Below, piece after piece: positions 1 to 64,000 of a stretch of 64,000 bases of DNA (its first letter is position 1; the number at the start of each line of letters is the position of its first letter). Under the pieces are notes generated by a model. The model saw nothing but the letters and a program-made list of their open reading frames with translations, ran no database searches and was not told the origin of the DNA. Location: the NCBI GenBank assembly GCA_007449985.2, contig VIIQ02000180.1, positions 27,501 through 91,500 on the forward strand, read 5' to 3'. The DNA is from Desmodesmus armatus. Lineage: Eukaryota; Chlorophyta; Chlorophyceae; Sphaeropleales; Scenedesmaceae. A program made the translations under genes and the position numbers.

Positions 1-942
1 TGATGCAGGAGGGCTGCTGCCCTCAACAGCCCACAAGCTATGAACCACGTTGAGGTGTGTCAGCTGCTGCAGGGGCTGCAGGTAGGACAGCAGCTGTGCC
101 GCCCCTGCTGCACCCCCACGCATGAGACAGGCAAACAAAGCCAGGTGCTGCAGCTGGGTCATACCAGCCAGGGCAGCTGGCTCCAGCTCGGTTGACAAAT
201 CCAGGCGTGTGAGGTGCTGCAAGCCTGACAGTATGCTGGAGGTCATCACTGCTTGCACGCCATCAAGCTTGAGGCCTGCTAGGCGCGTCAAGGCCTGCAG
301 CGGCTGCAGGGCAGGGCTGGCCTCATCAGGGCCCACTACATCAACTCCACAAAGCTCAAGGTAGGTGAGGTGCGGCAGCTGCTGCAACACGCCAGCTGGA
401 AACTGCACCCGGTGCCCCTGGCCACCCAACGGGTCGTTGATGGTGAGGTGCTCCAGCCCAGCAGGCAGCAGCGACAGTGCTGCAGCCAGCGCTCCATTCA
501 CCCCATCATCAAGCAGCTGGCAGTGCGTCAGCCGCAACTGCTTGAGGGCTGCTACTGCAGCAGCAGACCCCAGCACACCCTGGGAGTCATTGCCTGGCTG
601 CAGCTGCAGGCTGAGGTCCTCAAGCTGCAGGATGCTGAGCTGCAGCTGTGGGGGCAGCTGGCTGAGAGAAACTTGGGAGTTGTCATGCTCATCTCCCCGT
701 ATGTCTACGCTGTTAACATGCTGACCATGCTTTGTAAAGTACAGCATGATGCCGTCCATCTGCTGCTGTTGGGACACCTGTGCTGTGATGCTGCGCAACG
801 CCACTACAGCTGCCTGGTGCAGCCTGCTGTGGGCCCTGGCGGCACCGAACAGGCTGCACTGGTCGGCTGCTGCACAGCACTGCAGCACCCGCAGCAGGCA
901 GGGGTCCGGCAGGGCCAGCAGCAAGGACCCCGCACCTGCCAT
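1..942 (-). CDS. F-box/leucine-rich-repeat protein, 3' end cut by window edge
   Basis: The frame is open from an ATG at 942 to base 1 (314 codons) and continues past the left edge. The first ~45 residues read like a short F-box (LLALPDPCLLRVL, then SLFGAARAHSRLHQAA), the part that binds SKP1 in SCF ubiquitin ligases. From about residue 80 there are leucine-rich repeats of the LxxLxLxx type (LKQLRLTHCQLLDD, HLTYLELCGVDV, LKLDGVQAV, QHLTRLDLS), which usually choose the substrate. Together they suggest a substrate adaptor. The gene is a close paralogue of the LRR gene at 3729-5282 on the same strand, so the pair is a tandem duplication. The ATG was chosen because it begins the segment shared by both copies. 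F-box assignment rests on pattern, LRR assignment is firm. Confidence 0.7.
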   Translation of the reverse strand, partial: MAGAGSLLLALPDPCLLRVLQCCAAADQCSLFGAARAHSRLHQAAVVALRSITAQVSQQQQMDGIMLYFTKHGQHVNSVDIRGDEHDNSQVSLSQLPPQLQLSILQLEDLSLQLQPGNDSQGVLGSAAAVAALKQLRLTHCQLLDDGVNGALAAALSLLPAGLEHLTINDPLGGQGHRVQFPAGVLQQLPHLTYLELCGVDVVGPDEASPALQPLQALTRLAGLKLDGVQAVMTSSILSGLQHLTRLDLSTELEPAALAGMTQLQHLALFACLMRGGAAGAAQLLSYLQPLQQLTHLNVVHSLWAVEGSSPPAS

Positions 943-3728
943 CACCTGTGGACACAGCAACCCACACGACAACAGACAGAGGAAAGTATATGTAAAGTAA
1001 GACTTCAAAACATCGACATGCTGTGCCAATTTCGTTGTCCAGGTGGCGGGAACAGCAGGACATGAGTGCGCAGCAGTGACTGTGCTGCCAGTATATTGAA
1101 CAGTGCTGATCCCCTGCCTGTGCTGTCGCGTACCTTAGGTAGTTCCTGGCACGTTGATTCCTGCAATCGTTGTCACTGAACCACTGCTTGTGGGCACAGC
1201 TTGATTCGGAATGTGCAGATCAGACTGTGCAGATCAAGCCAACAGACAAAGGGAAGAACTTGCAAGGCTACAAAATCTTTGTGGTTAGAAAGAAGAAGTA
1301 AAACCACTTTTGGAACATGTTTTCATTTGTCATCCTTACGGTTTGCTGCACCGCTGCAGCTGCTGAACCTGAAGTGTGATGCGTTGTGCTATGCCAAACA
1401 CTGCTACCCGCCGTAATTCAGGGAGCCCCAGGCCCTTCACCAATGCTTGAATACCCCCCCCCTGCCAAGTCATTTGTTGTAATAAGATCGCAGAGGCTGA
1501 AGCTGCCGTGTCTGTCAACGAAAAGAAGTAGTAAGTGATGCATATGCATGTGCAGCTGAAGCTAAACGACCCTTGGCTCACTGTGACCTGAAGGTGCCTG
1601 GCCAGTTGCTGTCCTCCTGCTGGGCTGGATGTTGCATCAAAGCTCCACTGTGATCATCGGTGCTGGGTCAGGCTGGCTGTTCCTCCTGCTGAGCTGGGCT
1701 GGGCTGATGTCAACAATAGCAACACTCTGCCTGCAAAAGCACAAGGAACATACCTGCAGAACAGCGCAGCAACAAGATGTCAGCACAGCAAAGGAGAGGG
1801 GGGTCGACCCCTGCTCCAGTGCTGGCTTATGACACCCTGTTGCTGGCCCTTCTCCAACGTGTGACCTTGTGTGACTGGCACCTGTTTCAAACACTTGCAG
1901 CTGTCGCACACGTGACCCAATCAAGTGAGATATTGAGGAAGTGAAAGAACAAAGAGACAGGATAGTCACATGTCCAATGGTCTGTGCTGGATATTCAATA
2001 CTGCCAGGCTATCACAATGCCTTGCTGTTGCTGCTCTCAACCTCCCACCCTCCATCGTTTCTCATGTGGTGTATGTGTTGTATGTGCTGTTTTTGGGGTA
2101 TGCTTATCAGCAGTGACGGTCTGTTGTAATTTCTTGTCGAAGTGAGAGCCTCGGCCAGTGTTTGTGCTAGTGTGTTGTTGTGTCTAGTCTAGTGTAGGTC
2201 ATGGATCGGGCTCAAAAGTGAGTTCCCCAACCCTTCTTGTCCACTCCGTGCCAAGTCATTTGGTTAACTTGCTTTCATTGCGCCTCTTATCAGATCCACA
2301 CGTCGTTGACGTATGTGTGTCACAACCGCGGCTGCTGTGTGTGTTGTATGTGCACGCAAGGCAGGCGGCAACTTGAACACTGTTGCTGGACAGGAATGAC
2401 ACACAAACACTTGCAGCCTTGTCCTCACTTTCAGAGCCGATACAAATGCACGAGGCGGGCGGCAGCAGCAGTAAAACTACTTACAACTCGACTGTTTGAA
2501 GTGACATAATCAAGGACAGCTGTGCTGTCAATTGTGGTGCAGTTTGGGCAAACTCTGCTTGGAGGCAGATCCACGCACTGCTCCCCTGCCACACTGCCTA
2601 CTGCCACAGCCGCCCATGCACCACACTGCAGCCACCCACGGTACCCGCAGCATATCCAGCACAACATCACTGCACCTTCAACAAGAAAGGAAGCAACATG
2701 CAAAAAGCACAACACAATCTGTGTACCAGCATGTACACTCGACAATCCACAGACATGCTGCTCAGCAGCAGGGCACCTCCTGCAACAGTACATCATAGGT
2801 CCACAGGCTGCTGCTCCCCTCATCGTCTTCTGAGGCGACTCAAACAGTGGTGTCAAGTGGTGGGTCCACTCCCACTTTTCTCACGCAAAACATTAGACAA
2901 ACACAGCACATCTGCAAGGCACACAATACACAGCAGGGCACACACAGAGCTCTTAAGCTGTGCGAGCATGCTGACGTACGAACCACTGGATGCCAGCTTT
3001 GTTTGTGACGGGATGTGATTTGGTCCCCGGAGCTAGCTGGACGTTGCATGTTGCACCTGAACACGCTGCATGCCCACCCTCTGCAGCCTCCCTTTTGAAG
3101 GCACGTTGGCATGTCATTTCTGTGATATATCGGTGAATGGGCGCCAACCGGTTGGCGTGAGCTCTTGAGCTTGCCAGTAGGCCTAGTAGGTACAGGTGTG
3201 ACATTAGTTGATGCATCAGGTTGAGTATGTTAGCAGCACTGTGGCCCTACAGCCTGGTCATGACAGCAATGCACCCACCTGCTGCTTGTGTTGCGCCTGG
3301 TCGCTACACTCCCACCAGTGCTGCAGCCGCCTGCTGTGCCACTCCAGGGTCAGGGTGGTGTACGAAGCGCCGCGCCAGCTGGCGCCACACAGGCTCATCG
3401 CCACCTACCAACAGCAGCACCAACAGCAGCAGTCAACGCAGCACTAGTGTGTCACTTAAAGTGCCACTTGACGTGGTCACCTGAGAAGTGAAGCATGCGG
3501 CATGCATGCAGCAAAATGCAAATGACACGTACGAGCATCAACCTTGCTTGGCAGCTTGATGACTGACAGCCACTGATGCTGCCCAGCACACAGGGGCCAA
3601 TCAGGTCCGCAGGACAAGTGGATCTGGTCTGTCACCCCAACATGAAAGCGACACGAAGAGACATTGCAGGCGATCAGGTAACCGACCTGCTGCTGCTTGT
3701 TTTGTCACCAACCAACACCCAAACATGA
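943..3728. other. Spacer between the tandem LRR genes
   Basis: It should contain the 5' flank of the left LRR gene and the 3' flank of the right one. Open frames here, for example a cysteine-rich one on the minus strand at 2431-2856, match no family, have no splice support and lack the codon bias of the neighbours. I see no convincing gene, RNA or repeat. Confidence 0.5.
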
Positions 3729-5126
3729 TTATTGAGCCACAAGGGTACAACTCAGACTGTGCGCCTCACCTAACAAGTTGATAGGAGGTGGGTCCATCGC
3801 GCAATGACGCAGCTTGGTCAGCTGCTGCAGCTGCGTCAGGTGCAGCAGCAACCCCTCCCTGGTCAAGCGTGCAGAGTCCAACACGTCCAGCTGCAGGTCC
3901 CTCAGCCCTGTCAGCTGACACAGTGCCTGCACATCTTCAACTGTCGCATCTCTCCAGGTGCAGTGCAGTGTCTGCAGCCTGCTCAGCCCCTGCAGTGCGG
4001 TCAGCACCTCTGGGCTGCACTGCAGCGAGCACATCAACAACGATTGTAGGCCAGGGCAGCAGCTGACAAGGCGGCTGCCCTCAGGCGGCTGGGCTAACTC
4101 GCGTAGGTGTAGTGCCATCCATGGTTGTAGTGCCATCCATGGTTGTTTTACATAGTCAATCCTGAGTGACCTCAGGCTTGGCAGCTGCCTGCCAGCTGGA
4201 AACACATGCTGCCACACCCCTGCTGGCAATGTGCAGGCGCCAACATCAAGGTGTTGCAGCTTGCTGCTGGCTGTCAGGGCCGTGTAGGCCGCTGCAGGAG
4301 GGCTGCTGTCCTCAACAGACATCAAGCTGGCATCCAAGCTGAGGTGTGTTAGCTGCTGCAGGGGCTGCAGGTGGGATAGCAGCTGTGCCACCCCGGGTGC
4401 TGCACCCTCAAGTATGTAACAGCAGCTCAAACACAGGTGCTGCAGCTGGGTCATACCAGCCAGGGCACCTGGCTCTACCTTGGCTTCTGACATCTCCAAG
4501 CGTGTCAGGCGCTGCATGCCTGACAGCATGCTGGAGCTGATGACAACCTGAAGGCAATCAAGCTTGAGACACACTAGCCCGGTCAAGGTCTGCAGCGGCT
4601 GCATGTCAAGGCTCTGATCGCAAACCGCAACCTGTCCAAGCTCAAGGTAGGTAAGGTGCTGGAGGTGCTGAAGCTGATGCAGCATGTCATCTGGAAACCA
4701 CACCGGGTATCCAAGATCCTTCGCACCATGGACTGTACCATTAATGCAGAGGTGCTCCAGCCCAGCAGGCAGCTGCGACAGTGCTGCAGCCAGCACGTCA
4801 TCCGCCTCATCATCAAGCAGCTGACAGTCCGTCAGCCGCAGCTGCTTGAGGGCTGCTACAGCAGCAGCAGACCTCAGCACACCCTGGGAGCCGTTGCCCG
4901 GCTGCGGCTGCAGGCCCAGGTAGAGACCCGCAAGCTGCAAGCTGCTGAGCTGCAGCTGTGGGGGCAGCTGACGGAGAGACACTGGGGGATCGTCATCATC
5001 AACTGTTATGTGAAGGCTGTTCACATGCTGACCGCCGTGCTTGTCGACCTTGGCAAGGTACAGCATAATGCCGTCCATCTGCTGCTGTTGAGACACACCC
5101 AGTGTGATGCTGCGCAGTGCCTCCAT
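3729..5126 (-). CDS. Leucine-rich-repeat protein (tandem paralogue), intact part
   Basis: A 465-residue uninterrupted frame runs from a Met at 5126 to TAA at 3729. It aligns throughout with the LRR gene at the left edge: the same QQQQMDGIMLY opening, SQLPAGLEHL, HLTYLELGQV, SSMLSGMQRLTRLEMS and GMTQLQHLCLSCC. It extends beyond the edge of that copy with five or six further repeats (LQHLDVGACTLPAGVW, LPSLRSLRIDYV, LQSLLMCSL, LQTLHCTW, LRDLQLDVLD). A small internal duplication repeats PWMAL. LRR proteins of this kind act in protein recognition. The homologous start lies upstream at 5282, but a stop codon separates it from this frame. This is therefore either an N-terminally shortened protein or a decaying gene. 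Confidence 0.7.
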   Translation of the reverse strand: MEALRSITLGVSQQQQMDGIMLYLAKVDKHGGQHVNSLHITVDDDDPPVSLRQLPPQLQLSSLQLAGLYLGLQPQPGNGSQGVLRSAAAVAALKQLRLTDCQLLDDEADDVLAAALSQLPAGLEHLCINGTVHGAKDLGYPVWFPDDMLHQLQHLQHLTYLELGQVAVCDQSLDMQPLQTLTGLVCLKLDCLQVVISSSMLSGMQRLTRLEMSEAKVEPGALAGMTQLQHLCLSCCYILEGAAPGVAQLLSHLQPLQQLTHLSLDASLMSVEDSSPPAAAYTALTASSKLQHLDVGACTLPAGVWQHVFPAGRQLPSLRSLRIDYVKQPWMALQPWMALHLRELAQPPEGSRLVSCCPGLQSLLMCSLQCSPEVLTALQGLSRLQTLHCTWRDATVEDVQALCQLTGLRDLQLDVLDSARLTREGLLLHLTQLQQLTKLRHCAMDPPPINLLGEAHSLSCTLVAQ

Positions 5127-5282
5127 AGCTGCCTGGTGCAGTCTGCTGTGGGCCCTGGCGGCATTGAACAGGCTGCATTAGTCGCGGATAGTAGGCGCGT
5201 CATCTGCTGCAAAGCGCTGCAGCACCTGCAGCAGGCACTTGTCCGGCAGGGCCAGCAGCAATGATGACGCAGCACCTGCCAT
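5127..5282 (-). pseudogene. F-box-coding remnant with in-frame TAA upstream of the LRR frame
   Basis: From an ATG at 5282 the frame matches the F-box of the paralogue (ASSLLLALPDKCLLQVLQRF, then SLFNAARAHSRLHQAA) and runs in phase into the 465-residue LRR frame. It is broken by TAA at 5180-5178. The stop sits at the end of an insertion of about 18 bases that the paralogue lacks. Where the paralogue reads GAC CAG TGC, this copy reads GAC TAA TGC. No GT/AG pair removes the stop cleanly. Confidence 0.6.
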
Positions 5283-7208
5283 CCTGTGAGGGGGCAGCAG
5301 CAGAGGGACGACAGTACACAATGGAAGTTGGTGCATTTGATTTTGAAGAAAGTCAATGCGGTCAGCCCGCCCAAGGCGACGGAGAGACAGGACAGCAGCA
5401 GGATCTGCAATGGAAAGCAGTGCTCAACAGGGGTAGCACTGACTCACAGGCCCTTGTCTATGGAGCGCTAGTGCTAACCTCGTTGCTGTAGTTGTGATAT
5501 ACGTGTTGCGACCGCTATATGCGGACACGGGTGCACTGTTGTGCAGCTGTCAGAAATTGCGAGATCTTGTGGGGAATCTGCAGGAGGTCTCGGTGCAGTC
5601 AGCAATATGGATCGAAAGGCTGCTCTGAACAACCTTTTTATTATTCGCTCAACAACCATGGCTGAAGTTCACCAAAACCCGTGGTACGTCATCCATTGTG
5701 CGTAGTACGTCATCCATTGTACATCGGGCATGCAACAGGGCCAGCTCTCGTCCCATTCCATGTCATTACTTCCAGTCATCCAACATGGCGCAGCCCTGGC
5801 AACATTGCAGGCACAGTACCCAGCAACATTGGACACGCTCAAATCAGACACTGAGCATTCAATGATTGTAGCTCAAACCACACCATCATGCGCTTCCGAC
5901 TGCTGGCAGCAGCAAAAGTTGAGCGCTGGCAGCAGTTGACCTGGCCAGACTCAGACCTCTAGAGGTGCCTGCTTTGTCCTGACTGCTCACATGTTGGTAT
6001 GCACAGTTACAAAAGCGCATACCAACAAAGGGACCGCTGACTGCTGCAGCAGCTAGCACCATCAATATTGCAATATGCATATGCTTTACCCAGCACCCAC
6101 TGGGTACTGTTTTGCAGTTGTGCATCCAAATATCACAGCCTGTGGCCTTCCATGGTGGTTTGTGTTGGACGACACACAACCTTCGCTCACAACTGCAGTA
6201 CAATCCAATACAATCAACCCAAAAACTGCGCTTGAGCCAGGTTATCTCTACCTTGAAGTTAAGATAGTCACTGAGGCTGCTCATGCTAACAAAACAGCAG
6301 GGCTTAGGCTGGCATGCCCAGACAGCACACAGGTAGCAGCACTGCCCTGCCTGACCACAAACAAGCAGGCGGTTGTCTGTCACAACACCCACCTTACCAG
6401 TGCATGCACAAACGGCTTGCTGCTGGCTGCCTAACGGGCGCGGCTCTGTTGCAAGTGCTGCACTGCTCTGCACTGCACTGTACTGCTCTGCACTGTGCCA
6501 GCCTGTCCTGTCATGTGATGAGTTACCGCACTGTCCTGTGACCCCGTCACAATTTGTAAGCAATGACAGCATCCAGGTACGTGCCTGCAATGCATTACGT
6601 AACAGCAGCAGCACGCACACACCGTGCTGTGGTCAGACAGGGCACTGCAGCCACAGTGGAACTACTGCATCAGCACACTCTGTGCACCAATGCACCCACA
6701 GCAAGCAATATACTGCGCAGTGGTTGGTGTTGCATGTCGGGTTGAAGTTTGCTGCAGCTGGCGCGTGCAGGTCTGCCAGCGTGACAGGCATGACACACAC
6801 AGCAGGCGCCCTCCTCCCCCCTCACACCACACGAATGCGACACCATGAGCATATTATTAGCCTAGGAAGGCTTCTGGCGGCCCAGTCACTGCCACCATAC
6901 AGTAGCGGCACCTAGGACAAGAAGGAGAGACTGATCGATCAGTGTCCACCAGTCACAGTCGCTCTTTCCCCCGCACCCTCCAGGCTGAACAAGTACACCA
7001 CAGCATAGCTCAGCATCCGCCCCCCTCCTCAACACTGTGACATCCCGCACGGGCTGTAGCTACGTATATCTATAGATCAATTGGTCCCGTAGATCTCATG
7101 CAAGTCTGTCACACACCCAGTCATCCTGATCAGCTGGCCGGCAACAGAAATGCACACCAAACGCGCTCTCATACAGCGTCCGCAGCAATCAAGAGTGCTG
7201 AGCACACA
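5283..7208. other. Spacer, no gene recognised
   Basis: This stretch should hold the 5' flank of the right LRR gene and the 3' end of the O-methyltransferase, whose last coding exon I could not fix. A minus-strand open frame at 5886-6620 is rich in Cys and Trp and resembles no family. Around 6455-6500 the sequence is a loose CTGCACTG-type simple repeat. Confidence 0.45.
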
Positions 7209-7300
7209 CACCTGTCTTTTTTCCCCTGTGTGTTGTTGGAGAACCCCACTGACTCCAGCAGGGCCTTGTGCTGTGACAGGCAGTCGCTGGTGACCTATGT
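7209..7300 (-). repeat. Ghost copy of the O-methyltransferase C-terminal exon
   Basis: Read on the minus strand it gives LSQHKALLESVGFSN followed by QGKK, a diverged copy of LSQYKALLQSVGFTN-IQGKK in the real exon at 7476-7652. The ACAG|GTG donor-like end is kept. It lies downstream of the real exon on the minus strand. The sequence after SN has gained residues and runs into an unrelated frame, so it looks decayed. Confidence 0.65.
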
Positions 7301-7475
7301 GTGCCCACCTTCAGCCACCCCAGACCGCCAAAAGAAGAAAGACGCATCTATCCTTCATGACACATCACGCCACCCCCTTCACTCACACTACCAGTGGTGG
7401 GCCTTCACAGATCTATGGGCACTGTTCAGCTGAGCCACACGCTCATATCCCACACACGTTGGCACACCCACGCAC

Positions 7476-10271
7476 CTGTCTTCTTGCCCTGTATGTTGGT
7501 GAACCCCACTGACTGCAGCAAGGCTTTGTACTGTGACAGGCTGCGCTCCCTCCCGTGTGTCTGTGTGAGCATGTTGAGGCTCTGCAGCAGCACCTCAGGG
7601 GGGGAGGTACCCCCCTCATCTAGCAGCATCTCAGCTAGGAGCAGGGCACCACCTGCAGGTGGGACATGGGGGGGGGGGGCAGAGAAAGTAGCTTTTCAGT
7701 CACAACCAAGGTGCTAGCTTACATAGGGCGGGGGGGGGGGGGGCATGGGCGGGAGGGAGCAAGGGAGCGAGAGAGGGGACAAACACGAAGCCAAAGGCTA
7801 ATTGAACGGGGCCGGCTGGGGAAGATGCACAAGAACAACTTCTTGTGATATCACTCTATTGTAGTGGACTGCAGCGTGCCCCCAAAGCCCCGCCTAGCTT
7901 TCGGCAGCTTGTCATAAACTGCCTGCAGCAGCTGCATGACTCTGCCCTCCTCCCAGTCGTGCAGGATGGGGCCCAGCACCACCAGGTTACAGTCGGTGTG
8001 CCCTTTCCACTCCCGGCTTGTCACCCCTCCCCCCCCCCCCCCCCCCACAACACCAATTCCCTCCTGCCCCCTCACTCTGGAAAGAAAGGCTACCATTCCT
8101 CCCGGCTGGTAATTGGTGCAAGTGGGGGAGGGGGGCGAAGTGCCCCCTATGTCCCCTCCTTTCTTACCTTTCGGCAGCTTGTCACATACTGCCTGCAGCA
8201 GCTGCATGACTCGTGTCTCCTCCCAGTCATGCAGGATGCGGCCCAGCACCACCAGGTCACAGTTGTTGTGTGCCCTTACCACTCACTGCATGCACCCCTC
8301 CCCCCCCCTGGCGCGCGCATTTCTGGCCCCTCCCTCTGAAAGTGAGGCTACCCTTGCCTCAAGGTTTCAACCCACAAACCTTAAACCCACAAATTTGTGG
8401 GTGAGTGAGTGGGTCAGTAGGTGGGGGTGGACGCACCCGAGCCTCCCTTGCCTCTTAGGTAAGGCTTACCTTGTGGCAGCTTGTCATGGACTGCCTGCAG
8501 CAGCTGCATGACTCTGCTCTCCTCCCAGTCATGCAGGATGCGGCCCAGCACCACCAGGTCACCATCAGGGAGGAGGGCAGGGGGGCCAAAGAAGTCGGCA
8601 GAAACCCATGACAACCGCGATCCAGCAGCCTGCACGTGTGTGTAAGACACAGCATGATAGAAGTGTGTTCAACATATGAGTTGCATCAAGCATGTACATG
8701 TGTGTGTGTGGGGGGGGGGGCGTGGGGCACCACACTCTCAGTCACGCCTGCGCACACCACCTGTGCATGCACAGTGTGCTGCCAGCACATTTGAGAACCT
8801 CGAGATAGTGATGACGTGCTCCCTCGCCTTCTGCACCACATGATGCTGGTGTACTTCTACCAGCTTGCTCAAGCTGGCGTGGGGCACCACACATGCAGCC
8901 GCTGCCAGCACCCCTTCCACAAGTGCTAGATCACCTCGATGTATCTTACACAACTACCCCAGTGTTTTCCACACCCTCCACCCCACCTCGAGACACACCC
9001 TGCCCTTCCAAGTGTCTTACACACTTACCACTGCTGTTGGCGTCTTGCTGAAGTGCTCCCTTGCCTTCTCCACAACGTGCGGCAGATCCACCACCACCGC
9101 CTTGCTCAAATCAGGGTACAGCACACAAGCCGCTGCCGCTAATGCTCCTGTAGCCCCGCCCCAATCCACCAAAACCCTGAACCCCGACAGGTCAAACGCG
9201 GTCAGCACCGCCTGTGCTGACAGTTGACTAAACCCATGCATGCCGCGCATGAAGCGCAGGACGGATGAGTCATCGTTGTAGAGGCTTGCGAAGATCTCGC
9301 TGCTGCTGAGGCCAAATGCAGCACTCCATGCATTGCTGCCTGTAGTGACTGAGGTGTGTAGGTGGCCCCAAAGGGTGTAGAGCATGTCGGAGTGTTGGAC
9401 GTAGCCAGAGAGGGAGTCCTCCGATTCCTGTGTGTGTGAGAAAGGGGGGGGGGGCGTCGGTTGGGCAGGGGCCGAGAGAGAGGGAGGGAACAGGTTTTTG
9501 GGCGTGAAGGGATGGGCAGGGCGAGAGTTGTGGAAGGGGGGCAAGTGAATGAGGTGTGTAGGTCGCCCTCAAAGGGTTTCAAGCCTGTCGGGTGTTCCCA
9601 CATAGCCTGAAAGGGAGTCTGCTGTGCATCTTGGGCCCAGGGGGCGGGGTAGTAGGTGCCCACGAAGTGCAGAGCATGTGAGTCAGGGCGGGGCTAGAGA
9701 AGGAAGCCTCCAATTCAAGGGGGGTGGGCTATCGGGCATTTGGAACGCCACCGGGGGGGGGGGGGGCAAGTGACGTGTTGATGACTGGCAGCTGCTGAGG
9801 TCTATACCCCAATGCATAGCACTGTGCTGCACAGTGCTGGCCTGGAGTATGGCACACCGATGCTTGCAACTCATCAATATGCAGTACGAGCTGGTGACAG
9901 CAGCTAAACTGTTGCCTTGGAGTGCTGATTGTAGCAGTATGCATGCTGATGCTGCTGATGCTGCTGCTGCTGCCGAAGTTGCTCCTGCTCCCATCTTGAT
10001 CGTCTATGTAAGTAACAACAAGTGCGGTTCGATCAGCTAAGGCTCACCGACAGCAGGTACCTCTTGGTCATAGGAGTGAGACCATAGCCTTGCCGGTCAC
10101 CTGACAGCAGCCCTAAACCCACAGCAGCGTCCAGCAGCCTGCCTAAGCCATCGTGAGAGGGCTCAGCCCCTGCTGCTGCTGCTGCTGTAGGTGCTGCCTC
10201 TGCAGCAGTACCAGCACCAGCAGGCGTTAGGGCCTGAGGGGCGATCAGCTCTGCTAGGTCCTCAAGTGACA

Positions 10272-10306
<35 letters not shown>

Positions 10307-10451
10307 GCTGCTATGGCGTCAGGTATCCCCAGTTTGACAAGGGTGAAGAGGACCTTGCTGGCCCGGAAGCCATTCAGCAGGTCAAGGATGGGCTGGGGCG
10401 AGGGGCACCCTCGCCATCTGGTGCTGCTGGGGGGTTTAGTGGTTGAGACAT
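7476..10451 (-). CDS. ASMT/HIOMT-type S-adenosylmethionine-dependent O-methyltransferase
   Basis: The closest family I recognise is acetylserotonin O-methyltransferase-like enzymes, which move a methyl group from SAM to a hydroxyl of a small aromatic substrate. Exons, in phase: 10451-10048, 9427-9029, 8629-8470, 7652-7476. Exon 1 carries the winged-helix dimerisation domain (ILDLLNGFRASKVLF, LLDAAVGLGLLS, YGLTPMTKRYL) interrupted by about twelve Gln and an Ala-rich stretch. Exon 2 carries FMRGMHGFSQLSA and SAM motif I (VDWGGATGAL, residues ~222-231). Exon 3 carries ADFFG and GRILHDWEE with the family's catalytic-position His (~301). Exon 4 has GALLLAEMLLDEG and the C-terminal GFTNIQGKKTG. A short last exon after the ACAG|GTGCGT donor was not found. 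Linking the ATG to the dimerisation domain needs one extra C in the CCCC run near 10390. Substrate is unknown; melatonin synthesis should not be assumed. Confidence 0.8.
7899..7992 (-). repeat. Ghost copy 2 of the O-methyltransferase catalytic exon (donor lost)
   Basis: The minus strand encodes NLVVLGPILHDWEEGRVMQL and QAVYDKLPK, about 90% identical in DNA to the 3' two thirds of the real exon at 8470-8629. The position of the 5' splice site reads CTAGG instead of GTAAG, so this copy cannot be joined to the next exon as it stands. Confidence 0.8.
8168..8265 (-). repeat. Ghost copy 1 of the O-methyltransferase catalytic exon (donor kept)
   Basis: The minus strand encodes DLVVLGRILHDWEETRVMQL and QAVCDKLPK followed by a good GTAAGA donor in the same phase as the real exon at 8470-8629. 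The 5' part of the exon (AAGSRLSWVSADFFG) is missing. It is replaced by sequence shared with the other ghost copy (GAGTGG..AAGGGCACAC), so the two ghosts arose together. Confidence 0.8.
8817..8940 (-). repeat. Ghost copy of the O-methyltransferase SAM-motif exon end
   Basis: The minus strand reads GVLAAAACVVPHASLSKLVE and HHVVQKAREH, a diverged copy of GALAAAACVLYPDLSKAVVV and HVVEKAREH at the 3' end of the real exon at 9029-9427. It lies in the following intron. The glycine-rich core of motif I is only partly present, so it could not bind SAM by itself. Confidence 0.7.
10272..10310. repeat. (CTG)n microsatellite coding for poly-Gln on the minus strand
   Basis: About twelve CTG units in a row lie inside the O-methyltransferase's first exon and are read as CAG (Gln) on the coding strand. 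They fall in a loop between two helices of the dimerisation domain. Confidence 0.85.
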
Positions 10452-11022
10452 CACGTGCTGCACTATGCCGTGTGAAGTTGTACTAGAAGGTCAACAATGC
10501 GGTTCAGATCCTGCTTGTTGTGATTGCAAAAGGAATGTGATCTACAGGTGCAAGTGATCTAGCAAAGATATTTTGACGTTACAGTCGACACGTTGTGTGC
10601 AAAGGGATGCTACTAAGCTCGAAAGTGTACTTTGAGATAGCCAAAGCCAGGGAAATCCGTGCCTTGTACTTCAGTGATCTGTGGTCCAACGTTTGCGTCA
10701 GATGACACTTTCCACCCTGTTCCGCTGTGCCACAGCCTACGACAGACTTCACTCATTGACCAGACTCAAATGTACACGTGTATGGGTTCGCATGCCGCAG
10801 CGAGCATGACCTGGATAAGATCCTGTTGATCATTCCCCCAGGGCAGGAACTGCCCAAGCCATATGAGCAGCCCCAGCGGATACACAAGCATCGACAACAT
10901 CAATATTAGCGCCTTCGAGCAGACAGCACCACCCGCATCGGCGTCTGTCCCCTCCAAGGGGCCAAACGTTGCCCCTGCAGGATCAGCAACAGCACGCCAC
11001 CACCACCCTGACCACGCCCACC
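10452..11022. promoter_or_regulatory. Divergent intergenic region (O-methyltransferase / giant low-complexity gene)
   Basis: This 571-base gap separates two start codons that point away from each other, so it must hold both promoters and 5' leaders. I see no clear TATA box. A GGTG-poor, A/T-richer patch lies at 10500-10700. Confidence 0.45.
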
Positions 11023-11354
11023 ATGGACAGTCCACCTGGCGACATGTCCCACCAAACTCCCGTACAGCATCATGAGCAGCAGCAGATGCTGCCCCTGCTA
11101 GGGCATATGTCAGGCTCCCCACAGGATGGTGGGGTGCAGGGGTCCCTACCCAACCCAGCACAACACCCCACAACCCCAGCGCCAGCAGCAACAGCAGCAG
11201 CTGATACCACCACCTTGCAGGAGCCAGTCAGTTCCAGTGAGGCCCAGCAGCAGCAGCTGTCGGTGCCTGCTGCTGCTGCTGCAGCTGCTGAGGTGCCAAT
11301 CGGGCTGGGAACCCATACACCCCTGCAGCCTACAGAGGTGCTGAGGGCAACTGG

Positions 11355-11387
<33 letters not shown>

Positions 11388-14300
11388 CAACACACCCACC
11401 ATCACCTTGTCAAGGACCATTGCTGGTGGTGCTGCTCCTGGCAGTGGGGGTGAGTGGCAGATACTCGTGGAGATCTGTGTTATTGACTGTGCATGTTTGG
11501 GGCTGGAATGTCCCTATCTTGTGTGGGTGTGTTGACGGGATCGAATGCGTGCAAGTCATGCAGGCATTGGGTGTGTGTTAGGCACGGAGAATAAATGTGT
11601 AGCTAGCATACTATGAAGACGCAAGTCACATGCAAGCAATGTGTGTGTGTGGGGGGGGGGTACAGTTTGGGACAGTGCAGATGTTGGGCTAGAGTCCCAG
11701 CCATGAATGATGCATTTTTTTGGAACAATGCATGCATGAAACTGCTCAGGTTTGGTTGGTTGACGGTGGCAACCATCTGGCTGCCCCACAACCTACCCTT
11801 CCGAGGACAGTTCCCTGGAGAGTCCCCAGCAGCAGCACTGCCCCCCCCCCCCCCCCCACACACACACACAAACCTTGGAATGTCACATCCTTGGATGGTT
11901 GATACCTTGGCTGGATGCACTCCATGTGTCTACACACACATGCACGCACGCACACTCCAAGTCACACAATGCATGCATCTCCTACATACTCCACATGTGC
12001 AACACACACACCCAACCCCAACACCCAGCACACACATCTGATGGCTGCCCTTGTGCCTCTCCCCCCCCTCCTCACAGGTACCCCTTTCCAGGAGACCCCG
12101 GCAGGTGTTGCCCTGCTACCCACCCAGCAGCTGCTGCTGCCCCTCGACACACCCCTGCCCTATGGCCACACTACAGAGGGATACCTGCTGCTGCCACCAG
12201 AGTCAAGCCCTGATCCAGCAGCAGCAGCAGCAGCACCTGCAGCAGTGCCAACACAAACAGCAACAGCAGCAGCAGCTACTAGGCCACAGCCACAGCCGAC
12301 ATCATCACCACCCCACTAACCCACACCCCAGCATCGTTGGCAACGATTGCATCACCAGCAGCGGCGACGGTGGCAGCACCACCAGCAGCAGCAGCAGCAG
12401 GTGCACAGGAGCCTGCACTCACCCCCACCCTCGTTCTCAACCTCTCACCCAGCCAGCAGCAGGAGCAACAGCAGCAGCAGCAGCAGCAAGAGCCATTCCC
12501 AGCTGCTGCTGCCGCCGCTGCTGCTGCTGAAGCTGAGGAGGGTGCAGGTGCTGAACCTGGTGCCATCACACCAGCTAGTTTGCAGCCTGTAGCAGCAGCA
12601 GATGGCGGCGCAATGCTTGCCCCTCCACCTCAGGCTACAGACAGCCCGCCTTCCACACACCCATCAGCAGCAGCAGACACGGTACCACAACCACCACCAG
12701 CAACAGCGCCAGCTGCAGCAGCAGCAGCAGCAGCAGCATTGCATGATGATGGTGGCAATGCTGCAGGTAGTGGTGCTGCTACAGCAGCCTTGGACGGTCT
12801 GTCAGCACAAGCACCAACACCATCAGCAGCAGCAGCAGGGCTGGTCCAGCCTATGGATGAGGCAGCCCTCCCTGATCCCCATGCGCTGTCGGGACCCCAA
12901 GTGACCCTGACAATACCAGTGGCACCGGCATCAATACCAGCAGTAGCACCACCAGGAGCAGCAGCAGCAGCAGGTACAGAGCTGTCCAGACCCTCGGTCA
13001 CTCTTACCCTCCCAGTAGCCCCGGCCGTAACTCCTGCAGCAGCAGCAGCAGCAGCAGCAGCAGGGTCGGCAGGGGACAGCCCTGTTGCAAGGCAGCTCGC
13101 TGCTTTTGCGGCACAAACTGTTGATGCAGCAGCAGCAGCAGCAACAGCATCCCACCTGATGCCACCTCCAGCAGCAAAGCATCCAGCAGCAGCTACTCCT
13201 ACAGCTACACCGATGGAATATGGCGTGGCTGTGGTCACGCAGCAGCAGCAGCAGCAGCAACGTGGTGGGAGTGACGAGGACGTCGCTGCTGCAGCAGCAG
13301 CAGTAGCAACCACCCTGGCAGCTGGAGAGGTGGCAGCAGCAGAAAAGACTCTGCTGCAAGCAAACTCCACCCTGCAACACGTGCTGGACATGCAGCAGCA
13401 GCAGCAAGTCACACCCTCAGCTGCTGCTGCTGCTGACAAGGAACAGCCAGCAGCAACAGCGGCAGCGGCAGCAGCAGCAGCTGCTGCTGCTGATGGTGAC
13501 ACAGAGCAGCAGGGTGTAGCAGCTGCTGCCCACGAGGGTGTAGCAGCAGAGGCTGCTGAGGCAGCAGCGCATGAGGCAGGGCAAGATGACACCCTGCAGC
13601 AGCAACAGCAGCAGGAGCAGCTGCTGATCTCACGCAAGCGCCGCTCCCTGCTGCTGCACGGCACAGCCTGTCACCGGCAGCGACAGCAGCACGCCGCCAA
13701 CGCCAAGCAGCAGCAGCAGCAGCAGCAACCACTGCTGCTGCTGAAGGTAGCGAGGGTGAAGATGACCACCCCTATGACTGGAACCTGGGCGGTCAAGCAG
13801 CCCCGCACCGCACATTGTTCCCCACACAGGGTGACTCACAGCCAGCAGAAGGACCAGCAGCGACAGCAGCACGCCGCCAGCGCCAAGCAGCAGCAGCAGC
13901 AGCAGCAGCAAACACTGCTGCTGCTGCTGCCGAGGGTAGTGAGGGCGAAGATGGCCATCCTTACGACTGGAACCTGGGCGGTTCAGCAGCCCCGCAGCGC
14001 ACACTGTTCCCAACACAGGGTAACTCATCTCCAGCAGCAGGGGCAGCAGCACCAGCAGCACCACCAGCAGCAGCAGCAGCAGCAGCCGGCGTGTGGGCGG
14101 GCTCTGCGGGGCTTGCTGCAGACCTCCTGTCAGGGTCAGACCCCTGGGGCTTCAACGATGTCTTTTCCGACACTCCCACTGCTCCTCCTGCTGCTGCTGC
14201 TGGCCCACTGAAGCCCCTCAGCTTGTCACCACTCGGGCAGCCGCCGGCAGCTGCAGCAGCAGCAGCAGCAGCACTGCCGCCACTGCTGCTGCAGCTGGGC

Positions 14301-14782
14301 AGCAGCCTCAGGGTCCCATCTGACCAGCAGCAGCAGCAGCAGCAGCTAGCACTGCCCTCCCTGTTACTCAGCTCCCGGTCAGGCTCACCAGCAGCAGCAG
14401 CAGCAGCGGCGGCGGCGGCGGCTGCAGCAGCAGTGCACCTGGCCCCCTTGGCACCCCTGCCTGTGCCTTCCCTCTCTGGTCTAGGTGCTGCTGCTGGGGG
14501 GTCAGAGCCTGCAGGTGCCTTGGGTGGGCAGCAGCAGCAGCAGCAGGATGAGGAGCAGCAGGAGCGGACCTCACTGGCTGGGGTGATGCTGGCACCTGCA
14601 CCCACACCAGCAGCAGCAGCAGCAGCAGGTGTGTCAGAAGAGGAGGGGGAGGATCCCGCCATTGCTGAGCTGCAGCGCGGCATGGCATGGCTGCTAGAGG
14701 ATGAGCCGCCATCAGCAGCAGCAGCAGCAGCAGATGACCAGGCACAACAGATACAAGGCCTGTCTGCAGGCCCAGGCGACGA

Positions 14783-14817
<35 letters not shown>

Positions 14818-17376
14818 AGGAGACGTCAAGTAGCCCAGCACCACCATCTCTCACAGCGGCAGCACCAACACCAGCAGCAGCGGCAGCAGCCGCAGCAGCT
14901 GATTGGGACGCAGGAGACCCCTCAGAGGCAACAGCTGCAGCAGCAGCAGGACTGACGCCTGCCGCTGCCACACACGCTGCTGCTGCAAGTGAATTGACGG
15001 ATTCACAACAGCAGCAGCAGCAGCAGCACGAGCACAAGAGGGCCAGTAGACTGCGCAAGCTGCAGCCTCAAGCTGCTGCAAGCAAACCGTCCCAGCAGCA
15101 GCAGCAGCAGGGTGAGGGCGGCAGCAGAGGGGTGCAGGCAGCAGCAGCAGCAGCAGCCGGCACAGGTCCAGTGCTGCCTCACACCTCAGCAGCACAGCAG
15201 GAACCCACGCACTCTGCTGCTGCTGCTGCTGCTGCTGAGGAGGGGGATGGCGGACATGGGGACGAGGGTGGGGGTTACGGGGGGGGTGAGGGAGGTACCC
15301 CTGCTGCTGAGCAGCCTCCAAGGGACAACCCCTTCTCCCTGCAGCCCCTGCACCCCTCACAGCCCCCAGAAAGCCTGCAGTTTATGGGCGCAGGGGCCTC
15401 CACAACCCCTAACCTGTTAAATGCTGGGCTACAGCTACAGCCCCTGGGGGGTGCCAGGCTGGAAGCTTCCTTCCAGACCCTGCATCTAGAGCTCGAGCCC
15501 ATGAGTTTCAGCCTCGACCCAGCGCGCATACCGCAGCGTCTGCAGCCCCTACAGCCCCTACAGCCCCTGACCCTCCTAGATGATGGTACTGGTGGCATCT
15601 TGCAAGCCCTGCAGCCGCTGAACTCCTTATCAGAACCCACCCCATACGGCCTTGGAGCTACTGCTAGTGCTAGCCTTCAGCTGGAGCCCCTAGGGACCGG
15701 CCTAGACCTGCAGCCCCTACAGCCTCTTGGGGATCTGACACAGCCCCTACAGCGTTTGAATGATTTGTCTACACAGCCACTGCTGCAGCCACTGGCACTT
15801 CCCCTGGGGGCTGCAGGGCTGCAGGGAGAGCCTCTGCTACAGCCACTGGCACTGGGCTTGGGGGTCGAGGGGCTGGAGGTACAGCTCACACAGCCTCTGC
15901 AGCCCCTGGCAAGACTGCAGTCCCTGGGTGGGGATGGTGGGGGTGGTGGGAGTGGGGGTGGTGGGCTGTTCAGCTTGCAGCCCCTGACTACTGGTGATCT
16001 AGGCACCACTGCTGGGGGTGGGGATGAGGGTGGGGGTGGCCTTCTGCCAGAGCTGCAGCCCCTGAGCTCAGCATCACAGGCTGGGCAGGATGATGAGCTA
16101 GGGGGCCTGCAGCTGCAGGGGGGTGGTGGCGGTGATGGTGTTGGTGGGGGGCTCAGGGGCTTTAACTTACAGCCCCTGGGTGGGGGTGAGGATGGGGGTG
16201 GGCTTCAGCCCCTCAGCCTGCAGGTGCAACCCTAACTGAGGGTGGGGGTGAGGGTGGCAGCGGTGGTGGGTTGAGTGGCTTTGACCTGCAGCCTGTACAG
16301 CCCCTGGGAGGCTTGACACTCTTACAGGGGGGTGGGGGTGGGGGTGGTCCTACGCCAGATTTGCAGCCTGGCTTGAGCTCAACATCACAGGCTGGCCACG
16401 ATGGGGAGCTCGGGGGTGAGCACCAGCTGCCAGTGGGTGGGGGCGGCGGTGGGGGTGGGGGTGGGGGTGGAGATGGGGGTGGGGGTGGGTTGAGTGGCTT
16501 TGATCTACAGCCCCTGGGGGCTTTGACACTCCTGGGTGGTGGCGGTGGGGGTGGGGGTGAGGATGTTCAGGATGGGGGTGGTGGTAGGCTGACTGCCCTG
16601 CTGCCATTGGGTGGGGGTGGGGGGAGCGAGAGTGGTGGTGGGGGTGGTGGGCTGTTTGGCTTGCAGCCCCTGGGCTTTGCTGCAGGGCCCTCAACTGCCA
16701 CAGCAGCAGCAGCAGCAGCAGCACATGTTGAGGATGTCAGGCCAGGGCTGACCAACCCTCTTGCAGCAGCACTGCTGGCTTTCCTTGACCCACAGGCAGG
16801 CAGCCGCCGCCCTAGCCGCCGCCAGCAGCAGCAGCAGCAGCGTGGTGCTGCTGGTCTGCAGTTTGCGCTGCCTCCGCTGTCCAGTGGCCTTGCTGCACAG
16901 CCGCTGGCAGCCCCTGCTGCAACTCCAGCAGCAGCAGCAGCAGCAGCAGTAGCGTCAGAGGGTGAGGGTGATGAATTTGCTTCTGAGCTAGAGGCCATTT
17001 GGGGGAGTGATCAGCCCACTCACACCTCAAAGCAGCAGCAGCAGCAGCAGCAGCTGCTGCATGCAGGGGGTGGTGTGCCAGTGGGTGGGGTGGCTGTGCC
17101 TGAGCTGGCAGCTGGGGGACAGACACAACAGCTCCGCTGCTGCACTCACAGACAGCAGCAGGACCCGCTGCTGCTGCTGCTGCCGCTGCTGCTGAGGGTG
17201 AAGGTGGTGGGGGTGGTGAGGAAGAGGGGGAGGTGGGGGAATTTTCAGCTGCAGAGTCTCTGTTTGGACGTCTCGTTGCAGCCAAGCAGCAGCAGCAGCT
17301 GCAGGAAGATGAAGGGCTCAGCTTGCGCCCTGCAGCACCCAGGCACTCACTACCAGCAGCAGCAGCACATGCAATC

Positions 17377-17407
<31 letters not shown>

Positions 17408-19291
17408 GCGGCCTTTCCAGTCTGATGCTACCCCGCAGCAGGGTTGCCCCAACCCTCAGCCCCTCCTCACCCCCACCGGCAGCTGCTGCTGCTACTGCTG
17501 AAGAGGACTTTGACAGCTGGGTAGCAGCATTTGGCAGGGAGGGCAGTGGAAGTGGTGATGGTGGGGGTGGTGGGGGTAGCGGTGTTGGTGCTGACCGTGG
17601 TGAAGGGTTGCTTGGCGTGCAGCCTCAGGTTGATAGCGATATTGGTGGTGGTGGCAGTGGGGGTGGGGGTGGTGGTGGTGTTGTCGATGATGGGGGTGAT
17701 ACTGAGCCACTAGCAAAACAGACCACACGACAGCTCAGGGCTGCTGCTGCAGCAGCAACACGCCAGCAGCAGCAGAGGCAGCAGCAACAGCAGCGGAGGC
17801 GGGTGCTGGAGCCGGCGGCGGCAGCAGCGGCAGGAGCAGGGGGTGTTGGGGGTGCTAGGGGATCTCTGGGGCCACTGCTGCTGAAGATCTGGCCTGATGC
17901 TGCTGCCGCTGCTACTGCTGCTGCTGCTGATGTCGAGCTGGGTGACACAGCACACCCAGCAACGTCCCAGCAGCAGCAACAGCAGCAAGCCAAGAAGTCA
18001 ACCCGCAAGCGGCAGCAGCGTCTGCTGCAGCAGCTGCAGCAGGAAGGGGAAGGGCAAGAGGGTCAGGCTACAGCAGCAGCAGTGGGGCCAGTCTCTCGCA
18101 GCACAGTTGCAGCCATCGCTGCTGCTGCAGCACCCCCCATCTTGCCAGCCGCCGCTGCTGCTGCCATTGCTGCCAGTCCCCTCTCCACCCCCCGGGCCAG
18201 GCGGCCAACATCAACAACAGCAGCAACAGCAGCAGAGACAGGGTTTGGTCCCTTTGGCTTGGTGCCCCTAGGGGGTAGGCCTAGGCCCCTGGGAGCACTG
18301 TCCCCTACAGGGGGAGTGGCAGCTAGGGCTCACTTCATTGCAGGCCTACCCAACTTCGTGCCTGTTAACGAACCCCCTAATGACAACATCCCAGCATGCT
18401 GCGCAGCAGCAGCAGGGGATGACAGGGGTTTCCTGAGTATGCTTGCATCTGAGGGTGGTGCTGCTCAGGTATCCTCCGAGTCGGATGGTGGAGGGGCTAG
18501 CCTGCAGCAGCAGCAGCAGCAGCAGCCGGGAGGCTCTGTGGTGAAGACCTTTGAGCGGTATCACCACGATGCAGACAGGGCTGCTGAGTCAGCACCTGCT
18601 GCTGCTGCTGCTGATGTGGCAACCTCGCCACAGGACCTGCCAATGCAGCAGCAGCAGCAGCAGAAGGGTCGCCGCAGGCGCAGCTCCCTACCTGCCGCTG
18701 CTGTGCCTGTAACTCCTGCCGTCCCACACACCCGTGGTGCAGCAGCAGCAGCAGGGCGCACTGCTGCTGGGGGAGGGCCCAAGGCTGGCAGCAGTGCTGG
18801 CTGCAAGAGTAATGCGCCTGAAGCAATGCAGCCACAGCAAGGAGGCAGTGTGGGTGGAGCAGCAGAAACAGCAGCAACAGGAGATGGAGGCAGCAACCGG
18901 CGCACGAGGGGTGCAAAGAGAAACGCACAGGCAATGCTCAACCAGGTGATGCCCAATGTGCAGAACGAAGGTGCAGCACCTGCCAGTGGGGAAGCAGCAG
19001 CAGCAGCAGATGGAAGCACTGTTCGCACGAGGGGAGCAAAGAGGGGTGCACAGGCAATGCCCGAGGCGGACCAACATAGAGGTGCAGCCGCTGGCAGTGG
19101 GGGAACAGCAGCGGCAGCAGGAGGAGAAGAGGGAGGAGGGCGCAGCGCCACTCGCAAGAGGGCTGTTGCTGCTGGTGTGGGTAGCGGGGCAGCAGGGGGG
19201 GCAAGCAGGGGAGGCACTGGCAGTGTTGGACGCAAGGGGCGTGCAGCAGCAATGCTGGAGGGTGCTATGCCACATGTCGGCAGTGGTGCAC

Positions 19292-19324
<33 letters not shown>

Positions 19325-19992
19325 GAAGAGGGGCAAAGAGGGGAGGCAGTGCCGCCGGCAAGGGGGGTGCAGAAGCAGTGCATCAGGGTGGTGTGGGCAG
19401 TGGTGCGGCAGCAGGAGGTGCTATGGGCGCTGCAGCAGGAACAGCAGCAGCAGCAGCAGCAGGCGGCAGCAGTGCCAGCGCCCGCAGCAAGAGGGCAGCA
19501 ACCAGGGGGGCCAGCAAGCCTGAGGCGCAGCAGCAGCAGCAGCAGCAGCAGCAGGGTGGTGCCCTGGACAGCCAGGCAGGAGGGGAGGGGGTGGGTGGCA
19601 GAGGCGGCAGCGCAAGCCGTATGAGGGGTGCAGTGAGGGGGGCTGACGAGCTCCAGCAGCAGCAGCAGCAGCAGCAGCAGGGTGGGGTCCTTAGCAGTGG
19701 GGCAAGTAACAGGGCAGGAGGCAGAGGGGGCAGTGCTAGCCGCAAACGGGCTGCTGAGGCAATGCTTGAGCCACTGCCGCTGCTGACACCCATCCCTCCT
19801 GCAGACAATACAGCAGCAGCAGCAGCAGACAAAACAGCAGCAGCAGCAGCAGCAGTGGGAGGGGTGTCATCTCTTTCAGGGGGTCCCGCCCTGGCAACAG
19901 GTGTAGTGACACCTGGGGGGTTGCAGCCCCGCAGGGCCAAGCGGCTGGCCCGCATGTCTGCTGGCGCTGCAGCTGCAGGGCAGCCAATCTGA
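11023..19992 (+). CDS. Giant low-complexity protein, unknown function
   Basis: I do not recognise the family. The start is ATG 11023 in a strong context (CCACCATGG). Exon 1 is 11023-11449. The intron 11450-12077 (GTGAGT, pyrimidine-rich CTCCTCACAG) keeps phase. Exon 2 runs to TGA at 19990-19992, but only if one base is added in each of four C/G runs: CCCC at 12311, CCC at 13592, CCC at 16230 and GGGGG at 17114. With those the protein is about 2,781 residues. Parts in order: Ala/Gln-rich segments with VTLTLPVAPA repeats; a 63-residue tandem repeat containing HPYDWNLGG and RTLFPTQG; a long Leu-Gln-Pro-Leu block; a Gly-rich block; an acidic segment (EGEGGGGGEEEGEVGEF); and a basic C-terminal third with repeated TRGAKR/SRKRA motifs. 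It is probably mostly disordered and perhaps nuclear; both are inferences. Confidence 0.6.
11641..11867. repeat. Inverted simple repeat in intron 1 of the giant gene
   Basis: (GT)5G10 at 11641-11660 is an exact reverse complement of C10(AC)5 within 11848-11867. They are about 187 bases apart inside the intron, so the transcript could form a 20-base-pair stem. Confidence 0.75.
13680..14050 (+). repeat. 189-bp coding tandem repeat, two copies
   Basis: The two units encode ARRQRQ-polyAla-AEGSEGEDxHPYDWNLGG and then RTLFPTQG. HPYDWNLGG begins at 13767 and again at 13956. Most differences are at third codon positions of this frame (CAC/CAT, CCC/CCT, TAT/TAC, TTG/CTG), which identifies the true reading frame here. 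Confidence 0.8.
15330..16680 (+). repeat. LQPL-rich repeat block of the giant gene
   Basis: The core LQPL, often doubled as LQPLQPL, recurs some thirty times with variable spacing. The second half is interleaved with GGGG runs, the DNA being GGGGGTGGGGGTGG-like. Repeats such as SGFDLQPxxPLGxLTLL recur around 16280 and 16495. Confidence 0.75.
18880..19960 (+). repeat. Basic motif repeats in the C-terminal third of the giant gene
   Basis: Imperfect repeats of about 40 residues carry a basic core (RRTRGAKRNAQAM, VRTRGAKRGAQAM, SATRKRAVA, SVGRKGRAAAM, SARSKRAATRGA, SASRMRGAVRGA, SASRKRAAEAM) separated by Gly/Ala/Gln-rich linkers. Their spacing and charge would suit nucleic-acid or nuclear-import contacts, which is inference. 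Confidence 0.65.
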
Positions 19993-21443
19993 GGCTGTGA
20001 AGGGCAGGGGGCCAGCAACAAAGGTTGCTGCCGCAGCCCCGTCTTCTGCTGTTTTGATGAGGGAGGGCCTTGGCAACGCTGCCAGGGCACACAGCCAGCG
20101 AGCGCAGCTGGCGTTTGCATGGCGTGTGTATGGACTTGTCTCTTGTTGCAGAAGCACACCATGCAGAGGCCCTTGCAGGGGCATGTGCAGCCATCAATAG
20201 CGGGGGGGGGGGGGTGAGTGAGCAGGCACCCCCTTGGATCATCATCCGTGTGTCCCAGATGGTTGGCAAGGGGTTCAAAGCAAGTTTGCTGCACATATGC
20301 ACATTTATGACAGCTGAGCAGTGTGGGGCAGCTGGCTGCCTACCTGTGTCTGGTGGTCGTGTCTGTCCTGGCTGTTGGGGTTGTCTGTCCCTTTGACAGT
20401 TGTGTGTTGGGCCTGTTGTGTTGTAAAAGTTGTGTGTCCCTCAGCGACAAGGCTCAACAGTGCATTTGGGCATGCTGTTCATCCCACAATTCAATTGACT
20501 TTGCAACTTTGCGTCGTGTTGCGCATGGGGCTTTAGCCTTCAGGGCAGCTGACTCGGCGAGTCACAGTTGCGTCAGTTGTCATTGTCAAATGTCAATGGC
20601 AACTTCGTCTCCAAACAGGAACCACTGCTTGGAGCGGCAAACATGTGCTTGAGCTGTGGATGATTGCAGCTGCAAACAAGGCGGACTGTTTCCTGCACAC
20701 TAAAATCAGGACAGGTCCGTGCTTGATCCCTCCTTGGCTGTCCTAATTGCTTTCCAACAGCCTGCCAGCCCAGCAGGCTCCTTCAAGGAGCAAGGCTTGC
20801 TGCCAGTGTGTGACCTTGTTGGTGGAGAGGTGGTTACAAGTGGATACCTTCACAGCTGTGGGCACTAAATGGATGAACCGAGTATATCTGTAGTAGATAA
20901 GGGTTGGAAACACATCCCAGGAGCTATCTCTTGCAGAGCTGTCGACAGAGGTAAACTCACAAATGGTTCAGCTCTGGTAGGGGTGGGTACACGTAGCCCA
21001 GTTTTTAATGCTGCTGTGTTTGCCACAGTGTTGCCCCCAATCGTCTTCAACTATTTTATGTATTTCCGCACAGCGATGACAGTATAACCAGCCTCCCCCA
21101 TTACCACTCACTGCCAACCTGCAGTACCGTCAAGGTCAGCTACACACAGACACCCGCTTCGTGCTGAAGTCTGCGATAGACAAGCTGACTGCTCACAGCT
21201 GGGGTATTGAAGGGGCCCCTGGTTCACACTTTCATTCCCGCGTCACCTGGTCCCGTCAAATTTTAACATCACGCCAATCCGGGACCACAGTCAACCTTGA
21301 TAGAGTAGGCCCCGGGAGGCCTAACAATCATCCGCATCCAATATGCGTTATTCGACGCATGTGAACCGTCGCATCTCTAGCTATTCCATCCTCATTTCGG
21401 TTTTGTGTTGTCATCAAACTGCTGCAAGCCGACAGCCCCAGCA
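19993..21443. other. 3' flank of the giant gene and 5' flank of the coiled-coil gene
   Basis: Apart from the TGTAA at 20422 I see no gene. Short open frames at 20869-21087 and 21161-21364 have no splice partners and no recognisable sequence. Confidence 0.45.
20422..20426 (+). terminator. TGTAA poly(A) signal candidate, giant gene
   Basis: This is the first TGTAA I see downstream of the stop at 19992. TGTAA is the usual chlorophyte poly(A) signal. Confidence 0.45.
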
Positions 21444-24230
21444 ATGGGGCCACTAAACGGCATCTGTAAGTCCAAAAGTGCATCTGCACGTTTCAAAGAA
21501 GCGCTGGCTGTCCTCGCGCATCAGCGAAGCGCGTTGCAGCAGCAGCTGGCTGAGCTTGAGGTTGAGAGTTCCTCCCTTGAGGCCCGAAGCAGCCTTATAT
21601 CTTCCTGGCTAGATGTACTCGACCTATTGCAAAAGTCTCAACCGCCTGTTTGGCCAGCAGCAGTAGCTGATGATGAGAATCAGCAACTCCAGCAGGAGCT
21701 GGACACTGTGCGAGCTCTGCTGGAGCCACAGCTGCAGCAAGTCAGCAGCAGCAGCAGGAGCACGAGCACGGCATCGCAGTACGTCAAACCTCCCACGTCG
21801 TCAGCAGAAGCTCCCGGGTCCTCAGACCCCTTGCTGCAAAGCATCGGGCATGATGCAGTTGCACTGTTTCGCGACCTGGCGGCTCGGCCTCTCACTCCGG
21901 GGATTGAAAGTATGACAGTTATGGAGCACCTGGAGCAGCACAAGCAGCTTGCTATGCAGCTGGGGATTCAGCTTATGCAGCTGGAGTGTGTGACTGTCCG
22001 CTCCCACAAGATGAGGGCCCTGGAGAATATCAAGGAGATGTTGACCAGGTGCGGCAGCTGACCCTGCTTATCACTACTCTTTCTTTTTGTTTTCTTTTTC
22101 TGGTAACTTTTCCTTCACAGGGGTGGGTGCATTCATCAATTCACTACAACCGTAACTTTCACAAACAGCATGTGTATGTGTTTATCATGACTCTTGATGA
22201 GGCCGTCACTTGCTGGTGTGCAGCTCGCCCCCCCCCAGTTGCAGTGCTGCATGCATGGTGTGCTGGCAATATACTAGCAGCCATACACCCCTTCTGCCAC
22301 CTGCACCTGCAGTGTCCCTGCGTACCAGATACATTAGTGTGGGTCAAAGAGCACAACATCCTGTACTGTGCTGTGCTGCGCTGTGTTCAGCATGTATCCA
22401 TCTCGCATAGCCCTGTCTCCCCACAACGGAGACCAGAGATGTTATGTGATCCATCTGCTGCGTAAGACAGCATGTGCCTGTACCTTCCTACCTGCTGCCT
22501 CTCTGCCGCAGGCACTACCACGTGATGTGGTCGCTGATCATTGTTGGCAAGCGTGACGTAACGGACGCAACCAAAGTGTTTCACCTGGAGTCAAGCTCCC
22601 TCCTCACACCAGACTCACCTCTCCTGGACAATCAGGTTGGTACAGTCCTGCAGGAAATTACTGTAATCCAATCAAACTATACAGCGATTCAGCAGTCCAA
22701 CAGAAGCAGTAGGTTAGTTTCCCGGCGCCCCAATCCCCTTTACTGGGGCGGCTGATGTACCCAGTCACGTGTGCATGGCCAAGGCTGTAGCACACAAAGG
22801 GGGTGTATGGGTTCACCTCCCATGCCAGTTAGGTCCAGGCACTCGGCACCTCCTGGGTACAGCATGTCAGGTGTCCCTCATCGATGAAGGTTAGCCTGCC
22901 GCCCCAGAAGTCAGGGTAACTCGCCTGAGTTGTGTGGGGCTAGCCGGTGGGGTGTGCGCCCCCTATGGACACTGGAAAAGACACCCAGCAATCTGAAAGA
23001 GAGACAGTAGGTCAAGAAGTGTGTTCCTGTTGTGCAGGCCTCCATTGCCACCACCCTGCTGCCAGTGTACCTCACAGGGATCACTGGACAGACTTCAGCT
23101 GTGAGAGGCCCTGCCGCACCTTTGAAAGCATGCATGGCAAAAGAACTTCGTGTGCATGGATGCATCAATGCCTGCTCTCTTCCTCTGCCTTTCCATCCAC
23201 CCCTACAGGCCTCCATCGCCACCACCCTGCTACCAGCCCTGCAGCTGTCAGAGGCCCAAGAGGACGCAACAGCAGCAGTCATGGAGCTCTGCGAGTCACT
23301 CATGGCTCCCATAAGTGTGGAGATGTCACACATCCAGCAGCAGCTCAACGACTGCATCACACGCAGCAGCGCTGCGTATGATGGCACAAACATTCCTGGC
23401 AGCAGCGGTGGCTGCGACGGCGGCAGCGGGATGGCAGTAGACGATGTGGGTGGCAGCAGCGGCAGCAACTCGGATGCGGACAAAGCAGCAGCTGCGGCGG
23501 CAGGGCGTGTGTCAGGCAACGCGCTGCTTGAGCAGCAGGAGCAACTGGTGTCGCGGTTGAACCTGCTGCTGCGGAAGCAGTACCATGTGGTTGCTGCCAC
23601 GTGTTGCATCTTCCTCAGTGGACTAACGTGGGTGCAGGCAGCAAAGATGGTCGTGTGCAGGTGAGCAGCGGTGTGAGTTCAAAAAAATGACGTTACAAAA
23701 ATGACGTTACGTTGTGACTTAGCAGGAGTGGCTCTGGCTTTCTGTGTAAGCCGCGGGTTTGCTGGCTAGTACTGCAGTATGGGGCGCAGCATCAGCAGCT
23801 GTCCCAGTTACATACGTGGATTGTGCTGTGCTGTGCTGTGCTGTGCTATACTGTACTGCCATGCCCAGCTTTGCACTGTACTGTACCTACAGTTTGCACT
23901 GTACTGCACATGCTGCTGTGCTGCCCGTCCCTCAGGTGGCCCTTGACCGCCAGCATGCAGTACGTTGCCAAGGCTGTCTGGATCACGCAGCAGCAGCGGG
24001 TGCAGCGGCGCCTGGCAAGCCTCGGCCCCGGCGGTGACAGCGTCCCTCATGCACCGTCACGCACCCCGGCTCCTCCTGTGCCTCTGAGAGCACCCGGCAG
24101 CTGTGACCCGTCTGTTGCAGCAGCAGTGCTGGGGCAGTGGGGTACTGGGGAGCATCTCCGCGGCAGCGGCAGCACCGCTGCAGCTGCAGCGGGAGGAGCA
24201 TCAGCGGGGCACAGCAGCGGTTCAGGATGA
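21444..24230 (+). CDS. Coiled-coil protein, four exons, family not recognised
   Basis: Exons 21444-22048, 22512-22635, 23209-23660 and 23936-24230 join in phase (2, 0, 2) to give 491 residues ending in TGA at 24230. Residues ~10-65 form a strong coiled coil (FKEALAVLAHQRSALQQQLA, then SSLEARSSLISSWLDVL), preceded by a short basic stretch (KSKSASARFK). Exon 2 encodes HYHVMWSLIIVGKRDVTDA. Exon 3 encodes helices (ASIATTLLPALQLSEAQEDA, then MELCESLMAPISVEMSH) and a Gly/Ser/Ala linker. Exons 3-4 encode LLRKQYHVVAATC and MQYVAKAVWITQQQRVQRRL. The pattern recalls the many bZIP-derived coiled-coil proteins of green algae. I see no canonical basic DNA-binding region, so no function is given. Confidence 0.65.
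23037..23110 (+). repeat. Ghost (or alternative) copy of exon 3 start in the coiled-coil gene
   Basis: GCAG|GCCTCCATTGCCACCACC here matches ACAG|GCCTCCATCGCCACCACC at the real exon 3 (23209), and CAGCTGTGAGAGGCC matches CAGCTGTCAGAGGCC further on. It carries its own acceptor and a possible donor (GTGAGAG), so it could be spliced as a short alternative exon. It lies 172 bases upstream in the intron. Confidence 0.65.
23822..23847. repeat. (TGTGC)n pentanucleotide repeat in an intron
   Basis: Four to five TGTGC units lie in intron 3 of the coiled-coil gene. Shorter runs of the same unit occur near 22365, 26221, 38495 and 52018. Confidence 0.8.
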
Positions 24231-24484
24231 CACAGTAGCTGCAGCAGTGTGCTGGGGCCTTGGGGTATGTAGGGGAAAGGCAGGACTGCTGCAGCTGCGA
24301 CAGCAGCGGGAGCAGCATCAGGAGGGCGCGGCAGGGTTTCAGAATGACATGGTATCTGCCGGGGAGCAGTGTGCTGAGGCTGTGCGGTGCGGTGAAGCGT
24401 GGCGACAGCGGCAGCAGCACCGCTGCGGCTGCAACAGCAGCGGGGGTCAAGAGGGCACACTTGATGGTGAAGGATGACATTATG
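24112..24484 (+). repeat. ~120-bp tandem repeat, three copies, spanning the stop of the coiled-coil gene
   Basis: Three diverged units start near 24112, 24238 and 24360, each with GCAGTGTGCTGGGG-like and CAGCGGGAG-like blocks and ending in TTCAGRATGACA-like sequence. The first unit encodes the last ~35 residues and the stop; the other two are in the 3' flank. Confidence 0.65.
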
Positions 24485-27279
24485 GGGGAGTGAGTGCTGT
24501 TGGTTGCCAATGGTGCTTGCTGCACAGGCCGATGCAGGGTTGCAGCGCTGAACGTATGCTGGGGCTGCTCATGATGGGGTTGCTCAGAACCTCCAGAGTG
24601 TGAAATGTTGTCCAAGTTGTTTGTGCGCAGGCGTGGACCTGTTGCAATGCAGCACAATCAAGTGAGCCTCAGACAGTGTGTTTGTTCAGGTCTATTTCTG
24701 CCTTCTGATCCCAACAGAAGCACTGGCAACAGCTGCATAATGTGCCTGGTGGTGTGAAGCATATCTTGCTTGTTATCAATGTCAAAGTTGTGAGCGGTTT
24801 GCTTTGGTTTAGCAACAACAAGTGTGTCGTCCCGCAGTACTTGTGCCAAAGCATGGCAGAACGCATGCACTGCTGGGGTGGCTGTTGCAACCTGCAACAG
24901 GGCATTTGCTGGGTCATGGGATGCGTCCTGTAAGGATTAGGCATGTGTTCATGTTGTCTCCTGGTGGTGGTTTGGTGCGACGCAATAGCACCATTCAGAG
25001 GAAAGGGGGTGGGTGGTGGGTTGCTGGGTCTGTCTTTGAGGAGTCTGTCACTGGTTAATTGGTTGGTTGGTTGAAGGAATGCTTCTCCTTTCTCGTCGAC
25101 CACAGCATCCCAATGCAATGCAGAGCTGTGTTGTTGGTGTGGGAGGGATGCTACGTCGTGGGGATACAATGAGGGGATGTGTCTGTATCTTCTTGGTATG
25201 AAGGCTTGGGCTTGTCTGTTGGGTTGATGCATCTTGGGTTGCTTGGGTGGTAAAATATTATGGTGTATTGCAGATGTCGCCAATGATGGCGACATGAAGC
25301 ATCGTATGCAACATTCAAATGTGTGTGGACACCGCATGCTTTCAATGTGGTAGTATGTCTTGACTGCGCTGCATGTCTCAACCTGCTGTACGACAGGCAG
25401 AATATGTGAGAACGCTTGGGCGTGTTACTTGCCATGCTGCTGGCAAGCTAGCAAGGTGATCGCCCTGAGATAGATACCTGTGGGGCTGGGAAGATGCGTG
25501 TTATTGTGGGGAGTTGCATCTGTTATGCTCATCAATTCGAAAGATGAGTGATGGGTGTTAACCGTCACTGCAAGAGGTGGGAGCAGTAGGCTGTGTGTTT
25601 GCAAGCGGGAGAGCATACCTGCTCACCGGTTGTTGGTGATCATCTGGGTGTGCTTGCTGGGGTTTTGGGTCTGCAATGCTGTCCATGCTGTCAGGGGGCC
25701 CGTCCATGACCGCAGGACAGGCGACCTTAAGGTTTTGTTGTGCTGTTGTTCCCAGTGACCCTGAGGTATGGTATTGCTATTGTTCCTAGCACCCCAAGCA
25801 CCACTGCTGCAGCATTTGTTCCTAGCACCCCAAGCACCACTGCTGCAGCAGGCACCAAAACAGGTGTCTTGCCTCTCTCAACACTCTGCCCGGCACCCAC
25901 CTGCACCCTTGTGCACATTATGCATGCGCTTTTTGTGCAGCTGTGAGCTCTCAGGCTTTCACGGTGCATTTCGTCAAGGGTCGCCTGATCTGCTTGGTGC
26001 GTTGCTGTGGTCTGGATGTCTTCCCCTCCCTGTCAAGCTGTCAAAGTATTGTCGGCTATGGTAGCAGCAACAGTATGCTGATCCTCAGGGCCAGTGTGGT
26101 GGTTAACAGCAGCAAACTGGAAGTGGAGGTGTCAACAGTGGTGTTTTTTTCAGTGGTGTTTGATCCTTGCTGAGGTCAATACTCGCGATCATTACTGTGG
26201 AAGTGTTGAATGCAAAGGATGCTGTGCTGTGCTGTGTGCTGTGCTCAGCAAGGCCGTATTTGTGTTTGTCAAGGCTGGCAAGTCGAGCACCACGGGGCTC
26301 AATGCAACAAGCACTGAATATACTATACTGTAGTTCACTGTGGTGGCTATGTCACAGTGACAGGCATTCAAATCAGAGGGAATTTTGTGGCTTGCTGAGC
26401 GCTGCCGCCCTCATAGATGCGTGCCGTAATATGGCTTGCAGCATTTGAGCAGTTGCGGTGGTGGTATTGTTACTTTGCCACCGCCGTTATGGGGACACGA
26501 ATGGGTCACGGATCCGTTTACACCTCTTTGTTTGTGACTGGGTATTTGTCTCTGTCGCCATGCCTACTGTACCTGTGAGGCTAGTGTGGTATGCCACCCT
26601 CTCTATTCTGTTGTTTGCCTGCCGTTACTGTATCTGGTGAGGGATGCTGGCCATGTATCTCAAGGTCATGCGGCTGATGGTGCCTGTCGCCATATCACGT
26701 TTGACACACATGCATGTTGCTGTGATGGCATATGTGGGCTGTTGGTGCTAGTGTGGCTGCCTTTTTGATGATTTGTTGAACACACTGCCTTACGCCTGCC
26801 TGTACTGCAACATGATGCCACGCCAAAACAAATGACGATCTGGTACTGCATTGTTGGCATCTTGCAAGGTGGTATTGCGAGCCGTATGGATAGTGCAGCT
26901 TGAAGCTGCCATTTTGGCTGCAATCATCGCAGTGCAGCACCCTGGAAGCTTTGGCCTCTTGCGCCTATGGTGATGTTGCCTAACACTGGCACGGCCAGCC
27001 CTTGCGGTGTTGAATTTGCTCTCTCTGATGATGCTGCCTAAGCTCAGGCTTGGATGAAAGGGCGGGTGTAGGCCTTCAACGTGCCTGCATAGGGATACGA
27101 AGGACTGGGTGTGCAGCTGTTGGGGTGTCCAGTTGAGTTGGCTCTGCCAAGCTTCTGCAATCCAGCCTGATTTTCTGAGGCTGTGGCGACCTGTGATTGT
27201 GCTTGTTTGAGGCGGAGTTTACATTGTTGTGGGTGTTGCTTGCTATATTGGGTTATTTACTGTTCTGCCGCAGACCGAC
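24485..27279. other. Long spacer, G/T-rich on the plus strand
   Basis: A TGTAA at 24929-24933 may end the coiled-coil transcript. The rest is rich in G and T on the plus strand (TGGGTTG, TTGGTTGG runs at 25010-25070). A plus-strand open frame at 25943-26173 (VKGRLICLVRCCGLDVFPSL) follows a good acceptor (TTTTTGTGCAG), but I find no partner exons. Confidence 0.4.
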
Positions 27280-28200
27280 ATGTCAGACAAGTCGACTGTG
27301 ATGGAATGTTGAAAGGGGGGTGGGTGTGCTTGGTACCGAGGGGGCTTGTGGATGGATTTTGATGGATACTGGGTGGGTGGTTGTGGCAGATCTGCTCTGC
27401 TCTAGAGCATCAATTCACGGCACTGGCAATTGGTTGGAAGGCTGACCAGCAAGTGAGTGAGGTGGTGAGTGGCTTTGACAGCCTTGGAGAGCTTCTGGCA
27501 GCACTGAAGGCTGAGAGTGAGCATGTATCTCTAGCTTGCTTGACTTTGACATTGCCCACTGGGCAGTCAACAAGGGGGCCCAGCTGTCAACAAGGGGTGT
27601 CACCGGGTGACACCGGGTGGTGGGCTGGGCTTAGCAGGACCTGCTGCTGGTCAGCCCTCTTGAAGAGTTCCAACATGTGCCTGCTGCCTGGGTTGCTCGT
27701 ACTGCTGCAGTTGCTAATGTTTGTTGGGGGGGGGACCATGGTTGTTGTGGCTGGATGTGGTTGCTTGCAGCGGTTGTTGACGCTGTGCGCAGCGGCCAAT
27801 GTGTGAGTACATAGGAGGGGTTAGGACCTTTATCGGGGGTGGATGCTGACATGGGCTGGCCTGCCTTTTGTAACCTCTACCAGGTCTGCCTTTTTGACCT
27901 CGCTGATGTCAAGCTGTATCTGTCAAATTCAAGTTGCTGCTCAGTGTTGCAAAGTCTTTCGATTTTCTTGGTGGTGCGTACCAACATACTGGTATAAGGG
28001 CGGTCGCAGGACACAAGTCCCGCTCACCCAGTACCTTGCTGCTGAGTACAAGTGGCGGCCAGCGTTTACCAGGCAAGGCTATCCAGCAAGCTCGACCTTA
28101 TCAACAAGAACGCCTGCACTGAACACACCCAACCATGAATGCATGCCTTTGCGTCATACCACAACCATGAATGCATGCCTTTGTTTCACATCACGGATTT
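27280..28200 (+). CDS. Candidate small multi-exon gene, unknown product
   Basis: Weakly supported. A possible ATG at 27280 (MSDKSTVME) follows a TGCCGCAG acceptor. Segments bounded by AG and GT that stay open in phase 0 are 27390-27524 (ALEHQFTALAIGWKADQQ, then FDSLGELLAALKAESEH) and 27638-27718 (SPLEEFQHVPAAWVARTAAV). A further piece starts at 27771. The final open frame after the CTCTACCAG acceptor near 27883 could end at TAA 27994-27996 or at 28200, depending on the donor used. The pieces read like helical protein and lack the poly-Gln/Ala of the neighbours. Several donors are poor. It may be a decayed gene. Confidence 0.3.
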
Positions 28201-28660
28201 GAGTGTACCCACCATCAGCATGGTTGCTCAGCACCATCACATACCTTCCCCGCTAAGCATACATACTCAAACCCGTAAGCTTGGGCATGCAGGAAAATGG
28301 TGTCCCGCCATGCCCCCACAATTCATCCAACACCACAGCCTTCTAAATCTGCACCCAAACATGACCCGGACATGATAACCACCAGCTCAGCTTTAGCCTG
28401 TCCACACAGCAGCCACTGCTGTAGGGCCGCCGCAGGCCAAGACATGCATCCACCACAGCCCTCAGCTGGGAGACATTCAACACGGCTGCGCCTTGGCCTG
28501 TGCATTGAGCGCATGCCCAACCCCACAAGCGACCACGTTGGGCCCCAAACTGGCTGTAGACCTTGGCTGAATAGGTACTGCATGGCTGTCACCCTCAGCA
28601 CAGCCTGGTCCGCCAACACTCCCTGCCGACTTTCATTCACTGCACAAACCCACCGTGACC

Positions 28661-28670
28661 TGTAATTACA
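28661..28670. terminator. Palindromic TGTAATTACA, poly(A) signal on both strands
   Basis: The ten bases contain TGTAA on each strand. On the minus strand it lies 182 bases after the SHOC1-like stop (28852). On the plus strand it lies downstream of the candidate gene at 27280-28200. Confidence 0.55.
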
Positions 28671-28851
28671 CTGCTGCATCATGTAGGCTGTGTTTGTCTT
28701 GCCATGACCCCGGCAAACAATGACAACATGGAATGCCGCCACCACGGAAACAACCACAGTGCCCCGCACACCCACCCACCACCCAGGGAGCATGCAGCTA
28801 CGTAGGACAGGTTGAGTACATGTACAACCTGCTGAGACTGCTGCATCACAG

Positions 28852-31800
28852 TCACCCCCAGCACAGCTTGGTCTGGTAGCCCCCTTTCCCCCCTTCTTCC
28901 GCTTCACAACCCCACCCTGACCCGCAGCCCCTGGCAGCTTATACTTCAGCTGCTTGCTGGGGTTGCGGTGGGGCATGAAGGCAGGAGCGAACAAGCTGCT
29001 CGTGGTGCTGCCAGCAGGGCCTGAGAAGCCCCTGCCAGGGTTCGAAACCGGCTCCATCGCTGTTGAGTACCCCCCGCCCCTACCAGTGGGCCCCAACATG
29101 CCACCAGCTTCACTGTGACCCCGTGACGCACCTCCCTGCTGACCGTACCCGTAGCTGTTGCCGTAGCCCTGCCTACCTTGGCGCCTGCTGCCACCAGCTG
29201 CCTGAGCTGATGCTGCCTGCTGGCGCCTGGGCGCTGCAATACCCGTCCCTGGAACCCCCATATCCTGCTGGTCATCATATGCATCCTCAAAGTCCTGAGG
29301 CATGCTACCCCGTGACTTCATAGTGCTGTGCTGGCCAGTGGCAAACATGCCACCGCGGCTGGCAGGAGCCTGCTGCCGCCTGCTGCTGCTGGGCTGCTGC
29401 ACGTGCGCTGGCTGCTCAGCAAAGAAATCTCCCTCATCACCAAACATGCCGTCTGCAGTCGGACCCCTGGCAAAACCCTGCCGCTGCTGCCTGTCATCCT
29501 CTCCAAGCCCGGCACCAAACTGCTGCCGCTCAAAGCAGTCTTCCCCATCTGCCAAGGAGTAGTCGTTGTACCCTGCGCCCCAGGGTGCAGCGCCAGCATA
29601 TGCCTGCCCAAAATCATCCACAGCCCCGTCATCATGGCTCACCTCCAAAAAGTCTGCGTGGCCTGCATGAGCCTCCCCACCCCTCGGAAGCTCCCAGGGG
29701 TCAGGCCCATCTGGTGCTGAGTCATGCACCGCATCAGCCCAGGGGTGTCTGCTGCCAGTGCCCTGCCTAGGGCCCAGAGGTACAGCAGCACTGCCCCTGC
29801 CAGGGCCTGGCCGTTGGTACCGCATGGGACCCACCCCAGCATCATGCTGATGATCAGCATACCCTGGCAGCTCCTGCTGACTTTCACCGCCAAGGCGCAA
29901 CCCATACTCATGCCTGCGAGCAGCACCAGCAGCAGCAGCGGAGGCACCGCGCTGCTGGTATGAGTGTGCAGCAGCGTTGCCCGCATGGGGTGCGCGGGCC
30001 CACGCCCCTGTCCCAACAGCACCCCTGTAGGGCGCCGTGTTTCGGTCCCTGGCTGCTTCTGCATCGTGATGGCTGCGGCCGGACCTATCTCTTAGGAAGT
30101 CATCCAGGACTGCTGAGGGGTCAACGTCAAGCCCAAACCCAGCTGCACCATGCCCCTGCTGCTCCTGCTGCTGCTGGTGGTGCTGTTGGCGCAGTCCTGT
30201 CTGTTGAGGGGAGTCCTGCCAAGGCGTGAAATCCTCAACATCCATAGGCAGGGCATTCAGGCCGCCGTCAAAGCCAGGGGCGTCATATGCCTGCTGCTGC
30301 TGCTCTGGCCAGCCCTGCTGCTGCTGCTGCTGCTGCTCTTGCCAGCCCTGCTGCTGCTGCTGCTGCCACAGCGTGGCTGTGTGGTCAGCACCAAACAAGC
30401 CAGCATCGGCAGGCCCCGGGTTCCCATACCCTCCTGCATCATCCTGCTGCTGCTGCCACTGCTGCTGCTGTTGCTCTGATAGCTGCTGCTCACCCGGTGC
30501 ATAGTGCACCCCAGCAGTAGCACCAGCAGGGTAGCAACCTGCTGCCATGTTGTCCTGGTCAAACTGCTGCTGCTGCTGTTGGTGCTGCTGGAAGGCAGCA
30601 CTATCAGGGCCCTGCTGCTGCTGGTGTTGTAGAGGTGACACCTGCAATGCCTCCTGCTGCTCCTGCTGCCGCTGCTGCTGCACACGCTCTGCTACAGCTG
30701 CCGCCTGCACTTGCAGCAGCTCCAGGCTCCTGGGGGCCAGCACAGCCTGCAGGAGGGCATGCTGCTGTGCCTCCCCTGTCAGTGCTAGCTCAAACAAGCT
30801 AGAAAGGTCGGCTCCATGGCTTGCCAGTACTGCTGCACTCAGGGGGTTGAGTGCACAGCAGGTGCTGAGCCGAGCCTCAGCTGCTGTGGGCAGGTCTGAC
30901 AGCCCGGCAGGAGGCTGTAGGCCACCGCTGGTGCTGCTGGTGTGGGATTCGGCTGCAGCAGTGGCAGCATTGGGGGCCCAGAAGCTGCCGGATACTTCTG
31001 TGCAGATGCGCAGGACTGCATCCTGCGTGTTGGCGGCTGAGAAGCAGGTGAGCAGCTGCAGCTTGACCCCTGCAGCTCTGGCCAGGCCGTGCAGGTTGCT
31101 GCTGCTGCGCAGGATGGGCTGCAGGAGGGAGTCACCCAGCTCCAGCAGGATATACACACAGTCGTAGGACATGCTGAGCGCCAGTAGGGCACGAGACAGC
31201 GCCTGCAGGGCAAGGCCGGAGTCCTGCAGGAGCAGGGCCAGCACACCACCACAGACATGTGTCAGCACAATGCATGGGCAGCATCTATCAGCCATGTGAC
31301 AGCACCCGCAGGTCTGAGTCCTGCAAGAGCAGCACCAGGGCAGCCGCACGACATGTGTCAGCACAGCGCATGGGCAGTATTGGTCAGTCATGCGACAGCG
31401 CCTGCAGGGCAAGGCCTGAAGCATGCAAGAGCACTAGCACGGCCCACAGGGCATGTCTCGGGACACCAAACATAACATGTGCCCGTCACGTGCAAATGCA
31501 TGCATGAGCAGCCCTAATTGCTCACAGCGCGGCATCAGCGCCGCACCTCACTCATCACCCATGTCGGCTACGTCACAATGTATGCAGCAACAACCCTGTC
31601 CTGAGCAAACTGGCACCATCACGTGCACGTCACCTGTTAACGCCAGCGATTTTACAACACCCGCACTGTGACCGTGCACTTGCTCACCTGCGGTAGCTTG
31701 CTGTCGTCCATGATGCACAGGCAGGCCCTGGGAGTCAGCACCACATCTACTGCTGAGCCCACAAGTGCTGCGGCACCACCTGCCTGGCCCCCTCTGCTGC

Positions 31801-34800
31801 TGGCCAGAGGCCGTTCCACGAGCACATACCCCTGCGCCTCCAGCTGCATCAGTGCCTGCAGGACAGAGAGATAGTATGATCACCTTGTGCATGATAGCTT
31901 GCCTTCCTGATGGCATTGTACACGTGCAGTCGCAAATTGTATGCTTGAGCGCTCATCGACATTGGCATCCAGGCGACAGCACCCCACCCTCCCCCGTTGG
32001 CATACCTGATACAGGGAGTGCCGCCGCTTGATGAGGCTGCCAGCACTGACGTTCAGCAGCAGCGGGATCTCTGCAGCATCTGAGGCACCGGCTGCTGTGG
32101 CAGCAGTCGCTGCTGCAGCTGGGGTGCCGTGTGGGGCTGCTGTCCCAGCTGCTGCAGCAGCTGGGGTCCTAGCCCTGTTGGCATCCCCAGCAGCCCGCTG
32201 CTCGGGTCCTCCCGGGGATTTGCAAGCAGCAGCTGCAGACTGGTGCTCTGTTGCAGCTGCTGGTGCTGTTGCCGCTGGCCCTTCCCCTGCTTGCAGAGCC
32301 AGCTGAGCTGCCCCTAGTGCTGCTAGATCTGGCTCCTCCACCCTGAACACAAAGTGCCTGCCGGGGCCCTGGAACTGCACCTCAATTGCTGCCCTGCTGA
32401 CATCAGTCCCCCTGCCCACTGCTGCAGCTGGTGCTGCCGGCCCTGTGGTTCTCTGGTCCCAGGGAACGTACTCAATCAGCATGTGGAACCCTTGCAGCTG
32501 CATGCATGGATGGTGCAGCTGCTCGTGCGTTGCCAGCACACACCCAGTAGCTGCTAGTGCTGATGCCACGGCAGACTCCCACGCTGCCTGTGCAGCAGGG
32601 TCTGCAGTTGCCCTGGCTGCATCACAGCCTGCTGCTCCAGCAGCTGCTGCTGCTGGGGTGTGTGCTGCTGCTGCGGGGGGCAGCTTCCGGTCCCTGTCTA
32701 GCTGCACTGCAATGACACCAGCGGCTGAGAGGGTAGTGTACAGGTTGGAGAATGCCATGCTCTCAGCCACCAGCAGCGATTTGAAGTCCTGCAGACATGC
32801 ACACAGCACCGCGCCATGTGAGCAGGTTGGGGGACTTTTGACTAGGTGTTATGACCCGGGCGACGGATACCAGATCGTCGATGCACCTGTTAGCCCAATT
32901 TGCAGCTGGCAAGCGCTGGTCACCATCCTACCTCTGGGGGGGTTATGTGCTGGCTGTGGGAGCGGGCCAACATCCACATGTTTGAGGAACTACTGAAACC
33001 GTCAGCCTGAAGCTGTGCTGCACCGAGCCAGCAGCTACAACATTACTTACCGGCTGGTCAGACTTGAGCCGCAGCACCAGTTCCCTCAAGCGTGAAAGCT
33101 TTGGATGCTCCCCACCAGCAGTCGCTGCCCCCGAGCTGCTGCCGCTGCTGGCTGCTGCTGCGGCTCTGGCAGGCGTCCTTGGCGCCTTGTCCAGGCCCTC
33201 AGCAGCTGTGCTGAGCGCATCAAGTGCCGCCCTGCATGCCTCTGCAACAGAAGGCAGTCGCTGCAGGCCGTGCTGCAGGAACATGTGCGCGACACGTATG
33301 CCGTAGTGCAGCAGGCATGCTGCTGTCTGACTCAGCAGCACCAGCACCACCAGCTGCTTGTTGTGCTGGCGCTGCTGTGCAGAAGGGCCCTGCCCTGACT
33401 GCTGCTGCTGCTTCTGCTGCTGGGCCTTGTGCTGCAGCAGCATCTGCTGCGCTGGTGTGTCCTGCCATACCAGGGACCCCACCAGCTCTGGTCCTGGGTA
33501 CTGCATGGCGGCCAGCACAGACCTTCGCATGGCATCCAGCTGCAGGAGAAGCTGCTGGATGGGCTCTGATACTGCCACTGTTATGACAGACGGCCCCGCA
33601 GCAACAGCGGCCTCTGCTGCTGCTGTAGCCGCTGCTGCTGCCGCCAGCTGGCCAGCAGCAGCAACACTGGTGACCCCGTTGAGGGCCAGGTCAGCTGTAG
33701 CTAGGGCAACATCCTGCTGCAGCTGCTGCGCCTGCTGCTGCTGGTGCTGGGAGGCCACCACGCCAGGGCTGTGCTGCTGCGGCAGCTGCTGAGTAGAAAG
33801 CCGAGTGACATCGTCCGGCTGCTGGTCAGCTGCTGCTGCTGCTGCTCGTAGATCTGGCACATCCCCAGGCAGCTGCTGCTGCTGCTGCTGCTGGGATTGC
33901 AAAGCTGATGCACGGGCTCTCTTGGGCGCTGCAGGGGGGGAAAGTGACACCTGTGGAGCAGCAGCATGTGCAGCTGTGATATCCCGCCCCTGCTGCTCAC
34001 CAGGCGACATGGCATCCCCTGCAGTAGCTGCTGCCACCAGCACAGAGTGGCGCTTCTTGCCGCGCTGACCCTGTGCACCCTGCAGCTGCATGAAGAAGTC
34101 AAGATCCGAAGGAGCTGCACCCGCTGCTGCAGCTGCTGGGGCAGCGGGTGTGGCAGCTGGGGTCCTTGCAGTTGCTGCTGCCTGCAGAGGGCCGCCAGGA
34201 GTCTGCGGCATGCTGGCAGCTGTCTGGGCAGCCTGCTGACGGGCCAGCTGCTGCCAAGCTGCTGCAGCTGCAGCAACCTCAGCAGGAACGGCCTCTGCTG
34301 CTGCATGTTGCTGTGGTGCCAAGCTCTTGGCACCCCTGCTGCTCTGGTTGGTGGGTGCTGGTGGGGCACAACCAAGAGCTGGCTGCAGAGGGGGCATTGT
34401 GCCTGCAGCCTGTGTGCTTGCAGGTGTGCTGGCACAGCCCTCCAGCAGGTATGCTGTGAACTCCTGCCTGCTGTGCCACTGTGCCAGCTGCTGAGTGCTC
34501 CATGCAGCTGTGTCCTCTGTGCGGCCTCCTGCAGCTGTTGCAGAGCCTCCAGCGGCATAAACAGCAGGATCCTGCTTGATGCTGAGGTCCTGTTGCAGCT
34601 GCTGCATGCTAGGGTGTGCCAGCACCCTGTGCAGCCATGCACCCTCATCCCCAGCCAGCTGCTCATGCCTGCTCGCTGCCTGCAGCTGCTGGTCATGCCC
34701 ACCTGCTGCTACTGCTCCTGTAGCCCCCCGCAGCCGCTTGCTTGCTGGTGCAGCACACAAGCTGCTGCGCCTCTTGCTGTCCTTGCTGACCGCCAGCTGC

Positions 34801-37800
34801 TGTGGTGGCTGCAGCAGGGACCAGTCAAAGTACAGCTCCAAGTGAGCTGTTGACTGCCGCTGGCAGCCGCAAGCTGCCATGAGCTCAGCACACGTGCAGC
34901 CGGAGCCTGCAGTACTGCCACCTGCACCCACGACACACCAGGTGTCGTCTGTGTCAGGGAACAGCAGCACTGGTAGCAGCAGGGTGCTGGCTGCATCCTC
35001 AAGCTGCATGTCAGCTGCCAACATCCCCTCCAGCACAGTCGCTCCCAGCACTGCCCACTGCCGCTGCTGCTGGTGGGAGCTGGAGCACTTCTCAGTAAGC
35101 AGGCTGTGCGGTTGCTCAGCACCGTGAACCCCACCAGCAACAGCACCACCAGTGGGTGCTTCTGCTGTGCCAGCAGCAGCTGCCTGCAGGGCTGCACCCC
35201 TCAGCATGGCCAGCACAGCAGGAGGGCATTCTGGATGAGCTGCAGGCATGGCAGACGCCACACCTGCTGTTGCCGTGACTGTGCCGGCCCCCACACCTTG
35301 CTTGCTGAGGTTGCCCCAACAGGCATCCCAAGCAGCAGCGCCTGTAGACACCCCACATAGCTCCCACTGGTCGGCAGATGCCTGCAGTGCTGTTTCAGCC
35401 GCTGACAGGGCCGATTGCAGCAGCTGTAGGTTGAGGGGCCCTGCTGGCTGTTCAGGGAGGTATACAGGCACCTCGATGAGCATGCTGCCTTGTGACAGCT
35501 GGCCTGGCTGGGTGTCTTGTGATCCTGCACCTGGGCTGCTGGCATCTGGCGCTGGTGCTGTTGGTGACCTTTGGCTTGCCTCCTGTGGCTGGTCCTGCGC
35601 GTCTGTGTCAGACGGGGTGCTGGTGGGGACAGGTGCAACAGCCACAGCTGTGTCAAGCTGAGCTGCTGAGGGCAGCAAGGCAGCAGGTGCTGCGGTTGCT
35701 GCTGCTGTCAAGGCCTTGAGCTGTATGCTGCTGCGTGCTTTGGTCCTGCCAGCACGCCCTGAAGCAGCAGAGCTGCCAGCATAATGTGGTGCGGCTGCAG
35801 CACGGGCAGCAGCAATGCTACCCCTTCTGACGTGAGCCTCTGCTGCTGCAGCTGCAGGCTTGGCCTTTGTCTTCGGCCTGTGCATGGCTGCAAGCCACCT
35901 CAGCACAATCTTGCCTGCACTGGGCTCTGGCTGCAGTATGCTTGCAGCGGGCCCCTCCTGACCCATGTGCTGGCCCTGGCTGCTGCTGCGCATGGGGACA
36001 ACAGTGCACAAGGGCGGGAGGGCTGCAGGCAGCACACATGTAGGCAACCGCAGCAGTGGTAGCTGCTGCTGCGGCTGTTGCCGCTGTCCAGGCAGCAGTC
36101 CTGCAGCAGCGGCAGAGCTGCCCAGAGGCATCTCCAAGCAAGCCACCCCTGCTGCTGTGCCATCACCCACTGAAGCACCTGGAAGCCCTGTGCTGCTGTC
36201 CTTACTGGCAGCAGCTAGAATGCTGCTGTGGTAGCGTGTCTGCTCTGCAGCTGAGAAGGCCGTGACAGCGGCCAGGGAGCTGATGGTCACTGCTGCTGGC
36301 TGTGCTGGGGTGCTGTCCTGCAGCTGCAGCCATGCAGCGGGAAACACAGGCTTGTCCAGGTTCAGAGCTTGCTGGTGCCAGCTAGGCTGTACAGGGTCTC
36401 CATGCGTGCAGCCAGCCTGTGGTCCTGCAGCATGGCCACCGTTGCTGGTGGCTGGCAGGGCAGGCAGGTTGCCAGCACAGCTCAGCACAACAGTCGCTGC
36501 TCCGGCTGCAGGAGCCGGTGCGCTTGTCGTGCCAGCACTGCTGGCAGCTGCATCATGCTGACTGGCTGCAGTTGGAGCCGCTGCATCAGGTTCTGCCGCT
36601 GCGTGCTGTGGGCTGCTGTGGTCAGCAGATGCCACAGCGACCACTGCTGCTGCTGATGCTGGATGGCAGACACTGCCAGCAAAAGTGCTGCCATGGGCTG
36701 CACCTGCAGCACCAGCAGGCTGCCACTGCTTGTGCTGCTGCAGCACCCATGCACGCACCAAGTGCTGGACAGTGGAAGTGGGCACCACCGCTGGTGCTGC
36801 GGCTGTTGGCAGCTGTGTGCCTGCTGCAGCTGGGGTGCTGGGGCCACTGTGTGCTGGGGCCTGTGAAGAGGGTGCTGCAGGAACACTGTCCTGCACAGAA
36901 CACACCTGCAGGGCAGAAAACAAGTTGTCTCAGCATGCTGGCATGCAGTCATAACAGTGTACACCCACCCAGCTGCAGTGCTTGCTGCTGCTTGTGTTGT
37001 GCGAGCGTCAGCAGTCTGGGTTTTGATTCAACAGACCTTTGTGACTGCTGCCTGCCAGCAGTGTGGGGTAGAGTCCTCGGGCACATCCTTTCTCAGCTGC
37101 TGTAGCTCCTGTGGTTGGCACAGCTGGAGTGCCGACCCCTGCAGCAACAACACACCATGCAAGCAAAGTGAGCTTGTACGACAGTTGCCCCATGTCCCAT
37201 CTGCAGGAGCCGACATCTGCAGGAGCCGAGCGCGACTTGATTTGTGATTCAACAGCAGCTCCTGGGCCTGCAGCAGTCAAGAGTAACCATGTACAAAGTA
37301 GAGACATTGTACTGAGGTGGCTATGATCACAACACACCTGCCAGCGGGCATCTGCTCCCCAGCAGGTGCCTGCGTCCAGGATGACTGGCGTGTCCAGCAG
37401 GAGACCAGCAGTGAGCCCACCCTCGAGTGTGGTGTCACAGCTGAAGGCACTGACGCTGCTGCTGTCAGCTGCTACAACGCTGTATCTGCTGAAGCTGGCG
37501 ACCTGGCTTGCAGCAACCTCTGCAACTGTGCGTACCCTTCCTGCTGGTTGATCACTGCTGTTGGCCACAGCACTTGCAGCTGGTGCTGCTTGGTCGCTGC
37601 CGGGAGGTGTGCTTGCCAACTGCTTGACAGACGGCTGCACATGCTGCCCCAGCGCCGCCCAGGAGCGCTTGCTGAAAGACCTTTCGGCCTTGCTGCGTGG
37701 TGCTGCCGCAGCTATGTCCCCAACCTGCTCCTGAGTGTGCCCCAAGTCCAAGGCCAGCTGGACGCTCTGCTGCACCCACATCCCCTCAACGTCAACTGAC

Positions 37801-37949
37801 TCAGAATCGTCATCGTGGGCGTCAAGTAGCTGCTGGTGAACAGCAGGGACGGGCAGCAGGTGGCCTTGAGCCTTGCGCTGCTGCTGCACCACTGCTGTGA
37901 AGAAGGACAGGCCCGCAAAGCCAGGCAGGCCCACGTGAGTGACCATCAT
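28852..37949 (-). CDS. SHOC1/ZIP2-like meiotic crossover protein (XPF-like, no nuclease)
   Basis: SHOC1 (Zip2) works with its PTD/Spo16-type partner on branched DNA to promote class I crossovers in meiosis. Exons in phase 0: 37949-37338, 37267-37037 (least certain), 36905-33051, 32788-32006, 31855-31688, 31223-28852; about 2,673 residues, swollen by Ala/Gln-rich sequence. Family features in order: LHYGIRVAHMFL near the end of exon 3; DFKSLLVAESMAFSNLYTTL opening exon 4; HSLYQALMQLEAQGYVLVER across exons 4-5, then DVVLTPRACLCIMDD; YDCVYILLELGD and GVKLQLLTCFSA; and helix-hairpin-helix ALNPLSAAVLASHGADL (~2008). No ERKX3D nuclease motif is seen, as expected. The C-terminus reads KYKLPGAAGQGG...GYQTKLCWG then stop, resembling the family's tail, but only if one G is added to the five-C run at 28880-28884 (plus strand). 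Confidence 0.65.
31287..31450 (-). repeat. Two ghost copies of the SHOC1-like exon 6 start
   Basis: Units about 97 bases apart repeat the acceptor and first codons of the real exon at 31223 (CTCCTGCAG|GACTCCGGCC). One unit reads CTCTTGCAG|GACTCAGACC near 31320. The other, near 31418, has lost the AG (TTGCATG) but keeps CAGGCCTTGCCCTGCAGGCG. Both run into an in-frame TGA within a dozen or so codons, so using either would truncate the protein. Confidence 0.75.
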
Positions 37950-40337
37950 GCACTCAAAGTTATGGGCTTCAGTAACTTCTGAGGATCATGAGGATGAGTT
38001 TGAGCTCAGCCAGCAGGGTTGATCAAGAAACGAAGGCAAGGCCAAGGCGTGGCTACATAACGATGATCGAACATTTCTCGGGCTCTAAATTGGAGGGGTG
38101 CGTTGATTCTTCGAAAAGGGTTGGGACGTTCAGCATGGTCTGACAGGCTGTCAAATTCAACTGCTGGCAGTTGGAACAAGTACAACCGCCAACCAAGTAC
38201 TGTAGCATGCCACTTCTCCGACTGTGTTTCATCGACCAATACCAATTATTCGAAGATCGGCACCGAGGTGTGCCGTTGTGGCCCTTCCCACAGATTTGTC
38301 CTCACACCTCAGAGTTGTACTCATACCTGGCGGTACCGGTACTGGTCGGTGTTGCACATCAAATGCACATCATTGTTGCCAGAGTGTGTGCACAGCTTCC
38401 GTGGATATGATCAGGGTGCTGTCAAGCGCTGCAGCCACTGCCATCATGGCATGCCATTTGCCGCACAGGCGCTAACAGCTTGGGCTACGTTATGCCGTGC
38501 CGTGCTGTGCTGGTCTCCTTGCTTTGGGTAGCCAAAAACACAGAAGAAAAGCTGAAAGGCCTGGGAGTAGGACCAGCATTTCCTGGACTGCTGAAGACTG
38601 CACCACCTAGCAGGTAGACGTGTGGAAGAGATATGGAACACAAGACATGCAGCCATCAAAAATGCACATACATACGCCAGATCAACATGGAGCAAAAGGA
38701 AAAACGAAGTGCACCTCCAAAACGAAACCCAGCACAGGAAAAGAAGAAAGCTTTAACAACCCCCGTGACCCCTAGGGTGTCTCTTGCACCTGGGGGCATG
38801 GTGGGGACGTGGCGACTGCGGCGCAGTCACACACGTTCTCCGCCTTAAACAACGCGGTGTGCCTGGCCCTCCGCGTCATCTGTCTCTCTCTCTCTTGGGT
38901 AGCCACAAAAAGCTGCCACTGCTGCCTGCAGCAGATCGATCAGCCCTTGCTTCATTTACCAAGTGACCCAGGGCCATAGGGTGTCTACAGGGCCATAGGG
39001 TGTCTACAGGGGCAGTGCTGCAGAACAGCTAGCTGAGGCCACCTGTTGAACACCAAGTGTGACTGCACTGAGGCCAATATGGATTGGATGTGACAGCTAA
39101 CTTGCCCATTGGGGTGCTGAGGCGGCCAGCCGGCGCTGTAGCTGCAGGGGACGTTGGCCAGCAGCACTTCAGGCGCTCATGCATATGCTGCCGTAGTTGA
39201 CTATTGTAGCCACTAGCCCTTTGCCTGACAGTGCCTGTCAACGCTGTGCTGCAAGTCAAGTTGATTCACTTGGTGTTTCAGGCCATACACATGGTTGCTT
39301 CTGAGTAGAAGTATAGGCGTGCCTCGACTGCTGTACAGTGTGCTTACAAATGTGCTTACACAACATGCATGTGCTTACATATTTAATTGCTGCTACACTT
39401 TGCCACTGTTACAGGTCCTGCCGCCACACAAATTTTATCTCTGCGCCATCTGCAGTTACAGCAGTAATGCCCATGATGAAGCTACCATACTCAACAACAC
39501 ACAGGGCTGCTGATTACATCAGGGAACATCGTAATGCATGGCTGGCCAGCACAATGGCCACAAGTTGGGTTTCTGGCACTGCTGAACGGTGCTGTCCAAC
39601 AGGTGGGCCAGATCAGAAGGAGTAACTTGAAGTAATCGACTGCCAAAGTCCACACCAAGCGCGGGGAACGGCTCACACTTTGTCGCAATGCAGCAATTGA
39701 AACAACAGCCTGCCCACAACACAAGCAACGTCATTGACGCAGAAGGCTTCTGCTGAGCAAGCCAGCTAAGCTGCAACCTGCCATGGCTGCAATCGAGCTG
39801 TTTCAACTGGAAAAGATCAAAGCCCATGAAAACGGCCACTTGAGCTGTGTGGGCAGACTATGGATCAAAGGGCAAGTACGGCTGCCAAAAGCGTCCTCAC
39901 TGAGTGAGCGTGAGGAGGGTACCTGTCATCTTGTGCCACGATCAGCAATGAGTCAGGCATCGGATGCAGCCAGCTGGGTGGTTAGGAACAAGGATGAGCA
40001 AGGACGTCATGACGAAGCATGGAACAACTACGCACAAATGTTGACTGATAGGAAGCCAATCCCAAGGCTGAGTAACTCTTGCAGCCTGCAACGGTCACCG
40101 GACTAGTAGTCACAGGTGTGCATGTGCACCACAGAACCTGCAACTCAACCAGGCACCATGTTGCCACACTGTGTGCATACAAATGGCACATGAACTCTGG
40201 AAACCCATATGGGTATCATGCTGGGTTCAAATCGCTATTGTGGCCATGACATCGCCAACTCCCACATCAAACGGCATTGCTGCATGCTGTCACTGACACT
40301 GGCAGCCCGTCTCTTGCAGCCACCCAAGACCTGTACC
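37950..40337. other. Spacer with small unassigned open frames
   Basis: It contains the 5' flank of the SHOC1-like gene and the 3' flank of the MARVEL-like gene. Small frames include a 79-codon minus-strand one at 38006-38245, a lysine-rich 54-codon plus-strand one from ATG 38687, and a TC run at 38881-38897. None has splice or family support. GTGCTTACA recurs three times at 39340-39380. Confidence 0.4.
39783..40106 (+). CDS. Possible small protein, 107 residues, unknown
   Basis: ATG in a good context (TGCCATGGC) opens a frame of mixed charged composition (IELFQLEKIKAHENGHLSCV, NKDEQGRHDEAWNNYAQML) that closes with two TAG codons in a row. It lacks the low-complexity look of chance frames here, but has no homologue I recognise. 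Confidence 0.25.
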   Translation: MAAIELFQLEKIKAHENGHLSCVGRLWIKGQVRLPKASSLSEREEGTCHLVPRSAMSQASDAASWVVRNKDEQGRHDEAWNNYAQMLTDRKPIPRLSNSCSLQRSPD

Positions 40338-42060
40338 TCATCCACGCCAGACCCCTCCATAGTTGTCACCCGGTGCAGCACCGCCATTGACACCAACTCG
40401 GCATGTGCCATGCTCAATGTCAATGGGAGCAGCCTGGTCACGTGCAGGATCCGGTCCAACAAACGCCACTGCCGGGCCGGCAGTGTGGCCGTTGCTGCCG
40501 TTGGCAACCTTGATGAACTGGGTTTTGGCAGGGGCGCCCTTGCTGTGCTTGGGGCTCTCGATGTCGGTGTGCTTGGCGGCGACAGCAGCAGCGTCGGACT
40601 GTACGCGTGCTGACTTACGGTTGCGATGCACACCAATTGCAGACACCGCGATGAGCGCAGACCACACTAGCCAGCCAAACCTGCAGGGCAGGGTACACAC
40701 GAAATGCGCAGTACACGGCACGTTACTTGAAATATCGAACCCTACAGTGTCATGAAACAGGTAGGCGCTGCTAGCGTCAGCAGCCTGCTGGCAGCCGCTT
40801 GTGCTACATGGTGGCGCATGGGCCACTCACGTCAGGACCATTTTGCTGGTGGCAAGCTGGTTGCAGCCGCTCGCCCAGTGGCAAGCACTGCCTTGCGCAC
40901 ACAACACGCTCAAAACTGGCACCACACACACTTACCACAGCATTACAGCTGTCCCAGTGATGACGCCAACGTCCTGTGGGAGGTCCTTGGCATGCTTGAC
41001 TTCAAAGCAGCTCGAGACGCAGGCACCAGCAGCCAGCCAGAGGATCCACCAGATGGCTGAGATGAACAGCTGAACGAAAGGCCACCTTGCCCAGGGTGCA
41101 CTCTTGGCGTCTGACTTGGCCACAGTGGCATCGTAGAAGCGGGGGATCAGGAGGATCAGGCCAAACAGCAGGTTCCAAAACACACCTGCATGTCAACAGT
41201 TCGTAGCACGTTGCATGCTCAGCATATGGGCCACTGCCCTGAGGGGTAGCTACATACAGGCCCGGGGCTTGTTGTCCATCACACACGCGTGCACGTATGT
41301 GCACATCATTGATTGACACTGGTCTATGCAGCGGAACTGAACAATGGCAGCAAAGAGGCATGTAGAACGTGGGGCTGTCAACATCAGGCAGTGACTTACA
41401 CCTGATGTAAACTGTGCATCATGTTTGTCACGAACCAACGATTGGCACATGTTGCAGTGGGATCATGGATTGTGGTAGCAAGTGGGAAGGCACAACGCAC
41501 CCACTGTGGCGGCGCCAATCACCAAGGGTGCATACTGATTGAAGTAGTTGACGTCATCATCGCCCATGCCTGATCTCAAGCCTTTTGTGAACATCTTCCC
41601 CACACTTGCAAGGAGGCGCCGACCACTGCAGACAGCCACACCGTGGCACAGTGGGAGGGAGGGCTGCCGCAGCTGAGTGCACTTTGCCAACTGAAAACAA
41701 GTACGTCGCTATGTTGGTCAACATGAACCACTGTATGTCTAAGGCATGGCTGGTGCTAGGTGGTGGAGACGACACTTGTTGCAGCAGCAAACACGGGCCT
41801 GCCCCAGCCATGCGCGGTCAGACAGCACCGTGTGACACGGCAAGCCACAGCCGTTGGGTGGGCCACCCACAGCTGACTGTAAGAACCCACCTAGAGCCGG
41901 GATATTGCAACATGGAGTTGCACAAGGAAGCACCCAGCATCCTTGTGCACTCCTCAACACTGCTGATCTCGCTGGATGTCTGCATGCCGCTGGCAGCCAT
42001 GCCGATAACAATGAAAGCCAGGACGAACTGTGGGGACAGCACAGCAGCGGGAAACCACAT
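40338..42060 (-). CDS. Four-pass membrane protein, MARVEL-like
   Basis: Exons 42060-41891, 41625-41501, 41185-40936 and 40680-40338 join in phases 2, 1, 2 and give 295 residues ending in TGA. Four hydrophobic segments are visible: FVLAFIVIGMAASGM (residues ~12-26); APLVIGAATVGVFWNLLFGL extending to LILLIP, formed across the exon 2/3 junction; FVQLFISAIWWILWLAAGA; and VGVITGTAVMLWFGWLVWSA across the exon 3/4 junction. Loop 1 has two Cys (EECTRMLGASLC) and SGMGDDDVNYFNQ. The cytosolic tail is hydrophilic and basic, about 95 residues. This fits the MARVEL/CASP-like tetraspan layout used in membrane apposition and trafficking, but the match is by topology, not a signature. The start at 42060 (MWFPAAVLSPQ) is the simplest choice; CCCCACAG just after it could instead be an acceptor for an unseen exon. 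Confidence 0.65.
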
Positions 42061-42703
42061 GACGAGTCAGCGTGGTTCAAGGTGCTGCTACGTATTTGCG
42101 GGCGAGTCGTTTCGTTGTCAGGTGTATGACACATACCCCGGCGATGTGCAGCCCTACTGTCGCCCAGTGTAGGCGTCTGGAAGCCATTCTGCCAATTTGC
42201 GTGGTATGGTGTCGAGCTGTCGTCGGTTGCGAATTGTTGCTAAAAAACACGTTGGTAAGCAGCGGGATCAACACTGAATAATTATAGCATTGTGCTTGCA
42301 ACACTCTTATGATTGCAGTTGGTGCTGCGTGGCTGTTCTTGCGACGTGACTCAATTACGCTTTCGCCGTGCACCTTGCGGCGACGGCCCGTGCGGCGCAA
42401 GCTGATGACACGCGGCAGCTGTTGAATGCGAATGATTTGTTGCGGAACATTTCGGTGTTTATACCGGACAGCGTGGTGATGGCGCGGCAATAGCTCTTCG
42501 ACTTGGGGAGTTTAGGCTTGGATATGATCGCGACTGGCGCACGTCCAAGCAAGCTATTGGTTCGCCGACCAGCGCAGCAAACTGCATGGTGCCTGCTGTA
42601 ACCTCGAACACAAGCCCGGTCGTCCAACAAAAGTAACTTGGCATGCCATGACTGAGCACCCCAACCGTGGGTTACAGCTGCTCCCGCACCTCCCCGCAGT
42701 CAA
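42061..42703. other. Spacer between two minus-strand genes
   Basis: It holds TGTAA on the minus strand at 42676-42672, 28 bases after the stop of the HEAT-like gene, and the 5' flank of the MARVEL-like gene. A minus-strand frame at 42355-42630 includes MFRNKSFAFNSCRVSSACAA, which could be an alternative N-terminal exon, but no donor joins it convincingly. Confidence 0.45.
42672..42676 (-). terminator. TGTAA poly(A) signal, HEAT-like gene
   Basis: Minus-strand TGTAA lies just downstream of the TAA stop at 42704. A second TGTAA overlaps the stop itself (GGTGTAATTG). Confidence 0.6.
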
Positions 42704-45700
42704 TTACACCAGCGCCTGCCACTGCGGTTCCAGCCCAGGCTCCTGCATCATCAGCAACAGCACCTGCCTGCACCCTTCCATACCCACAACCCTCCCTCCC
42801 TGGGTGGTCAGCCACTGCCAGCCACACACCTTCAGCTGCTGCTGCTGCTGGGGCCCAGCAGGGCCAACACTCACAAGCACCTTCTTCAACATCCTGCCAA
42901 ACTGCTGCTTTGCCACCCCATCCCCTACCGCGCCATCAGCCTGCGCCTTGCTCCTGCCACCCCTGCCGCCTTGCGTCTGCGTCCCTGTCACACCACCAGC
43001 GCCACAGAGCATCTGAAGGGCAGCCTGCACTGATGCGCACCACTGTGCCGCTGTCAGGCAGCTGCACAGGGCTTTGGGGTCCAGCTGCACAAACAGCTGC
43101 AGTGCTGCCGCTGCCACGCCACTGTCCTTGTCGCAGAGCTTCTCAGCCAAGCAGCGGATCAGGGCTCGTGCGGTGCTGCTGTTGTGAGGCAGCACGACAT
43201 GCTGCAGCAGCTGCACGGCAGCCCGGCGTGCCTGGATGGAGGGGTCATGGCTGGCACAGTAGAGCAAGCTCTCGACAGAGGTGTCAGACCACAGAAGCAG
43301 CTGCAAGTCGTCCGCATCTGCATGCATGCATGTGCAGCACAGCAGCAACAAGATGTCATGTTTTGGAGGCAATTGCACATCGGTCCACAGTAGAATGGTT
43401 GCGGGCAGGACGGTGTTGTCAGGCCACAGTAGAATGGTTGCGGGCAGGACGGTGTTGTCAGGTGGTATCATTGGAACAAACGACAGTCCACAGCAGATGC
43501 GTCATGTCAAAGCTTTGAAATCACTGTGACAAGTTGACTTGTGTGTGACATCACATTCGCTTTTGTGGCGCTGCTCGCCATCCTGACTCAATCCCACCCT
43601 CCTTCCCCCAGGGATGCCCCCCCCCCCCACTCACTCCTCTCACCTGCGGTCTGCTCTGTGAACTCCTCCACGGCTGCCAGCATGGCTGCCAGCGCTGCAC
43701 ACCTCCACTCAACACTGCAGTTGGCAGCAGGGCGCAGCAGCTCGCCCAAACCAATCAACAACTCATGCACACCGCCAGCCATAGCCCTGCTGCTGCTGCT
43801 GTTGCTGGCAGTGACGCCACTGCTGTCGGCCTCTGCAGCAGATGCGACAGCATACTGCTGGTGCTGCCTCCATCCGAACACCCGCTGCAGCAGCAGTAGG
43901 GCACGGCCCATGGCTGCCTTCTCTGCTTTCTTAGCAGCAGCTGCTGTGCCCTTGTTGAGTCCCCGGCTTACACTCACAGGTGCTACTGGCCCACCTGCCT
44001 CCTCAGCTGCTGCTGCTGCTGTGGCGGCTGCATTCTCAGCAGCTGCCAGCTGCTGCTGGGTGAGGATGTGCAGCCCCCGCGACAGAACTTCAGGCCTGTC
44101 ATAAGTGGCCACCAGAGCTGCATGTCATAAAGGGAGCAAGAACAGACATCAGTGAGCCAAAAATGCAGCGCTTGTCTGTGTGCATGTGCGCATGTATGAC
44201 CTGTGTCCCACTGAAGTGCAATGGCTGCCCATCCAACCGCAATCGCAGGTGGCCTCAGCTAGGCCCTCTTGTAGATACTGCTCTGATAATGTACTCAGAG
44301 ACATGTTATGAGCCTCCTTGCCTGGCTGCCGGGTGAACATGTGTTCCCTTCCCTGCAGTATGCAACGACCACAAACACATATCACCTGCCAGTGCTGTGA
44401 AGGCATCACCCTCTGAAGCGTTCTGAGCCTCTGTGTCTCTCTGCCAGGTGTACTAATGTTCCCTTTCCTGCAGCATGTATCAGTAGCAAAGACGGGTTAC
44501 CTGCCAGTGCTGTGCAGGCATCACCCTCCGCCCAGCACTCCCAGTCATCATCAGTCATGCCTGACTGGGGTGCTGCACTGCCGCCTGAGCACCACCCCTG
44601 TCCTGCTGCTGTTTCAGCTGCAGCGGTCGTACTGGCTGCTCCTGCATGCAAGCTGAGAGACCGCTGAGTCAAGCTGCTGGGGATCCTGCCAGTGCCGCAG
44701 GGGCTGTTGCTTCCATGGCTGTTGCTGGTGGTTTGGTGGGTGTTGGAGGTTGTCGGCCCTGCCAACATGTGCTGCAGCAGCAACATCATGAAGCAGTCAT
44801 ACAAGCTGTCAACAGTGCTGGGCCGGGTCACAGTTGCTGCAGCAGTGCCAGCCCCAAACCCAGCCGCTGCATGCTTGGCAGCCTCTGCAGCAGCAGCAGC
44901 TGCAGCAGCTGGGGTGCTGGCAGCTTCAGCAAACCCACACCAGCCATAGCTGTTCCTCAGCCATAGGCCTGCAGCCTCTGCTAGCTGTTGCCAGGCTGGT
45001 GCTAGCACTCCCACTGTGGCTGCTGTGCCTGCTGCTGAACCACCTGCATTGCTCTGCAGCTGTGGGGCTTCCTGGCTGCCTTCGCCGGTTTCTGCTGCTG
45101 CCGCAGTGGGCCCTGCATGCATGATTGTAAGGGTGCACACCAACATCAGTGGTTGACAGCAACGAGGTGCGTCCGCATGCATTCTGAAGGCTGCTTCTCT
45201 CTCATGAAATTCCCACGCAGGCCGCCAGGCTGTAGATCTGAACGCGTATCACCGGCAGCACCACCCCCACCTGCATGTGCAGGCAGAGTGGACTGCACCA
45301 TAGTGGCAGCCTGCAGGAGGCAACAAACGCCAGCAAAGGCCTCGCCAGCAGTGATGGCAGCAGCAAGGGATGCAACGGGAAAGCTGCAAGCCATGCCGTG
45401 CTGTCCTGGCTGCAGCAGCCGCAGGAGCTGTTGGGCTGGCTGGAGGCTTGAGGTGTCGGTGCTGCTGCTGGTGCTGGTCTCATGCAGGTGTAGGAAGAGC
45501 AGCAGCAAGTTGATGTTGTGGTGTGCAGCTCCCTTGTGGTGTTGCAGGGGGTTGAGGCCGGTCATCTGCCAGAACTTGTGCAGCTGCTGCACAACGGCAG
45601 CAACACCTGCAGGGAGAAGAGAGGCATTCCATCAGATTGCGCAGGCAGCTGCAATGCAATGTGCTTCTTCGTCTCAGGCTGGCAGGAGGTGCATCCAGCA

Positions 45701-46424
45701 CACGGAAGGGGTTGTCTGTGCAGTTCACAACCGCAAGAGCGCTGCGCGGCCTACCTGCAGGGCCCAAGGCCCACAGCCAGCTGAGGTACTGCAGCTCTGG
45801 GCTGCCGCTGGAAGCTTCCTGGTAGGCAGCTGCTGCTGTTGCTGCTGTGCTGGGGTGTGCTGGGGGTCCTGCTGGCGGGTTTCCTTGCAGCGGCCGTGAG
45901 TGGCGGGATGCGTCAACGATACTGGTGTCCTGACTGGCTGACGCTGGTGTCTGCTGCTGCTGCTGTTGGTGTAGATGCTGTGGTTGCTGCAGCCATGAGC
46001 CGGAGAGGCAGCCGGAGGCTGTGTTCCAGAACTCTATGATGGCCAACACCACCTCCTCATCCTCCCAGGAGTAGATGGTCTGCAGGGCTGAGGCAGAAGA
46101 TGCCCAGCAAGCTTCTGCTGCATGAGGTCCTGTTGCTGGGGTGGTGCTTGGCTGGGCATTGGAGGGGCTGGTCTGCGCTGCTGTCTGGCATGGCCTTGTT
46201 TGTGTGACCTCGGGGGCAGACTGAGTTGGCAGCGAGGGCCGCAGGGACTTGAGCAGGGCCCCACATAAGCTGCCTTGTAAGAAAACTCTGACAGGTCCAG
46301 ATTCATTGCTTGCTGGAGCAGTGATGAGTGCAGCAAGACCTGACACCTTGGTGGGTAAAGGCAGAATGTCAAGCTGCCCAACTTGTTCAAACACATCCTG
46401 CAAGCTGAGTGTTAGATCAGCCAT
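42704..46424 (-). CDS. HEAT/ARM-like helical-repeat protein, 901 residues
   Basis: Exons 46424-45755, 45606-45271, 45112-44501, 44117-43644 and 43317-42704 all join in phase 1, and the sum is exactly 902 codons including TAA. From ATG 46424 it reads MADLTLSLQDVFEQVGQLDI. Paired amphipathic helices run throughout: DEEVVLAIIEFWNTASG, VVQQLHKFWQMTGLNPL, NINLLLLFLHLHE, DSLYDCFMMLLLQHML, ATYDRPEVLSRGLHILTQQQ, VESLLYCASHDPSIQARRAA and ARALIRCLAEKLCDKDSGVA. The last two are HEAT-type repeats like those of condensin and importin-type proteins. Poly-Ala and poly-Gln linkers separate the helices. I cannot name the protein; a condensin subunit, an exportin-like or another scaffold is possible. The start lies 372 bases from a divergent gene. 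Confidence 0.7.
43385..43462. repeat. Perfect 39-bp tandem repeat in an intron
   Basis: Two identical 39-base units, each beginning CCACAGTAGAATGG, lie at 43385-43423 and 43424-43462 in the last intron of the HEAT-like gene. Perfect identity points to a recent duplication. Confidence 0.85.
44321..44424 (-). repeat. Ghost copy of exon 3 end and donor, HEAT-like gene
   Basis: CTGCCAGTGCTGTGAAGGCATCACC-like sequence from 44386 repeats the exon 3/donor boundary at 44501 with a 115-base period. Flanking intron sequence (TTCCCTTTCCTGCAG-like) is also repeated. On the coding strand the ghost keeps CACTGGCAG followed by GTGATA, so it has a usable-looking donor. Confidence 0.7.
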
Positions 46425-46796
46425 TATAACTGGAATACTATTCACACGATCATGGTTGGATTGACGATGCCTGCAGCAAATTGTTACAAACATTTCGAAC
46501 GAGATCAAGCGTAACAGGCTGGCAAAGGGTCTGGCTGAACCGCCCAATCGCACCACAGATCCTTGAGCATGCTGTGCGCACCTGTTATGCTATACATCAT
46601 GGCTTTAGCATCTGTTCAACAGGCAGACGTGCTGCCTGTGCTGTGTTCTTTTTCATCACCAGTCAGCAACGCAGCAGCAGCAGAGGCGGGTCATTAGAAA
46701 AACTTCTAGTCATAGGGCTCTCACATCTGGCGCCAGGCACATCAGTCCTTGCCTGCCTGCCCCCTGGACCAAGCAACAGCAACACACACTGTCACC
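46425..46796. promoter_or_regulatory. Divergent promoter region, HEAT-like / ATRIP-like genes
   Basis: The two ATG codons lie 372 bases apart and point away from each other, so both promoters and leaders must fit here. I see no TATA box or named motif. Confidence 0.5.
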
Positions 46797-48779
46797 ATGT
46801 CAGACGACGATGATGTTCCAGATGAGTTGTGGGACATGCTGGATACCATCAGCCATCAGAAGGTAAGCAGAGGTATCATACAGCCCCTGTTAGTGATTCA
46901 GCTTGCTGGACTGTTGCAGCAGTAGTCTAGCAGTGCAATTTGCGTCCCTGGACGTGTTGCCACTGGCAACGGCCTTCTGTTGTGCGCCTGCCTTTGTTTC
47001 TTTATGTTCACAGAACCAGACAGTGTCACAGGCGCCCAACATGTTCCAACAGCAGCAGCAGAGGCCACCACCAGCAGCAGCTCAGGGCTTTGGCGGGTCC
47101 ACAGTCGGCACCAGCAGCAGCACCCAGTGGAGACCAACTCTCATGCAGCAGCTGCCTTTGGCCCCGCCACCAAAGCCACGGTCTCTGGCACAGCAGCTGC
47201 TTGGTGACAACACCAGCACCACCAACACGCTCGGCGCATCCTTGCCACGGCATGTATCTCCATCCGGTTTTCATCCACCATCAATCAGCAGCGTAGACAC
47301 ACAGCAGCGCATCACCCCACCCCCGCAGGTGCAGCAGCAGTACCCGCAGCCCCCATGGGCCTCAACCATGGCGAGCAACGGCACACAGCTCGCACGAGCA
47401 GCTGCCCAGCAACAGCAGCAGCAGCAGCCATGGCCAGGGCAGCAGCAGCAGCCTGCTGCTGGTGGTGCAGGGGCTGCTGCAGTATCCAAGGGCCCAGGTG
47501 GCGGGCTAGGTGCTGGACTAGCGGCAGAGTTGGGGTTGCCTCCCCTGCAGATGGGACCCACTGCTGCAGCTGCAGGAGGTGCCGTTGGTGTATCAACAGC
47601 AGGGACAGCTGCAGTGGGCCCGCAGCAGCAGCAACCACCGCAGCCTGTGCTGGGTGCTGATCAGGTGCTACGGTTACAGCAGGAGGCAGAGCAGCTGAGG
47701 AGCAAGGTAAGCAGTGCTGTGCTGACAGTGGCTGAGCACAGCTGTGCGTACAAGGGCATTGACAAAGCAAGCCGGCAGTTTCTTAAGTCTCCCAAGTCTC
47801 CCAAGGACTGGATTGTGCGGGCACACCCGGCATGCAAGCAAAACAGGTTTGCACCCCTGCTGCTGCAAAGGCCATGTGGATGTGGATGTGGATGTTCTTT
47901 TTCATGTCCATGTTCCTCGGTGCTTCATGGGAATCACAGTCAGCCACACCTCCTGAATTACATTCATGGTGTGCCTGTGCTGCCTCACCATCGCAGCTTG
48001 CCGCAGCAGAGCGGGAGAAGCAGCAGCTGCAGCATGAGCGGCAGCTGATGCAGCAGCGCATGACGGGCCAATCGCAGCACAGCATGGCACAGCACAGGGC
48101 AGCAGACCTGCAAAGACAGGTGAGGCAGTTTCACCTGCAGCACCACGGTTTTTCTGGTTTGTGTCACCTTTTGCTCACTCAAAACCACATTCTTTGTAGC
48201 ATGCTGAGTCCACACACGTAGACTGCTAGCGGCAGTGTCTTCCACTGTGGTGGCCGGTCCAAGTTGACACTAGTGTCAACACAACAAGGCGGCAAAATGC
48301 ATGTGCTGTGCGCATTACTATGTGTGTTTGTGCCCCTGGCCGTGTGTGCAGGTGGCCACATACCAGGAGCGGCTAAGGTTTGCAGAGCAGGAGGCAGCAC
48401 AGGCACAGTCTGCTGCAGCAGAGAAAACAAAGACGGCCAAAGAGGTGAGGCAGAAGCCACACACGCTGACACCCATTCATACATGCCGCATGGGTGCCAG
48501 GCAGCTGCTGCTGCTGCTGCTGCTGGCTGTGCTGCTGTTTACAGTCTGGCTGTTATGCTGCACAGTGTCCATATACTGCGTGTTTGTCCGGCAGCCGCTG
48601 TTGACGACCCCTGCGCACGTTCTCACCCAACATGCATGCAAGTTGTTGCTGGTTGCAAGCACGGTTCCAGGCCTTCGCCTGTACCACTACACACACACAT
48701 GGGCACCCAACCAAGTGTCACGTTATGGATTATACATGTACAGGCTCTGTCGGGCCGCACCTTGAGTATGCTTGCACCC

Positions 48780-48810
<31 letters not shown>

Positions 48811-49043
48811 ACACGTTCTAATCATCAGGCTGAGGCTCAGCTGAAGCAGCTGCAGGATGAGGTCAGGCGCAAGGAAGACGTGCTGCAGCAGCTGCAGGTC
48901 GAACTCGAGCAGGAGAAGCAGCGCACGGAGCGCCTGGCAGCAGCAGCGGCAGGATCCAATGCAGCCAACAGCAACAGCATACAGGCCGCGCCCCCCTTCG
49001 CTTCCCCCAAGGCACCAGGTTCCTCTGGCAGAAAGCGCAGGGG

Positions 49044-49078
<35 letters not shown>

Positions 49079-49222
49079 GCACACCGGGTTTGTCGTCAGC
49101 TGTGAAAGCAGCGCACACCACGCCCCAGCAGCAGCTGCGGCAGCAGCAGATGGCGGCGCTGCTTGGAGCGGCACCTGCCAGTTCTGTCAGCTTTGACTTG
49201 GATATGTATGATGTGGAAGAGG

Positions 49223-49258
<36 letters not shown>

Positions 49259-52200
49259 TGTCGGCTGGACAGGCAGCTGGGGCCTCAGCAGGGCAGACGA
49301 CTCCAGCTTCAGTGGCTAAGAATGGTGCTGCTGCTGCCGCTGCTGTTTCACAACCACCTCAGCAGCAGCAGGGGCAGCAGCAGCAGCAGCAGTTGCGGCA
49401 GCCCGCACAGCAGGAAGCTGTGAAGGCACAGACTCAATCAGCAGTTGCTGCAGACCGACAGCAACGACAGCAAGGCAGTGCAGCAGCAGCGGCACCCCCA
49501 GAACCACAGCAGCAGCAACAAGCGACGTTGAGCAGCACTTTTGCAGGCAGACTGCTGCCAGCTCTGCAGCAAGTGCAGGTGGGTGTGATACTTTGCATGT
49601 GTAGCATCCCCATGTGTTCACAGTGTCATTGAAAGTAACGTGTTTCTGTATCGTGTACACAGTCTGTGCCAGTTGCTTCAACACCTTGCAGGAGCGCTGC
49701 CGTCCCCTCTGCCTCTTCCCCTCCCGCTCCCTCTGCCTCACTGCCTTCCTATACAACCCTCCTGTACAACCCTCTTGCCACTGCTTCCACAATTCAACTG
49801 CTTGCACCTGCAGGCAAGCCCCTCAAAGCTGTCACAGCTGCTTTGGAGCACCTGCCAGCCAGCCATGCAGCAGCTGCTGCAGCCCCTGCCCAGCCAATTA
49901 CTCGGCCTCCACAGTTTGCTTGCAGCAGCAGCACCGGCATCGACACGCACAAACGGCAGCAGCAGCACCAGCAGCAACATCACCCAGGTCATCCCGGCTG
50001 CTCTCTCTGCAGCACAGGAGCAGCTACAGTTGCTGACAGCAGGTGTTGTCAGCAGCGGCAGTGCTCTCATGCTCAGTCTGCTGCAGCTGGGGGCAGCGCT
50101 GCTACCTGACGGTCCAACTGCTGTAAGTGCTGACGGGGCAGCAGGCAGCCGTGATGGTGACACAGCAGCGGCAGCAGCAGCGATGCAGGTGGCTTTCCCC
50201 GCCGGCAGCGACCAGCAGCGGCCACCCAAATGGCTGCTGCTGCCGCAGCAGCAAGCAGCTGAGCTGGATGCTGCTGCTGCTGCTGCTGCTCTCATTGGCA
50301 GTAGCAGCAGTAGGGCTGGGTTGCATGAGCAGCTGGGTGGCCTTGCCCTGTCAGCACAGCAGCAGCAGCCTGGGCAGTTTCTGGTGTTCAGATTAGCACT
50401 AGACCCCAATGTATTGCATGTACTGCCACTTGATTTGGCAGTAGCTGTACTGCAGCTGCTGCAGTACCTAGTCACCCTTGACAGCAGCTGCTTGAGTATG
50501 CTTGCAGCAGAGCTGGGCACAACTGCTAGCCAGCCTAGCAGCAATGGCAGCAGTGGCGGCTGCCTGCATCGGCAGCAGAGCATTAGCAGGCGGGACCAGG
50601 CCGGCAGCAATGGCGGCAGCAGCAGCTTGCAAGGGGGCTCTGGAAGCTCTAGTGGCAGCATGGCTGATTTGCTGGGTCACTGCAGCAGCAGCAGCAGCAG
50701 CAGCAGGGTGCAGCTGGAGTGGTGTCAGGGGCCTCCTTCACATGACTGTGCACGAGCATTGGCCCTCCATGCACAGCAGCAGGCAGGGCGGGGGGTCACC
50801 AGCAGCCAGCTATCAGCAGCAGCAGCTGGGCTATCGTCTTCAGCAAGGGGTGGGTGGAGCTGTGCCAGCTGGCCACCACCTGCTGCTCCATTTGCAGGTT
50901 CATTTGTCACCCCTGGGGCCAACCGTGCTGCTGGTTCTGTTAGCAGTACTGGCCAGCAGCAGCAGCAGCGAGGAGTGACTGCCTTGCTGGCTGACGCAGC
51001 CAGGTGCCACAGCCTGCTGCTGCAGCAAGTCGGTGCTGTGCTGGCTGCAGCAGCAGCTGAGCTGCCTGCCTCCATGCAGGCAGTACTGCTGCCGGCAGCC
51101 CTCTCAGATCAGGGCCTCCTGTTGCTGCTGCTGCAAGCAGAGCCCTGTGCGGCACGGTGTGCTGGGGCGGCACTACTGCAGCAGCTGCTGGGGTGCCCTA
51201 GGGTGGCGGCTGCGTTGGCGGCTGCGCTGTCTGCTGCAGCAGGCTCCAGTGGGAACCAGCAGCAGCAGCAGGGGAGTGATGACGTCATCATGATTGATGT
51301 AACAGACGACCAGGCGGCAGCAGTTGCTGCACTGCAGCCTTTGGATAACAGACAGGGAGCAGCTGCAGCGCGTGGGACATCAGTAAACGGCAACAACAGC
51401 AGCAGGCCTGGCAAGGCTCAGCAGGGAACTGGGGCAGCAGCAGCAGCAGCAGTAGGCAGCAGTGCTCAGCAACAGCAGCAGCAGCAGTTACCGGCGGTGC
51501 CAGGGCAAGTGGTGCAGGAGGTGCTCCTGCAGCTGTTGGAGTGCTTCGGCCATGGTTTGGACGATGCATTCCAAACCTTGCAGCAACCATCCAGGCAGCA
51601 GCAGCAGCAGCTAGGCATCCCTGCTGTGCTGTATGCAACCCAATACAGCAGCAGCAGCAGCAGTGGCCTGCACACACCGCAGAAATCTGGGGTACATGGC
51701 AATATGCAGGCCATTCAGGGTTGGGGTGTGTTTGAGCTGCAGCGGCGGTGCTGTGCCGTGTTTGCTTGCCTACTGCACAGCCGTCAGGAGCTGCTGCTGC
51801 TGTACAGCATGGACCCTCATGCCACTGCAGGTAAGGAGCGGGGTGGTGCGCCATCCTGCCCACCACTTGTGTGTTCACTGCATGTTCATCAAGGAGCGGA
51901 AGGCTGACACATGAGCCCCTACTTTGCCGTCATCAAGAGCCATGCTGGCTGATGCTCAGGATGGGACTACTTCTCCATAATTCTGCACTGTACATGGAAG
52001 CTGGTATGCATTGACGTGCTGTGCCGTGCTGTGCTGTGCTGATCACAGGGTATGGCCTGGCGCAGCGCCTGCTGGTGATGGTGGATGCAGCAGCCTCCCC
52101 AGTTGGAGGAGACCCCTTTGCAGCCCTCACCCCTCAACTCCCCACATCCGCAGCAGCAGCAGCAGGAGGAGGTGAAGGTGGTGGTGGAGGCAGTGTGTGT

Positions 52201-53120
52201 GGCAGCCGCTGCAGCTGGCAGGGGTGCATGGAGCGGCTGAGGTTGGCCCATGAGGGTCTGCTGCTGCTGAGGGCCCTGGTGGCAACACCAGGGGCTGTGG
52301 GTGAGTCATGGGTAGCAGTGTGGGCTGGTCAATGGCGTAGGTTCTTGTGGTGATGAGTGAATGATAAAAGGGGCGTAGGCTGTTTGCTTTGGTGGCAGGA
52401 GGGGGTTGCCAGAGGGATGTGACATAAACAGCGGTATCATTGCTTTCAGGCGAAGTGTTCACTGCTGACTAGGGCTTTTTCGGCGGTGGCGTGGTGCTTT
52501 CCAAACCCGTTGGACCTGCCCACCAGCGCAGAGGGTCGCAGGCTTCTCTTGCTGCAATCAGCTTCTTCGGCAGCAGTAATCAAAGTTTGGTACCTTGACG
52601 ACCACTGACTACATGGTTGTGGTGCAACCCGTGTGTTTGTGCTGCTGCTGCAGGCACCGCCGCTATGGCTGACCTGTCCAGCAACAGCACCTCCCTGCGA
52701 CTCATCATGACTACACGGGCCAAGCTCGCAGAGGTCACTACAGCACTGACAGCAGCAGCAGCAGCATCTCACGGCAGTGGTCTAGCAGGGCAATATAGCT
52801 CAGCCGCCGCCGCTGCTGCTGCCGCCAGCAGCAGCAGCTCTCCTGCAGGGTCAAATTCGTCAGCAGCAGCAGCAGTGACCGCACTGCCTCTGCAGCCTTG
52901 GGCATGGCCTTGGAGCGCCCAGTGTGGTGCCAACAGCAAGGCCAGCAGCAGCAGCAGTGGTGTGGGCGTGGGAGTGGCAGGGGTGTGTGGTCAGCAGGTG
53001 CTGCGTGTGCAGCACCCCCTGCTGCAGTCAGTGCTTCAGGAGATGTCCAACACTGCTGCTAGCATGCACAGGAGGGTGATGATCTACCTTAGGTCGCAGG
53101 AGGCTGCCATGCAGAGCTGA
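46797..53120 (+). CDS. ATRIP-like coiled-coil/helical protein, eight exons
   Basis: Exons 46797-46862, 47014-47706, 47997-48119, 48352-48444, 48829-49578, 49814-51830, 52049-52300 and 52654-53120 all join in phase (0,0,0,0,0,1,1), giving 1,486 residues. The N-terminus is short and acidic (MSDDDDVPDELWDMLDTI), as in RPA-binding tails. A Gln/Pro-rich stretch follows, then a coiled coil over exons 2-5, residues ~240-360 (QVLRLQQEAEQLRSK, AEREKQQLQHERQLMQQ, TYQERLRFAEQEAAQ, LKQLQDEVRRKEDVLQQLQV). A basic patch (GRKRRG) and a long helical region come next (LSQLLWSTCQPAMQQLLQ, LDLAVAVLQLLQYLV, and exon 7 YGLAQRLLVMVDAAAS). Acidic tail, coiled coil and helical body is the layout of ATRIP, the partner of the ATR checkpoint kinase. 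The assignment is by architecture and remains a hypothesis. Confidence 0.6.
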
Positions 53121-54251
53121 CGGGGGATGGGGCAAGAACGTAGATGTGATAGGTGTTCTGTTGTACTTGCAGGCAGTTTTGGTGAATTCTTTATTAGAGC
53201 CTATGCTGATCAGGCAATGTTATTGTGTTCGAGGTTCATTTGTGACTGGTGGCCTCAGCGATTCATCGGGAGGCAGGCAAGTGAGTATGATGCAGTCATG
53301 TAGTGCAGTATTCAGCTTGCATTTGCATGTAGGGTTGGCAGGCCTTCAGTAAGTCCATGAAGGCCTGATCAGGCTGACAGTGTATGGTGGGGTGGAGACC
53401 TCACTGGTGCGCACACGTTTTAGGTCCCGGTCCAGGCCAGAGTCCAAGGAGTGACGGCTGCTGCAGCATCCCCTTGTTGCTGCTTGGTGCATGTTTGGTA
53501 AGGCGATGCCATGGTCCTTGGCTAGCTGAGGTCAGGGCGTGTGGTGACACAGTGCAGTGCTTATGGTTGTTTCATCGCAGTAGGGTCCCACAGTGTGTTA
53601 CACTGTGTGTTACACTGTGTGTTACACTGTGTGGGTTGTTGGGTTGTTGTGGCTGTTGGCTGATTGTAACTCAATTTGCCGACAGTTCAGAGCTGACCTG
53701 ACCTCAACCTTGTCAGGTCAGGTCAGGTCAGGTCCCACAGTGCAGGCTCTGCCGCTTATGCACACTGTTGGCACTCTTGTGCAAGACATTGACACACAAA
53801 CTTGCATGCTTTTGTGGTCTGATGACCTGAAGAGCATGAGGGCCACTGTATTGATGAGCACCGCTACACAAACACAGTGTGCCATAAAGCTGTCCTTCTG
53901 CAGCTCTAACGCGTCTGTACATGCACAAACGGCTGCTTCTGCACTGTATGCTGGTGTTGCTGGCACTAGCTGATGCCTGCAGGCATGGACTGCTAAATTA
54001 GCAGTGCTAATCCCTGCCAGGGAAAATAACAGTGTAAGGGAGTGACCTACCCCTGGGATGAACCTTGAGCCTGCGACACACAATGATACCAATCTGACGC
54101 CGATTTGTTTGGCCAATGCGTTACTGGCTTAAAGCGTAAAGACATCCCAGCTGCAGCTGTCTATCAACAGCTTGATCCAGATCGCCAACTGGGAATGTTC
54201 TCGCAGCACTGATATACAGGGGCGCCGGACGTTGGTTACTGCAACTTCAAG
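53121..54251. other. Spacer with short tandem repeats and a TGTAA signal
   Basis: TGTAA at 53665-53669 may end the ATRIP-like transcript. A 12-base unit (ACACTGTGTGTT) is repeated about three times at 53590-53633, and GGTCA about four times at 53713-53734. No gene is seen. Confidence 0.5.
53560..53640 (+). repeat. Dispersed repeat, copy 1 (other copy at 57463-57535)
   Basis: GGTTGTTTCATCGCAG, then CACAGTGTGTTACACTGTG and GGGTTGTTG, matches GGTTGTTTCATTGCAG, CACAGTGTGTACACTGTG and AGGTTGTTG near 57468. The two copies share order and orientation 3.9 kb apart. In copy 1 the middle unit has expanded. Confidence 0.6.
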
Positions 54252-56577
54252 ATGCTGTTGGCAGCCTGTGCCAACCTGCTAACCGCGCGCCAGGGGTGTG
54301 GAGCCTGGAGTGGGGGTGGAGTGCAGACGTGGAGACTGGTCAAGCAGGTGACACAGCAGTAGAGCCGAGCTGAGACCTGCTGTCGCACACCCTATAAGTT
54401 CCTTATTTATTACTTCCACACCTTGGACTGGACCGTTGCATCACCAGAGCCAAGATCTCTTGTGTGCAAGCCAAGATGCATGACCTTTGTTTGACTAGCT
54501 AGGCAGTCCAACCGTACGAAACGTATTGCTGTCCCCCCTGCAGGCGTGTGTGCTGAGGCAAGCCCACACCAGACGGGATGCTGCTGCTTCAAGGGACAAT
54601 CAGACAGCCAGCACAGACTCTGACACAGCCAGTGGCCGCCAGGAGGGCATAAAGACAGCCAGCACAGCCAAGCTTGGCCCAGAGCCCTGCAGTTGCAGCA
54701 GACTGGTGCACAGGCAGCATCAGCGCACAGGCGGGGGGTTGCAGCAACTGCCGCAAGCACGGGGGTCGTCATCAGGTAGAGCAGCAGCAGATGCAGGGCT
54801 TGAAGGAGCTGCCACACCAGCACTGCATCCGCCAACCTTGGCAGACCAGGGGCCCACCATGCACAAGCCCTACTCCCATCTTGTCCAGAGCCACTTTTGC
54901 CTGAGGACGTGTAAGCACATCACAATAGCCAGCGCCCTGTGCACCGACATAGAGGCCTTCCAGTTTGCACATGGCAGCTGCTCAGTTCAGGTGTCCTTTG
55001 TGAGCCACCTAGGTGACTGGAACCTTGAGGGGTATGTGCAGCAGCATCCCGTCATGCAGCAGCTGCAGCAGGTGCAGCAGTGGGTAGCAGCACAGGCCTC
55101 AGACTCTGCAGCAGGCTACACCACTCAGGTACTTGGGCCCTTTGAGGCTATCGCCAACCTGAGGAAAGGACAATTGCAACTGACTAAGCTGCGTGTGGCA
55201 AGGATCCTGCAGGCACTGGGGTATGCTGCAGCCTCGCATGCCGTGGTTCTGCAAGAAAGGGTGAGCTTACGCAGTCCCCATCAACAAATGCTGAATGACA
55301 GGTGTTTATGCTCGCACGGCTGGCATTGCCATGTTACACAGCTGCCAACTGTCACCAGGCCTTTTGATGTGTGTTTGACATCGCAATGGCCACACACCTG
55401 AGAAAACCATCATTTAGCCCTGAACTAGCTTTCAAACGACAACCCTAGCTGTGTCATGTTGTGCTGTGTGCAGCTCCTTAGCGGCGAAGCGCCCCAGTTT
55501 GTGCTGCACACCATGCCGGTCTCACATGAGGCACGAAACTCACACAGAAACAAGCTTGCCCAGATGATAAGCCGTGCTGGTGAGGGCCCGGGCCTGCAGG
55601 TGTTCCCCGGCAGCGTGCCAGAGGTTGCTCTGGTGAGCGGGGCAGGGGGGTGGGGCTTGTGTTGTGTTGAACTATCGGTGGACTTTGCACAGCCTTGCTC
55701 CAGCTGCAGGCAGGAGGGCCCGCTGAATACACTACCTGGTACATACTGCAAAGTGGGTGGTGTGAGGCGGTCTTGACGGGTGCATAACGCCAGCGTACTC
55801 CACCTAGGACACGTGATCCACTGCATTTTGCGGCTTTTGCGGAGCAAGCACAGGCTGCAACTGCCATCTGCTAGCTTGACTCAGCGACCACACGATGCTG
55901 TTGGTATCCGCACTGTAGCGACGTCCCAAGTCCCACGTCTGACTTGTTTGCCATCAGCTGCATCCTCCTGATGTCATGTGTGCCTTGCAGGCTGGCAACA
56001 TATACTCATCCGGGAGTCAATGGGGCGCCTACACCATCCCCAGGGTGCTCATTTGCTCCCAGCTGCCAGCTGACACCACCTACCCCTTGAAGCTGACACT
56101 CACCCTGATGGACAGCCCAGGTGAGCTCCTCACAGCAAGGTAGCGTGCATGAGGTGTGGTAGATCAGGCTGCTTGCCACACCCTACTGGCAACCTACTGG
56201 CAACATTCCGTATGCCGTGTGTGGTAAGCTGTCGCTTCCTTCGACCCGATGCTTCCATGATGCTCAGCTGAGTCGATCTCAAAGTTCGCAAGTGCCTGCA
56301 AGATGGTGGGGGTAAGGATCACTGATGTCAGCTTGGTCACAACCACATACATGTCCCTCCTGTGTGTGCAGGGCAGCAGCGCCAAAGCAGCCGGCAGCTG
56401 GGCCAGTGGCAGGTCAAGGCTTACAGCTTACAAGATGGCGGACAGATCGTGCTTGGCAGGTCCCGCATCTTGGGAGATTATGTAGGCTACAGTGCCGCCA
56501 AAGCGTCCCTTCTATATGACCCAACCCAGGGTGTCAAGCTGACACTGACGCTGGCAGCCACAGCTGGGCAGCCCTGA
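54252..56577 (+). CDS. Unrecognised five-exon gene
   Basis: Exons 54544-55260, 55474-55632, 55991-56120 and 56372-56577 join in phase 0, 0, 1 and end at TGA 56575-56577. A first exon 54252-54347 (MLLAACANLLTARQ, phase 0) is plausible but less sure; with it the protein is 435 residues. The N-terminal part is Ser/Ala-rich. Distinct segments follow: DIEAFQFAHGSCSVQVSFVS with HLGDWNLEGYVQQHPV; GEAPQFVLHTMPVSHEARNS; and, in the last two exons, a beta-rich region (WGAYTIPRVLICSQLP, YPLKLTLTLMDSPG, LGQWQVKAYSLQDGG, LGDYVGYSAAKASLLYD, GVKLTLTLAA). The end looks like a compact beta-sandwich with hydrophobic/polar alternation. I know no family with these motifs. Confidence 0.6.
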
Positions 56578-56941
56578 CCCAAAGGTTGAACAACATTTGG
56601 CTCCAGCAGCAGCGCCCACAGCCCACCCAACTGGCATCACAGTATTTGCTTCTCTTTGAGGTAGGCCGTAACCCAACCCACTCCTGGCGTACGGTTCGCA
56701 CAGAGGCAGCAGCCAATGTTTGTGCAGTCCCTGCTAGTATGCGCGAACAAATCATGTGACATGGCTGTACAGTCACTAGCTGACAGAAGCACTGCTGCTG
56801 CATCAGCACCAGCAGCAGTCACACACCACCTGCTCAGTGTGGTGCCGTCGAGTCACTCCAGCACCCCTCACAGCACAATCTTGCCCTGCCAGCAAAGAGG
56901 GCTGCAGCAAAGAGGGTAGGGATCAACAGAGTCGTGGGGGA

Positions 56942-57451
56942 ATGGCAGCAATACAACAGCCAGCAACTTCATGCAGCAGCAAGAAGCCAGCGCTGCAATG
57001 CAGGCCCCTTGCCGCCCCCCTGAGTAGGGCTTTCACTCATCCAGCCTCCTTCCCCGGGCACTGGAAGTTGCTGCTCTGTCACAATGGATACTATGTTGCT
57101 GTGCAGGGTGGTGGTGTCGACTGTAGCCAACAAGACGTACCAACAACAGCACAAGACGTGCCAGCAGGAGGGTGTTGACCGACCTGTGCTGCTGCTGCAG
57201 CAGCCTTGCAGTCACCGACGCAGTCTTGTGGTCCTGCAGCCCTAGGGGCAGGAAAGCTGCAAGCTGCAGAGCCAGATCAACAGCAGTTGGAGCAGTCTTG
57301 TGGCTATGTGCATGCAGTCATGGGCAAGCTGGGTGTGGAAGTGGACACCCCAAGTCTCTGGTTGATGCATGTTGCGCAGGGCAAATGCCATACCAGGGCG
57401 ATGGTCCTGGGTGACGTGGGTGGCAGGCTGTGTGCTTATTATGTGCACTGA
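56942..57451 (+). CDS. Candidate gene or gene remnant, unknown
   Basis: From ATG 56942 a frame reads MAAIQQPATSCSSKK and then HWKLLLCHNGYYVAVQGGG before a TGA at 57176. After a CTGCTGCTGCAG acceptor-like site the same frame resumes with LEQSCGYVHAVMGKLGVEVD and LGDVGGRLCAYYVH before TGA at 57449. The pieces look protein-like, but I could not join them with a good donor and acceptor. It may be a broken gene. Confidence 0.25.
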
Positions 57452-57462
57452 CGCCAGTGCAA

Positions 57463-57535
57463 TGCACATGGTTGTTTCATTGCAGCAGGCGCCTCACAGT
57501 GTGTACACTGTGTAGGTTGTTGTGGAAGTTGGCTG
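57463..57535 (+). repeat. Dispersed repeat, copy 2
   Basis: This is the partner of the repeat at 53560-53640, in the same orientation. It keeps one CACAGTGTGTACACTGTG unit, itself a near-palindrome. Confidence 0.6.
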
Positions 57536-57744
57536 CTTATATCCATGGATGTATGTTACGAGACAGGGCTAGCCATGGCTTGTTGAATACTTTTGATTGA
57601 ATGGTGAAAATGACATTTGATGTGCAGTACCCCAACCCCTTCCCCCTCAAAATCAACATGTGCACTGTCGGCTGACTGTATTGCACTGTCAGTGCAACCG
57701 TTGTGGCACTGCCACTCAAGTTCAGCCAGCATTTCTAGGTGCAG

Positions 57745-60700
57745 TTACAACGAGTTGATCAAATTCCTGGCTGCTTCATCAGCAGCCTGGTTGGCTTCCT
57801 CATCCAGTTCAGGGTTTGTGGAGCAGCTGTGCGCATCTGGATCACACCCAGGGTACACCTGCGGGGGCAACAGGCAGCAGCAACACACCAAGAACATGTG
57901 ACTTGGTGGCACTGCGGCGGTAGTTCAGCTTGAAAAACATGAAGCTGTGAAGTGTGCTGTATGATGGGCACCAAATCATGGCGCCATGTTCGTATGTTTG
58001 AGTGAGTGTACATGGCAAAGTCAAAGTTGCACAGCACGGATTGCGGACTAAGTTGGTTCCATGCATGTATGGTGCAGCCGGGTGCGTGGACATGTGGAAA
58101 CTATCCACCCTCTGTCAAAGGGATCAGCCGTGCCTGCTTGTGGTGCTGCCACCTGGCAGCACCAGCGCTGTTGCAGGCCTGTTCTTTTCTGATGTCAGCA
58201 CAAGACACGAACCACACAGTGAAGATTGCAATTCATCAACCATGCATGTGCGCGTATGCTGCAGGTGGGCTGTGTGGTGTGTACGTTGAACTACAGAGTG
58301 GTACCGCACCTGTCTGATGTCACTCCAGCCTAGCTCCTTGAAGCATGCACAGCGCCAATTGGGTTGGCCATTCACCATGCTGACATACAGCTTGCGCGGG
58401 TACAACCCATCATCACACCACACGCGCCCGCCTGCAAACAATCACACCATATCCAACCGTATATGTACAAACAAAAAATTACGTAATAGTGTACTACGGC
58501 AAGACTTGACTACGGCAGTAGTTGTGGGATATACTCTTCAGCCCAGGCCCTGGGGAAGAACTAGTACAGGTAAGTTGCCCCAAGGGTTGTAGGGACGGTG
58601 TGTCGGCTGGATGCACCATACAGGTTGTGGTGTGTGGTGTAGGAGTGGAAGATCTGCTGCTGCTGGTGACAGTTGCGGCAGACAGTTGCAACAAACAAGC
58701 TGAAAGCGTCTGTGCCAGATGCCAGCCGCTGATGTAAAACAGCTGCAGGCACACACCTGAGGGCTTCATAGCGGGGTGCGCGGTAGCAGCCAGGACATGC
58801 TTACAAAGGGACGGCATCTCCATGCGCGTTGCTGGTGCCCGCAAGTGCATGCCAGTCTGCTGCCAGCACGGCATGCAATGCGTACCCACCTTCCGCATCT
58901 GTCCATTTGCTGTTGCAGTTGGGCCACTTTGCGACCTCATCCTCTTGTTGCTCCTGCAACACCAGGCAACACAGGCAACACACACCATCATCTCGCTGCC
59001 ATGCCCAGCTCATGCTGTAGACAAAACCTGGGGTCCACACTATACACCCTGACGTTGCACACTCAGAGCGCACTGAGGCCACAGCGCAGACAGCCACTCG
59101 AAATTGGTCCACGCTGCCTAGCCCGGAACCCTACAACATTGCCCTCCTGCCCCCTACATGCCACAACAACACACCATACCATGTTATGCTGAGCAGCTCA
59201 ACATGGACCGACTGCTCCACACACTGCTGGCAAACATGAAGGGACCAACGTGGTTACAAAAAGGACACACACAGCTGCTTGGTTGCAGCAGTCCGCACCT
59301 TAATCTTTTTGCCCTGTGCTGCTTTGTCGTGTACTGCTGCAAGCGCGGCAGTAGCCGTGCCGGCCTCATCATAGAAGTTGCCCACGACCCGGCCCATCCT
59401 TGGGTATGTCTGCACCAGCACCAGCACACCATGTGTTTTGAAGATCCAGCCTCAGTGTTTACACACACAAGCAGCAGCAGCATCAGGCCTAGCGGATGCA
59501 CATGCACCAGGACGCACACCACATGCAGGGTACTGCAATAACTGCAGACCTGACAGCAGATGTAGTGTTGCACCTTTGGTTATCCCGGCAGGATGACTTT
59601 GGGACCAAAACAAGACAGCAGAAGCAGTACAAGTGTTCCTGGCTGCTGCAACCACAGGCCCCCAGCAGCCGCCTGCCAGTCCCCGCTGCTGCCACCGGTT
59701 CACTGAGCGAAGGGAACTAGTACATGCTGAGAGCGTGATTGCACTGCGTCTCCCACCTTCATGTAGAAGTCCAGCCAGCCCACGAGGCCATGGCAGGCCT
59801 CAGCGTCCAACTCTGACACATCATCAGTCACATCAGCCTCAAAGTCACCTGCAGCAGCAGCAGCAGCAGCAGCAGCACCAGACCCAGACCCAGACCCAGA
59901 CCCAGCTTGCACTTGCTCACAAAGCAAGGAGTCTGTTGAGGTCTTCCCAGGCGAGGATGAGGATCGTCATGCATTTGGGGTGGTGTGTGTGTTGGAGGAA
60001 GGGGGAGTCACATGCACAATCTCACCCGCACATTGCTGAACACATCCATCTTGTGAAATGGGGAGGTGAGCTGATGTGTGAACATGCTGAGGGCACCTGC
60101 ACCCATCGCCTGAAAAGTCATCCATGTGTGGCATGAGCATGATGCATCCTATGCTGTATGTATGTACAGAAAGGCTCCAGGTGCGACATGTGACACAGCA
60201 AGTACTGGTGCCATAGTAGACCTTGGCATGCATGCGCATTGCCTACTTCAGCACTGAAGTGTGGGCTCCTCCCTCGCTCTTACATAACACACCAGCTGTG
60301 CTTGCTGATTACAGACACAGGCGGTACCAATGCTGCCGGCAGCGAGCCCCGGCTTTTTCAACATTGTGCAGCATGTGCACAATCCTGCCGCACCTGTAAT
60401 AAAGCTCTTGCTGCCATCTGTGCCGGCAAAATGACCATACCCCTCGCCAGCACCTGTGATGCAAAAGCAGGAGGGGGCCGGAGGGGGCACAAAGGGGACT
60501 GACAGCGTAATCACCAATGCTTGATGCCATCACTCATGACATTTAGAAAGTCAAGAGACAAAGGGCCGGCAATCGCCCACAACCTATCAGCTGCTGCCAA
60601 CACGCCATATGTGCGGCTGCTTCATCCTAGCTGATGAGATTGCACACACTGCAGCTGAACGCGCTCAAACTCAAGCTCTGACTTGGGTCTTCGAAACGAG

Positions 60701-61380
60701 CCTACCATAGAATTGGGGCTTGGCAGACACGTCAAACACCTCCCCCAGAATCGCCATGTAAATCTTGCTGCCGCCTGCTGGGTTGTCTGACGTGTACTGT
60801 GCCAGCTGCTGTGCTGTGTACAGCTGGTCCTGGCGGCCCAAACGGCTGACAAGGGTCTGCAGGCGCGGCGGGAGGTGCTCCTGCACTTCAGTATGTTCAA
60901 GTACACAGCACGGCACACAGGATGTGGCTGTGCGCCTGGCCAGCTGCATTGGTTGGCAAAGTTGCATCTGAATGGTGTAGGGAGACATGTGCTGTACCTC
61001 AAAAGCAAGTGCAGAAAAGCGCGTTTGTTGATGAATACCGGCATGCTTTGTGCGGGTAGCTGAATTGTGGTTGCGACCAGCCAGCACCTGACTGTGCTGT
61101 GCAAAGGCGTCGGTTATAGTCACATCTAAACACTTGACTGAACAGCAGGCCTGAACAGCGTGGGCATTGGTATGTACCTTACCTGGACAGGTTCCAACTG
61201 CCTGCGCAGCTGCAGTTGCAGCTCAGTGTTTTGTGAAATCATACCAGCTGTCACAATGCATGTGGCTGCCAGCATCGACACCAGTCGTGCAAGCATAGCG
61301 CCAGGTGCTCGCCGTTGCTGCACACTTGACTGCTGCTGTGTCGCATGCTGCTGCGGTTGCTCAGCTGCACCTGCAGGCAT
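57745..61380 (-). CDS. Neuferricin/CYB5D2-like cytochrome b5 heme-binding domain protein
   Basis: Neuferricin is a membrane-linked MAPR-family heme protein. Eight exons, all in phase: 61380-61183, 60880-60706, 60453-60394, 59848-59757, 59409-59299, 58953-58890, 58431-58310, 57858-57745; 311 residues, TAA at 57747-57745. Residues ~28-48 form a membrane segment (MLARLVSMLAATCIVTAGMI). The b5-like fold starts at ~86 (LYTAQQLAQY), with KIYMAILGEVFDVSAKPQFY, then GAGEGYGHFAGTDGSKSFIT, GDFEADVTDDVSELD, LVGWLDFYMK and RVVGNFYDEAG. The Cys-rich tail typical of neuferricin follows: WPNCNSKW, GRVWCDDGLYPR, WRCACFKELGW and VYPGCDPDAHSCS. Order and spacing match the family throughout. The stop codon overlaps a TGTAA, so the poly(A) site may be very close. 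ATG 61380 is the first in frame; GCCTGCAG just after it could be a cryptic acceptor. Confidence 0.85.
59878..59905. repeat. (GGGTCT)n hexanucleotide repeat on the minus strand, in an intron
   Basis: Four GGGTCT units lie just upstream, on the minus strand, of the acceptor of exon 4 of the neuferricin-like gene. A (CAG/CTG) tract separates them from the exon. Confidence 0.8.
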
Positions 61381-62659
61381 TCAAGTTAATTTTCGGGAAC
61401 ATAAAGGGATTGGGATTGAGCAAGGCTATCACTGGTAACAGTGTCTGTGATTTTACCAGGCAGAAATCGACCCCTGCCCCAACACCAACTGCTACCTGCT
61501 GCTGGCTCTTCCTGTCCAGGCTGTTGCTGCCTTGTGGCCCGCTGCCGTAGTGACATGGAGCCTTGTTGTTTTGTGAGTATGTGTGATTGCGGGACCTGGT
61601 TTTGTTGGTGATCCGCACTGATCTGCAGTGCCAATGGGACAGGTGCAACGGCAGCAAAAGGCACACTTCGACAACTGTTTCAACTTGTATGATCAATGTG
61701 CAGACGAACTCCTGCACCCATTGGTTGAACTTCCTTTGTTGCAACTGTCGACGGTTACGAGCACCGTCAACCGCAACGAACGGGAGTCTATGCAAGCTAC
61801 CCTGTTGACCTGATACAGTGGGGTCTTCAGCATCACCCAGATGCCTTCTTTCTTGTGCCCTTGTGCTGCAGCCTAGCACAGCATGACAGGCCAAGTTGAC
61901 CAGGAGCCTCACACTACAACACTGGACACCCCTTTCCACCAGATATGTGGTCGAGTGCCTCTTAATTGAATGCACTCGATGATCTGCTCAACGGACGCAG
62001 TGCCCGCTCCCCCCCTGGTAATGGTACAGGGCGACTTGACAGGCTCTGCTCTGCTTCCACACAGGGACACATGTGCTGTGCAGCACCGACAACTCAAAGG
62101 GGCAAGTGCCCCTTGACAGGTCAAAATGTACATGGTGTACTGTTACAGGAGTGACACGATTCCTGCCACGTATGCCAGCTTGCAGACAGATCCCTGCAAT
62201 GATAAAAGGTGCAGGGATTACCTGGGGCCACCTCAGGTGACCTGATGCACTGCTAAGTGCATGTTGTCTTGACCCCACCATTCACCCAACCCAAATCCAC
62301 CGTGCCAAACACCAAACCCACATCAAACCCTTGCTGCACCGCTGGCTGCTACCAACATGGTGGTTGTAAGTGACTTCAGGCAGTCACCTCAAACCTAAGT
62401 CACACATCACGGTGCAACCCACCGTATATACACTGTGGGAGCCACTGGCAGTACAACATCTGCACCAGTGTTGCTGAGCCAATGCAGCACATTGCCATCT
62501 GCCTGCCACAAACCTACCACCAGCAAGGAGTCAGGGAAACAATATACAACACAGTATACAGTGCACAAGCAACGTATAGAAACGTGCGCGTTGGCTGAAA
62601 CGGCACAGCAAAGTGCAGTACGCCAGCCAACCAGGTAGGCCTGCACCTTTGACCCTCAG
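61381..62659. other. Spacer between the neuferricin-like and helical-repeat genes
   Basis: One plus-strand frame at 61628-61813 (KAHFDNCFNLYDQCADELLH) follows a CTGCAG acceptor-like site and could be an exon, but nothing joins to it. Otherwise I see only flanking sequence. Confidence 0.4.
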
Positions 62660-62765
62660 GCTCTGCAGCTGAACTCCTCCATGAGCACAATCATCGCCCT
62701 ATCAAGGTGCCCAGCCAACTTGCTGGCCAAAACCCAAAAGGCTCCTGCACGTGGATTGATCGACC
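62660..62765 (-). repeat. Ghost copy of the 3' end of the helical-repeat gene
   Basis: GCAGCTGAACTCCTCCATGAG at 62666 repeats the last codons of the real gene 174 bases upstream on the coding strand. On the minus strand it ends LMEEFSCRA-stop, against LMEEFSCTA-stop in the gene. Homology fades over about 100 bases (CAAAACCCAAAAGGCTCC against CAAAAAACCTAAACGCCTCC). Confidence 0.75.
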
Positions 62766-62832
62766 ACAGCCCAGACACAGCAAAAGCACAGCACCTCAGC
62801 AACCGGGCGGGTCCTGCATAATCTCCAATTAG

Positions 62833-64000
62833 TCATGCTGTGCAGCTGAACTCCTCCATGAGTGCAGTCACATCCCTCAGCCAGGGAGCCCGTCCAACCT
62901 GCGTGCCAAAAAACCTAAACGCCTCCACAAACCCCAGCAGATCCTTCTGCCCCATCTCACCAACCCTGCCCCGCACCAGCACCACCAAACCCTGCAGCCA
63001 GGGCTCAGGAGGGGCACACCCCACAAACAGCAGCCCCCGGACAATACGCTGCAGCTCTTCTAGGGTGAAGTCTGAGGGCTGTGTTGCTGCAAACAGGGCT
63101 GACAGCATGGGGCGTGGCGGCGGCAGCAGCAGCAAAAGGCACGTGTAGGTCACACGGTGTGCCAGGCTGCCGGCGAGCATCAAGGGAACAGCTGCTGCCT
63201 GCCCGAGCAACTGCTCGGCTTCATCCTGCAGCAGCTGCTGCTGCTGCTTTGGGGTTGCTGGTGGGTGGGGCTGCTCTGCAGAGCTGACCCGCTGCTGCTG
63301 CTGCTGCTGCTGGAGGCAGTCCAGCACCTTCTGCCGAAATTCTGGCGTCTGCAGCCTGTCATCGTCAACATTCACGTTCACCCAGCGCATGCTGCACACT
63401 AGGGAGATAGTGAAGTCAGCTAGCTGCTGCAGCAAGACCTCCTCTGCAGCTGCCGTTGCTTCACACACAGCCGATGACGCGGCCGCTGCACCAGAATCCT
63501 GCTGCTGCCGCTGCTGCTGCTGCTGCTGTGTGACCAGCTGGCGTGCTAGGAGGTAGGAGTACACATTGGCAATGGTTGCAAGCCATTGCTCCCAGGCTGC
63601 AGGGTCTGCCGCTGACATTGGCCGCGACCAGCGGGGTGTGCCATAGCCTACACAGCACAGCAAGGCACAACATATGGTTTCACAGCTGCCGTATGCACCA
63701 CTTGCGGTCCTGTCTGCATGGATGCTGTATAAGATGCCGTGAAGTGCATGAGAGGAACACTGCTGCAGGTTTCCATCACATATACAGGGCTGCTGTGTGC
63801 CAAACAAGTGCCAAGCTGTGTTTACAAGGTGCTGTGACGGTTGCGTGCATGGCATTCTGGTAGGTGATCATAGCGATGAGTGAAGAGCCGGGTCCTCACC
63901 AATGGGCAGTGGCTGCACGACCTGTATGGGCAGAGCAGCAACAGCTGCCAGGATCTCTGCCAGGTGCTCAGGTTGACAGCTGTGGGCTCCGGCAGGAAGA
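62833..64000 (-). CDS. Chlorophyte helical-repeat protein (OPR/FASTK-like style), 3' part
   Basis: An exon from beyond the right edge ends at 63900 (HLAEILAAVAALPIQVVQPL). It joins in phase 1 to the last exon 63647-62833, which ends in TGA. The last ~80 residues have the roughly 38-residue degenerate repeat common in algal organelle RNA-binding proteins: FTLEELQRIVRGLLFVGCAP, PEPWLQGLVVLV, then QKDLLGFVEAFRFFGTQVG and PWLRDVTALMEEF. Such proteins usually control chloroplast or mitochondrial transcripts. The targeting sequence would be outside this window, so location and target are unknown. Poly-Gln stretches interrupt the helices. Confidence 0.6.

Follow-up and report, generated by a model that had tools for sequence, protein, structure and literature searches.

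Tandem duplicated, mutually exclusive exons are a known class in which whole exons are copied together with both splice sites. Internal gene duplication is reportedly ubiquitous, and duplications of gene pieces within genes are said, after Gao and Lynch 2009, to be common in eukaryotes. In a potato RdRp gene a tandem duplication crossing an exon-intron boundary was described; an intron was gained there, and RNA-seq supported splicing of the copy as a new exon-intron structure (PMC4974935).

A window of 64,000 nucleotides of Desmodesmus armatus DNA (contig VIIQ02000180.1, positions 27,501 to 91,500) was analysed here. Several of its genes carry partial copies of their own exons, termed ghosts. 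A preliminary description of the window held that no described mechanism favours exon-intron boundaries, which overlooks the tandem duplication across a boundary with intron gain described in potato. The ghosts are probably remnants of ordinary, roughly randomly placed small tandem duplications that left the mRNA intact.

Sequence Sample and Gene Models

The sample for duplication counts was 299 kb, comprising three gene-bearing contigs and two repeat-rich contigs. Gene models were our own ab initio predictions, made without RNA support. A stricter version of the gene finder was used; the first version drifted onto CAG runs and was dropped. The model was wrong at edges 7479 and 9429 of the O-methyltransferase (OMT) gene and both were set by eye. 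Exon copies were sought up to 1.2 kb either side of the exon on the same strand only. Edge permutations used the edges of these models, including predicted start and stop positions, of which some are in fact splice edges.

Local Exon Copies

Comparison of 251 predicted exons with their own flanks, with the repeat-rich stretches (C10 beyond 8 kb and C200) excluded, gave 27 local copies, compared to four control matches in three times as many windows. This confirmed the decayed exon copies reported earlier in several genes. At a score of at least 22, 266 exons gave 41 matches to their own flanks, where a control of equal size gave 1.3; 14 of the 41 fell in the repeat-rich stretches of these two small contigs. 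Direct self-matches with a score of at least 28 numbered 102 at a distance of less than 500 bp. Eleven of the 12 bins of 500 bp between 6 and 12 kb held none or one, and the remaining bin (9.5-10 kb) held six. No inverted self-matches at a score of at least 28 were found within 5.5 kb.

Identities ranged from 96-100% down to about 65-70%, and exact or near-exact young duplications were present in the sample, in agreement with the varied ages proposed in the preliminary description. Several copies were shorter than the 60-120 bases given there, with the range starting at 28 bp. The copies examined lay in introns or just beyond the stop codon, as had been stated. They behave like partial tandem duplications of differing ages, and sequence comparison suggests duplicated units of 100-350 bp, each lying across a splice site or stop codon.

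The facing exon edge was reached (within 20 bp) by 18 of the 27 copies, placing these to the intron side of the edge that was duplicated. Only one copy reached the far edge alone and eight reached neither. Three of these eight were at OMT edges hidden by masking or by the gene model, and by inspection three OMT copies reach the exon edge facing them. Copy-and-paste of random exon fragments is disfavoured, since it should yield chiefly interior pieces, with copies to both sides of the exon; interior pieces and far-edge copies were few. All copies examined were in existing predicted introns or past the stop, and no new intron lying between duplicated exonic AGGT motifs was seen among them.

Ghosts of the OMT Gene and Other Loci

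The OMT gene matched PF00891 (6e-54) and PF08100 in Pfam and lies on the minus strand. Over its whole length the protein had 59% identity to a eukaryote protein and 57% to a Scenedesmus protein. Four copies from three exons had been claimed for this gene; the multiple ghosts are real and the count is five ghosts from four exon parts (Table 1). OMT edges were struck at four places, which exceeds an even rate (about 0.002 after correction). Ghosts B and C have changes relative to A in common (CTGCCGAAAG). Their changes are mixed, with three synonymous in each against four to five nonsynonymous. Other genomic copies were considered as a source of the OMT ghosts; two OMT stretches were searched genome-wide and the OMT locus itself was the only one among the matches listed.

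Table 1. Positions of exon parts, ghosts and young tandem duplications in the window.
Feature	Position	Strand	Remarks
OMT exon, acceptor-side part	9344..9429	-	Methyltransf_2 domain in frame; acceptor by eye
Ghost of OMT 9429 acceptor edge, upstream intron	9544..9619	-	82%; self-match to exon
OMT exon, donor-side part (edge 9030)	9030..9129	-	
Old ghost of OMT 9030 donor edge	8802..8920 (approx.)	-	About 70%; 34-bp core 82%
OMT exon, donor-side part (edge 8470)	8470..8562	-	Source of two ghosts
OMT ghost B	8166..8260	-	91%; GTAAG donor retained; downstream intron homologous in part
OMT ghost C	7894..7990	-	91%; donor GT now CT (lost)
OMT exon, donor-side part (edge about 7479)	7479..7547	-	Donor by eye; OMT C-terminal region by Pfam
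Ghost of OMT 7479 donor edge	7205..7288	-	82-86%
HEAT-like gene, unit 1: exon end (44501-44528) and intron start	44414..44528	-	Donor edge 44501
HEAT-like gene, unit 2: tandem copy abutting unit 1, 115 bp	44299..44413	-	Exon part 27/28, intron part 72%
Helical-repeat gene: last coding bases, stop codon, start of 3' flank	62776..62926	-	
Helical-repeat gene: copy beyond stop codon	62604..62745	-	70-79%
SHOC1-like gene, acceptor edge 31223	31190..31269	-	Acceptor part 31190-31223
Ghost of 31223 acceptor, upstream intron	31389..31465	-	77%
Copy near end of SHOC1-like gene	28578..28660	-	73%; exon edge uncertain
Partner of 28578-28660, near end of SHOC1-like gene	28841..28922	-	
Acceptor edge of predicted exon (23209)	23209..23236	+	
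Short ghost of 23209 edge	23038..23065	+	26/28; both differences synonymous; no intron homology
Young tandem duplication, intron only, 39 bp x 2	43385..43462	.	100%; of the same kind but without exon edge
Young tandem duplication, 36 bp x 2	25780..25850	.	100%; outside predicted genes

The copies reported in the genes called HEAT-like, SHOC1-like (two copies) and helical-repeat in the preliminary description also proved real. The clearest tandem case was the 115-bp unit of the HEAT-like gene at 44299-44528, where the copies adjoin. In the helical-repeat gene, the protein of which had no Pfam match, the copied part comprised the last 94 coding bases (62833-62926) and 3' flank. The predicted gene at 21921-24230 had one ghost of acceptor 23209 and another at 24311-24388. 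A large in-exon duplication of 189 bp, in frame, was located at 13746-14027.

Assembly errors or mis-drawn gene models are a highly improbable source of the copies. Gene models were ab initio and two OMT edges had needed correction, but the OMT, LHCA, TBC and NAD-kinase frames are backed by Pfam and the OMT protein matches over its whole length. Copies in the window are diverged by about 4-30%, unlike collapsed or duplicated reads.

Duplications and Exon Edges

The preliminary description had proposed a process favouring exon-intron boundaries. When the comparison suggested there was run on the 299 kb, young duplications (at least 90% identity) touched exon edges about as often as under random placement, with no significant excess (9/75 compared to 8.0 expected, P 0.41). 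In the three gene-bearing contigs the figure was 5/54 against 5.5 expected. Young duplications with units of at least 60 bp, for which power was low, touched an edge in 6 of 18 cases against 4.4 (P 0.25); the three gene-bearing contigs alone gave two of seven against 2.3. For young pairs 60-600 bp apart, repeat-rich contigs included, the count was 5/17 against 2.4 (P 0.08).

An excess was present in older pairs (15/30 against 9.5 expected, P 0.02). With all ages pooled, the three gene-bearing contigs had 17 of 35 events touching an edge against 10.5 expected (P 0.018); adding the two repeat-rich contigs gave 23/59 against 14.0 (P 0.003). Outside the window the count for all ages was 10/24 against 7.6 (P 0.18). 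By identity class the sole significant excess was at 70-80% (9/15 against 4.8). The contrast between young and old pairs is not firm. When random units of the observed sizes were placed in genes, 39% spanned one splice edge and 19% fell within introns.

A mutational process aimed at exon-intron boundaries, such as the slippage or repair at CAG-rich edges guessed at earlier, is unlikely. It would fit the modest excess across all ages and the young pairs counted with repeat-rich contigs, but the larger young set and the young units of at least 60 bp were close to expectation or not significantly above it, and the excess outside the window was not significant. CAG-family density in the sequence flanking 19 exact tandem duplications was 0.204 compared to 0.222 overall, giving no enrichment. 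Eight of these 19 had no microhomology at all. The longest extensions belonged to multi-copy or homopolymer arrays, and microhomology is therefore uninformative here. Because power was low for units of the right size, a moderate, even two-fold, boundary preference would be compatible with the counts.

Intron Homology and Substitutions

Aligned intron columns differed at 20% (341/1720) and exon columns at 14% (232/1667), counted over alignment rows that overlap. Anchored intron scores were above the null mean in all 15 comparisons with a 160-bp window and in 13 of 15 with a 110-bp window. With the 110-bp window, where the null contains the intron itself and has a floor of 0.005, five of 15 scored 0.05 or less. 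The intron part aligned at 44501, C100 7820, C50 WD, OMT 9030 and 31223, and was borderline at OMT 7479 and C10. The intron of OMT ghost B was counted as homologous on the basis that 0/60 null introns reached its score with the 160-bp window; the 110-bp window gave 0.151. Intron homology was absent beside ghosts of 93-97% identity in the LHCA-type gene, the C50 TBC gene, 23209 and C100 25810. Neutral decay predicts introns about twice as diverged as the ghost and no more, a level at which the introns of these ghosts should still align.

Of 100 changes 51 were synonymous, where ghosts decaying neutrally should show a fraction of about 0.39 (binomial P 0.01); this count omits rows OMT_9430 (wrong phase) and OMT_8470_C (shifted). 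An alternative count using other rows, with C200, NAD-kinase and the B-C pair included, gave 47/97. In the four ghosts without intron homology 7/8 changes were synonymous compared to 25/62 in six with homology (Fisher P 0.02). C10 ghost 1 had 9/10 synonymous changes (P 0.0014 against 0.39). It and the four ghosts without intron homology retain AG or GT at the edge. Ghosts with near-only synonymous differences and without intron homology are not explained by random tandem duplication and decay.

There is a small chance that this subset (93-97% identity, near-only synonymous differences, intron homology gone) has persisted through selection or through recurrent copying from the exon. If so, partial exon duplications would keep supplying this alga with spliced exons, decoy or alternative, though born by ordinary tandem duplication. 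It is unlikely, on the sequence evidence, that some of the ghosts function as alternative or poison exons under sequence selection. The synonymous-rich changes and the retained splice edges of the five ghosts would suit such a role, but the groups were drawn after the data had been seen and the numbers are tiny. No GT usable as a donor was seen in the stretch separating C10 ghost 1 from the real exon, and the LHCA ghost hits a stop within about 70 bases. The mixed changes of OMT ghosts B and C also argue against it. Gene conversion from exon to ghost, keeping the ghost young as the intron diverges, would account for high exon identity beside unrecognisable introns and for differences rich in synonymous changes. 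It is very unlikely, the changes shared by OMT ghosts B and C fitting copying from ghost to ghost and not correction by the exon.

Discussion

Random small tandem duplication is supported by the local direct copies, their intron-side position, the lack of a significant boundary preference in young duplications and the faster divergence of introns. Short DNA segments, mostly of 100-350 bp here, would be duplicated in tandem at roughly random sites, with the cause at the DNA level. Exons and introns are about unit-sized here, so many units span one splice site. A unit with an exon part and an intron part would give e-i-e'-i' on the donor side or i'-e'-i-e on the acceptor side. The outer exon would stay intact with the partial copy within the intron, where splicing would skip it, and the mature mRNA could remain as before. 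Where the unit includes the stop codon, its copy would likewise end up in the 3' flank. Units within exons would mostly be purged by selection unless in frame, and both copies of units within introns would decay by drift. Boundary pairs are tolerated, and purifying selection on the exon half keeps them recognisable for longer. In simulation they were detectable 1.3 times longer, a factor below the 1.6 observed. Geometry accounts for most of the edge pattern.

A duplication straddling a splice site may be free of cost to the gene; selection preserves one copy and the event stays visible. A striking pattern can be explained in this way without a special mechanism, and the explanation serves as a null model for counting exon fragments in introns. 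Boundary-straddling duplication is also a route to intron lengthening. The synonymous-only subset is a small testable lead.

The ghosts resemble the internal gene duplications of Gao and Lynch 2009 in being copies of gene pieces inside genes. They are similar to mutually exclusive exons in that exon-like copies are adjacent in one intron, but they are partial exons with one edge only. Compared to the potato RdRp duplication (PMC4974935), the copies here look decayed and occur at many loci. As in the account of exon duplication in Drosophila (PMC2891723), small tandem duplications occur within genes, and here too splicing would hide the extra copy. In the model given there the unit lies inside an exon and yields a new intron, whereas here an existing boundary lies within the unit and the intron already present is lengthened.

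Sequence sample and gene models

The genome comprises 115.8 Mb in 831 contigs, in which the window is G000:C176:27501-91500. Approximately 235 kb of further sequence from the same genome was added, giving a sample of 299 kb. A gene finder trained on this sample produced ab initio models of 48 genes, 266 exons and 218 introns, with a predicted splice consensus of TGCAG|G at the acceptor and AG|GTGAG at the donor. Median lengths in the three gene-bearing contigs were 171 bp for predicted exons and 260 bp for introns. Pfam was searched with proteins from 8 of the 48 genes, one of them shortened and the O-methyltransferase (OMT) protein assembled by eye. Pfam backed the reading frames of the OMT, LHCA-type, TBC, NAD-kinase and alpha/beta-hydrolase genes. 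The WD40 gene had weak Pfam support, under its cut-off, and there was no Pfam match for the helical-repeat protein or the coiled-coil protein (47368-51279). Among the best 120 of 1,581 matches the nearest relatives of the OMT protein were a eukaryote protein (59%) and two Scenedesmus proteins (57 and 53%), so the source is probably a green alga of the Scenedesmaceae. Two small contigs (L006/L007 and L021-L023) held dense tandem arrays with periods of approximately 80-360 bp, some more than 90% identical. The doubtful gene predictions from these contigs were omitted from several counts.

Local copies of exon edges

The preliminary description had reported decayed copies of exon edges (ghosts) in neighbouring introns or past the stop codon, and their existence was borne out. 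The 299-kb sample contained 102 direct self-matches less than 500 bp apart that scored at least 28, and no inverted ones of that score within 5.5 kb. At control distances of 6-12 kb, eleven of the twelve 500-bp bins held 0-1 such direct matches and the remaining bin held 6. Each exon was also compared with 1.2 kb of its flanking sequence on either side, with all exons masked. At a score of at least 22 this gave 41 matches across 266 exons, compared to 1.3 for each equally large set of control windows. Excluding 14 matches from repeat-rich parts of two small contigs left 27 across 251 exons. The facing edge lay within 20 bp in 18 of these, the far edge only in 1 and neither in 8. Three of these eight are OMT copies whose edge was obscured by masking or the gene model. 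In 21 of the 27 (the 18 anchored and the three OMT matches) the copy lay on the intron or 3'-flank side of its contained edge, as tandem duplication of an edge-spanning unit must give. Pasting of random exon fragments is not expected to yield this placement. Small tandem duplications of the ordinary kind, with selection acting as a filter, offer the best explanation of this real pattern.

Individual loci

Genes outside the window also carry exon-edge copies, among them the three background genes in the table.

Positions of source exon parts and ghosts (loci L006, L008 and L016 lie outside the window)
Gene	Source	Ghost(s)	Found by
OMT	8470-8562 (A)	8166-8260 (B), 7894-7990 (C)	
LHCA-type	L016:1393-1433	1567-1607	exon-vs-flank search
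TBC	L008:4730-4761	4872-4903	exon-vs-flank search
Unnamed, contig C10	L006:7203-7299	7439-7535, 7647-7746	exon-vs-flank search

The two 115-bp units of the HEAT-like gene meet at 44413/44414, with 27 of 28 bases kept in the exon part and 72% in the intron part. The duplicated unit of the helical-repeat gene spans the stop codon, so its copy is located past the stop. Flanking intron is common to OMT copies B and C, and also to B and A. Four OMT edges were duplicated, above expectation from an even rate (the inputs, 12 in 408 edges and eight OMT edges, are our own counts). The OMT pairs 7205/7469 and 7876/8140 share an identical spacing of 264 bp, possibly by coincidence.

In the LHCA-type gene (L016:1314-1607) the ghost starts exactly at AG|G and is identical at 39 of 41 bases, both differences being synonymous; its preceding intron has no detectable homology. 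In the C10 gene (L006:7203-7746, exon and both ghosts) the nearer ghost has 9 of 10 changes synonymous and the farther one has an in-frame stop. At L015:5463-5858 the donor and the intron bases next to it seem, by eye, to recur a third time in eroded form between exon donor and ghost, which would imply at least two rounds of duplication.

Larger duplications were also observed. Positions 4-950 and 4293-5288, 4.3 kb apart, form a direct duplication of approximately 1 kb with 77% identity. It contains a tandem pair of similar predicted genes for leucine-rich-looking proteins. An in-frame 189-bp tandem duplication (63 codons) at 13746-14027 sits inside a very long predicted coding region, 12041-19992, rich in alanine and glutamine.

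Boundary preference

A process favouring exon-intron boundaries had also been proposed, with CAG-rich exon edges as a possible cause. In the three gene-bearing contigs the duplicated units are similar in length to the short predicted exons and introns. When units of the observed sizes were placed at random, 39% spanned exactly one splice edge, 19% fell in an intron and 29% in an exon. Among 75 young duplications (90% identity or more), a set still unsorted by decay and mainly short (period under 50 bp in 57 of 75), 9 met an exon edge compared to 8.0 ± 2.5 expected. The three gene-bearing contigs gave 5 of 54 (5.5 expected). For young units of at least 60 bp the count was 6 of 18 (4.4 expected, P 0.25), and 2 of 7 in the three contigs (2.3 expected).

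Among pairs 60-600 bp apart in the three contigs, 15 of 30 below 90% identity were at an edge (9.5 expected, P 0.02), 2 of 7 at or above 90% (1.4 expected) and 17 of 35 of all ages (10.5 expected, P 0.018). Including the two repeat-rich contigs, with their doubtful gene models, the counts were 19/46 (12.1, P 0.014), 5/17 (2.4, P 0.08) and 23/59 (14.0, P 0.003), respectively. Outside the window 10 of 24 pairs of all ages in the three contigs were at an edge (7.6 expected, P 0.18). Of the identity classes, 70-80% alone shows a significant excess (9/15 compared to 4.8).

We read this as a modest overall excess, approximately 1.3- to 1.6-fold, for which a boundary-seeking process is unnecessary. 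In simulation the detectable lifetime of boundary pairs was 1.3 times that of intron-only pairs, selection holding the exon half. Loss of in-exon duplications, outside the simulation, would add to the excess. The sample is still compatible with a moderate, approximately two-fold boundary preference among young units of 60-600 bp. CAG-rich edges were not implicated.

Divergence of the ghosts

Aligned columns differed at 20% in intron and 14% in exon, a ratio of 1.4 from overlapping rows and alignable introns, somewhat less than the 2:1 that one-sided constraint in its simple form would give. Four short ghosts (LHCA, TBC, C100 25810 and that of 23209, an acceptor edge in a predicted gene) are 93-97% identical in the exon part, and alignment of their adjoining introns shows no homology. 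Changes were synonymous in 7 of 8 cases in these four, 19 of 30 in three intermediate ghosts and 25 of 62 in six with intron homology, a grouping made afterwards on small numbers. Taken together, 51 of 100 changes were synonymous compared to approximately 0.39 expected (P 0.01). The expected value is our own estimate for a neutral ghost against a constrained exon (225 synonymous and 699 other sites) and counts synonymous change on both sides. For the synonymous-rich ghosts lacking intron homology, selection on the ghosts, gene conversion and deletions beside the edge are candidate explanations.

Comparison with published cases

None of the top-ranked papers listed dealt with decayed copies of exon boundaries in green algae, most subscription journals being outside the literature search. 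A study of a potato gene describes a tandem duplication across an intron-exon boundary giving a new intron, and an 83-bp tandem duplication within an intron of the same gene (PMC4974935). Introns arising from tandem duplication of exon segments are treated in a review (PMC3443670) and, for Drosophila, in a further report (PMC2891723). The copies described here are further examples of this known kind of event, plus one small open hint.
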